DNA of 64,000 nucleotides from Ulva prolifera (Eukaryota > Chlorophyta > Ulvophyceae > Ulvales > Ulvaceae), in the NCBI GenBank assembly GCA_023078555.1, contig CM041199.1:10403943-10467942 (forward strand), in the 5' to 3' direction. A program made the position numbers and the translations under genes. Positions 1-64,000 of this stretch are shown in pieces (positions within the stretch are counted from its first letter, which is position 1; the number at the start of each line of letters is the position of its first letter). The notes below the pieces were generated by a model. That model saw nothing but the letters and a program-made list of their open reading frames with translations. It had not been told where the DNA came from and searched no databases.

Positions 1-43
1 GTGGTGTGGTGCAAAAGTGCACACTTTCCACCAACCCATGTGA
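1..43 (+). repeat. Partial A-class monomer at the left edge
   Basis: The window opens inside the second half of an A monomer, at the GTGGTGTGGTGC segment, and the next monomer begins at 44. The array therefore extends upstream of the window. Confidence 0.97.
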
Positions 44-66
44 ATGGACTTGGTTGTAGCCACGCA

Positions 67-121
67 ACCCCCCGCGCATCAAAAGGTACGTCGCCATGAA
101 CATTCCAAGATGTTGGGGGGT
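67..121. other. C-run/G-run inverted repeat spanning the monomer front
   Basis: ACCCCCC at 67-73 is complementary to GGGGGGT at 115-121 across a 41-base loop. The arrangement recurs in A, many B and D monomers. GTTGGAGGG, GTTAGGGGG and five-C forms weaken it. Whether the stem forms is unknown. Confidence 0.5.
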
Positions 122-179
122 ATGGGATGATTATCATTCATTGCATATTTGCTGCTGACTCCCAGGAGTGGCGTGGGGC

Positions 180-195
180 AAAAGTGCACACTTTT
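180..195. other. 16-bp near-palindrome AAAAGTG-CA-CACTTTT in class B/C
   Basis: B and C monomers have a 7-bp inverted repeat around a CA centre. In class A and D the arms are 6 bp, because the right arm ends CTTTCC. A subset of A monomers with AAAAATGCACAC breaks the dyad on one side. It is the one symmetric element common to all four classes. Confidence 0.75.
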
Positions 196-654
196 CACCA
201 ACCATGTGAATGGACTTGGTTGTAGCCACGCAACCCCCCGCGCATCAAAAGGTACGTCGCCATGAACATTCCAAGATGTGGGGGGGTATGGGATGATTAT
301 CATTCATTGCATATTTGCTGCTGACTCCCAGGAGTGGCGTGGGGCAAAAGTGCACACTTTTCACCAACCATGTGAATGGACTTGGTTGTAGCCACGCAAC
401 CCCCCGCGCATCAAAAGGTACGTCGCCATGAACATTCCAAGATGTTGGAGGGTATGGGATGATTATCATTCATTGCATATTTGCTGCTGACTCCCGGGAG
501 TGGCGTGGGGCAAAAGTGCACACTTTTCACCAACCTTGTGAATGGACTTGGCTATAGACAAGCATACCCCCGCGCACCATAGGGAAGTTGCCAGAAACAT
601 CCTTTGATTCTGAAAGATCTAGGACGTCAAGTATGCATTGCACAGTTGTTGCTA

Positions 655-666
655 ACTCCTAGGAGT
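655..666. other. 12-bp palindrome ACTCCTAGGAGT (AvrII) in a class C monomer
   Basis: It is a perfect palindrome in many C monomers. The related forms are ACTCCCGGGAGT (also perfect, SmaI, zone I B monomers, for example 490-501) and ACTCCCAGGAGT (two-base centre, most B monomers). A few copies read ACTCCCAAGAGT. Dyad symmetry is kept in most variants although the centre changes. Confidence 0.75.
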
Positions 667-986
667 GGCGTGGAACAAAAGTGCACACTTTTCACCAACC
701 ATGTGAATGGACTTGGTTGTAGCCACGCAACCCCCCGCGCAGCAAAAGGTACGTCGCCATCAACATTCCAAGATTTTGGGGGGTATGGGATGTCCATCAT
801 TCATTGCGTATTTTCTGCAGACACCATGGCGTGGTGTGGTGCAAAAGTGCACATTTTCCACCAACCCATGTGAATGGACTTGGTTGTACCCACGCACCCC
901 CTGCGCATCAAAAGGTACGTCGCCATCAACATTCCAAGATGTTGGGGGGTGTGGGATGTCCATCATTCATTGCGTATTTTCTGCAG

Positions 987-1003
987 ACACCATGGAGTGG
1001 TGT
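987..1003. other. Inverted repeat ACACCA-TGGAG-TGGTGT in class A/D
   Basis: The 6-bp arms are separated by five bases and lie directly after the PstI site (981-986). The arms are kept in nearly all A and D monomers, while the loop varies between TGGAG and TGGCG. It is replaced in class B and C by the ACTCC/GGAGT dyad at about the same place. Confidence 0.65.
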
Positions 1004-2507
1004 GGTGCAAAAGTGCACACTTTCCACCAACCCATGTGAATGGACTTGGTTGTAGCCACGCAACCCCCCGCGCATCAAAAGGTACGTCCCCATGAACATT
1101 CAAAGATGTTGGGGGGTATGGGATGTCCATCATCCATTGCGTATTTTCTGCAGACACCATGGAGTGGTGTGGTGCAAAAGTGCACACTTTCCACCAACCC
1201 ATGTGAATGGACTTGGTTGTAGCCACGCAACCCCCCGCGCATGAAAAGGTACGTCGCCATGAACATTCCAAGATGTTGGGGGGTATGGGATGATTATCAT
1301 TCATTGCATATTTGCTGGTGACTCCCAGGAGTGGCGTGGGGCAAAAGTGCACACTTTTCACCAACCATGTGAATGGACTTGGCTATAGACAAGCATACCC
1401 CCGCGCACCATAGGGAAGTTGCCAGAAACATCCTTTGATTCTGAAAGATCTAGGACGTCAAGTATGCATTTCACAGTTGTTGCTAACTTCCAGGAGTGGC
1501 GTGGAACAAAAGTGCACACTTTTCACCAACCATGTGAATGGACTTGGTTGTAGCCACGCAACCCCCCGCGCAGCAAAAGGTACGTCGCCATCAACATTCC
1601 AAGATGTTGGGGGGTATGGGATGTCCATCATTCATTGCGTATTTTCTGCAGACACCATGGAGTGGTGTAATGCAAAAGTGCACACTTTCCACCAACCCAT
1701 GTGAACGGACTTGGTTGCAGCCACGCAACCCCCCGCACATCAAAGGTACGATGACATGCACATTCCAAGATGTTGGGGGGTATGGGATGTCCATCATTCA
1801 TTGCGTATTTTCTGCAGACACCATGGAGTGGTGTAATGCAAAAGTGCACACTTTCCACCAACCCATGTGAACGGACTTGGTTGCAGCCACGCAACCCCCC
1901 GCACATCAAAGGTACGACTACATGAACATTCCAAGATGTTGGGGGGTATGGGATGTCCATCATTCATTGCGTATTTTCTGCAGACACCATGGAGTGGTGT
2001 AATGCAAAAGTGCACACTTTCCACCAACCCATGTGAATGGACTTGGTTGTAGCCACGCAACCCCCCGCGCATCAAAAGGTACGTCGACATGAACATTCAA
2101 AGATGTTGGGGGGTATGGGATGTCCATCATTCATTGCGTATTTTCTGCAGACACCATGGCGTGGTGTGGTGCAAAAATGCACACTTTCCACCAACCCATG
2201 TAAATGGACTTGGTTGTAGCCACGCAACCCCCCGCGCATCAAAAGGTACGTCGCCATGAACATTCAAAGATGTTGGGGGGTATGAGATGTCCATCATTCA
2301 TTGCGTATTTTCTGCAGACACCATGGAGTGGTGTGGTGCAAAAATGCACACTTTCCACCAACCCATGTGAATGGACTTGGTTGTAGCCACGCAACCACCC
2401 GCGCAGCAAAAGGTACGTTGCCATCAACATTCCAAGATGTTGGGGGGTATGGGATGTCCATCATTCATTGCGTATTTTCTGCAGACACCATGGCGTGGTG
2501 TGGTGCA

Positions 2508-2521
2508 AAAGTGTACACTTT
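2508..2521. other. Perfect 14-bp palindrome AAAGTGTACACTTT (dyad box, GTGTAC variant)
   Basis: The sequence equals its own reverse complement. It is the T variant of the dyad present in every complete monomer (normally AAAGTG-CA-CACTTT). The variant recurs in many A monomers, for example near 4343, 5175, 7175, 10339, 18147, 22472, 28793, 35777, 41098, 45090, 61568 and 62731. I saw none from about 45.1 to 61.5 kb. In most cases the next monomer has the TACATCGCCATCAAC front. It could be a protein-binding site or a cruciform former; function is inference only. Confidence 0.7.
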
Positions 2522-2704
2522 CCACCAACCCATGTGAATGGACTTGGTTGTAGCCACGCAACCCCCCGCGCATCAAAAGGTACATCGCCATCAACATTCC
2601 AAGATGTTGGGGGGTGTGGGATGTCCATCATTCATTGCGTATTTTCTGCAGACACCATGGAGTGGTGTGGTGCAAAAGTGCACACTTTCCACCAACCCAT
2701 GTGA

Positions 2705-2870
2705 ATGGACTTGGTTGTAGCCACGCAACCCCCCGCGCATCAAAAGGTACGTCGCCATGAACATTCCAAGATGTTGGGGGGTATGGGATGATTATCATTC
2801 ATTGCATATTTGCTGCTGACTCCCAGGAGTGGCGTGGGGCAAAAGTGCACACTTTTCACCAACCATGTGA
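2705..2870 (+). repeat. Class B monomer (representative), 166 bp, no PstI site
   Basis: The front half matches class A, but the rear half is distinct. It has TGATTATC in place of TGTCCATC, TTGCATATTTGCTGCTG in place of the PstI segment, then ACTCCCAGGAGT, GGCGTGGGGC and CACTTTTCACCAACC, with one base fewer before ATGTGAATGG. B monomers usually come in pairs; the second member often has GTTGGAGGG instead of a six-G run and leads directly into a C monomer. In zone I this second member carries CCCGGG (SmaI), at 493, 2988, 4820, 7652, 10818 and 14318. In zone II it often reads TTGCACATTTG. Confidence 0.95.
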
Positions 2871-3036
2871 ATGGACTTGGTTGTAGCCACGCAACCCCCC
2901 GCGCATCAAAAGGTACGTCGCCATGAACATTCCAAGATGTTGGAGGGTATGGGATGATTATCATTCATTGCATATTTGCTGCTGACTCCCGGGAGTGGCG
3001 TGGGGCAAAAGTGCACACTTTTCACCAACCTTGTGA

Positions 3037-3201
3037 ATGGACTTGGCTATAGACAAGCATACCCCCGCGCACCATAGGGAAGTTGCCAGAAACATCCTTT
3101 GATTCTGAAAGATCTAGGACGTCAAGTATGCATTGCACAGTTGTTGCTAACTCCTAGGAGTGGCGTGGAACAAAAGTGCACACTTTTCACCAACCATGTG
3201 A
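3037..3201 (+). repeat. Class C monomer (representative), 165 bp, diverged BglII landmark
   Basis: The front half is the most diverged in the array: GGCTATAGACAAGCATAC, CACCATAGGGAAG, TTTGATTCTGAAAGATCT (BglII) and ACGTCAAGTATGCATTGC. The rear half then rejoins the B-like ACTCCTAGGAGT or ACTCCCAGGAGT, GGCGTGGAAC and CACTTTTCACC. I count 51 copies, starting at 542, 1373, 3037, 4869, 5868, 7701, 8700, 10867, 11865, 14365, 15347, 16179, 17512, 17843, 18508, 19339, 20172, 21003, 21835, 22166, 23497, 24329, 25162, 25993, 26825, 27156, 28487, 29319, 29983, 30481, 31145, 34972, 36136, 36634, 37799, 38297, 39128, 40294, 40792, 41623, 44286, 44784, 45615, 49777, 53939, 56102, 57266, 60095, 61928, 62426 and 63256. 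Each follows a B-type end, and the next monomer nearly always has a CGCAGC-type front. Confidence 0.95.
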
Positions 3202-3714
3202 ATGGACTTGGTTGTAGCCACGCAACCCCCCGCACAGCAAAAGGTACGTCGCCATCAACATTCCAAGATTTTGGGGGGTATGGGATGTCCATCATTCATT
3301 GCGTATTTTCTGCAGACACCATGGCGTGGTGTGGTGCAAAAGTGCACATTTTCCACCAACCCATGTGAATGGACTTGGTTGTACCCACGCACCCCCTGCG
3401 CATCAAAAGGTACGTCGCCATCAACATTCCAAGATGTTGGGGGGTATGGGATGTCCATCATTCATTGCGTATTTTCTGCAGACACCATGGAGTGGTGTGG
3501 TGCAAAAGTGCACACTTTCCACCAACCCATGTGAATGGACTTGGTTGTAGCCACGCAACCCCCCGCGCATCAAAAGGTACGTCCCCATGAACATTCCAAG
3601 ATGTTGGGGGGTATGGGATGTCCATCATCCATTGCGTATTTTCTGCAGACACCATGGAGTGGTGTGGTGCAAAAGTGCACACTTTCCACCAACCCATGTG
3701 AATGGACTTGGTTG

Positions 3715-6700
3715 TAGCCACGCAACCCCCCGCGCATCAAAAGGTACGTCGACATGAACATTCCAAGATGTTGGGGGGTATGGGATGTCCATCATTCATT
3801 GCGTATTTTCTGCAGACACCATGGCGTGGTGTGGTGCAAAAGTGCACACTTTCCACCAACCCATGTGAATGCACTTGGTTGTAGCCACGCAACCCCCCGC
3901 GCATCAAAAGGTACGTCGCCATGAACATTCAAAGATGTTGGGGGGTATGGGATGTCCATCATTCATTGCGTATTTTCTGCAGACACCATGGCGTGGTGTG
4001 GTGCAAAAATGCACACTTTCCACCAACCCATGTGAATGGACTTGGTTGTAGCCACGCAACCCCCCGCGCATCAAAAGGTACGTCGCCATGAACATTCAAA
4101 GATGTTGGGGGGTATGAGATGTCCATCATTCATTGCGTATTTTCTGCAGACACCATGGAGTGGTGTGGTGCAAAAATGCACACTTTCCACCAACCCATGT
4201 GAATGGACTTGGTTGTAGCCACGCAACCACCCGCGCAGCAAAAGGTACGTTGCCATCAACATTCCAAGATGTTGGGGGGTATGGGATGTCCATCATTCAT
4301 TGCGTATTTTCTGCAGACACCATGGCGTGGTGTGGTGCAAAAGTGTACACTTTCCACCAACCCATGTGAATGGACTTGGTTGTAGCCACGCAACCCCCCG
4401 CGCATCAAAAGGTACATCGCCATCAACATTCCAAGATGTTGGGGGGTATGGGATGTCCATCATTCATTGCGTATTTTCTGCAGACACCATGGAGTGGTGT
4501 GGTGCAAAAGTGCACACTTTCCACCAACCCATGTGAATGGACTTGGTTGTAGCCACGCAACCCCCCGCGCATCAAAAGGTACGTCGCCATGAACATTCCA
4601 AGATGTTGGGGGGTATGGGATGATTATCATTCATTGCATATTTGCTGCTGACTCCCAGGAGTGGCGTGGGGCAAAAGTGCACACTTTTCACCAACCATGT
4701 GAATGGACTTGGTTGTAGCCACGCAACCCCCCGCGCATCAAAAGGTACGTCGCCATGAACATTCCAAGATGTTGGAGGGTATGGGATGATTATCATTCAT
4801 TGCATATTTGCTGCTGACTCCCGGGAGTGGCGTGGGGCAAAAGTGCACACTTTTCACCAACCTTGTGAATGGACTTGGCTATAGACAAGCATACCCCCGC
4901 GCACCATAGGGAAGTTGCCAGAAACATCCTTTGATTCTGAAAGATCTAGGACGTCAAGTATGCATTGCACAGTTGTTGCTAACTCCTAGGAGTGGCGTGG
5001 AACAAAAGTGCACACTTTTCACCAACCATGTGAATGGACTTGGTTGTAGCCACGCAACCCCCCGCGCAGCAAAAGGTACGTTGCCATCAACATTCCAAGA
5101 TGTTGGGGGGTATGGGATGTCCATCATTCATTGCGTATTTTCTGCAGACACCATGGCGTGGTGTGGTGCAAAAGTGTACACTTTCCACCAACCCATGTGA
5201 ATGGACTTGGTTGTAGCCACGCAACCCCCCGCGCATCAAAAGGTACATCGCCATCAACATTCCAAGATGTTGGGGGGTATGGGATGTCCATCATTCATTG
5301 CGTATTTTCTGCAGACACCATGGAGTGGTGTGGTGCAAAAGTGCACACTTTCCACCAACCCATGTGAATGGACTTGGTTGTAGCCACGCAACCCCCCGCG
5401 CATCAAAAGGTACGTCCCCATGAACATTCAAAGATGTTGGGGGGTATGGGATGTCCATCATTCATTGCGTATTTTCTGCAGACACCATGGAGTGGTGTGG
5501 TGCAAAAGTGCACACTTTCCACCAACCCATGTGAATGGACTTGGTTGTAGCCACGCAACCCCCCGCGCATCAAAAGGTACGTCCCCATGAACATTCCAAG
5601 ATGTTGGGGGGTATGGGATGTCCATCATCCATTGCGTATTTTCTGCAGACACCATGGAGTGGTGTGGTGCAAAAGTGCACACTTTCCACCAACCCATGTG
5701 AATGGACTTGGTTGTAGCCACGCAACCCCCCGCGCATCAAAAGGTACGTCGCCATGAACATTCCAAGATGTTGTGGGGTATGGGATGATTATCATTCATT
5801 GCATATTTGCTGCTGACTCCCAGGAGTGGCGTGGGGCAAAAGTGCACACTTTTCACCAACCTTGTGAATGGACTTGGCTATAGACAAGCATACCCCCGCG
5901 CACCATAGGGAAGTTGCCAGAAACATCCTTTGATTCTGAAAGATCTAGGACGTCAAGTATGCATTGCACAGTTGTTGCTAACTCCTAGGAGTGGCGTGGA
6001 ACAAAAGTGCACACTTTTCACCAACCATGTGAATGGACTTGGTTGTAGCCACGCAACCCCCCGCGCAGCAAAAGGTACGTCGCCATCAACATTCCAAGAT
6101 TTTGGGGGGTATGGGATGTCCATCATTCATTGCGTATTTTCTGCAGACACCATGGCGTGGTGTGGTGCAAAAGTGCACATTTTCCACCAACCCATGTGAA
6201 TGGACTTGGTTGTACCCACGCAACCCCCCGCGCATCAAAAGGTACGTCCCCATGAACATTCCAAGATGTTGGGGGGTATGGGATGTCCATCATCCATTGC
6301 GTATTTTCTGCAGACACCATGGAGTGGTGTGGTGCAAAAGTGCACACTTTCCACCAACCCATGTGAATGGACTTGGTTGTAGCCACGCAACCCCCCGCGC
6401 ATCAAAAGGTACGTCGACATGAACATTCCAAGATGTTGGGGGGTATGGGATGTCCATCATTCATTGCGTATTTTCTGCAGACACCATGGCGTGGTGTGGT
6501 GCAAAAGTGCACACTTTCCACCAACCCATGTGAATGCACTTGGTTGTAGCCACGCAACCCCCCGCGCATCAAAAGGTACGTCGACATGAACATTCCAAGA
6601 TGTTGGGGGGTATGGGATGTCCATCATTCATTGCGTATTTTCTGCAGACACCATGGCGTGGTGTGGTGCAAAAGTGCACACTTTCCACCAACCCATGTGA

Positions 6701-9700
6701 ATGCACTTGGTTGTAGCCACGCAACCCCCCGCGCATCAAAAGGTACGTCGCCATGAACATTCAAAGATGTTGGGGGGTATGGGATGTCCATCATTCATTG
6801 CGTATTTTCTGCAGACACCATGGCGTGGTGTGGTGCAAAAATGCACACTTTCCACCAACCCATGTGAATGGACTTGGTTGTAGCCACGCAACCCCCCGCG
6901 CATCAAAAGGTACGTCGCCATGAACATTCAAAGATGTTGGGGGGTATGAGATGTCCATCATTCATTGCGTATTTTCTGCAGACACCATGGAGTGGTGTGG
7001 TGCAAAAATGCACACTTTCCACCAACCCATGTGAATGGACTTGGTTGTAGCCACGCAACCACCCGCGCAGCAAAAGGTACGTTGCCATCAACATTCCAAG
7101 ATGTTGGGGGGTATGGGATGTCCATCATTCATTGCGTATTTTCTGCAGACACCATGGCGTGGTGTGGTGCAAAAGTGTACACTTTCCACCAACCCATGTG
7201 AATGGACTTGGTTGTAGCCACGCAACCCCCCGCGCATCAAAAGGTACATCGCCATCAACATTCCAAGATGTTGGGGGGTATGGGATGTCCATCATTCATT
7301 GCGTATTTTCTGCAGACACCATGGAGTGGTGTGGTGCAAAAGTGCACACTTTCCACCAACCCATGTGAATGGACTTGGTTGTAGCCACGCAACCCCCCGC
7401 GCATCAAAAGGTACGTCGCCATGAACATTCCAAGATGTTGGGGGGTATGGGATGATTATCATTCATTGCATATTTGCTGCTGACTCCCAGGAGTGGCGTG
7501 GGGCAAAAGTGCACACTTTTCACCAACCATGTGAATGGACTTGGTTGTAGCCACGCAACCCCCCGCGCATCAAAAGGTACGTCGCCATGAACATTCCAAG
7601 ATGTTGGAGGGTATGGGATGATTATCATTCATTGCATATTTGCTGCTGACTCCCGGGAGTGGCGTGGGGCAAAAGTGCACACTTTTCACCAACCTTGTGA
7701 ATGGACTTGGCTATAGACAAGCATACCCCCGCGCACCATAGGGAAGTTGCCAGAAACATCCTTTGATTCTGAAAGATCTAGGACGTCAAGTATGCATTGC
7801 ACAGTTGTTGCTAACTCCTAGGAGTGGCGTGGAACAAAAGTGCACACTTTTCACCAACCATGTGAATGGACTTGGTTGTAGCCACGCAACCCCCCGCGCA
7901 GCAAAAGGTACGTTGCCATCAACATTCCAAGATGTTGGGGGGTATGGGATGTCCATCATTCATTGCGTATTTTCTGCAGACACCATGGCGTGGTGTGGTG
8001 CAAAAGTGTACACTTTCCACCAACCCATGTGAATGGACTTGGTTGTAGCCACGCAACCCCCCGCGCATCAAAAGGTACATCGCCATCAACATTCCAAGAT
8101 GTTGGGGGGTATGGGATGTCCATCATTCATTGCGTATTTTCTGCAGACACCATGGAGTGGTGTGGTGCAAAAGTGCACACTTTCCACCAACCCATGTGAA
8201 TGGACTTGGTTGTAGCCACGCAACCCCCCGCGCATCAAAAGGTACGTCCCCATGAACATTCAAAGATGTTGGGGGGTATGGGATGTCCATCATTCATTGC
8301 GTATTTTCTGCAGACACCATGGAGTGGTGTGGTGCAAAAGTGCACACTTTCCACCAACCCATGTGAATGGACTTGGTTGTAGCCACGCAACCCCCCGCGC
8401 ATCAAAAGGTACGTCCCCATGAACATTCCAAGATGTTGGGGGGTATGGGATGTCCATCATCCATTGCGTATTTTCTGCAGACACCATGGAGTGGTGTGGT
8501 GCAAAAGTGCACACTTTCCACCAACCCATGTGAATGGACTTGGTTGTAGCCACGCAACCCCCCGCGCATCAAAAGGTACGTCGCCATGAACATTCCAAGA
8601 TGTTGTGGGGTATGGGATGATTATCATTCATTGCATATTTGCTGCTGACTCCCAGGAGTGGCGTGGGGCAAAAGTGCACACTTTTCACCAACCTTGTGAA
8701 TGGACTTGGCTATAGACAAGCATACCCCCGCGCACCATAGGGAAGTTGCCAGAAACATCCTTTGATTCTGAAAGATCTAGGACGTCAAGTATGCATTGCA
8801 CAGTTGTTGCTAACTCCTAGGAGTGGCGTGGAACAAAAGTGCACACTTTTCACCAACCATGTGAATGGACTTGGTTGTAGCCACGCAACCCCCCGCGCAG
8901 CAAAAGGTACGTCGCCATCAACATTCCAAGATTTTGGGGGGTATGGGATGTCCATCATTCATTGCGTATTTTCTGCAGACACCATGGCGTGGTGTGGTGC
9001 AAAAGTGCACATTTTCCACCAACCCATGTGAATGGACTTGGTTGTACCCACGCAACCCCCCGCGCATCAAAAGGTACGTCCCCATGAACATTCCAAGATG
9101 TTGGGGGGTATGGGATGTCCATCATCCATTGCGTATTTTCTGCAGACACCATGGAGTGGTGTGGTGCAAAAGTGCACACTTTCCACCAACCCATGTGAAT
9201 GGACTTGGTTGTAGCCACGCAACCCCCCGCGCATCAAAAGGTACGTCGACATGAACATTCCAAGATGTTGGGGGGTATGGGATGTCCATCATTCATTGCG
9301 TATTTTCTGCAGACACCATGGCGTGGTGTGGTGCAAAAGTGCACACTTTCCACCAACCCATGTGAATGCACTTGGTTGTAGCCACGCAACCCCCCGCGCA
9401 TCAAAAGGTACGTCGCCATGAACATTCAAAGATGTTGGGGGGTATGGGATGTCCATCATTCATTGCGTATTTTCTGCAGACACCATGGCGTGGTGTGGTG
9501 CAAAAGTGCACACTTTCCACCAACCCATGTGAATGCACTTGGTTGTAGCCACGCAACCCCCCGCGCATCAAAAGGTACGTCGCCATGAACATTCAAAGAT
9601 GTTGGGGGGTATGGGATGTCCATCATTCATTGCGTATTTTCTGCAGACACCATGGCGTGGTGTGGTGCAAAAATGCACACTTTCCACCAACCCATGTGAA

Positions 9701-9987
9701 TGGACTTGGTTGTAGCCACGCAACCCCCCGCGCATCAAAAGGTACGTCGCCATGAACATTCAAAGATGTTGGGGGGTATGAGATGTCCATCATTCATTGC
9801 GTATTTTCTGCAGACACCATGGAGTGGTGTGGTGCAAAAATGCACACTTTCCACCAACCCATGTGAATGGACTTGGTTGTAGCCACGCAACCACCCGCGC
9901 AGCAAAAGGTACGTTGCCATCAACATTCCAAGATGTTGGGGGGTATGGGATGTCCATCATTCATTGCGTATTTTCTGCAGACACCAT
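3715..9987 (+). repeat. HOR-I: 2832-bp (17-monomer) higher-order repeat, about 2.2 copies
   Basis: Variant patterns recur at an offset of exactly 2832 bp. C monomers at 4869, 5868, 7701 and 8700 pair as 4869/7701 and 5868/8700. The run 3715-7155 matches 6547-9987 subtype by subtype, including ATGCACTTGG anchors, ATGAGATG fronts and GTTGTGGGG at 5702/8534. Differences I noticed lie in one monomer: 6534 has GTCGACATGAACATTCC where its partner at 9366 has GTCGCCATGAACATTCA. Each unit contains C monomers separated alternately by about 999 and 1833 bp. The low divergence points to recent amplification of the whole 17-mer. Confidence 0.9.
4370..4536 (+). repeat. Class A monomer (representative), 167 bp, PstI/NcoI type
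   Basis: This is the commonest class. In order it has the ATGGACTTGG anchor, TTGTAGCCACGCAA followed by six C, GCGCATCAAAAGG, a variable TACRTC segment, a six-G run, TGTCCATC, TTGCGTATTTT, CTGCAG (PstI), CCATGG (NcoI) and the GTGCACAC dyad. Front subtypes are set by a few bases: TACATCGCCATCAAC (this one), TACGTCCCCATG, TACGTCGACATG, TACGTCGCCATG and CGCAGCAAAAGG. Rear subtypes differ at CCATGG-A/C-GTGG, at GTGT-GG/GA/AA-TGC and at GTGCAC versus GTGTAC. A rarer 165-166 bp front has TTGTACCCACGCA and only five C (for example 874, 3369, 33142, 43454). Confidence 0.95.
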
Positions 9988-10200
9988 GGAGTGGTGTGGT
10001 GCAAAAGTGCACACTTTCCACCAACCCATGTGAATGGACTTGGTTGTAGCCACGCAACCCCCCGCGCATCAAAAGGTACGTCCCCATGGACATTCAAAGA
10101 TGTTGGGGGGTATGGGATGTCCATCATCCATTGCGTATTTTCTGCAGACACCATGGAGTGGTGTGGTGCAAAAATGCACACTTTCCACCAACCCATGTGA
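9867..10200 (+). repeat. Two-monomer (334 bp) insertion in HOR-I
   Basis: The second HOR-I copy follows the first until 9867. The sequence equivalent to 7035 then occurs both at 9867 (offset 2832) and at 10201 (offset 3166). The added 334 bp consist of a CGCAGC-front monomer and a monomer with TACGTCCCCATGGACATT. It fits an unequal crossover out of register by two monomers. The next C landmark at 10867 is shifted by the same amount. Confidence 0.85.
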
Positions 10201-13196
10201 ATGGACTTGGTTGTAGCCACGCAACCACCCGCGCAGCAAAAGGTACGTTGCCATCAACATTCCAAGATGTTGGGGGGTATGGGATGTCCATCATTCATTG
10301 CGTATTTTCTGCAGACACCATGGCGTGGTGTGGTGCAAAAGTGTACACTTTCCACCAACCCATGTGAATGGACTTGGTTGTAGCCACGCAACCCCCCGCG
10401 CATCAAAAGGTACATCGCCATCAACATTCCAAGATGTTGGGGGGTATGGGATGTCCATCATTCATTGCGTATTTTCTGCAGACACCATGGAGTGGTGTGG
10501 TGCAAAAGTGCACACTTTCCACCAACCCATGTGAATGGACTTGGTTGTAGCCACGCAACCCCCCGCGCATCAAAAGGTACGTCGCCATGAACATTCCAAG
10601 ATGTTGGGGGGTATGGGATGATTATCATTCATTGCATATTTGCTGCTGACTCCCAGGAGTGGCGTGGGGCAAAAGTGCACACTTTTCACCAACCATGTGA
10701 ATGGACTTGGTTGTAGCCACGCAACCCCCCGCGCATCAAAAGGTACGTCGCCATGAACATTCCAAGATGTTGGAGGGTATGGGATGATTATCATTCATTG
10801 CATATTTGCTGCTGACTCCCGGGAGTGGCGTGGGGCAAAAGTGCACACTTTTCACCAACCTTGTGAATGGACTTGGCTATAGACAAGCATACCCCCGCGC
10901 ACCATAGGGAAGTTGCCAGAAACATCCTTTGATTCTGAAAGATCTAGGACGTCAAGTATGCATTGCACAGTTGTTGCTAACTCCTAGGAGTGGCGTGGAA
11001 CAAAAGTGCACACTTTTCACCAACCATGTGAATGGACTTGGTTGTAGCCACGCAACCCCCCGCGCAGCAAAAGGTACGTCGCCATCAACATTCCAAGATT
11101 TTGGGGGGTATGGGATGTCCATCATTCATTGCGTATTTTCTGCAGACACCATGGCGTGGTGTGGTGCAAAAGTGCACATTTTCCACCAACCCATGTGAAT
11201 GGACTTGGTTGTACCCACGCACCCCCTGCGCATCAAAAGGTACGTCGCCATCAACATTCCAAGATGTTGGGGGGTATGGGATGTCCATCATTCATTGCGT
11301 ATTTTCTGCAGACACCATGGAGTGGTGTGGTGCAAAAGTGCACACTTTCCACCAACCCATGTGAATGGACTTGGTTGTAGCCACGCAACCCCCCGCGCAT
11401 CAAAAGGTACGTCCCCATGAACATTCAAAGATGTTGGGGGGTATGGGATGTCCATCATTCATTGCGTATTTTCTGCAGACACCATGGAGTGGTGTGGTGC
11501 AAAAGTGCACACTTTCCACCAACCCATGTGAATGGACTTGGTTGTAGCCACGCAACCCCCCGCGCATCAAAAGGTACGTCCCCATGAACATTCCAAGATG
11601 TTGGGGGGTATGGGATGTCCATCATCCATTGCGTATTTTCTGCAGACACCATGGAGTGGTGTGGTGCAAAAGTGCACACTTTCCACCAACCCATGTGAAT
11701 GGACTTGGTTGTAGCCACGCAACCCCCCGCGCATCAAAAGGTACGTCGCCATGAACATTCCAAGATGTTGTGGGGTATGGGATGATTATCATTCATTGCA
11801 TATTTGCTGCTGACTCCCAGGAGTGGCGTGGGGCAAAAGTGCACACTTTTCACCAACCTTGTGAACGGACTTGGCTATAGACAAGCATACCCCCGCGCAC
11901 CATAGGGAAGTTGCCAGAAACATCCTTTGATTCTGAAAGATCTAGGACGTCAAGTATGCATTGCACAGTTGTTGCTAACTCCTAGGAGTGGCGTGGAACA
12001 AAAGTGCACACTTTTCACCAACCATGTGAATGGACTTGGTTGTAGCCACGCAACCCCCCGCGCAGCAAAAGGTACGTTGCCATCAACATTCCAAGATGTT
12101 GGGGGGTATGGGATGTCCATCATTCATTGCGTATTTTCTGCAGACACCATGGCGTGGTGTGGTGCAAAAGTGTACACTTTCCACCAACCCATGTGAATGG
12201 ACTTGGTTGTAGCCACGCAACCCCCCGCGCATCAAAAGGTACATCGCCATCAACATTCCAAGATGTTGGGGGGTATGGGATGTCCATCATTCATTGCGTA
12301 TTTTCTGCAGACACCATGGAGTGGTGTGGTGCAAAAGTGCACACTTTCCACCAACCCATGTGAATGGACTTGGTTGTAGCCACGCAACCCCCCGCGCATC
12401 AAAAGGTACGTCCCCATGAACATTCCAAGATGTTGGGGGGTATGGGATGTCCATCATCCATTGCGTATTTTCTGCAGACACCATGGAGTGGTGTGGTGCA
12501 AAAGTGCACACTTTCCACCAACCCATGTGAATGGACTTGGTTGTAGCCACGCAACCCCCCGCGCATCAAAAGGTACGTCGCCATGAACATTCCAAGATGT
12601 TGTGGGGTATGGGATGATTATCATTCATTGCATATTTGCTGCTGACTCCCAGGAGTGGCGTGGGGCAAAAGTGCACACTTTCACCAACAATGTGAATGGA
12701 CTTGGTTGTAGCCACGCAACCCCCCGCGCATGAAAAGGTACATCGCCATCAACATTCCAAGATGTTGGGGGGTATGGGATGTCCATCACTCATTGCGTAT
12801 TTTCTGCAGACACCATGGAGTGGTGTGGTGCAAAAGTGGACACTTTCCACCAACCCATGTGAATGGACTTGGTTGTAGCCACGCAACCCCCCGCGCATCA
12901 AAAGGTACGTCCCCATGAACATTCAAAGATGTCGGGGGGTATGGGATGTCCATCATCCATTGCGTATTTTCTGCAGACACCATGGAGTGGTGTGGTGCAA
13001 AAGTGCACACTTTCCACCAACCCATGTGAATGGACTTGGTTGTAGCCACGCAACCCCCCGCGCATCAAAAGGTACGTCCCCATGAACATTCAAAGATGTC
13101 GGGGGGTATGGGATGTCCATCATCCATTGCGTATTTTCTGCAGACACCATGGAGTGGTGTGGTGCAAAAGTGCACACTTTCCACCAACCCATGTGA
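10201..13196 (+). repeat. Zone I, right mosaic
   Basis: 10201-11031 repeats 7035-7865, and 11365-12029 repeats 8200-8864, but the pieces are joined in a new order by the GATTTT and five-C monomers at 11032 and 11199. From about 12.68 kb isolated substitutions become more frequent: an AACAATG anchor flank near 12690, CATCACTC near 12786, GTGGACAC near 12838, and GATGTCGGGG in two consecutive monomers at 12863 and 13030. Those last two monomers look like a recent one-monomer duplication. Confidence 0.85.
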
Positions 13197-16100
13197 ATGC
13201 ACTTGGTTGTAGCCACGCAACCCCCGCGCATCAAAAGGTACGTCGCCATGAACATTCCAAGATGTTGGGGGGTATGGGATGTCCATCATTCATTGCGTAT
13301 TTTCTGCAGACACCATGGCGTGGTGTGGTGCAAAAAGTGCACACTTTCCACCAACCCATGTGAATGCACTTGGTTGTAGCCACGCAACCCCCCGCGCATC
13401 AAAAGGTACGTCGCCATGAAACATTCAAAGATGTTGGGGGGTATGGATGTCCATCATTCATTGCGTATTTTCTGCAGACACCATGGCGTGGTGTGGTGCA
13501 AAAGTGCACACTTTCCACCAACCCATGTGAATGGACTTGGTTGTAGCCACGCAACCCCCCGCGCATCAAAAGGTACGTCCCATGGACATTCAAAGATGTT
13601 GGGGGGTATGGGATGTCCATCATTCCATTGCGTATTTTCTGCAGACACCATGGAGTGGTGTGGTGCAAAAATGCACACTTTCCACCAACCCATGTGAATG
13701 GACTTGGTTGTAGCCACGCAACCACCCGCGCAGCAAAAGGTACGTTGCCATCAACATTCCAAGATGTTGGGGGGTATGGGATGTCCATCATTCATTGCGT
13801 ATTTTCTGCAGACACCATGGAGTGGTGTGGTGCAAAAGTGCTACACTTTCCACCAACCCATGTGAATGGACTTGGTTGTAGCCACGCAACCCCCCGCGCA
13901 TCAAAAGGTACATCGCCATCAACATTCCAAGATGTTGGGGGGTATGGGATGTCCATCATTCATTGCGTATTTTCTGCAGACACCATGGAGTGGTGTGGTG
14001 CAAAAGTGCACACTTTCCACCAACCCATGTGAATGGACTTGGTTGTAGCCACGCAACCCCCCGCGCATCAAAAGGTACGTCGCCATGAACATTCCCAAGA
14101 TGTTGGGGGGTATGGGGATGATTATCATTCATTGCATATTTGCTGCTGACTCCAGGAGTGGCGTGGGGGCAAAGTGCACACTTTTCACCCAACATGTGAA
14201 TGGACTTGGTTGTAGCCACGCAACCCCCCGCGCATCAAAAGGTTACGTCGCCATGAACATTCCAAGATGTTGGAGGGTATGGGATGATTATCATTCATTG
14301 CATATTTGCTGATGACTCCCGGGAGTGGCGTGGGCAAAAGTGCACACTTTTCACCAACTTGTGAATGGACTTGGCTATAGACAAGCATACCCCCGCGCAC
14401 CATAGGGAAGTTGCCAGAAACATCCTTTGATTCTGAAAGATCTAGGACGTCAAGTATGCCATTGACACAGTTGTTGCTAACTCACAAAAGTGCACACTTT
14501 TCACCAACCATGTGAATGGACTTGGTTGTAGCCACGCAAACCCCGCGCAGCAAAGGTACGTCGCCATCAACATTCCAAGATTTGGGGGGTATGGGATGTC
14601 CATCATCATTGCGTATTTCTGCGACACCATGGCGTGGTTGTGGTGCAAAAGTGCACATTTTCCACCAACCATGTTGAATGGACTTGGTTTTGTACCCACG
14701 CACCCCCTGCGCATCAAAAGGTACGTCGCCATCAACATTCCAAGATGTTGGGGGGTAGGGATGTCCATCATTCATTGCGTATTTTCTGCAGACACCAATG
14801 AGTGGTGTGGTGCAAAGTGCACACTTTCCACCAAACCCATGTGAATGGACTTGGTTGTAGCCACGCAACCCCCCGCGCATCAAAAGGTACGTCCCATGAA
14901 CATTCAAAGATGCTGGGGGGTATGGGATGTCCATCATTCATGCGTATTTTCTGCCAGGACACCCATGGAGTGGTGTGGTGCAAAAGTGTACACTTTCCAC
15001 CAACCCATGTGAATGGACTTGGTTGTAGCCACGCAACCCCCGCGCATCAAAAGGTACAGTCGCCATCAACATTCCAAGATGTTGGGGGGTATGGGATGTC
15101 CATCATTCATTGCGTATTTTCTGCAGACACCATGGAGTGGTGTAATGCAAAAGTGCACACTTTCCACCAACCCATGTGAATGGACTTGGTTGTAGCCACG
15201 CAACCCCCCGCGCATGAAAAGGTACGTCGCCATGAACATTCCAAGATGTTGGGGGGTATGGGATGATTATCATTCATTGCATATTTGCTGCTGACTCCCA
15301 GGAGTGGCGTGGGGCAAAAGTGCACACTTTTCACCAACCATTGTGAATGGACTTGGCTATAGACAAGCATACCCCCGCGCACCATAGGGAAGTTGCCAGA
15401 AACATCCTTGATTCTGAAAGATCTAGGACGTCAAGTATGCATTGCACAGTTGTTGCTAACTCCCAGGAGTGGCGTGGAACAAAAGTGCAACTTTTTCACC
15501 AACCATGTGAATGGACTTGGTTGTAGCCACGCAACCCCCCGCGCAGCAAAAGGTACGTTGCCATCAACATTCCAATATGTTGGGGGGTATGGGATGTCCA
15601 TCATTCATTGCGTATTTTCTGCAGACACCCATGGAGTGGGTGTGATGCAAAAGTGTACACTTTTCCACCAACCCATGTGAATGGACTTGGTTGTAGCCAC
15701 GCAACCCCCCGCGCATCAAAGGTACATCGCCATCAACATTCCAAGACGTTGGGGGTATGGGATGTCCATCATTCATTGCGTATTTTCTGCAGACACCATG
15801 GAGTGGTGTGGTGCAAAAGTGCACACTTTCCACCAACCCATGTGAATGGACTTGGTTGTAGCCACGCAAACCCCCCGCCGCATCAAAAGGTACGTCGCCA
15901 TGAACATTCCAAGATGTTAGGGGGTATGGGATGTCTATCATTCATTGCATATTTGCTGCTGACTCCCAGGAGTGGCGTGGGGCAAAAGTGCACACTTTCA
16001 CCAACCATGTGAATGGACTTGGTTGTAGCCACGCAACCCCCCGCGCATCAAAAGGTACGTCGCCATGAACATTCCAAGATGTTGGAGGGTATGGGATGAT

Positions 16101-16440
16101 TATCATTCATTGCACATTTGCTGCTGACTCCCAGGAGTGGCGTGGGGCAAAAGTGCACACTTTTCACCAACCTTGTGAATGGACTTGGCTATAGACAAGC
16201 ATACCCCCCGCGCACCATAGGGAAGTTGCCAGAAACATCCTTTGATTCTGAAAGATCTAGGACGTCAAGTATGCATTGCACAGTTGTTGCTAACTCCTAG
16301 GAGTGGCGTGGAACAAAAGTGCACACTTTCACCAAACCATGTGAATGGACTTGGTTGTAGCCACGCAACCCCCCGCGCAGCAAAAGGTACGTTGCCATCA
16401 ACATTCAAAAGATGTTGGGGGTATGGGATGTCCATCATTC
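13197..16440 (+). repeat. Indel-rich stretch of the array, probably low-quality consensus
   Basis: The same monomer classes continue, but nearly every monomer carries one or more single-base insertions or deletions, many in homopolymers. Examples are six C reduced to five near 13211, AAAA extended to five near 13333, an extra A near 13420, a lost G near 13446, a lost C near 13579, an inserted T near 13841, an extra C near 14095 and an inserted T near 14243. About 17 bases are missing in the C monomer near 14484, and a T is lost near 15407. Before 13.2 kb and after 16.44 kb such indels almost vanish. C landmarks lie at 14365, 15347 and 16179. The pattern suggests unpolished long-read sequence or a patched gap. 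Confidence 0.8.
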
Positions 16441-18800
16441 ATTGCGTATTTTCTGCAGACACCATGGAGTGGTGTGATGCAAAAGTGTACACTTTCCACC
16501 AACCCATGTGAATGGACTTGGTTGTAGCCACGCAACCCCCCGCGCATCAAAAGGTACATCGCCATCAACATTCCAAGATGTTGGGGGGTATGGGATGTCC
16601 ATCATTCATTGCGTATTTTCTGCAGACACCATGGAGTGGTGTGGTGCAAAAGTGCACACTTTCCACCAACCCATGTGAATGGACTTGGTTGTAGCCACGC
16701 AACCCCCCGCGCATCAAAAGGTACGTCGCCATGAACATTCCAAGATGTTGGGGGGTATGGGATGTCCATCATTCATTGCGTATTTTCTGCAGACACCAGG
16801 GAGTGGTGTGGTGCAAAAGTGCACACTTTCCACCAACCCATGTGAATGGACTTGGTTGTAGCCACGCAACCCCCTGCGCATCAAAAGGTACGTCCCCATG
16901 AACATTCAAAGATGTTGGGGGGTATGGGATGTCCATCATTCATTGCGTATTTTCTGCAGACACCAGGGAGTGGTGTGGTGCAAAAGTGCACACTTTCCAC
17001 CAACCCATGTGAATGGACTTGGTTGTAGCCACGCAACCCCCTGCGCATCAAAAGGTACGTCCCCATGAACATTCAAAGATGTTGGGGGGTATGGGATGTC
17101 CATCATTCATTGCGTATTTTCTGCAGACACCAGGGAGTGGTGTGGTGCAAAAGTGCACACTTTCCACCAACCCATGTGAATGGACTTGGTTGTAGCCACG
17201 CAACCCCCCGCGCATCAAAAGGTACGTCGCCATGAACATTCCAAGATGTTGGGGGGTATGGGATGATTATCATTCATTGCATATTTGCTGCTGACTCCCA
17301 GGAGTGGCGTGGGGCAAAAGTGCACACTTTTCACCAACCATGTGAATGGACTTGGTTGTAGCCACGCAACCCCCCGCGCATCAAAAGGTACGTCGCCATG
17401 AACATTCCAAGATGTTGGAGGGTATGGGATGATTATCATTCATTGCATATTTGCTGCTGACTCCCAGGAGTGGCGTGGGGCAAAAGTGCACACTTTTCAC
17501 CAACCTTGTGAATGGACTTGGCTATAGACAAGCATACCCCCGCGCACCATAGGGAAGTTGCCAGAAACATCCTTTGATTCTGAAAGATCTAGGACGTCAA
17601 GTATGCATTGCACAGTTGTTGCTAACTCCCAAGAGTGGCGTGGAACAAAAGTGCACACTTTTCACCAACCATGTGAATGGACTTGGTTGTAGCCACGCAA
17701 CCCCCCGCGCAGCAAAAGGTACGTCGCCATGAACATTCCAAGATGTTGGGGGGTATGGGATGATTATCATTCATTGCATATTTGCTGCTGACTCCCAGGA
17801 GTGGCGTGGGGCAAAAGTGCACACTTTTCACCAACCATGTGAATGGACTTGGCTATAGACAAGCATACCCCCGCGCACCATAGGGAAGTTGCCAGAAACA
17901 TCCTTTGATTCTGAAAGATCTAGGACGTCAAGTATGCATTGCACAGTTGTTGCTAACTCCCAGGAGTGGCGTGGAACAAAAGTGCACACTTTTCACCAAC
18001 CATGTGAATGGACTTGGTTGTAGCCACGCAACCCCCCGCGCAGCAAAAGGTACGTTGCCATCAACATTCCAAGATGTTGGGGGGTATGGGATGTCCATCA
18101 TTCATTGCGTATTTTCTGCAGACACCATGGAGTGGTGTGGTGCAAAAGTGTACACTTTCCACCAACCCATGTGAATGGACTTGGTTGTAGCCACGCAACC
18201 CCCCGCGCATCAAAAGGTACATCGCCATCAACATTCCAAGATGTTGGGGGGTATGGGATGTCCATCATTCATTGCGTATTTTCTGCAGACACCATGGAGT
18301 GGTGTAATGCAAAAGTGCACACTTTCCACCAACCCATGTGAATGGACTTGGTTGTAGCCACGCAACCCCCCGCGCATGAAAAGGTACGTCGCCATGAACA
18401 TTCCAAGATGTTGGGGGGTATGGGATGATTATCATTCATTGCATATTTGCTGCTGACTCCCAGGAGTGGCGTGGGGCAAAAGTGCACACTTTTCACCAAC
18501 CATGTGAATGGACTTGGCTATAGACAAGCATACCCCCGCGCACCATAGGGAAGTTGCCAGAAACATCCTTTGATTCTGAAAGATCTAGGACGTCAAGTAT
18601 GCATTGCACAGTTGTTGCTAACTCCCAGGAGTGGCGTGGAACAAAAGTGCACACTTTTCACCAACCATGTGAATGGACTTGGTTGTAGCCACGCAACCCC
18701 CCGCGCAGCAAAAGGTACGTTGCCATCAACATTCCAATATGTTGGGGGGTATGGGATGTCCATCATTCATTGCGTATTTTCTGCAGACACCATGGAGTGG
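16441..18800 (+). repeat. Zone II, left mosaic
   Basis: This holds about 14 monomers with clean sequence again and C landmarks at 17512, 17843 and 18508. It contains three consecutive monomers with CACCAGGG, which lose the NcoI site, and one C-B-C triplet. The zone II variants GCACATTTG, GTTAGGGGG, CCAATATG and CATTCAAAAG become dominant from here on. Confidence 0.87.
16846..17179 (+). repeat. Tandem single-monomer duplication (2 x 167 bp)
   Basis: The monomers at 16846 and 17013 appear identical base for base. Both have CCCCCTGCGC, the TACGTCCCCATG front and CACCAGGG in place of CCATGG. The preceding monomer at 16679 shares the CACCAGGG rear. It reads as a very recent local duplication out of register by one monomer. 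Confidence 0.88.
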
Positions 18801-21800
18801 TGTGATGCAAAAGTGTACACTTTCCACCAACCCATGTGAATGGACTTGGTTGTAGCCACGCAACCCCCCGCGCATCAAAAGGTACATCGCCATCAACATT
18901 CCAAGACGTTGGGGGGTATGGGATGTCCATCATTCATTGCGTATTTTCTGCAGACACCATGGAGTGGTGTGGTGCAAAAGTGCACACTTTCCACCAACCC
19001 ATGTGAATGGACTTGGTTGTAGCCACGCAACCCCCCGCGCATCAAAAGGTACGTCGCCATGAACATTCCAAGATGTTAGGGGGTATGGGATGATTATCAT
19101 TCATTGCATATTTGCTGCTGACTCCCAGGAGTGGCGTGGGGCAAAAGTGCACACTTTTCACCAACCATGTGAATGGACTTGGTTGTAGCCACGCAACCCC
19201 CCGCGCATCAAAAGGTACGTCGCCATGAACATTCCAAGATGTTGGAGGGTATGGGATGATTATCATTCATTGCACATTTGCTGCTGACTCCCAGGAGTGG
19301 CGTGGGGCAAAAGTGCACACTTTTCACCAACCTTGTGAATGGACTTGGCTATAGACAAGCATACCCCCGCGCACCATAGGGAAGTTGCCAGAAACATCCT
19401 TTGATTCTGAAAGATCTAGGACGTCAAGTATGCATTGCACAGTTGTTGCTAACTCCTAGGAGTGGCGTGGAACAAAAGTGCACACTTTTCACCAACCATG
19501 TGAATGGACTTGGTTGTAGCCACGCAACCCCCCGCGCAGCAAAAGGTACGTTGCCATCAACATTCAAAAGATGTTGGGGGGTATGGGATGTCCATCATTC
19601 ATTGCGTATTTTCTGCAGACACCATGGAGTGGTGTGATGCAAAAGTGTACACTTTCCACCAACCCATGTGAATGGACTTGGTTGTAGCCACGCAACCCCC
19701 CGCGCATCAAAAGGTACATCGCCATCAACATTCCAAGATGTTGGGGGGTATGGGATGTCCATCATTCATTGCGTATTTTCTGCAGACACCATGGAGTGGT
19801 GTGGTGCAAAAGTGCACACTTTCCACCAACCCATGTGAATGGACTTGGTTGTAGCCACGCAACCCCCCGCGCATCAAAAGGTACATCGCCATCAACATTC
19901 CAAGATGTTGGGGGGTATGGGATGTCCATCATTCATTGCGTATTTTCTGCAGACACCATGGAGTGGTGTAATGCAAAAGTGCACACTTTCCACCAACCCA
20001 TGTGAATGGACTTGGTTGTAGCCACGCAACCCCCCGCGCATGAAAAGGTACGTCGCCATGAACATTCCAAGATGTTGGGGGGTATGGGATGATTATCATT
20101 CATTGCATATTTGCTGCTGACTCCCAGGAGTGGCGTGGGGCAAAAGTGCACACTTTTCACCAACCATGTGAATGGACTTGGCTATAGACAAGCATACCCC
20201 CGCGCACCATAGGGAAGTTGCCAGAAACATCCTTTGATTCTGAAAGATCTAGGACGTCAAGTATGCATTGCACAGTTGTTGCTAACTCCCAGGAGTGGCG
20301 TGGAACAAAAGTGCACACTTTTCACCAACCATGTGAATGGACTTGGTTGTAGCCACGCAACCCCCCGCGCAGCAAAAGGTACGTTGCCATCAACATTCCA
20401 ATATGTTGGGGGGTATGGGATGTCCATCATTCATTGCGTATTTTCTGCAGACACCATGGAGTGGTGTGATGCAAAAGTGTACACTTTCCACCAACCCATG
20501 TGAATGGACTTGGTTGTAGCCACGCAACCCCCCGCGCATCAAAAGGTACATCGCCATCAACATTCCAAGACGTTGGGGGGTATGGGATGTCCATCATTCA
20601 TTGCGTATTTTCTGCAGACACCATGGAGTGGTGTGGTGCAAAAGTGCACACTTTCCACCAACCCATGTGAATGGACTTGGTTGTAGCCACGCAACCCCCC
20701 GCGCATCAAAAGGTACGTCGCCATGAACATTCCAAGATGTTAGGGGGTATGGGATGATTATCATTCATTGCATATTTGCTGCTGACTCCCAGGAGTGGCG
20801 TGGGGCAAAAGTGCACACTTTTCACCAACCATGTGAATGGACTTGGTTGTAGCCACGCAACCCCCCGCGCATCAAAAGGTACGTCGCCATGAACATTCCA
20901 AGATGTTGGAGGGTATGGGATGATTATCATTCATTGCACATTTGCTGCTGACTCCCAGGAGTGGCGTGGGGCAAAAGTGCACACTTTTCACCAACCTTGT
21001 GAATTGACTTGGCTATAGACAAGCATACCCCCGCGCACCATAGGGAAGTTGCCAGAAACATCCTTTGATTCTGAAAGATCTAGGACGTCAAGTATGCATT
21101 GCACAGTTGTTGCTAACTCCTAGGAGTGGCGTGGAACAAAAGTGCACACTTTTCACCAACCATGTGAATGGACTTGGTTGTAGCCACGCAACCCCCCGCG
21201 CAGCAAAAGGTACGTTGCCATCAACATTCAAAAGATGTTGGGGGGTATGGGATGTCCATCATTCATTGCGTATTTTCTGCAGACACCATGGAGTGGTGTG
21301 ATGCAAAAGTGTACACTTTCCACCAACCCATGTGAATGGACTTGGTTGTAGCCACGCAACCCCCCGCGCATCAAAAGGTACATCGCCATCAACATTCCAA
21401 GATGTTGGGGGGTATGGGATGTCCATCATTCATTGCGTATTTTCTGCAGACACCATGGAGTGGTGTGGTGCAAAAGTGCACACTTTCCACCAACCCATGT
21501 GAATGGACTTGGTTGTAGCCACGCAACCCCCCGCGCATCAAAAGGTACGTCGCCATGAACATTCCAAGATGTTAGGGGGTATGGGATGATTATCATTCAT
21601 TGCATATTTGCTGCTGACTCCCAGGAGTGGCGTGGGGCAAAAGTGCACACTTTTCACCAACCATGTGAATGGACTTGGTTGTAGCCACGCAACCCCCCGC
21701 GCATCAAAAGGTACGTCGCCATGAACATTCCAAGATGTTGGAGGGTATGGGATGATTATCATTCATTGCATATTTGCTGCTGACTCCCAGGAGTGGCGTG

Positions 21801-21834
21801 GGGCAAAAGTGCACACTTTTCACCAACCTTGTGA

Positions 21835-22330
21835 ATGGACTTGGCTATAGACAAGTATACCCCCGCGCACCATAGGGAAGTTGCCAGAAACATCCTTTGA
21901 TTCTGAAAGATCTAGGACGTCAAGTATGCATTGCACAGTTGTTGCTAACTCCCAAGAGTGGCGTGGAACAAAAGTGCACACTTTTCACCAACCATGTGAA
22001 TGGACTTGGTTGTAGCCACGCAACCCCCCGCGCAGCAAAAGGTACGTCGCCATGAACATTCCAAGATGTTGGGGGGTATGGGATGATTATCATTCATTGC
22101 ATATTTGCTGCTGACTCCCAGGAGTGGCGTGGGGCAAAAGTGCACACTTTTCACCAACCATGTGAATGGACTTGGCTATAGACAAGCATACCCCCGCGCA
22201 CCATAGGGAAGTTGCCAGAAACATCCTTTGATTCTGAAAGATCTAGGACGTCAAGTATGCATTGCACAGTTGTTGCTAACTCCCAGGAGTGGCGTGGAAC
22301 AAAAGTGCACACTTTTCACCAACCATGTGA
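21835..22330 (+). repeat. C-B-C triplet inside HOR-II
   Basis: Two C monomers (21835 and 22166) are separated by a single CGCAGC-front B monomer, a 331-bp spacing instead of the usual 665-833 bp. The first C carries ACTCCCAAGAGT, so its short palindrome is imperfect. The arrangement recurs at 26825-27320 in the next HOR copy, and an earlier version lies at 17512-18007. Confidence 0.9.
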
Positions 22331-22664
22331 ATGGACTTGGTTGTAGCCACGCAACCCCCCGCGCAGCAAAAGGTACGTTGCCATCAACATTCCAAGATGT
22401 TGGGGGGTATGGGATGTCCATCATTCATTGCGTATTTTCTGCAGACACCATGGAGTGGTGTGGTGCAAAAGTGTACACTTTCCACCAACCCATGTGAATG
22501 GACTTGGTTGTAGCCACGCAACCCCCCGCGCATCAAAAGGTACATCGCCATCAACATTCCAAGATGTTGGGGGGTATGGGATGTCCATCATTCATTGCGT
22601 ATTTTCTGCAGACACCATGGAGTGGTGTAATGCAAAAGTGCACACTTTCCACCAACCCATGTGA

Positions 22665-22830
22665 ATGGACTTGGTTGTAGCCACGCAACCCCCCGCGCAT
22701 GAAAAGGTACGTCGCCATGAACATTCCAAGATGTTGGGGGGTATGGGATGATTATCATTCATTGCATATTTGCTGCTGACTCCCAGGAGTGGCGTGGAAC
22801 AAAAGTGCACACTTTTCACCAACCATGTGA
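22665..22830 (+). repeat. B/C hybrid monomer
   Basis: The monomer is B type through TGATTATC and ACTCCCAGGAGT. After the shared GGCGTGG it continues with the C-type AACAAAAG instead of GGCAAAAG. The next monomer has a plain GCGCATC front rather than a C front. The junction lies in sequence common to both classes, as expected of intra-monomer recombination. An identical hybrid lies at 27655-27820, so the event predates the HOR-II duplication. A third hybrid with the same join is at 60595-60760. Confidence 0.85.
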
Positions 22831-25800
22831 ATGGACTTGGTTGTAGCCACGCAACCCCCCGCGCATCAAAAGGTACGTCGCCATGAACATTCCAAGATGT
22901 TGGGGGGTATGGGATGTCCATCATTCATTGCGTATTTTCTGCAGACACCATGGAGTGGTGTGATGCAAAAGTGTACACTTTCCACCAACCCATGTGAATG
23001 GACTTGGTTGTAGCCACGCAACCCCCCGCGCATCAAAAGGTACATCGCCATCAACATTCCAAGACGTTGGGGGGTATGGGATGTCCATCATTCATTGCGT
23101 ATTTTCTGCAGACACCATGGAGTGGTGTGGTGCAAAAGTGCACACTTTCCACCAACCCATGTGAATGGACTTGGTTGTAGCCACGCAACCCCCCGCGCAT
23201 CAAAAGGTACGTCGCCATGAACATTCCAAGATGTTAGGGGGTATGGGATGATTATCATTCATTGCATATTTGCTGCTGACTCCCAGGAGTGGCGTGGGGC
23301 AAAAGTGCACACTTTTCACCAACCATGTGAATGGACTTGGTTGTAGCCACGCAACCCCCCGCGCATCAAAAGGTACGTCGCCATGAACATTCCAAGATGT
23401 TGGAGGGTATGGGATGATTATCATTCATTGCACATTTGCTGCTGACTCCCAGGAGTGGCGTGGGGCAAAAGTGCACACTTTTCACCAACCTTGTGAATGG
23501 ACTTGGCTATAGACAAGCATACCCCCGCGCACCATAGGGAAGTTGCCAGAAACATCCTTTGATTCTGAAAGATCTAGGACGTCAAGTATGCATTGCACAG
23601 TTGTTGCTAACTCCTAGGAGTGGCGTGGAACAAAAGTGCACACTTTTCACCAACCATGTGAATGGACTTGGTTGTAGCCACGCAACCCCCCGCGCAGCAA
23701 AAGGTACGTTGCCATCAACATTCAAAAGATGTTGGGGGGTATGGGATGTCCATCATTCATTGCGTATTTTCTGCAGACACCATGGAGTGGTGTGATGCAA
23801 AAGTGTACACTTTCCACCAACCCATGTGAATGGACTTGGTTGTAGCCACGCAACCCCCCGCGCATCAAAAGGTACATCGCCATCAACATTCCAAGACGTT
23901 GGGGGGTATGGGATGTCCATCATTCATTGCGTATTTTCTGCAGACACCATGGAGTGGTGTGGTGCAAAAGTGCACACTTTCCACCAACCCATGTGAATGG
24001 ACTTGGTTGTAGCCACGCAACCCCCCGCGCATCAAAAGGTACGTCGCCATGAACATTCCAAGATGTTAGGGGGTATGGGATGATTATCATTCATTGCATA
24101 TTTGCTGCTGACTCCCAGGAGTGGCGTGGGGCAAAAGTGCACACTTTTCACCAACCATGTGAATGGACTTGGTTGTAGCCACGCAACCCCCCGCGCATCA
24201 AAAGGTACGTCGCCATGAACATTCCAAGATGTTGGAGGGTATGGGATGATTATCATTCATTGCACATTTGCTGCTGACTCCCAGGAGTGGCGTGGGGCAA
24301 AAGTGCACACTTTTCACCAACCTTGTGAATGGACTTGGCTATAGACAAGCATACCCCCGCGCACCATAGGGAAGTTGCCAGAAACATCCTTTGATTCTGA
24401 AAGATCTAGGACGTCAAGTATGCATTGCACAGTTGTTGCTAACTCCTAGGAGTGGCGTGGAACAAAAGTGCACACTTTTCACCAACCATGTGAATGGACT
24501 TGGTTGTAGCCACGCAACCCCCCGCGCAGCAAAAGGTACGTTGCCATCAACATTCAAAAGATGTTGGGGGGTATGGGATGTCCATCATTCATTGCGTATT
24601 TTCTGCAGACACCATGGAGTGGTGTGATGCAAAAGTGTACACTTTCCACCAACCCATGTGAATGGACTTGGTTGTAGCCACGCAACCCCCCGCGCATCAA
24701 AAGGTACATCGCCATCAACATTCCAAGATGTTGGGGGGTATGGGATGTCCATCATTCATTGCGTATTTTCTGCAGACACCATGGAGTGGTGTGGTGCAAA
24801 AGTGCACACTTTCCACCAACCCATGTGAATGGACTTGGTTGTAGCCACGCAACCCCCCGCGCATCAAAAGGTACATCGCCATCAACATTCCAAGATGTTG
24901 GGGGGTATGGGATGTCCATCATTCATTGCGTATTTTCTGCAGACACCATGGAGTGGTGTAATGCAAAAGTGCACACTTTCCACCAACCCATGTGAATGGA
25001 CTTGGTTGTAGCCACGCAACCCCCCGCGCATGAAAAGGTACGTCGCCATGAACATTCCAAGATGTTGGGGGGTATGGGATGATTATCATTCATTGCATAT
25101 TTGCTGCTGACTCCCAGGAGTGGCGTGGGGCAAAAGTGCACACTTTTCACCAACCATGTGAATGGACTTGGCTATAGACAAGCATACCCCCGCGCACCAT
25201 AGGGAAGTTGCCAGAAACATCCTTTGATTCTGAAAGATCTAGGACGTCAAGTATGCATTGCACAGTTGTTGCTAACTCCCAGGAGTGGCGTGGAACAAAA
25301 GTGCACACTTTTCACCAACCATGTGAATGGACTTGGTTGTAGCCACGCAACCCCCCGCGCAGCAAAAGGTACGTTGCCATCAACATTCCAATATGTTGGG
25401 GGGTATGGGATGTCCATCATTCATTGCGTATTTTCTGCAGACACCATGGAGTGGTGTGATGCAAAAGTGTACACTTTCCACCAACCCATGTGAATGGACT
25501 TGGTTGTAGCCACGCAACCCCCCGCGCATCAAAAGGTACATCGCCATCAACATTCCAAGACGTTGGGGGGTATGGGATGTCCATCATTCATTGCGTATTT
25601 TCTGCAGACACCATGGAGTGGTGTGGTGCAAAAGTGCACACTTTCCACCAACCCATGTGAATGGACTTGGTTGTAGCCACGCAACCCCCCGCGCATCAAA
25701 AGGTACGTCGCCATGAACATTCCAAGATGTTAGGGGGTATGGGATGATTATCATTCATTGCATATTTGCTGCTGACTCCCAGGAGTGGCGTGGGGCAAAA

Positions 25801-28800
25801 GTGCACACTTTTCACCAACCATGTGAATGGACTTGGTTGTAGCCACGCAACCCCCCGCGCATCAAAAGGTACGTCGCCATGAACATTCCAAGATGTTGGA
25901 GGGTATGGGATGATTATCATTCATTGCACATTTGCTGCTGACTCCCAGGAGTGGCGTGGGGCAAAAGTGCACACTTTTCACCAACCTTGTGAATGGACTT
26001 GGCTATAGACAAGCATACCCCCGCGCACCATAGGGAAGTTGCCAGAAACATCCTTTGATTCTGAAAGATCTAGGACGTCAAGTATGCATTGCACAGTTGT
26101 TGCTAACTCCTAGGAGTGGCGTGGAACAAAAGTGCACACTTTTCACCAACCATGTGAATGGACTTGGTTGTAGCCACGCAACCCCCCGCGCAGCAAAAGG
26201 TACGTTGCCATCAACATTCAAAAGATGTTGGGGGGTATGGGATGTCCATCATTCATTGCGTATTTTCTGCAGACACCATGGAGTGGTGTGATGCAAAAGT
26301 GTACACTTTCCACCAACCCATGTGAATGGACTTGGTTGTAGCCACGCAACCCCCCGCGCATCAAAAGGTACATCGCCATCAACATTCCAAGATGTTGGGG
26401 GGTATGGGATGTCCATCATTCATTGCGTATTTTCTGCAGACACCATGGAGTGGTGTGGTGCAAAAGTGCACACTTTCCACCAACCCATGTGAATGGACTT
26501 GGTTGTAGCCACGCAACCCCCCGCGCATCAAAAGGTACGTCGCCATGAACATTCCAAGATGTTAGGGGGTATGGGATGATTATCATTCATTGCATATTTG
26601 CTGCTGACTCCCAGGAGTGGCGTGGGGCAAAAGTGCACACTTTTCACCAACCATGTGAATGGACTTGGTTGTAGCCACGCAACCCCCCGCGCATCAAAAG
26701 GTACGTCGCCATGAACATTCCAAGATGTTGGAGGGTATGGGATGATTATCATTCATTGCATATTTGCTGCTGACTCCCAGGAGTGGCGTGGGGCAAAAGT
26801 GCACACTTTTCACCAACCTTGTGAATGGACTTGGCTATAGACAAGCATACCCCCGCGCACCATAGGGAAGTTGCAAGAAACATCCTTTGATTCTGAAAGA
26901 TCTAGGACGTCAAGTATGCATTGCACAGTTGTTGCTAACTCCCAAGAGTGGCGTGGAACAAAAGTGCACACTTTTCACCAACCATGTGAATGGACTTGGT
27001 TGTAGCCACGCAACCCCCCGCGCAGCAAAAGGTACGTCGCCATGAACATTCCAAGATGTTGGGGGGTATGGGATGATTATCATTCATTGCATATTTGCTG
27101 CTGACTCCCAGGAGTGGCGTGGGGCAAAAGTGCACACTTTTCACCAACCATGTGAATGGACTTGGCTATAGACAAGCATACCCCCGCGCACCATAGGGAA
27201 GTTGCCAGAAACATCCTTTGATTCTGAAAGATCTAGGACGTCAAGTATGCATTGCACAGTTGTTGCTAACTCCCAGGAGTGGCGTGGAACAAAAGTGCAC
27301 ACTTTTCACCAACCATGTGAATGGACTTGGTTGTAGCCACGCAACCCCCCGCGCAGCAAAAGGTACGTTGCCATCAACATTCCAAGATGTTGGGGGGTAT
27401 GGGATGTCCATCATTCATTGCGTATTTTCTGCAGACACCATGGAGTGGTGTGGTGCAAAAGTGTACACTTTCCACCAACCCATGTGAATGGACTTGGTTG
27501 TAGCCACGCAACCCCCCGCGCATCAAAAGGTACATCGCCATCAACATTCCAAGATGTTGGGGGGTATGGGATGTCCATCATTCATTGCGTATTTTCTGCA
27601 GACACCATGGAGTGGTGTAATGCAAAAGTGCACACTTTCCACCAACCCATGTGAATGGACTTGGTTGTAGCCACGCAACCCCCCGCGCATGAAAAGGTAC
27701 GTCGCCATGAACATTCCAAGATGTTGGGGGGTATGGGATGATTATCATTCATTGCATATTTGCTGCTGACTCCCAGGAGTGGCGTGGAACAAAAGTGCAC
27801 ACTTTTCACCAACCATGTGAATGGACTTGGTTGTAGCCACGCAACCCCCCGCGCATCAAAAGGTACGTCGCCATGAACATTCCAAGATGTTGGGGGGTAT
27901 GGGATGTCCATCATTCATTGCGTATTTTCTGCAGACACCATGGAGTGGTGTGATGCAAAAGTGTACACTTTCCACCAACCCATGTGAATGGACTTGGTTG
28001 TAGCCACGCAACCCCCCGCGCATCAAAAGGTACATCGCCATCAACATTCCAAGACGTTGGGGGGTATGGGATGTCCATCATTCATTGCGTATTTTCTGCA
28101 GACACCATGGAGTGGTGTGGTGCAAAAGTGCACACTTTCCACCAACCCATGTGAATGGACTTGGTTGTAGCCACGCAACCCCCCGCGCATCAAAAGGTAC
28201 GTCGCCATGAACATTCCAAGATGTTAGGGGGTATGGGATGATTATCATTCATTGCATATTTGCTGCTGACTCCCAGGAGTGGCGTGGGGCAAAAGTGCAC
28301 ACTTTTCACCAACCATGTGAATGGACTTGGTTGTAGCCACGCAACCCCCCGCGCATCAAAAGGTACGTCGCCATGAACATTCCAAGATGTTGGAGGGTAT
28401 GGGATGATTATCATTCATTGCACATTTGCTGCTGACTCCCAGGAGTGGCGTGGGGCAAAAGTGCACACTTTTCACCAACCTTGTGAATGGACTTGGCTAT
28501 AGACAAGCATACCCCCGCGCACCATAGGGAAGTTGCCAGAAACATCCTTTGATTCTGAAAGATCTAGGACGTCAAGTATGCATTGCACAGTTGTTGCTAA
28601 CTCCTAGGAGTGGCGTGGAACAAAAGTGCACACTTTTCACCAACCATGTGAATGGACTTGGTTGTAGCCACGCAACCCCCCGCGCAGCAAAAGGTACGTT
28701 GCCATCAACATTCAAAAGATGTTGGGGGGTATGGGATGTCCATCATTCATTGCGTATTTTCTGCAGACACCATGGAGTGGTGTGATGCAAAAGTGTACAC

Positions 28801-29470
28801 TTTCCACCAACCCATGTGAATGGACTTGGTTGTAGCCACGCAACCCCCCGCGCATCAAAAGGTACATCGCCATCAACATTCCAAGATGTTGGGGGGTATG
28901 GGATGTCCATCATTCATTGCGTATTTTCTGCAGACACCATGGAGTGGTGTGGTGCAAAAGTGCACACTTTCCACCAACCCATGTGAATGGACTTGGTTGT
29001 AGCCACGCAACCCCCCGCGCATCAAAAGGTACGTCGCCATGAACATTCCAAGATGTTAGGGGGTATGGGATGATTATCATTCATTGCATATTTGCTGCTG
29101 ACTCCCAGGAGTGGCGTGGGGCAAAAGTGCACACTTTTCACCAACCATGTGAATGGACTTGGTTGTAGCCACGCAACCCCCCGCGCATCAAAAGGTACGT
29201 CGCCATGAACATTCCAAGATGTTGGAGGGTATGGGATGATTATCATTCATTGCACATTTGCTGCTGACTCCCAGGAGTGGCGTGGGGCAAAAGTGCACAC
29301 TTTTCACCAACCTTGTGAATGGACTTGGCTATAGACAAGCATACCCCCGCGCACCATAGGGAAGTTGCCAGAAACATCCTTTGATTCTGAAAGATCTAGG
29401 ACGTCAAGTATGCATTGCACAGTTGTTGCTAACTCCTAGGAGTGGCGTGGAACAAAAGTGCACACTTTTC

Positions 29471-31476
29471 ACCAACCATGTGAATGGACTTGGTTGTAGC
29501 CACGCAACCCCCCGCGAAGCAAAAGGTACGTCGCCATGAACATTCAAAGATGTTGGGGGGTATGGGATGTCCATCATCCATTGCGTATTTTCTGCAGACA
29601 CCATGGAGTGGTGTGGTGCAAAAGTGTACACTTTCCACCAACCCATGTGAATGGACTTGGTTGTAGCCACGCAACCCCCTGCGCATCAAAAGGTACGTCC
29701 CCATGAACATTCCAAGATGTTGGGGGTATGGGATGTCCATCATCCATTGCGTATTTTCTGCAGACACCATGGAGTGGTGTGGTGCAAAAGTGCACACTTT
29801 CCACCAACCCATGTGAATGGACTTGGTTGTAGCCACGCAACCCCCCGCGCATCAAAAGGTACGTCGCCATGAACATTCCAAGATGTTGGAGGGTATGGGA
29901 TGATTATCATTCATTGCATATTTGCTGCTGACTCCCAGGATTGGCGTGGGGCAAAAGTGCACACTTTTCACCAACCTTGTGAATGGACTTGGCTATAGAC
30001 AAGCATACCCCCGCGCACCATAGGGAAGTTGCCAGAAACATCCTTTGATTCTGAAAGATCTAGGACGTCAAGTATGCATTGCACAGTTGTTGCTAACTCC
30101 CAAGAGTGGCTTGGAACAAAAGTGCACACTTTTCACCAACCATGTGAATGGACTTGGTTGTAGCCACGCAACCCCCCGCGCAGCAAAAGGTACGTCGCCA
30201 TCTACATTCCAAGATGTTGGAGGGTATGGGATGTCCATCATTCATTGCGTATTTTCTGCAGACACCATGGAGTGGTGTAATGCAAAAGTGCACACTTTCC
30301 ACCAACCCATGTGAATGGACTTGGTTGTAGCCACGCAACCCCCCGCGCATGAAAAGGTGCGTCGCCATGAACATTCCAAGATGTTGGGGGGTATGGGATG
30401 ATTATCATTCATTGCATATTTGCTGCTGACTCCCAGGAGTGGCGTGGGGCAAAAGTGCACACTTTTCACCAACCTTGTGAATGGACTTGGCTATAGACAA
30501 GCATACCCCCGCGCACCATAGGGAAGTTGCCAGAAACATCCTTTGATTCTGAAAGATCTAGGACGTCAAGTATGCATTGCACAGTTGTTGCTAACTCCCA
30601 GGAGTGGCGTGGAACAAAAGTGCACACTTTTCACCAACCATGTGAATGGACTTGGTTGTAGCCACGCAACCCCCCGCGCAGCAAAAGGTACGTTGCCATC
30701 AACATTCAAAGATGTTGGGGGGTATGAGATGTCCATCATTCATTGCGTATTTTCTGCAGACACCATGGAGTGGTGTAATGCAAAAGTGCACACTTTCCAC
30801 CAACCCATGTGAATGGACTTGGTTGTAGCCACGCAACCCCCCGCGCATCAAAAGGTACGTCGCCATGAACATTCCAAGATGTTAGGGGGTATGGGATGAT
30901 TATCATTCATTGCATATTTGCTGCTGGCTCCCAGGAGTGGCGTGGGGCAAAAGTGCACACTTTTCACCAACCATGTGAATGGACTTGGTTGTAGCCACGC
31001 AACCCCCCGCGCATCAAAAGGTACGTCGCCATGAACATTCCAAGATGTTGGAGGGTATGGGATGATTATCATTCATTGCACATTTGCTGCTGACTCCCAG
31101 GAGTGGCGTGGGGCAAAAGTGCACACTTTTCACCAACCTTGTGAATGGACTTGGCTATAGACAAGCATACCCCCGCGCACCATAGGGAAGTTGCCAGAAA
31201 CATCCTTTGATTCTGAAAGATCTAGGACGTCAAGTATGCATTGCACAGTTGTTGCTAACTCCCAGGAGTGGCGTGGAACAAAAGTGCACACTTTTCACCA
31301 ACCATGTGAATGGACTTGGTTGTAGCCACGCAACCCCCCGCGCAGCAAAAGGTACGTTGCCATCAACATTCAAAGATGTTGGGGGGTATGAGATGTCCAT
31401 CATTCATTGCGTATTTTCTGCAGACACCATGGAGTGGTGTAATGCAAAAGTGCACACTTTCCACCAACCCATGTGA
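29471..31476 (+). repeat. Transition from zone II to zone III
   Basis: Here the 4990-bp register breaks down. C monomers are closely spaced (29983, 30481, 31145). Unique variants appear: CGCGAAGC at 29514, TTGGCGTGG at 29941, CATCTACATTCC near 30199, and CTGGCTCCC near 30926. The pairs 30646/31310 (CGCAGC front, CATTCAAAG, ATGAGATG, GTGTAATGC) repeat at 664 bp. The first gaaaaggtgcg front (30315) appears here and then recurs in zone III. Confidence 0.85.
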
Positions 31477-34138
31477 ACGGACTTGGTTGCAGCCACGCAA
31501 CCCCCCGCACATCAAAGGTACGACTACATGAACATTCCAAGATGTTGGGGGGTATGGGATGTCCATCATTCATTGCGTATTTTCTGCAGACACCATGGAG
31601 TGGTGTAATGCAAAAGTGCACACTTTCCACCAACCCATGTGAACGGACTTGGTTGCAGCCACGCAACCCCCCGCACATCAAAGGTACGACTACATGAACA
31701 TTCCAAGATGTTGGGGGGCATGGGATGTCCATCATTCATTGCGTATTTTCTGCAAACACCATGGAGTGGTGTAATGCAAAAGTGCACACTTTCCACCAAC
31801 CCATGTGAACGGACTTGGTTGCAGCCACGCAACCCCCCGCACATCAAAGGTACGATGACATGAACATTCCAAGATGTTGGGGGGTATGGGATGTCCATCA
31901 TTCATTGCGTATTTTCTGCATACACCATGGAGTGGTGTAATGCAAAAGTGCACACTTTCCACCAACCCATGTGAACGGACTTGGTTGCAGCCACGCAACC
32001 CCCCGCGCATCAAAAGGTACGTCGACATGAACATTCAAAGATGTTGGGGGGTATGGGATGTCCATCATTCATTGCGTATTTTCTGCAGACACCATGGAGT
32101 GGTGTAATGCAAAAGTGCACACTTTCCACCAACCCATGTGAACGGACTTGGTTGCAGCCACGCAACCCCCCGCACATCAAAGGTACGATGACATGAACAT
32201 TCCAAGATGTTGGGGGGTATGAGATGTCCATCATTCATTGCGTATTTTCTGCAGACACCATGGAGTGGTGTGGTGCAAAAGTGCACACTTTCCACCAACC
32301 CATGTGAACGGACTTGGTTGCAGCCACGCAACCCCCCGCACATCAAAGGTACGATGACATGAACATTCCAAGATGTTGGGGGGTATGGGATGTCCATCAT
32401 TCATTGCGTATTTTCTGCAGACACCATGGAGTGGTGTAATGCAAAAGTGCACACTTTCCACCAACCCATGTGAATGGACTTGGTTGTAGCCACGCAACCC
32501 CCCGCGCATCAAAAGGTACGTCGACATGAACATTCAAAGATGTTGGGGGGTATGGGATGTCCATCATTCATTGCGTATTTTCTGCAGACACCATGGCGTG
32601 GTGTGGTGCAAAAGTGCACACTTTCCACCAACCCATGTGAATGGACTTGGTTGTAGCCACGCAACCCCCCGCGCATCAAAAGGTACGTCGCCATGAACAT
32701 TCAAAGATGTTGGGGGGTATGAGATGTCCATCATTCATTGCGTATTTTCTGCAGACACCATGGAGTGGTGTGGTGCAAAAATGCACACTTTCCACCAACC
32801 CATGTGAATGGACTTGGTTGTAGCCACGCAACCCCCCGCGCAGCAAAAGGTACGTTGCCATCAACATTCCAAGATGTTGGGGGGTATGGGATGTCCATCA
32901 TTCATTGCGTATTTTCTGCAGACACCATGGCGTGGTGTGGTGCAAAAGTGCACACTTTCCACCAACCCATGTGAATGGACTTGGTTGTAGCCACGCAACC
33001 CCCCGCGCATCAAAAGGTACATCGCCATCAACATTCCAAGATGTTGGGGGGTATGGGATGTCCATCATTCATTGCGTATTTTCTGCAGACACCATGGAGT
33101 GGTGTGGTGCAAAAGTGCACATTTTCCACCAACCCATGTGAATGGACTTGGTTGTACCCACGCACCCCCTGCGCATCAAAAGGTACGTCGCCATCAACAT
33201 TCCAAGATGTTGGGGGTATGGGATGTCCATCATTCATTGCGTATTTTCTGCAGACACCATGGAGTGGTGTGGTGCAAAAGTGCACACTTTCCACCAACCC
33301 ATGTGAATGGACTTGGTTGTAGCCACGCAACCCCCCGCGCATCAAAAGGTACGTCCCCATGAACATTCAAAGATGTTGGGGGGTATGGGATGTCCATCGT
33401 CCATTGCGTATTTTCTGCAGACACCATGGAGTGGTGTGGTGCAAAAGTGCACACTTTCCACCAACCCATGTGAATGGACTTGGTTGTAGCCACGCAACCC
33501 CCCGCGCATCAAAAGGTACGTCGACATGAACATTCAAAGATGTTGGGGGGTATGGGATGTCCATCATTCATTGCGTATTTTCTGCAGACACCATGGAGTG
33601 GTGTAATGCAAAAGTGCACACTTTCCACCAACCCATGTGAACGGACTTGGTTGCAGCCACGCAACCCCCCGCACATCAAAGGTACGATGACATGAACATT
33701 CCAAGATGTTGGGGGGTATGGGATGTCCATCATTCATTGCGTATTTTCTGCAGACACCATGGAGTGGTGTAATGCAAAAGTGCACACTTTCCACCAACCC
33801 ATGTGAACGGACTTGGTTGCAGCCACGCAACCCCCCGCACATCAAAGGTACGATGACATGAACATTCCAAGATGTTGGGGGGTATGGGATGTCCATCATT
33901 CATTGCGTATTTTCTGCAGACACCATGGAGTGGTGTAATGCAAAAGTGCACACTTTCCACCAACCCATGTGAACGGACTTGGTTGCAGCCACGCAACCCC
34001 CCGCACATCAAAGGTACGACTACATGAACATTCCAAGATGTTGGGGGGCATGGGATGTCCATCATTCATTGCGTATTTTCTGCAGACACCATGGAGTGGT
34101 GTGGTGCAAAAGTGCACACTTTCCACCAACCCATGTGA
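31477..34138 (+). repeat. Largest D-rich segment
   Basis: D monomers run from 31477 to 32473 and from 33641 to 34138, separated by A-type monomers. The monomer at 31975 is a D/A hybrid: it has an ACGG anchor and TTGCAGCC, then CGCGCATCAAAAGG and GTCGACATG. Two successive D-run members lack the PstI site, reading TGCAAACACC near 31753 and TGCATACACC near 31919. 33142 is a five-C, five-G monomer of 165 bp. CATCGTCC, a zone III marker, first appears at 33396. There is no C landmark between 31145 and 34972. Confidence 0.88.
33641..33806 (+). repeat. Class D monomer (representative), 166 bp
   Basis: Class D differs from A by an ACGGACTTGG anchor, TTGCAGCC, CGCACATCAAAGG (one A fewer) and GTACGATGACATG or GTACGACTACATG. 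The rear is normally PstI type with GTGTAATGC. The GACTAC subtype is often followed by GGGGGGCATGGG. D runs lie at 1705-2036, 31477-32473 (including one hybrid), 33641-34138, 41955-42286, 42454-42785, 45947-46278, 46446-46777, 48780-49277, 52942-53439, 54937-55268, 57931-58428, 58930-59261 and 63588-63919. None occurs between 2037 and 31476. Confidence 0.94.
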
Positions 34139-35369
34139 ATGGACTTGGTTGTAGCCACGCAACCCCCCGCGCATCAAAAGGTACGTCGACATGAACATTC
34201 AAAGATGTTGGGGGGTATGGGATGTCCATCATTCATTGCGTATTTTCTGCAGACACCATGGCGTGGTGTGGTGCAAAAGTGCACACTTTCCACCAACCCA
34301 TGTGAATGGACTTGGTTGTAGCCACGCAACCCCCCGCGCATCAAAAGGTACGTCGCCATGAACATTCAAAGATGTTGGGGGGTATGAGATGTCCATCATT
34401 CATTGCGTATTTTCTGCAGACACCATGGAGTGGTGTGGTGCAAAAATGCACACTTTCCACCAACCCATGTGAATGGACTTGGTTGTAGCCACGCAACCCC
34501 CCGCGCAGCAAAAGGTACGTTGCCATCAACATTCCAAGATATTGGGGGGTATGGGATGTCCATCATTCATTGCGTATTTTCTGCAGACACCATGGCGTGG
34601 TGTGTTGCAAAAGTGCACACTTTCCACCAACCCATGTGAATGGACTTGGTTGTAGCCACGCAACCCCCCGCGCATCAAAAGGTACGTCGCCATGAACATT
34701 CCAAGATGTTGGGGGGTATGGGATGATTATCATTCATTGCATATTTGCTGCTGACTCCCAGGAGTGGCGTGGGGCAAAAGTGCACACTTTTCACCAACCA
34801 TGTGAATGGACTTGGTTGTAGCCACGCAACCCCCCGCGCATCAAAAGGTACGTCGCCATGAACATTCCAAGATGTTGGAGGGTATGGGATGATTATCATT
34901 CATTGCATATTTGCTGCTGACTCCCAGGAGTGGCGTGGGGCAAAAGTGCACACTTTTCACCAACCTTGTGAATGGACTTGGCTATAGACAAGCATACCCC
35001 CGCGCACCATAGGGAAGTTGCCAGAAACATCCTTTGATTCTGAAAGATCTAGGACGTCAAGTATGCATTGCACAGTTGTTGCTAACTCCTAGGAGTGGCG
35101 TGGAACAAAAGTGCACACTTTTCACCAACCATGTGAATGGACTTGGTTGTAGCCACGCAACCCCCCGCGCAGCAAAAGGTACGTCGCCATCAACATTCCA
35201 AGATGTTGGGGGGTATGGGATGTCCATCATTCATTGCGTATTTTCTGCAGACACCATGGCGTGGTGTGGTGCAAAAGTGCACATTTTCCACCAACCCATG
35301 TGAATGGACTTGGTTGTACCCACGCACCCCCTGCGCATCAAAAGGTACGTCGCCATCAACATTCCAAGA
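34139..35369 (+). repeat. A/B/C stretch linking the D segment to the 1663-bp repeat
   Basis: 34139-34525 resembles 32474-32860 at an offset of 1665 bp. A GATATTGG variant lies near 34541 and a GTGTTGC variant near 34604. A B pair (34640, 34806) leads into the C monomer at 34972. The following monomer 35137 carries CACATTTTCC, and 35304 is a five-C, five-G form like 33142. Confidence 0.84.
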
Positions 35370-38300
35370 TGTTGGGGGTATGGGATGTCCATCATTCATT
35401 GCGTATTTTCTGCAGACACCATGGAGTGGTGTGGTGCAAAAGTGCACACTTTCCACCAACCCATGTGAATGGACTTGGTTGTAGCCACGCAACCCCCCGC
35501 GCATCAAAAGGTACGTCCCCATGAACATTCAAAGATGTTGGGGGGTATGGGATGCCCATCGTCCATTGCGTATTTTCTGCAGACACCATGGAGTGGTGTG
35601 GTGCAAAAGTGCACACTTTCCACCAACCCATGTGAATGGACTTGGTTGTAGCCACGCAACCCCCCGCGCATCAAAAGGTACGTCCCCATGAACATTCAAA
35701 GATGTTGGGGGGTATGGGATGTCCATCATCCATTGCGTATTTTCTGCAGACACCATGGAGTGGTGTGGTGCAAAAGTGTACACTTTCCACCAACCCATGT
35801 GAATGGACTTGGTTGTAGCCACGCAACCCCCCGCGCATCAAAAGGTACATCGCCATCAACATTCCAAGATGTTGGGGGGTATGGGATGTCCATCATTCAT
35901 TGCGTATTTTCTGCAGACACCATGGAGTGGTGTGGTGCAAAAGTGCACACTTTCCACCAACCCATGTGAATGGACTTGGTTGTAGCCACGCAACCCCCCG
36001 CGCATCAAAAGGTACGTCGCCATGAACATTCCAAGATGTTGGGGGGTATGGGATGATTATCATTCATTGCATATTTGCTGCTGACTCCCAGGAGTGGCGT
36101 GGGGCAAAAGTGCACACTTTTCACCAACCTTGTGAATGGACTTGGCTATAGACAAGCATACCCCCGCGCACCATAGGGAAGTTGCCAGAAACATCCTTTG
36201 ATTCTGAAAGATCTAGGACGTCAAGTATGCATTGCACAGTTGTTGCTAACTCCTAGGAGTGGCGTGGAACAAAAGTGCACACTTTTCACCAACCATGTGA
36301 ATGGACTTGGTTGTAGCCACGCAACCCCCCGCGCAGCAAAAGGTACGTCGCCATCAACATTCCAAGATGTTGGAGGGTATGGGATGTCCATCATTCATTG
36401 CGTATTTTCTGCAGACACCATGGAGTGGTGTAATGCAAAAGTGCACACTTTCCACCAACCCATGTGAATGGACTTGGTTGTAGCCACGCAACCCCCCGCG
36501 CATGAAAAGGTGCGTCGCCATGAACATTCCAAGATGTTGGGGGGTATGGGATGATTATCATTCATTGCATATTTGCTGCTGACTCCCAGGAGTGGCGTGG
36601 GGCAAAAGTGCACACTTTTCACCAACCATGTGAATGGACTTGGCTATAGACAAGCATACCCCCGCGCACCATAGGGAAGTTGCCAGAAACATCCTTTGAT
36701 TCTGAAAGATCTAGGACGTCAAGTATGCATTGCACAGTTGTTGCTAACTCCTAGGAGTGGCGTGGAACAAAAGTGCACACTTTTCACCAACCATGTGAAT
36801 GGACTTGGTTGTAGCCACGCAACCCCCCGCGCAGCAAAAGGTACGTCGCCATCAACATTCCAAGATGTTGGAGGGTATGGGATGTCCATCATTCATTGCG
36901 TATTTTCTGCAGACACCATGGAGTGGTGTAATGCAAAAGTGCACACTTTCCACCAACCCATGTGAATGGACTTGGTTGTAGCCACGCAACCCCCCGCGCA
37001 TGAAAAGGTGCGTCGCCATGAACATTCCAAGATGTTGGGGGTATGGGATGTCCATCATTCATTGCGTATTTTCTGCAGACACCATGGAGTGGTGTGGTGC
37101 AAAAGTGCACACTTTCCACCAACCCATGTGAATGGACTTGGTTGTAGCCACGCAACCCCCCGCGCATCAAAAGGTACGTCCCCATGAACATTCAAAGATG
37201 TTGGGGGGTATGGGATGCCCATCGTCCATTGCGTATTTTCTGCAGACACCATGGAGTGGTGTGGTGCAAAAGTGCACACTTTCCACCAACCCATGTGAAT
37301 GGACTTGGTTGTAGCCACGCAACCCCCCGCGCATCAAAAGGTACGTCCCCATGAACATTCAAAGATGTTGGGGGGTATGGGATGTCCATCATCCATTGCG
37401 TATTTTCTGCAGACACCATGGAGTGGTGTGGTGCAAAAGTGTACACTTTCCACCAACCCATGTGAATGGACTTGGTTGTAGCCACGCAACCCCCCGCGCA
37501 TCAAAAGGTACATCGCCATCAACATTCCAAGATGTTGGGGGGTATGGGATGTCCATCATTCATTGCGTATTTTCTGCAGACACCATGGAGTGGTGTGGTG
37601 CAAAAGTGCACACTTTCCACCAACCCATGTGAATGGACTTGGTTGTAGCCACGCAACCCCCCGCGCATCAAAAGGTACGTCGCCATGAACATTCCAAGAT
37701 GTTGGGGGGTATGGGATGATTATCATTCATTGCATATTTGCTGCTGACTCCCAGGAGTGGCGTGGGGCAAAAGTGCACACTTTTCACCAACCTTGTGAAT
37801 GGACTTGGCTATAGACAAGCATACCCCCGCGCACCATAGGGAAGTTGCCAGAAACATCCTTTGATTCTGAAAGATCTAGGACGTCAAGTATGCATTGCAC
37901 AGTTGTTGCTAACTCCTAGGAGTGGCGTGGAACAAAAGTGCACACTTTTCACCAACCATGTGAATGGACTTGGTTGTAGCCACGCAACCCCCCGCGCAGC
38001 AAAAGGTACGTCGCCATCAACATTCCAAGATGTTGGAGGGTATGGGATGTCCATCATTCATTGCGTATTTTCTGCAGACACCATGGAGTGGTGTAATGCA
38101 AAAGTGCACACTTTCCACCAACCCATGTGAATGGACTTGGTTGTAGCCACGCAACCCCCCGCGCATGAAAAGGTGCGTCGCCATGAACATTCCAAGATGT
38201 TGGGGGGTATGGGATGATTATCATTCATTGCATATTTGCTGCTGACTCCCAGGAGTGGCGTGGGGCAAAAGTGCACACTTTTCACCAACCATGTGAATGG

Positions 38301-38403
38301 ACTTGGCTATAGACAAGCATACCCCCGCGCACCATAGGGAAGTTGCCAGAAACATCCTTTGATTCTGAAAGATCTAGGACGTCAAGTATGCATTGCACAG
38401 TTG
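35370..38403 (+). repeat. 1663-bp (10-monomer) tandem repeat
   Basis: About 35370-36740 matches 37033-38403 at an offset of 1663 bp. Shared markers include GATGCCCATCGTCC (35553, 37216), the GTGTAC rear, the C monomers 36136/37799 and 36634/38297 and the GAAAAGGTGCG fronts 36468/38131. The match ends in the C monomer, where 36751 has CTCCTAGG and the partner has CTCCCAGG, and where the next fronts read CGCAGC versus CGTAGC. Confidence 0.86.
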
Positions 38404-41400
38404 TTGCTAACTCCCAGGAGTGGCGTGGAACAAAAGTGCACACTTTTCACCAACCATGTGAATGGACTTGGTTGTAGCCACGCAACCCCCCGCGTAGCAA
38501 AAGGTACGTTGCCATCAACATTCCAAGATGTTGGGGGGTATGGGATGTCCATCATTCATTGCGTATTTTCTGCAGACACCATGGAGTGGTGTGGTGCAAA
38601 AGTGTACACTTTCCACCAACCCATGTGAATGGACTTGGTTGTAGCCACGCAACCCCCCGCGCATCAAAAGGTACATCGCCATCAACATTCCAAGATGTTG
38701 GGGGGTATGGGATCTCCATCATTCATTGCGTATTTTCTGCAGACACCATGGAGTGGTGTGGTGCAAAAGTGCACACTTTCCACCAACCCATGTGAATGGA
38801 CTTGGTTGTAGCCACGCAACCCCCCGCGCATCAAAAGGTACGTCGCCATGAACATTCCAAGATGTTAGGGGGTATGGGATGATTATCATTCATTGCATAT
38901 TTGCTGCTGACTCCCAGGAGTGGCGTGGGGCAAAAGTGCACACTTTTCACCAACCATGTGAATGGACTTGGTTGTAGCCACGCAACCCCCCGCGCATCAA
39001 AAGGTACGTCGCCATGAACATTCCAAGATGTTGGAGGGTATGGGATGATTATCATTCATTGCATATTTGCTGCTGACTCCCAGGAGTGGCGTGGGGCAAA
39101 AGTGCACACTTTTCACCAACCTTGTGAATGGACTTGGCTATAGACAAGCATACCCCCGCGCACCATAGGGAAGTTGCCAGAAACATCCTTTGATTCTGAA
39201 AGATCTAGGACGTCAAGTATGCATTGCACAGTTGTTGCTAACTCCCAGGAGTGGCGTGGAACAAAAGTGCACACTTTTCACCAACCATGTGAATGGACTT
39301 GGTTGTAGCCACGCAACCCCCCGCGCAGCAAAAGGTACGTTGCCATCAACATTCAAAGATGTTGGGGGGTATGGGATGTCCATCATTCATTGCGTATTTT
39401 CTGCAGACACCATGGAGTGGTGTGGTGCAAAAGTGTACACTTTCCACCAACCCATGTGAATGGACTTGGTTGTAGCCACGCAACCCCCCGCGCATCAAAA
39501 GGTACATCGCCATCAACATTCCAAGATGTTGGGGGGTATGGGATCTCCATCATTCATTGCGTATTTTCTGCAGACACCATGGAGTGGTGTGGTGCAAAAG
39601 TGCACACTTTCCACCAACCCATGTGAATGGACTTGGTTGTAGCCACGCAACCCCCCGCGCATCAAAAGGTACGTCCCCATGAACATTCAAAGATGTTGGG
39701 GGGTATGGGATGCCCATCGTCCATTGCGTATTTTCTGCAGACACCATGGAGTGGTGTGGTGCAAAAGTGCACACTTTCCACCAACCCATGTGAATGGACT
39801 TGGTTGTAGCCACGCAACCCCCCGCGCATCAAAAGGTACGTCCCCATGAACATTCAAAGATGTTGGGGGGTATGGGATGTCCATCATCCATTGCGTATTT
39901 TCTGCAGACACCATGGAGTGGTGTGGTGCAAAAGTGTACACTTTCCACCAACCCATGTGAATGGACTTGGTTGTAGCCACGCAACCCCCCGCGCATCAAA
40001 AGGTACATCGCCATCAACATTCCAAGATGTTGGGGGGTATGGGATGTCCATCATTCATTGCGTATTTTCTGCAGACACCATGGAGTGGTGTGGTGCAAAA
40101 GTGCACACTTTCCACCAACCCATGTGAATGGACTTGGTTGTAGCCACGCAACCCCCCGCGCATCAAAAGGTACGTCGCCATGAACATTCCAAGATGTTGG
40201 GGGGTATGGGATGATTATCATTCATTGCATATTTGCTGCTGACTCCCAGGAGTGGCGTGGGGCAAAAGTGCACACTTTTCACCAACCTTGTGAATGGACT
40301 TGGCTATAGACAAGCATACCCCCGCGCACCATAGGGAAGTTGCCAGAAACATCCTTTGATTCTGAAAGATCTAGGACGTCAAGTATGCATTGCACAGTTG
40401 TTGCTAACTCCTAGGAGTGGCGTGGAACAAAAGTGCACACTTTTCACCAACCATGTGAATGGACTTGGTTGTAGCCACGCAACCCCCCGCGCAGCAAAAG
40501 GTACGTCGCCATCAACATTCCAAGATGTTGGAGGGTATGGGATGTCCATCATTCATTGCGTATTTTCTGCAGACACCATGGAGTGGTGTAATGCAAAAGT
40601 GCACACTTTCCACCAACCCATGTGAATGGACTTGGTTGTAGCCACGCAACCCCCCGCGCATGAAAAGGTGCGTCGCCATGAACATTCCAAGATGTTGGGG
40701 GGTATGGGATGATTATCATTCATTGCATATTTGCTGCTGACTCCCAGGAGTGGCGTGGGGCAAAAGTGCACACTTTTCACCAACCATGTGAATGGACTTG
40801 GCTATAGACAAGCATACCCCCGCGCACCATAGGGAAGTTGCCAGAAACATCCTTTGATTCTGAAAGATCTAGGACGTCAAGTATGCATTGCACAGTTGTT
40901 GCTAACTCCCAGGAGTGGCGTGGAACAAAAGTGCACACTTTTCACCAACCATGTGAATGGACTTGGTTGTAGCCACGCAACCCCCCGCGTAGCAAAAGGT
41001 ACGTTGCCATCAACATTCCAAGATGTTGGGGGGTATGGGATGTCCATCATTCATTGCGTATTTTCTGCAGACACCATGGAGTGGTGTGGTGCAAAAGTGT
41101 ACACTTTCCACCAACCCATGTGAATGGACTTGGTTGTAGCCACGCAACCCCCCGCGCATCAAAAGGTACATCGCCATCAACATTCCAAGATGTTGGGGGG
41201 TATGGGATCTCCATCATTCATTGCGTATTTTCTGCAGACACCATGGAGTGGTGTGGTGCAAAAGTGCACACTTTCCACCAACCCATGTGAATGGACTTGG
41301 TTGTAGCCACGCAACCCCCCGCGCATCAAAAGGTACGTCGCCATGAACATTCCAAGATGTTAGGGGGTATGGGATGATTATCATTCATTGCATATTTGCT

Positions 41401-41865
41401 GCTGACTCCCAGGAGTGGCGTGGGGCAAAAGTGCACACTTTTCACCAACCATGTGAATGGACTTGGTTGTAGCCACGCAACCCCCCGCGCATCAAAAGGT
41501 ACGTCGCCATGAACATTCCAAGATGTTGGAGGGTATGGGATGATTATCATTCATTGCATATTTGCTGCTGACTCCCAGGAGTGGCGTGGGGCAAAAGTGC
41601 ACACTTTTCACCAACCTTGTGAATGGACTTGGCTATAGACAAGCATACCCCCGCGCACCATAGGGAAGTTGCCAGAAACATCCTTTGATTCTGAAAGATC
41701 TAGGACGTCAAGTATGCATTGCACAGTTGTTGCTAACTCCCAGGAGTGGCGTGGAACAAAAGTGCACACTTTTCACCAACCATGTGAATGGACTTGGTTG
41801 TAGCCACGCAACCCCCCGCGCAGCAAAAGGTACGTTGCCATCAACATTCAAAGATGTTGGGGGGT
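37050..41865 (+). repeat. 2495-bp (15-monomer) tandem repeat
   Basis: About 37050-39370 matches 39545-41865 at an offset of 2495 bp. C pairs are 37799/40294, 38297/40792 and 39128/41623. Shared private markers are CGCGTAGC (38494, 40989) and GGGATCTCC (38711, 41206). The match ends where 39371 reads GGGATG and the partner reads GAGATG. This block overlaps the 1663-bp and 3992-bp repeats, so the periods are nested rather than sequential. Confidence 0.87.
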
Positions 41866-44800
41866 ATGAGATGTCCATCATTCATTGCGTATTTTCTGCA
41901 GACACCATGGAGTGGTGTAATGCAAAAGTGCACACTTTCCACCAACCCATGTGAACGGACTTGGTTGCAGCCACGCAACCCCCCGCACATCAAAGGTACG
42001 ACTACATGAATATTCCAAGATGTTGGGGGGTATGGGATGTCCATCATTCATTGCGTATTTTCTGCAGACACCATGGAGTGGTGTAATGCAAAAGTGCACA
42101 CTTTCCACCAACCCATGTGAACGGACTTGGTTGCAGCCTCGCAACCCCCCGCACATCAAAGGTACGACTACATGAACATTCCAAGATGTTGGGGGGCATG
42201 GGATGTCCATCATTCATTGCGTATTTTCTGCAGACACCATGGAGTGGTGTGGTGCAAAAGTGCACACTTTCCACCAACCCATGTGAATGGACTTGGTTGT
42301 AGCCACGCAACCCCCCGCGCATCAAAAGGTACGTCGACATGAACATTCAAAGATGTTGGGGGGTATGGGATGTCCATCATTCATTGCGTATTTTCTGCAG
42401 ACACCATGGAGTGGTGTAATGCAAAAGTGCACACTTTCCACCAACCCATGTGAACGGACTTGGTTGCAGCCACGCAACCCCCCGCACATCAAAGGTACGA
42501 TGACATGAACATTCCAAGATGTTGGGGGGTATGGGATGTCCATCATTCATTGCGTATTTTCTGCAGACACCATGGAGTGGTGTAATGCAAAAGTGCACAC
42601 TTTCCACCAACCCATGTGAACGGACTTGGTTGCAGCCACGCAACCCCCCGCACATCAAAGGTACGACTACATGAACATTCCAAGATGTTGGGGGGCATGG
42701 GATGTCCATCATTCATTGCGTATTTTCTGCAGACACCATGGAGTGGTGTGGTGCAAAAGTGCACACTTTCCACCAACCCATGTGAATGGACTTGGTTGTA
42801 GCCACGCAACCCCCCGCGCATCAAAAGGTACGTCGACATGAACATTCAAAGATCTTGGGGGGTATGGGATGTCCATCATTCATTGCGTATTTTCTGCAGA
42901 CACCATGGCGTGGTGTGGTGCAAAAGTGCACACTTTCCACCAACCCATGTGAATGGACTTGGTTGTAGCCACGCAACCCCCCGCGCATCAAAAGGTACGT
43001 CGCCATGAACATTCAAAGATGTTGGGGGGTATGAGATGTCCATCATTCATTGCGTATTTTCTGCAGACACCATGGAGTGGTGTGGTGCAAAAATGCACAC
43101 TTTCCACCAACCCATGTGAATGGACTTGGTTGTAGCCACGCAACCCCCCGCGCAGCAAAAGGTACGTTGCCATCAACATTCCAAGATGTTGGGGGGTATG
43201 GGATGTCCATCATTCATTGCGTATTTTCTGCAGACACCATGGCGTGGTGTGGTGCAAAAGTGCACACTTTCCACCAACCCATGTGAATGGACTTGGTTGT
43301 AGCCACGCAACCCCTCGCGCATCAAAAGGTACATCGCCATCAACATTCCAAGATGTTGGGGGGTATGGGATGTCCATCATTCATTGCGTATTTTCTGCAG
43401 ACACCATGGAGTGGTGTGGTGCAAAAGTGCACATTTTCCACCAACCCATGTGAATGGACTTGGTTGTACCCACGCACCCCCTGCGCATCAAAAGGTACGT
43501 CGCCATCAACATTCCAAGATGTTGGGGGTATGGGATGTCCATCATTCATTGCGTATTTTCTGCAGACACCATGGAGTGGTGTGGTGCAAAAGTGCACACT
43601 TTCCACCAACCCATGTGAATGGACTTGGTTGTAGCCACGCAACCCCCCGCGCATCAAAAGGTACGTCCCCATGAACATTCAAAGATGTTGGGGGGTATGG
43701 GATGTCCATCGTCCATTGCGTATTTTCTGCAGACACCATGGAGTGGTGTGGTGCAAAAGTGCACACTTTCCACCAACCCATGTGAATGGACTTGGTTGTA
43801 GCCACGCAACCCCCCGCGCATCAAAAGGTACGTCCCCATGAACATTCAAAGATGTTGGGGGGTATGGGATGTCCATCATCCATTGCGTATTTTCTGCAGA
43901 CACCATGGAGTGGTGTGGTGCAAAAGTGTACACTTTCCACCAACCCATGTGAATGGACTTGGTTGTAGCCACGCAACCCCCCGCGCATCAAAAGGTACAT
44001 CGCCATCAACATTCCAAGATGTTGGGGGGTATGGGATGTCCATCATTCATTGCGTATTTTCTGCAGACACCATGGAGTGGTGTGGTGCAAAAGTGCACAC
44101 TTTCCACCAACCCATGTGAATGGACTTGGTTGTAGCCACGCAACCCCCCGCGCATCAAAAGGTACGTCGCCATGAACATTCCAAGATGTTGGGGGGTATG
44201 GGATGATTATCATTCATTGCATATTTGCTGCTGACTCCCAGGAGTGGCGTGGGGCAAAAGTGCACACTTTTCACCAACCTTGTGAATGGACTTGGCTATA
44301 GACAAGCATACCCCCGCGCACCATAGGGAAGTTGCCAGAAACATCCTTTGATTCTGAAAGATCTAGGACGTCAAGTATGCATTGCACAGTTGTTGCTAAC
44401 TCCTAGGAGTGGCGTGGAACAAAAGTGCACACTTTTCACCAACCATGTGAATGGACTTGGTTGTAGCCACGCAACCCCCCGCGCAGCAAAAGGTACGTCG
44501 CCATCAACATTCCAAGATGTTGGAGGGTATGGGATGTCCATCATTCATTGCGTATTTTCTGCAGACACCATGGAGTGGTGTAATGCAAAAGTGCACACTT
44601 TCCACCAACCCATGTGAATGGACTTGGTTGTAGCCACGCAACCCCCCGCGCATGAAAAGGTGCGTCGCCATGAACATTCCAAGATGTTGGGGGGTATGGG
44701 ATGATTATCATTCATTGCATATTTGCTGCTGACTCCCAGGAGTGGCGTGGGGCAAAAGTGCACACTTTTCACCAACCATGTGAATGGACTTGGCTATAGA

Positions 44801-47422
44801 CAAGCATACCCCCGCGCACCATAGGGAAGTTGCCAGAAACATCCTTTGATTCTGAAAGATCTAGGACGTCAAGTATGCATTGCACAGTTGTTGCTAACTC
44901 CCAGGAGTGGCGTGGAACAAAAGTGCACACTTTTCACCAACCATGTGAATGGACTTGGTTGTAGCCACGCAACCCCCCGCGTAGCAAAAGGTACGTTGCC
45001 ATCAACATTCCAAGATGTTGGGGGGTATGGGATGTCCATCATTCATTGCGTATTTTCTGCAGACACCATGGAGTGGTGTGGTGCAAAAGTGTACACTTTC
45101 CACCAACCCATGTGAATGGACTTGGTTGTAGCCACGCAACCCCCCGCGCATCAAAAGGTACATCGCCATCAACATTCCAAGATGTTGGGGGGTATGGGAT
45201 CTCCATCATTCATTGCGTATTTTCTGCAGACACCATGGAGTGGTGTGGTGCAAAAGTGCACACTTTCCACCAACCCATGTGAATGGACTTGGTTGTAGCC
45301 ACGCAACCCCCCGCGCATCAAAAGGTACGTCGCCATGAACATTCCAAGATGTTAGGGGGTATGGGATGATTATCATTCATTGCATATTTGCTGCTGACTC
45401 CCAGGAGTGGCGTGGGGCAAAAGTGCACACTTTTCACCAACCATGTGAATGGACTTGGTTGTAGCCACGCAACCCCCCGCGCATCAAAAGGTACGTCGCC
45501 ATGAACATTCCAAGATGTTGGAGGGTATGGGATGATTATCATTCATTGCATATTTGCTGCTGACTCCCAGGAGTGGCGTGGGGCAAAAGTGCACACTTTT
45601 CACCAACCTTGTGAATGGACTTGGCTATAGACAAGCATACCCCCGCGCACCATAGGGAAGTTGCCAGAAACATCCTTTGATTCTGAAAGATCTAGGACGT
45701 CAAGTATGCATTGCACAGTTGTTGCTAACTCCCAGGAGTGGCGTGGAACAAAAGTGCACACTTTTCACCAACCATGTGAATGGACTTGGTTGTAGCCACG
45801 CAACCCCCCGCGCAGCAAAAGGTACGTTGCCATCAACATTCAAAGATGTTGGGGGGTATGAGATGTCCATCATTCATTGCGTATTTTCTGCAGACACCAT
45901 GGAGTGGTGTAATGCAAAAGTGCACACTTTCCACCAACCCATGTGAACGGACTTGGTTGCAGCCACGCAACCCCCCGCACATCAAAGGTACGACTACATG
46001 AATATTCCAAGATGTTGGGGGGTATGGGATGTCCATCATTCATTGCGTATTTTCTGCAGACACCATGGAGTGGTGTAATGCAAAAGTGCACACTTTCCAC
46101 CAACCCATGTGAACGGACTTGGTTGCAGCCTCGCAACCCCCCGCACATCAAAGGTACGACTACATGAACATTCCAAGATGTTGGGGGGCATGGGATGTCC
46201 ATCATTCATTGCGTATTTTCTGCAGACACCATGGAGTGGTGTGGTGCAAAAGTGCACACTTTCCACCAACCCATGTGAATGGACTTGGTTGTAGCCACGC
46301 AACCCCCCGCGCATCAAAAGGTACGTCGACATGAACATTCAAAGATGTTGGGGGGTATGGGATGTCCATCATTCATTGCGTATTTTCTGCAGACACCATG
46401 GAGTGGTGTAATGCAAAAGTGCACACTTTCCACCAACCCATGTGAACGGACTTGGTTGCAGCCACGCAACCCCCCGCACATCAAAGGTACGATGACATGA
46501 ACATTCCAAGATGTTGGGGGGTATGGGATGTCCATCATTCATTGCGTATTTTCTGCAGACACCATGGAGTGGTGTAATGCAAAAGTGCACACTTTCCACC
46601 AACCCATGTGAACGGACTTGGTTGCAGCCACGCAACCCCCCGCACATCAAAGGTACGACTACATGAACATTCCAAGATGTTGGGGGGCATGGGATGTCCA
46701 TCATTCATTGCGTATTTTCTGCAGACACCATGGAGTGGTGTGGTGCAAAAGTGCACACTTTCCACCAACCCATGTGAATGGACTTGGTTGTAGCCACGCA
46801 ACCCCCCGCGCATCAAAAGGTACGTCGACATGAACATTCAAAGATCTTGGGGGGTATGGGATGTCCATCATTCATTGCGTATTTTCTGCAGACACCATGG
46901 CGTGGTGTGGTGCAAAAGTGCACACTTTCCACCAACCCATGTGAATGGACTTGGTTGTAGCCACGCAACCCCCCGCGCATCAAAAGGTACGTCGCCATGA
47001 ACATTCAAAGATGTTGGGGGGTATGAGATGTCCATCATTCATTGCGTATTTTCTGCAGACACCATGGAGTGGTGTGGTGCAAAAATGCACACTTTCCACC
47101 AACCCATGTGAATGGACTTGGTTGTAGCCACGCAACCCCCCGCGCAGCAAAAGGTACGTTGCCATCAACATTCCAAGATGTTGGGGGGTATGGGATGTCC
47201 ATCATTCATTGCGTATTTTCTGCAGACACCATGGCGTGGTGTGGTGCAAAAGTGCACACTTTCCACCAACCCATGTGAATGGACTTGGTTGTAGCCACGC
47301 AACCCCTCGCGCATCAAAAGGTACATCGCCATCAACATTCCAAGATGTTGGGGGGTATGGGATGTCCATCATTCATTGCGTATTTTCTGCAGACACCATG
47401 GAGTGGTGTGGTGCAAAAGTGC
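39620..47422 (+). repeat. HOR-III: 3992-bp (24-monomer) repeat, two near-identical copies
   Basis: About 39620-43430 matches 43612-47422 at an offset of 3992 bp. C pairs are 40294/44286, 40792/44784 and 41623/45615. D runs pair as 41955/45947 and 42454/46446. Private markers shared by both copies include GAATATTCC, GCAGCCTCGC, AAGATCTTGG (an extra BglII site) and CCCCTCGCGC. The only difference I noticed is C at 39713 versus T at 43705. Divergence begins where 43431 continues CACATTTTCC and the partner CACACTTTCC. Confidence 0.9.
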
Positions 47423-48165
47423 ACACTTTCCACCAACCCATGTGAATGGACTTGGTTGTAGCCACGCAACCCCCCGCGCATCAAAAGGTACGTCCCCATG
47501 AACATTCAAAGATGTTGGGGGGTATGGGATGTCCATCGTCCATTGCGTATTTTCTGCAGACACCATGGAGTGGTGTGGTGCAAAAGTGCACACTTTCCAC
47601 CAACCCATGTGAATGGACTTGGTTGTAGCCACGCAACCCCCCGCGCATCAAAAGGTACGTCGACATGAACATTCAAAGATCTTGGGGGGTATGGGATGTC
47701 CATCATTCATTGCGTATTTTCTGCAGACACCATGGCGTGGTGTGGTGCAAAAGTGCACACTTTCCACCAACCCATGTGAATGGACTTGGTTGTAGCCACG
47801 CAACCCCCCGCGCATCAAAAGGTACGTCGCCATGAACATTCAAAGATGTTGGGGGGTATGAGATGTCCATCATTCATTGCGTATTTTCTGCAGACACCAT
47901 GGAGTGGTGTGGTGCAAAAATGCACACTTTCCACCAACCCATGTGAATGGACTTGGTTGTAGCCACGCAACCCCCCGCGCAGCAAAAGGTACGTTGCCAT
48001 CAACATTCCAAGATGTTGGGGGGTATGGGATGTCCATCATTCATTGCGTATTTTCTGCAGACACCATGGCGTGGTGTGGTGCAAAAGTGCACACTTTCCA
48101 CCAACCCATGTGAATGGACTTGGTTGTAGCCACGCAACCCCTCGCGCATCAAAAGGTACATCGCC
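46778..48165 (+). repeat. 835-bp (5-monomer) local duplication
   Basis: 46778-47330 is repeated at 47613-48165. Both copies run through the AAGATCTTGG, ATGAGATG, CGCAGC and CCCCTCGCGC fronts in the same order. The 51608-52108 stretch follows the same order at an offset of 3995 bp from 47613, so the module has been copied again as part of a larger unit. Confidence 0.84.
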
Positions 48166-51100
48166 ATCAACATTCCAAGATGTTGGGGGGTATGGGATGT
48201 CCATCATTCATTGCGTATTTTCTGCAGACACCATGGAGTGGTGTGGTGCAAAAGTGCACATTTTCCACCAACCCATGTGAATGGACTTGGTTGTACCCAC
48301 GCACCCCCTGCGCATCAAAAGGTACGTCGCCATCAATATTCCAAGATGTTGGGGGTATGGGATGTCCATCATTCATTGCGTATTTTCTGCAGACACCATG
48401 GAGTGGTGTGGTGCAAAAGTGCACACTTTACACCAACCCATGTGAATGGACTTGGTTGTAGCCACGCAACCCCCCGCGCATCAAAAGGTACGTCCCCATG
48501 AACATTCAAAGATGTTGGGGGGTACGGGATGTCCATCGTCCATTGCGTATTTTCTGCAGACACCATGGAGTGGTGTGGTGCAAAAGTGCACACTTTCCAC
48601 CAACCCATGTGAATGGACTTGGTTGTAGCCACGCAACCCCCCGCGCATCAAAAGGTACGTCGACATGAACATTCAAAGATGTTGGGGGGTATGGGATGTC
48701 CATCATTCATTGCGTATTTTCTGCAGACACCATGGAGTGGTGTAATGCAAAAGTGCACACTTTCCACCAACCCATGTGAACGGACTTGGTTGCAGCCACG
48801 CAACCCCCCGCACATCAAAGGTACGATGACATGAACATTCCAAGATGTTGGGGGGTATGGGATGTCCATCATTCATTGCGTATTTTCTGCAGACACCATG
48901 GAGTGGTGTAATGCAAAAGTGCACACTTTCCACCAACCCATGTGAACGGACTTGGTTGCAGCCACGCAACCCCCCGCACATCAAAGGTACGATGACATGA
49001 ACATTCCAAGATGTTGGGGGGTATGGGATGTCCATCATTCATTGCGTATTTTCTGCAGACACCATGGAGTGGTGTAATGCAAAAGTGCACACTTTCCACC
49101 AACCCATGTGAACGGACTTGGTTGCAGCCACGCAACCCCCCGCACATCAAAGGTACGATGACATGAACATTCCAAGATGTTGGGGGGTATGGGATGTCCA
49201 TCATTCATTGCGTATTTTCTGCAGACACCATGGAGTGGTGTGGTGCAAAAGTGCACACTTTCCACCAACCCATGTGAATGGACTTGGTTGTAGCCACGCA
49301 ACCCCCCGCGCATCAAAAGGTACGTCGACATGAACATTCAAAGATGTTGGGGGGTATGGGATGTCCATCATTCATTGCGTATTTTCTGCAGACACCATGG
49401 CGTGGTGTGGTGCAAAAGTGCACACTTTCCACCAACCCATGTGAATGGACTTGGTTGTAGCCACGCAACCCCCCGCGCATCAAAAGGTACGTCGCCATGA
49501 ACATTCCAAGATGTTGGGGGGTATGGGATGATTATCATTCATTGCATATTTGCTGCTGAATCCCAGGAGTGGCGTGGGGCAAAAGTGCACACTTTTCACC
49601 AACCATGTGAATGGACTTGGTTGTAGCCACGCAACCCCCCGCGCATCAAAAGGTACGTCGCCATGAACATTCCAAGATGTTGGAGGGTATGGGATGATTA
49701 TCATTCATTGCATATTTGCTGCTGACTCCCAGGAGTGGCGTGGGGCAAAAGTGCACACTTTTCACCAACCTTGTGAATGGACTTGGCTATAGACAAGCAT
49801 ACCCCCGCGCACCATAGGGAAGTTGCCAGAAACATCCTTTGATTCTGAAAGATCTAGGACGTCAAGTATGCATTGCACAGTTGTTGCTAACTCCTAGGAG
49901 TGGCGTGGAACAAAAGTGCACACTTTTCACCAACCATGTGAATGGACTTGGTTGTAGCCACGCAACCCCCCGCGCAGCAAAAGGTACGTCGCCATCAACA
50001 TTCCAAGATGTTGGGGGGTATGGGATGTCCATCATTCATTGCGTATTTTCTGCAGACACCATGGCGTGGTGTGGTGCAAAAGTGCACACTTTCCACCAAC
50101 CCATGTGAATGGACTTGGTTGTAGCCACGCAACCCCTCGCGCATCAAAAGGTACATCGCCATCAACATTCCAAGATGTTGGGGGGTATGGGATGTCCATC
50201 ATTCATTGCGTATTTTCTGCAGACACCATGGAGTGGTGTGGTGCAAAAGTGCACATTTTCCACCAACCCATGTGAATGGACTTGGTTGTACCCACGCACC
50301 CCCTGCGCATCAAAAGGTACGTCGCCATCAACATTCCAAGATGTTGGGGGTATGGGATGTCCATCATTCATTGCGTATTTTCTGCAGACACCATGGAGTG
50401 GTGTGGTGCAAAAGTGCACACTTTCCACCAACCCATGTGAATGGACTTGGTTGTAGCCACGCAACCCCCCGCGCATCAAAAGGTACGTCCCCATGAACAT
50501 TCAAAGATGTTGGGGGGTATGGGATGTCCATCGTCCATTGCGTATTTTCTGCAGACACCATGGAGTGGTGTGGTGCAAAAGTGCACACTTTCCACCAACC
50601 CATGTGAATGGACTTGGTTGTAGCCACGCAACCCCCCGCGCATCAAAAGGTACGTCCCCATGAACATTCAAAGATGTTGGGGGGTATGGGATGTCCATCG
50701 TCCATTGCGTATTTTCTGCAGACACCATGGAGTGGTGTGGTGCAAAAGTGCACACTTTCCACCAACCCATGTGAATGGACTTGGTTGTAGCCACGCAACC
50801 CCCCGCGCATCAAAAGGTACGTCGCCATGAACATTCAAAGATGTTGGGGGGTATGAGATGTCCATCATTCATTGCGTATTTTCTGCAGACACCATGGAGT
50901 GGTGTGGTGCAAAAATGCACACTTTCCACCAACCCATGTGAATGGACTTGGTTGTAGCCACGCAACCCCCCGCGCAGCAAAAGGTACGTTGCCATCAACA
51001 TTCCAAGATGTTGGGGGGTATGGGATGTCCATCATTCATTGCGTATTTTCTGCAGACACCATGGCGTGGTGTGGTGCAAAAGTGCACACTTTCCACCAAC

Positions 51101-54100
51101 CCATGTGAATGGACTTGGTTGTAGCCACGCAACCCCTCGCGCATCAAAAGGTACATCGCCATCAACATTCCAAGATGTTGGGGGGTATGGGATGTCCATC
51201 ATTCATTGCGTATTTTCTGCAGACACCATGGAGTGGTGTGGTGCAAAAGTGCACATTTTCCACCAACCCATGTGAATGGACTTGGTTGTACCCACGCACC
51301 CCCTGCGCATCAAAAGGTACGTCGCCATCAACATTCCAAGATGTTGGGGGTATGGGATGTCCATCATTCATTGCGTATTTTCTGCAGACACCATGGAGTG
51401 GTGTGGTGCAAAAGTGCACACTTTCCACCAACCCATGTGAATGGACTTGGTTGTAGCCACGCAACCCCCCGCGCATCAAAAGGTACGTCCCCATGAACAT
51501 TCAAAGATGTTGGGGGGTATGGGATGTCCATCGTCCATTGCGTATTTTCTGCAGACACCATGGAGTGGTGTGGTGCAAAAGTGCACACTTTCCACCAACC
51601 CATGTGAATGGACTTGGTTGTAGCCACGCAACCCCCCGCGCATCAAAAGGTACGTCGACATGAACATTCAAAGATCTTGGGGGGTATGGGATGTCCATCA
51701 TTCATTGCGTATTTTCTGCAGACACCATGGCGTGGTGTGGTGCAAAAGTGCACACTTTCCACCAACCCATGTGAATGGACTTGGTTGTAGCCACGCAACC
51801 CCCCGCGCATCAAAAGGTACGTCGCCATGAACATTCAAAGATGTTGGGGGGTATGAGATGTCCATCATTCATTGCGTATTTTCTGCAGACACCATGGAGT
51901 GGTGTGGTGCAAAAATGCACACTTTCCACCAACCCATGTGAATGGACTTGGTTGTAGCCACGCAACCCCCCGCGCAGCAAAAGGTACGTTGCCATCAACA
52001 TTCCAAGATGTTGGGGGGTATGGGATGTCCATCATTCATTGCGTATTTTCTGCAGACACCATGGCGTGGTGTGGTGCAAAAGTGCACACTTTCCACCAAC
52101 CCATGTGAATGGACTTGGTTGTAGCCACGCAACCCCCCGCGCATCAAAAGGTACGTCGCCATGAACATTCAAAGATGTTGGGGGGTATGAGATGTCCATC
52201 ATTCATTGCGTATTTTCTGCAGACACCATGGAGTGGTGTGGTGCAAAAATGCACACTTTCCACCAACCCATGTGAATGGACTTGGTTGTAGCCACGCAAC
52301 CCCTCGCGCATCAAAAGGTACATCGCCATCAACATTCCAAGATGTTGGGGGGTATGGGATGTCCATCATTCATTGCGTATTTTCTGCAGACACCATGGAG
52401 TGGTGTGGTGCAAAAGTGCACATTTTCCACCAACCCATGTGAATGGACTTGGTTGTACCCACGCACCCCCTGCGCATCAAAAGGTACGTCGCCATCAATA
52501 TTCCAAGATGTTGGGGGTATGGGATGTCCATCATTCATTGCGTATTTTCTGCAGACACCATGGAGTGGTGTGGTGCAAAAGTGCACACTTTACACCAACC
52601 CATGTGAATGGACTTGGTTGTCGCCACGCAACCCCCCGCGCATCAAAAGGTACGTCCCCATGAACATTCAAAGATGTTGGGGGGTACGGGATGTCCATCG
52701 TCCATTGCGTATTTTCTGCAGACACCATGGAGTGGTGTGGTGCAAAAGTGCACACTTTCCACCAACCCATGTGAATGGACTTGGTTGTAGCCACGCAACC
52801 CCCCGCGCATCAAAAGGTACGTCGACATGAACATTCAAAGATGTTGGGGGGTATGGGATGTCCATCATTCATTGCGTATTTTCTGCAGACACCATGGAGT
52901 GGTGTAATGCAAAAGTGCACACTTTCCACCAACCCATGTGAACGGACTTGGTTGCAGCCACGCAACCCCCCGCACATCAAAGGTACGATGACATGAACAT
53001 TCCAAGATGTTGGGGGGTATGGGATGTCCATCATTCATTGCGTATTTTCTGCAGACACCATGGAGTGGTGTAATGCAAAAGTGCACACTTTCCACCAACC
53101 CATGTGAACGGACTTGGTTGCAGCCACGCAACCCCCCGCACATCAAAGGTACGATGACATGAACATTCCAAGATGTTGGGGGGTATGGGATGTCCATCAT
53201 TCATTGCGTATTTTCTGCAGACACCATGGAGTGGTGTAATGCAAAAGTGCACACTTTCCACCAACCCATGTGAACGGACTTGGTTGCAGCCACGCAACCC
53301 CCCGCACATCAAAGGTACGATGACATGAACATTCCAAGATGTTGGGGGGTATGGGATGTCCATCATTCATTGCGTATTTTCTGCAGACACCATGGAGTGG
53401 TGTGGTGCAAAAGTGCACACTTTCCACCAACCCATGTGAATGGACTTGGTTGTAGCCACGCAACCCCCCGCGCATCAAAAGGTACGTCGACATGAACATT
53501 CAAAGATGTTGGGGGGTATGGGATGTCCATCATTCATTGCGTATTTTCTGCAGACACCATGGCGTGGTGTGGTGCAAAAGTGCACACTTTCCACCAACCC
53601 ATGTGAATGGACTTGGTTGTAGCCACGCAACCCCCCGCGCATCAAAAGGTACGTCGCCATGAACATTCCAAGATGTTGGGGGGTATGGGATGATTATCAT
53701 TCATTGCATATTTGCTGCTGAATCCCAGGAGTGGCGTGGGGCAAAAGTGCACACTTTTCACCAACCATGTGAATGGACTTGGTTGTAGCCACGCAACCCC
53801 CCGCGCATCAAAAGGTACGTCGCCATGAACATTCCAAGATGTTGGAGGGTATGGGATGATTATCATTCATTGCATATTTGCTGCTGACTCCCAGGAGTGG
53901 CGTGGGGCAAAAGTGCACACTTTTCACCAACCTTGTGAATGGACTTGGCTATAGACAAGCATACCCCCGCGCACCATAGGGAAGTTGCCAGAAACATCCT
54001 TTGATTCTGAAAGATCTAGGACGTCAAGTATGCATTGCACAGTTGTTGCTAACTCCTAGGAGTGGCGTGGAACAAAAGTGCACACTTTTCACCAACCATG

Positions 54101-54815
54101 TGAATGGACTTGGTTGTAGCCACGCAACCCCCCGCGCAGCAAAAGGTACGTCGCCATCAACATTCCAAGATGTTGGGGGGTATGGGATGTCCATCATTCA
54201 TTGCGTATTTTCTGCAGACACCATGGCGTGGTGTGGTGCAAAAGTGCACACTTTCCACCAACCCATGTGAATGGACTTGGTTGTAGCCACGCAACCCCTC
54301 GCGCATCAAAAGGTACATCGCCATCAACATTCCAAGATGTTGGGGGGTATGGGATGTCCATCATTCATTGCGTATTTTCTGCAGACACCATGGAGTGGTG
54401 TGGTGCAAAAGTGCACATTTTCCACCAACCCATGTGAATGGACTTGGTTGTACCCACGCACCCCCTGCGCATCAAAAGGTACGTCGCCATCAACATTCCA
54501 AGATGTTGGGGGTATGGGATGTCCATCATTCATTGCGTATTTTCTGCAGACACCATGGAGTGGTGTGGTGCAAAAGTGCACACTTTCCACCAACCCATGT
54601 GAATGGACTTGGTTGTAGCCACGCAACCCCCCGCGCATCAAAAGGTACGTCCCCATGAACATTCAAAGATGTTGGGGGGTATGGGATGTCCATCGTCCAT
54701 TGCGTATTTTCTGCAGACACCATGGAGTGGTGTGGTGCAAAAGTGCACACTTTCCACCAACCCATGTGAATGGACTTGGTTGTAGCCACGCAACCCCCCG
54801 CGCATCAAAAGGTAC
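48110..54815 (+). repeat. HOR-IV: 4162-bp (25-monomer) repeat
   Basis: About 48110-50650 matches 52272-54815 at an offset of 4162 bp. Shared private markers are CAATATTCC, CTTTACACC, GGTACGGG and CTGCTGAATCCC. Three consecutive D monomers pair as 48780-49277 and 52942-53439, and the C monomers as 49777/53939. The one difference I noticed is A at 48460 versus C at 52622. Upstream of the match the offset is 3995 bp instead, because one extra ATGAGATG monomer (52109-52275) has been added in the right copy. Confidence 0.9.
50109..51667 (+). repeat. 1000-bp (6-monomer) local duplication
   Basis: 50109-50668 is repeated at 51109-51667: a CCCCTCGCGC front, the CACATTTTCC rear, a five-C, five-G monomer and a CATCGTCC monomer in the same order. 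It lies inside the 4162-bp unit, which shows a younger, shorter duplication nested in an older one or the reverse. Confidence 0.84.
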
Positions 54816-55268
54816 GTCGACATGAACATTCAAAGATGTTGGGGGGTATGGGATGTCCATCATTCATTGCGTATTTTCTGCAGACACCATGGAGTGGTGT
54901 AATGCAAAAGTGCACACTTTCCACCAACCCATGTGAACTGACTTGGTTGCAGCCACGCAACCCCCCGCACATCAAAGGTACGATGACATGAACATTCCAA
55001 GATGTTGGGGGGTATGGGATGTCCATCATTCATTGCGTATTTTCTGCAGACACCATGGAGTGGTGTAATGCAAAAGTGCACACTTTCCACCAACCCATGT
55101 GAACGGACTTGGTTGCAGCCACGCAACCCCCCGCACATCAAAGGTACGATGACATGAACATTCCAAGATGTTGGGGGGTATGGGATGTCCATCATTCATT
55201 GCGTATTTTCTGCAGACACCATGGAGTGGTGTGGTGCAAAAGTGCACACTTTCCACCAACCCATGTGA
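54770..55268 (+). repeat. Short D run with anchor variant
   Basis: A GTCGACATG monomer at 54770 is followed by two D monomers, 54937 and 55103. The first has an ACTGACTTGG anchor in place of ACGGACTTGG. This run has one D monomer fewer than its counterparts at 48780 and 52942. Confidence 0.86.
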
Positions 55269-57642
55269 ATGGACTTGGTTGTAGCCACGCAACCCCCCGC
55301 GCATCAAAAGGTACGTCGACATGAACATTCAAAGATGTTGGGGGGTATGGGATGTCCATCATTCATTGCGTATTTTCTGCAGACACCATGGCGTGGTGTG
55401 GTGCAAAAGTGCACACTTTCCACCAACCCATGTGAATGGACTTGGTTGTAGCCACGCAACCCCCCGCGCATCAAAAGGTACGTCGCCATGAACATTCAAA
55501 GATGTTGGGGGGTATGAGATGTCCATCATTCATTGCGTATTTTCTGCAGACACCATGGAGTGGTGTGGTGCAAAAATGCACACTTTCCACCAACCCATGT
55601 GAATGGACTTGGTTGTAGCCACGCAACCCCCCGCGCAGCAAAAGGTACGTTGCCATCAACATTCCAAGATATTGGGGGGTATGGGATGTCCATCATTCAT
55701 TGCGTATTTTCTGCAGACACCATGGCGTGGTGTGGTGCAAAAGTGCACACTTTCCACCAACCCGTGTGAATGGACTTGGTTGTAGCCACGCAACCCCCCG
55801 CGCATCAAAAGGTACGTCGCCATGAACATTCCAAGATGTTGGGGGGTATGGGATGATTATCATTCATTGCATATTTGCTGCTGACTCCCAGGAGTGGCGT
55901 GGGGCAAAAGTGCACACTTTTCACCAACCATGTGAATGGACTTGGTTGTAGCCACGCAACCCCCCGCGCATCAAAAGGTACGTCGCCATGAACATTCCAA
56001 GATGTTGGAGGGTATGGGATGATTATCATTCATTGCATATTTGCTGCTGACTCCCAGGAGTGGCGTGGGGCAAAAGTGCACACTTTTCACCAACCTTGTG
56101 AATGGACTTGGCTATAGACAAGCATACCCCCGCGCACCATAGGGAAGTTGCCAGAAACATCCTTTGATTCTGAAAGATCTAGGACGTCAAGTATGCATTG
56201 CACAGTTGTTGCTAACTCCTAGGAGTGGCGTGGAACAAAAGTGCACATTTTCCACCAACCCATGTGAATGGACTTGGTTGTACCCACGCACCCCCTGCGC
56301 ATCAAAAGGTACGTCGCCATCAACATTCCAAGATGTTGGGGGTATGGGATGTCCATCATTCATTGCGTATTTTCTGCAGACACCATGGAGTGGTGTGGTG
56401 CAAAAGTGCACACTTTCCACCAACCCATGTGAATGGACTTGGTTGTAGCCACGCAACCCCCCGCGCATCAAAAGGTACGTCGACATGAACATTCAAAGAT
56501 GTTGGGGGGTATGGGATGTCCATCATTCATTGCGTATTTTCTGCAGACACCATGGCGTGGTGTGGTGCAAAAGTGCACACTTTCCACCAACCCATGTGAA
56601 TGGACTTGGTTGTAGCCACGCAACCCCCCGCGCATCAAAAGGTACGTCGCCATGAACATTCAAAGATGTTGGGGGGTATGAGATGTCCATCATTCATTGC
56701 GTATTTTCTGCAGACACCATGGAGTGGTGTGGTGCAAAAATGCACACTTTCCACCAACCCATGTGAATGGACTTGGTTGTAGCCACGCAACCCCCCGCGC
56801 AGCAAAAGGTACGTTGCCATCAACATTCCAAGATATTGGGGGGTATGGGATGTCCATCATTCATTGCGTATTTTCTGCAGACACCATGGCGTGGTGTGGT
56901 GCAAAAGTGCACACTTTCCACCAACCCGTGTGAATGGACTTGGTTGTAGCCACGCAACCCCCCGCGCATCAAAAGGTACGTCGCCATGAACATTCCAAGA
57001 TGTTGGGGGGTATGGGATGATTATCATTCATTGCATATTTGCTGCTGACTCCCAGGAGTGGCGTGGGGCAAAAGTGCACACTTTTCACCAACCATGTGAA
57101 TGGACTTGGTTGTAGCCACGCAACCCCCCGCGCATCAAAAGGTACGTCGCCATGAACATTCCAAGATGTTGGAGGGTATGGGATGATTATCATTCATTGC
57201 ATATTTGCTGCTGACTCCCAGGAGTGGCGTGGGGCAAAAGTGCACACTTTTCACCAACCTTGTGAATGGACTTGGCTATAGACAAGCATACCCCCGCGCA
57301 CCATAGGGAAGTTGCCAGAAACATCCTTTGATTCTGAAAGATCTAGGACGTCAAGTATGCATTGCACAGTTGTTGCTAACTCCTAGGAGTGGCGTGGAAC
57401 AAAAGTGCACATTTTCCACCAACCCATGTGAATGGACTTGGTTGTACCCACGCACCCCCTGCGCATCAAAAGGTACGTCGCCATCAACATTCCAAGATGT
57501 TGGGGGTATGGGATGTCCATCATTCATTGCGTATTTTCTGCAGACACCATGGAGTGGTGTGGTGCAAAAGTGCACACTTTCCACCAACCCATGTGAATGG
57601 ACTTGGTTGTAGCCACGCAACCCCCCGCGCATCAAAAGGTAC
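55190..57642 (+). repeat. 1164-bp (7-monomer) tandem duplication with a private SNP
   Basis: About 55190-56478 matches 56354-57642 at an offset of 1164 bp. Both copies carry CCCGTGTGAATGG, with G at 55764 and 56928 where all other A monomers have A. Both also contain the same C/A hybrid monomer (56102, 57266) and the GATATTGG variant. The match ends at a GTCGACATG versus TACGTCCCCATG front. Confidence 0.89.
56102..56267 (+). repeat. C/A hybrid monomer
   Basis: The monomer is C type from CTATAG through BglII, ACTCCTAGGAGT and GGCGTGGAACAAAAGTGCAC. It then switches to the A-type ATTTTCCACCAACCC rear. It is followed by the TTGTACCC five-C monomer rather than the usual CGCAGC front. The switch falls in the GTGCAC segment shared by all classes. 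The copy at 57266-57431 is the same. These are the only C monomers I found that break the C-to-CGCAGC adjacency rule in clean sequence. Confidence 0.87.
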
Positions 57643-58109
57643 GTCCCCATGAACATTCAAAGATGTTGGGGGGTATGGGATGTCCATCGTCCATTGCGTA
57701 TTTTCTGCAGACACCATGGAGTGGTGTGGTGCAAAAGTGCACACTTTCCACCAACCCATGTGAATGGACTTGGTTGTAGCCACGCAACCCCCCGCGCATC
57801 AAAAGGTACGTCGACATGAACATTCAAAGATGTTGGGGGGTATGGGATGTCCATCATTCATTGCGTATTTTCTGCAGACACCATGGAGTGGTGTAATGCA
57901 AAAGTGCACACTTTCCACCAACCCATGTGAACGGACTTGGTAGCAGCCACGCAACCCCCCGCACATCAAAGGTACGATGACATGAACATTCCAAGATGTT
58001 GGGGGGTATGGGATGTCCATCATTCATTGCGTATTTTCTGCAGACACCATGGAGTGGTGTAATGCAAAAGTGCACACTTTCCACCAACCCATGTGAACGG
58101 ACTTGGTTG
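57643..58109 (+). repeat. A-to-D junction stretch
   Basis: A CATCGTCC monomer (57597) and a GTCGACATG monomer (57764) lead into D monomers from 57931. The first D has TAGCAGCC instead of TTGCAGCC near 57951. Confidence 0.84.
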
Positions 58110-59758
58110 CAGCCACGCAACCCCCCGCACATCAAAGGTACGATGACATGAACATTCCAAGATGTTGGGGGGTATGGGATGTCCATCATTCATTGCGTAT
58201 TTTCTGCAGACACCATGGAGTGGTGTAATGCAAAAGTGCACACTTTCCACCAACCCATGTGAACGGACTTGGTTGCAGCCACGCAACCCCCCGCACATCA
58301 AAGGTACGACTACATGAACATTCCAAGATGTTGGGGGGCATGGGATGTCCATCATTCATTGCGTATTTTCTGCAGACACCATGGAGTGGTGTGGTGCAAA
58401 AGTGCACACTTTCCACCAACCCATGTGAATGGACTTGGTTGTAGCCACGCAACCCCCCGCGCATCAAAAGGTACGTCGACATGAACATTCAAAGATGTTG
58501 GGGGGTATGGGATGTCCATCATTCATTGCGTATTTTCTGCAGACACCATGGCGTGGTGTGGTGCAAAAGTGCACACTTTCCACCAACCCATGTGAATGGA
58601 CTTGGTTGTAGCCACGCAACCCCCCGCGCATCAAAAGGTACGTCGCCATGAACATTCAAAGATGTTGGGGGGTATGAGATGTCCATCATTCATTGCGTAT
58701 TTTCTGCAGACACCATGGAGTGGTGTGGTGCAAAAATGCACACTTTCCACCAACCCATGTGAATGGACTTGGTTGTAGCCACGCAACCCCCCGCGCAGCA
58801 AAAGGTACGTTGCCATCAACATTCCAAGATGTTGGGGGATATGGGATGTCCATCATTCATTGCGTATTTTCTGCAGACACCATGGCGTGGTGTGGTGCAA
58901 AAATGCACACTTTCCACCAACCCATGTGAATGGACTTGGTTGCAGCCACGCAACCCCCCGCACATCAAAGGTACGATGACATGAACATTCCAAGATGTTG
59001 GGGGGTATGGGATGTCCATCATTCATTGCGTATTTTCTGCAGACACCATGGAGTGGTGTAATGCAAAAGTGCACACTTTCCACCAACCCATGTGAACGGA
59101 CTTGGTTGCAGCCACGCAACCCCCCGCACATCAAAGGTACGACTACATGAACATTCCAAGATGTTGGGGGGCATGGGATGTCCATCATTCATTGCGTATT
59201 TTCTGCAGACACCATGGAGTGGTGTGGTGCAAAAGTGCACACTTTCCACCAACCCATGTGAATGGACTTGGTTGTAGCCACGCAACCCCCCGCGCATCAA
59301 AAGGTACGTCGACATGAACATTCAAAGATGTTGGGGGGTATGGGATGTCCATCATTCATTGCGTATTTTCTGCAGACACCATGGCGTGGTGTGGTGCAAA
59401 AGTGCACACTTTCCACCAACCCATGTGAATGGACTTGGTTGTAGCCACGCAACCCCCCGCGCATCAAAAGGTACGTCGCCATGAACATTCAAAGATGTTG
59501 GGGGGTATGAGATGTCCATCATTCATTGCGTATTTTCTGCAGACACCATGGAGTGGTGTGGTGCAAAAATGCACACTTTCCACCAACCCATGTGAATGGA
59601 CTTGGTTGTAGCCACGCAACCCCCCGCGCAGCAACAGGTACGTTGCCATCAACATTCCAAGATGTTGGGGGGTATGGGATGTCCATCATTCATTGCGTAT
59701 TTTCTGCAGACACCATGGCGTGGTGTGGTGCAAAAATGCACACTTTCCACCAACCCAT
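58110..59758 (+). repeat. 833-bp (5-monomer) tandem duplication
   Basis: About 58110-58925 matches 58943-59758 at an offset of 833 bp: D monomers, GTCGACATG, ATGAGATG and a CGCAGC monomer with an AAAATGC rear. Copy-specific substitutions are A at 58839 (GGGGGATATGG) and C at 59635 (GCAACAGG). At the junction, 58930 is an A/D hybrid that keeps the ATGG anchor but has TTGCAGCC and GATGACATG. Confidence 0.88.
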
Positions 59759-60259
59759 GTGAATGGACTTGGTTGTAGCCACGCAACCCCCCGCGCATCA
59801 AAAGGTACGTCGCCATGAACATTCCAAGATGTTGGGGGGTATGGGATGATTATCATTCATTGCATATTTGCTGCTGACTCCCAGGAGTGGCGTGGGGCAA
59901 AAGTGCACACTTTTCACCAACCATGTGAATGGACTTGGTTGTAGCCACGCAACCCCCCGCGCATCAAAAGGTACGTCGCCATGAACATTCCAAGATGTTG
60001 GAGGGTATGGGATGATTATCATTCATTGCATATTTGCTGCTGACTCCCAGGAGTGGCGTGGGGCAAAAGTGCACACTTTTCACCAACCTTGTGAATGGAC
60101 TTGGCTATAGACAAGCATACCCCCGCGCACCATAGGGAAGTTGCCAGAAACATCCTTTGATTCTGAAAGATCTAGGACGTCAAGTATGCATTGCACAGTT
60201 GTTGCTAACTCCTAGGAGTGGCGTGGAACAAAAGTGCACACTTTTCACCAACCATGTGA
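59759..60259 (+). repeat. B-B-C module
   Basis: Two B monomers (59763, 59929, the second with GTTGGAGGG) are followed by a C monomer at 60095. This is the standard B-B-C module seen throughout the array. Confidence 0.9.
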
Positions 60260-61095
60260 ATGGACTTGGTTGTAGCCACGCAACCCCCCGCGCAGCAAAA
60301 GGTACGTCGCCATCAACATTCCAAGATTTTGGGGGGTATGGGATGTCCATCATTCATTGCGTATTTTTCTGCAGACACCATGGCGTGGTGTGGTGCAAAA
60401 GTGCACACTTTCCACCAACCCATGTGAATGGACTTGGTTGTAGCCACGCAACCCCCCGCGCAGCAAAAGGTACATCGCGATCAACATTCCAAGATGTTGG
60501 GGGGTATGGGATGTCCATCATTCATTGCGTATTTTCTGCAGACACCATGGCGTGGTGTGGTGCAAAAGTGCACACTTTCCACCAACCCATGTGAATGGAC
60601 TTGGTTGTAGCCACGCAACCCCCCGCGCATCAAAAGGTACGTCGCCATGAACATTCCAAGATGTTGGGGGGTATGGGATGATTATCATTCATTGCATATT
60701 TGCTGCTGACTCCCAGGAGTGGCGTGGAACAAAAGTGCACACTTTTCAGCAACCATGTGAATGGACTTGGTTGTAGCCACGCAACCCCCCGCGCAGCAAA
60801 AGGTACGTCGCCATCAACATTCCAAGATTTTGGGGGGTATGGGATGTCCATCATTCATTGCGTATTTTTCTGCAGACACCATGGCGTGGTGTGGTGCAAA
60901 AGTGCACACTTTCCACCAACCCATGTGAATGGACTTGGTTGTAGCCACGCAACCCCCCGCGCAGCAAAAGGTACATCGCGATCAACATTCCAAGATGTTG
61001 GGGGGTATGGGATGTCCATCATTCATTGCGTATTTTCTGCAGACACCATGGCGTGGTGTGGTGCAAAAGTGCACATTTTCCACCAACCCATGTGA
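60260..61095 (+). repeat. 501-bp (3-monomer) duplication marked by a T insertion
   Basis: 60260-60594 is repeated at 60761-61095. Both copies have GATTTTGGGG, five T in GTATTTTTCTGCAG instead of four, and TACATCGCGATCAAC in place of TACATCGCCATCAAC. These markers appear nowhere else that I can see. The B/C hybrid monomer 60595-60760 sits between the copies and replaces a full C monomer. Confidence 0.88.
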
Positions 61096-61761
61096 ATGGA
61101 CTTGGTTGTACCCACGCACCCCCTGCGCATCAAAAGGTACGTCGCCATCAACATTCCAAGATGTTGGGGGTATGGGATGTCCATCATTCATTGCGTATTT
61201 TCTGCAGACACCATGGAGTGGTGTGGTGCAAAAGTGCACACTTTCCACCAACCCATGTGAATGGACTTGGTTGTAGCCACGCAACCCCCCGCGCATCAAA
61301 AGGTACGTCCCCATGAACATTCAAAGATGTTGGGGGGTATGGGATGTCCATCGTCCATTGCGTATTTTCTGCAGACACCATGGAGTGGTGTGGTGCAAAA
61401 GTGCACACTTTCCACCAACCCATGTGAATGGACTTGGTTGTAGCCACGCAACCCCCCGCGCATCAAAAGGTACGTCCCCATGAACATTCAAAGATGTTGG
61501 GGGGTATGGGATGTCCATCATCCATTGCGTATTTTCTGCAGACACCATGGAGTGGTGTGGTGCAAAAGTGTACACTTTCCACCAACCCATGTGAATGGAC
61601 TTGGTTGTAGCCACGCAACCCCCCGCGCATCAAAAGGTACATCGCCATCAACATTCCAAGATGTTGGGGGGTATGGGATGTCCATCATTCATTGCGTATT
61701 TTCTGCAGACACCATGGAGTGGTGTGGTGCAAAAGTGCACACTTTCCACCAACCCATGTGA
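61096..61761 (+). repeat. A-class run with five-C and CATCGTCC monomers
   Basis: The order five-C front (61096), CATCGTCC (61261), CATCATCC with GTGTAC (61428) and TACATC (61595) is the same as at 35304-35969 and 43454-44119. It is the same module reused in a new context. Confidence 0.86.
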
Positions 61762-62757
61762 ATGGACTTGGTTGTAGCCACGCAACCCCCCGCGCATCAA
61801 AAGGTACGTCGCCATGAACATTCCAAGATGTTTGGGGGTATGGGATGATTATCATTCATTGCATATTTGCTGCTGACTCCCAGGAGTGGCGTGGGGCAAA
61901 AGTGCACACTTTTCACCAACCTTGTGAATGGACTTGGCTATACACAAGCATACCCCCGCGCACCATAGGGAAGTTGCCAGAAACATCCTTTGATTCTGAA
62001 AGATCTAGGACGTCAAGTATGCATTGCACAGTTGTTGCTAACTCCTAGGAGTGGCGTGGAACAAAAGTGCACACTTTTCACCAACCATGTGAATGGACTT
62101 GGTTGTAGCCACGCAACCCCCCGCGCAGCAAAAGGTACGTCGCCATCAACATTCCAAGATGTTGGAGGGTATGGGATGTCCATCATTCATTGCGTATTTT
62201 CTGCAGACACCATGGAGTGGTGTAATGCAAAAGTGCACACTTTCCACCAACCCATGTGAATGGACTTGGTTGTAGCCACGCAACCCCCCGCGCATCAAAA
62301 GGTACGTCGCCATGAACATTCCAAGATGTTTGGGGGTATGGGATGATTATCATTCATTGCATATTTGCTGCTGACTCCCAGGAGTGGCGTGGGGCAAAAG
62401 TGCACACTTTTCACCAACCTTGTGAATGGACTTGGCTATACACAAGCATACCCCCGCGCACCATAGGGAAGTTGCCAGAAACATCCTTTGATTCTGAAAG
62501 ATCTAGGACGTCAAGTATGCATTGCACAGTTGTTGCTAACTCCCAGGAGTGGCGTGGAACAAAAGTGCACACTTTTCACCAACCATGTGAATGGACTTGG
62601 TTGTAGCCACGCAACCCCCCGCGCAGCAAAAGGTACGTTGCCATCAACATTCCAAGATGTTGGGGGGTATGGGATGTCCATCATTCATTGCGTATTTTCT
62701 GCAGACACCATGGAGTGGTGTGGTGCAAAAGTGTACACTTTCCACCAACCCATGTGA
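61762..62757 (+). repeat. 498-bp (3-monomer) tandem duplication with private markers
   Basis: The B monomers at 61762 and 62260 both read GTTTGGGGG. The C monomers at 61928 and 62426 both read CTATACACAAGC, with C at 61943 and 62441 where every other C monomer has G. The 498-bp spacing matches the B-C-A module also seen at 36136-36633, 37799-38296, 40294-40791 and 44286-44783. Confidence 0.89.
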
Positions 62758-63919
62758 ATGGACTTGGTTGTAGCCACGCAACCCCCCGCGCATCAAAAGG
62801 TACATCGCCATCAACATTCCAAGATGTTGGGGGGTATGGGATGTCCATCATTCATTGCGTATTTTCTGCAGACACCATGGAGTGGTGTGGTGCAAAAGTG
62901 CACACTTTCCACCAACCCATGTGAATGGACTTGGTTGTAGCCACGCAACCCCCCGCGCATCAAAAGGTACGTCGCCATGAACATTCCAAGATGTTAGGGG
63001 GTATGGGATGATTATCATTCATTGCATATTTGCTGCTGACTCCCAGGAGTGGCGTGGGGCAAAAGTGCACACTTTTCACCAACCATGTGAATGGACTTGG
63101 TTGTAGCCACGCAACCCCCCGCGCATCAAAAGGTAGTCGCCATGAACATTCCAAGATGTTGGAGGGTATGGGATGATTATCATTCATTGCATATTTGCTG
63201 CTGACTCCCAGGAGTGGCGTGGGGCAAAAGTGCACACTTTTCACCAACCTTGTGAATGGACTTGGCTATAGACAAGCATACCCCCGCGCACCATAGGGAA
63301 GTTGCCAGAAACATCCTTTGATTCTGAAAGATCTAGGACGTCAAGTATGCATTGCACAGTTGTTGCTAACTCCCAGGAGTGGCGTGGAACAAAAGTGCAC
63401 ACTTTTCACCAACCATGTGAATGGACTTGGTTGTAGCCACGCAACCCCCCGCGCAGCAAAAGGTACGTTGCCATCAACATTCAAAGATGTTGGGGGGTAT
63501 GAGATGTCCATCATTCATTGCGTATTTTCTGCAGACACCATGGAGTGGTGTAATGCAAAAGTGCACACTTTCCACCAACCCATGTGAACGGACTTGGTTG
63601 CAGCCACGCAACCCCCCGCACATCAAAGGTACGACTACATGAACATTCCAAGATGTTGGGGGGTATGGGATGTCCATCATTCATTGCGTATTTTCTGCAG
63701 ACACCATGGAGTGGTGTAATGCAAAAGTGCACACTTTCCACCAACCCATGTGAACGGACTTGGTTGCAGCCACGCAACCCCCCGCACATCAAAGGTACGA
63801 CTACATGAACATTCCAAGATGTTGGGGGGCATGGGATGTCCATCATTCATTGCGTATTTTCTGCAGACACCATGGAGTGGTGTGGTGCAAAAGTGCACAC
63901 TTTCCACCAACCCATGTGA
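62758..63919 (+). repeat. Right-end stretch: B-B-C then D run
   Basis: A TACATC monomer, a GTTAGGGGG B monomer (62925), a GTTGGAGGG B monomer (63091) and a C monomer (63256) are followed by ATGAGATG and two D monomers (63588, 63754). The order matches 31145-31808 and 41623-42286. A single base is missing near 63136 (GGTAGTCGCC for GGTACGTCGCC). Confidence 0.87.
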
Positions 63920-64000
63920 ATGGACTTGGTTGTAGCCACGCAACCCCCCGCGCATCAAAAGGTACGTCGACATGAACATTCAAAGATGTTGGGGGGTATG
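63920..64000 (+). repeat. Partial monomer at the right edge
   Basis: The last monomer has the GTCGACATG front and breaks off in GGGGGGTATG, about 81 bases in. There is no sign of the array ending; it continues downstream. Confidence 0.97.

What the first reader, a model, noticed from the sequence alone, without database searches (positions are those of the whole stretch)
1..64000. Unrecognised 167-bp satellite with four monomer classes and nested HORs
The sequence shows a pure array of about 384 monomers in one orientation, organised by four classes into multi-kilobase HORs. HORs of this complexity are well known in primate alpha satellite but less often described for other satellites. I do not recognise this family. 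Centromeric identity is inference.
Basis: partly seen in the sequence, partly recalled or inferred. Interest (0 to 1): 0.75.

Follow-up and report, generated by a model that had tools for sequence, protein, structure and literature searches.

The report
Single-chromosome 167-bp satellite, locally duplicated blocks
The window is part of a roughly million-base tandem repeat that appears to sit on only one scaffold of a small, probably green-algal genome; it grows by copying local blocks of repeats, it lies beside several other tandem repeats, and it may or may not be the chromosome's centromere.

Summary
In detail: all 64 kb is one tandem array of a 167-bp unit (384 full monomers, one orientation, no insertion). 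The organisation needs correcting. The 'four classes' are two monomer cores combined with two junction haplotypes. The 'HORs' are local, irregularly spaced block copies: 10-monomer blocks recur at most 5 times in 172 kb, strictly tandem units at about 2-3 copies. No single HOR was seen running through the sampled array, unlike human alpha satellite.

Outside the window, the array spans C4:10,095,527-11,177,225 (about 1.08 Mb) of an 88.9-Mb, 44-contig genome and stops at a gap near the scaffold end. A 24-mer allowing 3 mismatches occurs 6250 times genome-wide, all forward; the C4 array alone predicts 6435, so the family is essentially single-locus. Samples over the preceding ~1.4 Mb of C4 show five other kinds of tandem repeat; one (62 bp) also occurs near the end of C8.

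Best reading: a chromosome-specific satellite in a large heterochromatic block, shaped by local unequal exchange. Centromere function is possible but untested; sequence does not separate 'centromere' from 'satellite block'. New member of a known kind.

The parts
1..64000 (+). Part of a ~1.08-Mb array of the 167-bp satellite (C4:10,403,943-10,467,942 of C4:10,095,527-11,177,225); 384 full monomers, head to tail
   Evidence: TRF; segmentation; genome placement; array limits
510..674 (+). Example of the divergent 165-bp core type C (50 of 384 window monomers at the 5% cut; 68-74% identical to the consensus of the other large classes)
2839..10000 (+). Local block duplication: 17-monomer unit (2830 bp), ~2.5 copies, 99.6% identity
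18309..29451 (+). Local block duplication: 30-monomer unit (4990 bp), ~2.2 copies, 99.8% identity; shorter lag-10 and lag-15 copies lie inside or overlap it (nesting)
37099..41921 (+). Local block duplication: 15-monomer unit, ~1.9 copies, 99.9% identity; its 14-monomer block recurs again at window 43,586 and 61,228
39594..47412 (+). Local block duplication: 24-monomer unit (3992 bp), ~2 copies, 99.97% identity
48081..54736 (+). Local block duplication: 25-monomer unit (4162 bp), ~1.6 copies, 99.9% identity
14980..26000 (+). 66-monomer stretch (end approximate) that recurs at C4:11,152,793 (734 kb away) at 99.7% identity; either a long-range duplication or an alternative-haplotype contig placed at the scaffold end

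Best explanation
It is a nucleosome-length satellite confined, as far as counts show, to one chromosome. It forms about 1.08 Mb of a tandem-repeat-rich region of about 2.5 Mb at one end of scaffold C4, most likely constitutive, (peri)centromere-like heterochromatin. SHOWN: two old monomer types (consensus about 70% identical, sharing a conserved first ~45 columns) are mixed, with the switch points at the monomer junctions, which gives the four apparent classes. Blocks of several to about 30 monomers have been copied locally, leaving patches of near-identical blocks and no array-wide HOR in the parts sampled. INFERRED: the mixing by exchange, the copying step (unequal sister-chromatid exchange or break-induced replication), the heterochromatic state, and the place at or near the centromere. 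CENH3 loading is possible but has no direct evidence.
For: One scaffold, one orientation: 24-mer with up to 3 mismatches 6250 forward, 0 reverse in 88.9 Mb, list starting at C4:10,095,542; 14-mer 5509 forward, 0 reverse. From 260,219 sampled array bases the C4 array alone predicts 6435 and 5466. Block copies. Identical-monomer rate is 3.8% at lags 10-19 and 0.13% at lags 640-979. Mosaic: 228 of 234 C cores have C-type junctions on both sides, against 159 of 1300 A cores. Satellite-rich surroundings: tandem units in 11 of 14 600-bp samples run through TRF at C4:9.0-10.12 Mb; 49-bp unit at 8.6 Mb; 62-bp family from 8,749,057; 19-bp family from 9,660,317, 3516 forward, 0 reverse. Two divergent H3 variants are encoded.
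Against: The chromatin state is unknown. The right side of the array is a 5-kb N gap followed by 1377 bp, so a subtelomeric place is not excluded. Sequence between samples of the block was not read, and C4:10.06-10.095 Mb is not tandem where sampled. No edge-to-core divergence gradient was seen, with only 7 monomers from the very edge. Part of the near-identity over distance (the last ~25 kb) may be an assembly or haplotype effect. Five-monomer blocks recur up to 22 times, so some grouping is more than two- or threefold.
Confidence: 0.6

Rival explanations
1. The array is the functional CENH3-bound centromere of this chromosome, with a chromosome-specific satellite; other chromosomes use other sequences.
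For: Nucleosome-length unit, ~1.08 Mb, one orientation, recent local homogenisation. The scaffold breaks off at its end. The genome encodes divergent H3 variants. Precedent by title: PMC4628103, sunflower 'chromosome-specific tandem repeat' (listing and abstract start).
Against: Five other kinds of tandem repeat, one seen over ~0.34 Mb of samples, lie next to it on C4. No place was listed on C1-C3 and the count leaves little for other scaffolds. No CENP-B-box-like motif (best 3 mismatches of 9, motif recalled), though most centromeres lack one (recalled). In the green algae read about, Chlorella and Chlamydomonas, centromeres are transposon-rich (passages).
Confidence: 0.3
2. Subtelomeric or chromosome-end satellite: the end of C4 is a true chromosome arm end made of stacked satellites.
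For: The array reaches to within ~6.4 kb of the scaffold end. A variant of the 62-bp family of the same region lies ~57 kb from the end of C8, in the same orientation relative to the scaffold end, as exchange between non-homologous chromosome ends would give.
Against: No exact TTTAGGG x3 anywhere and no three-unit TTAGGG/TTTAGGG/TTTTAGGG run at a scaffold end; the only two, overlapping, hits are at C2:7.2 Mb. Samples 50-60 kb from both ends of C1, C5, C6 and C8 showed a tandem repeat in 1 of 8, C8's right end (175 bp each). The C4 end is an N gap plus a transposon piece.
Confidence: 0.25
3. Assembly effect: the size or the block duplications are inflated by haplotype contigs or mis-joined copies.
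For: 5-kb N gap at 11,177,226-11,182,225 and a 209-N gap at 11,164,517; the last ~25 kb repeats segments of C4:10.39-10.43 Mb at 98-99.8% in another order; all 8 singleton classes at the 5% cut fall in window ~13.3-16.0 kb, as an unpolished patch would.
Against: Satellite identity, orientation and the two-core mosaic do not depend on it; block copies at many different lags occur in both sampled stretches.
Confidence: 0.1

Closest known systems
Arabidopsis CEN178/CEN180-type plant centromere satellites (recalled)
   Same: Nucleosome-length monomer, long one-orientation array, local low-copy repeated blocks rather than an array-wide HOR
   Different: No sequence relation tested; here the family is, by count, on a single scaffold instead of all chromosomes, and CENH3 binding is unknown
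Primate alpha satellite (recalled)
   Same: Monomer of similar length (171 v 167), several monomer classes, multi-monomer blocks
   Different: No array-wide HOR in the parts sampled; no CENP-B-box-like motif
Chromosome-specific tandem repeat of sunflower centromeres (PMC4628103; listing and abstract start only)
   Same: By its title, a tandem repeat that is chromosome-specific
   Different: There the title places the repeat in centromeres; here no such link exists
Transposon-based green-algal centromeres: Chlorella sorokiniana/pyrenoidosa (PMC11005252) and Chlamydomonas ZeppL (PMC8226300) (passages)
   Same: Probable host lineage (green); divergent H3 variants that could be CENH3
   Different: Those centromeres are transposon clusters (28-104 kb in C. 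sorokiniana) and the Chlorella ones lack tandem satellites; here ~1.08 Mb of satellite
Salicaceae tandem arrays (PMC12046899, passages)
   Same: HOR blocks in short satellites; species- and chromosome-specific turnover
   Different: A figure legend in the section on non-centromeric arrays also plots HOR blocks (Palv148), a warning against reading HORs as centromere proof

Membership tests
Satellite DNA (general) | Long head-to-tail array of a non-coding unit | tested here: met
   167 is not a multiple of 3, and the 54 ORFs of 110 aa or more are at most 184 aa and on both strands
Primate-type HOR satellite (alpha) | One multi-monomer unit repeated array-wide at high identity | tested here: not met
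   13 different tandem units at 1.9-2.9 copies, 411 of 980 monomers; ten-monomer blocks recur at most 5 times; sampled parts only (about 260 kb of 1.08 Mb)
Primate-type HOR satellite (alpha) | CENP-B box (NTTCGNNNNANNCGGGN, recalled) | tested here: not met
   at least 3 mismatches of 9 fixed sites in either core consensus, both strands
Primate-type HOR satellite (alpha) | Sequence identity to the alpha consensus | not tested
   No Dfam or Repbase access; the genome is 88.9 Mb, too small for a primate
Plant CEN-type centromere satellite | CENH3 occupancy | not testable with these tools
   no chromatin data
Plant CEN-type centromere satellite | Family shared by most chromosomes of the genome | tested here: not met
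   all hits forward, list starting at C4:10,095,542, counts as expected for C4 alone; contigs after C4 could not be listed one by one; chromosome-specific exceptions exist
Plant CEN-type centromere satellite | Local HOR blocks and identity falling with distance (recalled) | tested here: met
Subtelomeric satellite | Adjacent to telomere repeats | tested here: inconclusive
   no TTAGGG-type run at a scaffold end; the C4 end is a gap and a transposon piece
TE-derived green-algal centromere | Dense LINE or Copia elements | tested here: inconclusive
   Sampled array is satellite with few insertions. Three ORFs of one insertion gave no Pfam family at its cut-off, but that insertion has direct terminal repeats and a 4-bp target duplication, which an LTR element would also show; other scaffolds not examined

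The most novel reading that the evidence does not exclude
In a green alga, a lineage whose described centromeres are transposon clusters, one chromosome carries a megabase satellite-type centromere with a private, nucleosome-length repeat that arose and was homogenised on that chromosome alone, amid a stack of other tandem repeats.
Probability: 0.15. Interest if true: 0.7.

Novelty: new member of a known kind. Interest (0 to 1): 0.4.

Why it matters
If the host is a green alga, a one-chromosome, megabase, nucleosome-length satellite is unlike the transposon-rich algal centromeres I read about (passages). It would let one ask whether satellite centromeres arise independently and on one chromosome at a time. 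Even if it is only heterochromatin, the array is a clean record of how a satellite grows: two old monomer types mixed at their junctions, then local copying of blocks of one to several kilobases.

Tried and rejected
Array-wide HOR: rejected for the sampled parts. Gene or RNA content: no Rfam match in window 1-6000 at the gathering threshold; ORFs only short, repeated and on both strands. Unusual single-strand folding of the A-core monomer: z -1.19, 25 of 200 shuffles fold as well, rejected as a feature. Dyads: arms of 6-7 bases, e.g. AAAAGTG-CA-CACTTTT in the C consensus (the C result was wrong because the script assumed 167 bases), not pursued. AT-dinucleotide periodicity: among periods of 5-60 bases the strongest peaks are harmonics 4, 3, 5 and 12 of the unit, not a ~10-base signal. 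Edge decay of the array: not seen (7 edge monomers). Organism name: the Rfam 18S request did not complete; RuBisCO large subunit gave 0 candidates, so no plastid contig appears to be held; literature searches by size and lineage did not identify it. The green-lineage guess rests on an H2A ending SQDF and on H2A and H2B sequence compared with recalled sequences; the solved-structure search for H2B lists mainly human and other animal histones and does not decide it. Monomers dropped before counts: 12 anchors that bound no interval of 120-215 bases (1563 anchors, 1551 monomers).
Full report
WHAT IS IN THE WINDOW. TRF reads the whole 64 kb as one array of period 167 with 384.7 copies and 89% matches. 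Anchored segmentation gives 384 full monomers: 204 of 167 bp, 110 of 166, 63 of 165 and 7 of other lengths; 129 sequences are distinct. The word GTGAATGGACTTGG occurs 341 times forward and 0 times reverse. In the contiguous stretch around the window, non-satellite insertions of 60 bp or more occur only outside it.

CLASSES. Over 1551 monomers from the window and fetched array stretches, splitting each unit into a core (columns 46-126) and a junction (last 37 plus first 28 columns) gives two cores (1314, 236; 1 other) and two junction haplotypes (908, 633; 1 other; 1542 junctions). C cores have C-type junctions on both sides in 228 of 234 cases; A cores have C-type on both sides in 159, on one side in 482, on neither in 658, and one odd, of 1300. 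So classes B and D are largely A cores with a C-type junction on one side or the other, as exchange between two old monomer types would give. The Fisher value treats copies as independent and is not a real probability. The two core consensuses agree at 87-100% per 15-column bin in columns 1-45 and at 53-80% over columns 46-165. This may be constraint or conversion; I cannot tell which.

BLOCKS, NOT AN ARRAY-WIDE HOR. In the window, repeated runs of monomers at over 97% identity reach 37 monomers at lag 30 and number 50 at length 8 or more; shuffles and Markov simulations reach at most 15 monomers and 29 runs. In the 980 monomers of C4:10,300,001-10,472,000 there are 13 strictly tandem multi-monomer units, at 1.88-2.88 copies, covering 411 monomers. 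Counting copies at any spacing, 369 of 971 ten-monomer blocks recur, at most 5 times (for example C4:10,326,152, 10,328,816, 10,331,480, 10,334,812 and 10,339,980), and five-monomer blocks recur in 747 of 976 cases, up to 22 times. The sampled right part (11.09-11.18 Mb) shows 11 tandem units of 6-21 monomers at 1.95-2.79 copies, and 137 of 507 ten-monomer blocks recur, at most 3 times. The share of identical monomer pairs is 3.8% at lags 10-19 and 0.13% at lags 640-979. This looks like growth by local block copying. Nesting is real: lag-10 and lag-15 copies lie inside or overlap the lag-30 block. A 66-monomer stretch starting at C4:10,418,922 recurs at 11,152,793 (99.7%), near gaps at the scaffold end; long-range duplication and a misplaced haplotype contig both fit.

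THE ARRAY IN ITS GENOME. The window is C4:10,403,943-10,467,942 of an 88,887,114-base, 44-contig genome; C4 is 11,183,602 bases. The array starts at about 10,095,527 with a sharp edge and ends at 11,177,225 in a 5000-N gap, after which 1377 bp of a dispersed 3.8-kb element close the scaffold. In the sampled parts three non-satellite insertions were met (two read in full) plus a 209-N gap; one search places four more copies of one of them in unsampled parts. A 24-mer with up to 3 mismatches is found 6250 times forward and 0 times reverse in the whole genome, and the 100 places listed start at C4:10,095,542; the 14-mer 5509 times forward, 0 reverse. Density over 260,219 sampled array bases predicts 6435 and 5466 for the C4 array, so little or nothing is left for other scaffolds. 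The list seems to run in contig order, so C1-C3 should be empty; places on contigs after C4 could not be listed, and for them this rests on the counts and the absence of reverse hits. Copies that differ at more than 3 of those 24 positions would be missed.

NEIGHBOURS. TRF found tandem units in 11 of 14 600-bp samples (of 20 fetched; one was all N and five lay in the array) between 9.0 and 10.12 Mb: 62-bp, 53/65-bp, 178-192-bp composites of a 14-mer, and a 19-bp unit. A 49-bp unit is at 8.6 Mb; none was seen at 0.05, 6.5 or 8.0 Mb of C4 (175-bp samples cannot show units above about 85 bp). The five look different by eye; they were not aligned. The 19-bp family counts 3516 forward, 0 reverse, from 9,660,317. 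The 62-bp family counts 1834 forward, 0 reverse, from 8,749,057, and a variant lies at C8:6.07 Mb; 15 of 16 samples on C1, C5, C6 and C8 showed no tandem repeat. A hAT transposase (PF04937, PF05699) lies just left of the array in a stretch that is not tandem where sampled. So, with the 167-bp array, six kinds of tandem repeat were met over about 2.5 Mb; the sequence between samples was not read.

HOST. Eleven histone match places, a lower bound, some split as by introns, an H2A ending SQDF and H2B/H2A of plant/green-algal look suggest the green lineage, more likely chlorophyte; this is a comparison with recalled sequences. Two divergent H3 variants exist: L013 (C4:901.5-902.0 kb, basic N-terminus, one extra residue against H3 in the alignment) and L011 (C5:7.03 Mb, longer loop). 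Either could be CENH3.

HOW IT MOST LIKELY WORKS. Shown: two-type mosaic, local block copies, one orientation, counts that fit one locus. Inferred: exchange between the two types; unequal sister exchange or break-induced replication as the copying step; heterochromatin; a place at or near the centromere. A satellite block of this kind is compatible with a centromere, with pericentromeric heterochromatin and with a chromosome end; sequence alone does not choose. In PMC12046899 (passages) a figure legend in the section on non-centromeric arrays also plots HOR blocks.

NOVELTY. No text match to 5 monomer words in the open library. Literature searches for green-algal satellites and centromeres, HORs and 167-bp satellites listed nothing that I could tie to this family; they cover open-access full text only, I read passages of four papers, and Dfam/Repbase were out of reach. 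I file it as a new member of a known kind.

Noticed in passing
C4:8.6-10.0 Mb (L040-L050, L083): Stack of other tandem repeats (49-, 62-, 53/65-, 178-192- and 19-bp units) upstream of the window's array; the 19-bp and 62-bp words counted are all in one orientation.
   Followed up: partly
L079 = C8:6,070,001-6,070,175: A variant of C4's 62-bp satellite lies near the right end of C8, same orientation; hints at exchange between scaffold ends.
   Followed up: no
C4:10,384,913-10,388,731 (L028) and 10,536,703; 10,644,397; 10,912,666; 11,033,852: A dispersed 3.8-kb element (also on C1, C2, C3, C5, C6, C7, C9, both strands overall) occurs five times inside the array, always + and reported at 100% identity, one copy partial: repeated insertion, or one insertion carried along by very large duplications.
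   Followed up: partly
C4:10,345,911-10,350,519 (L024/L025): 4.6-kb insertion with inverted ends (17 bases), a CAAG target duplication (read by eye) and two identical 759-bp direct terminal repeats; three ORFs gave no Pfam family at its cut-off.
   Followed up: partly
window ~13,300-16,000: All 8 singleton monomer classes at the 5% cut (indels, 150- and 161-bp monomers) cluster here: a seam between homogenised domains or a poorly polished patch.
   Followed up: no
C4:11,151,600-11,177,225: The last ~25 kb of the array repeats pieces of C4:10.39-10.43 Mb in another order around a 209-N gap; possible haplotype contigs placed at the scaffold end.
   Followed up: partly
L011 (C5:7,027,706) and L013 (C4:901,805): Two divergent H3 variants; either may be the CENH3 needed for a ChIP test.
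   Followed up: partly
C4:10,090,499-10,092,643 (L060): hAT-type transposase ORFs in the non-tandem stretch just left of the array (the 489-aa one matches Pfam, the 209-aa one does not).
   Followed up: partly
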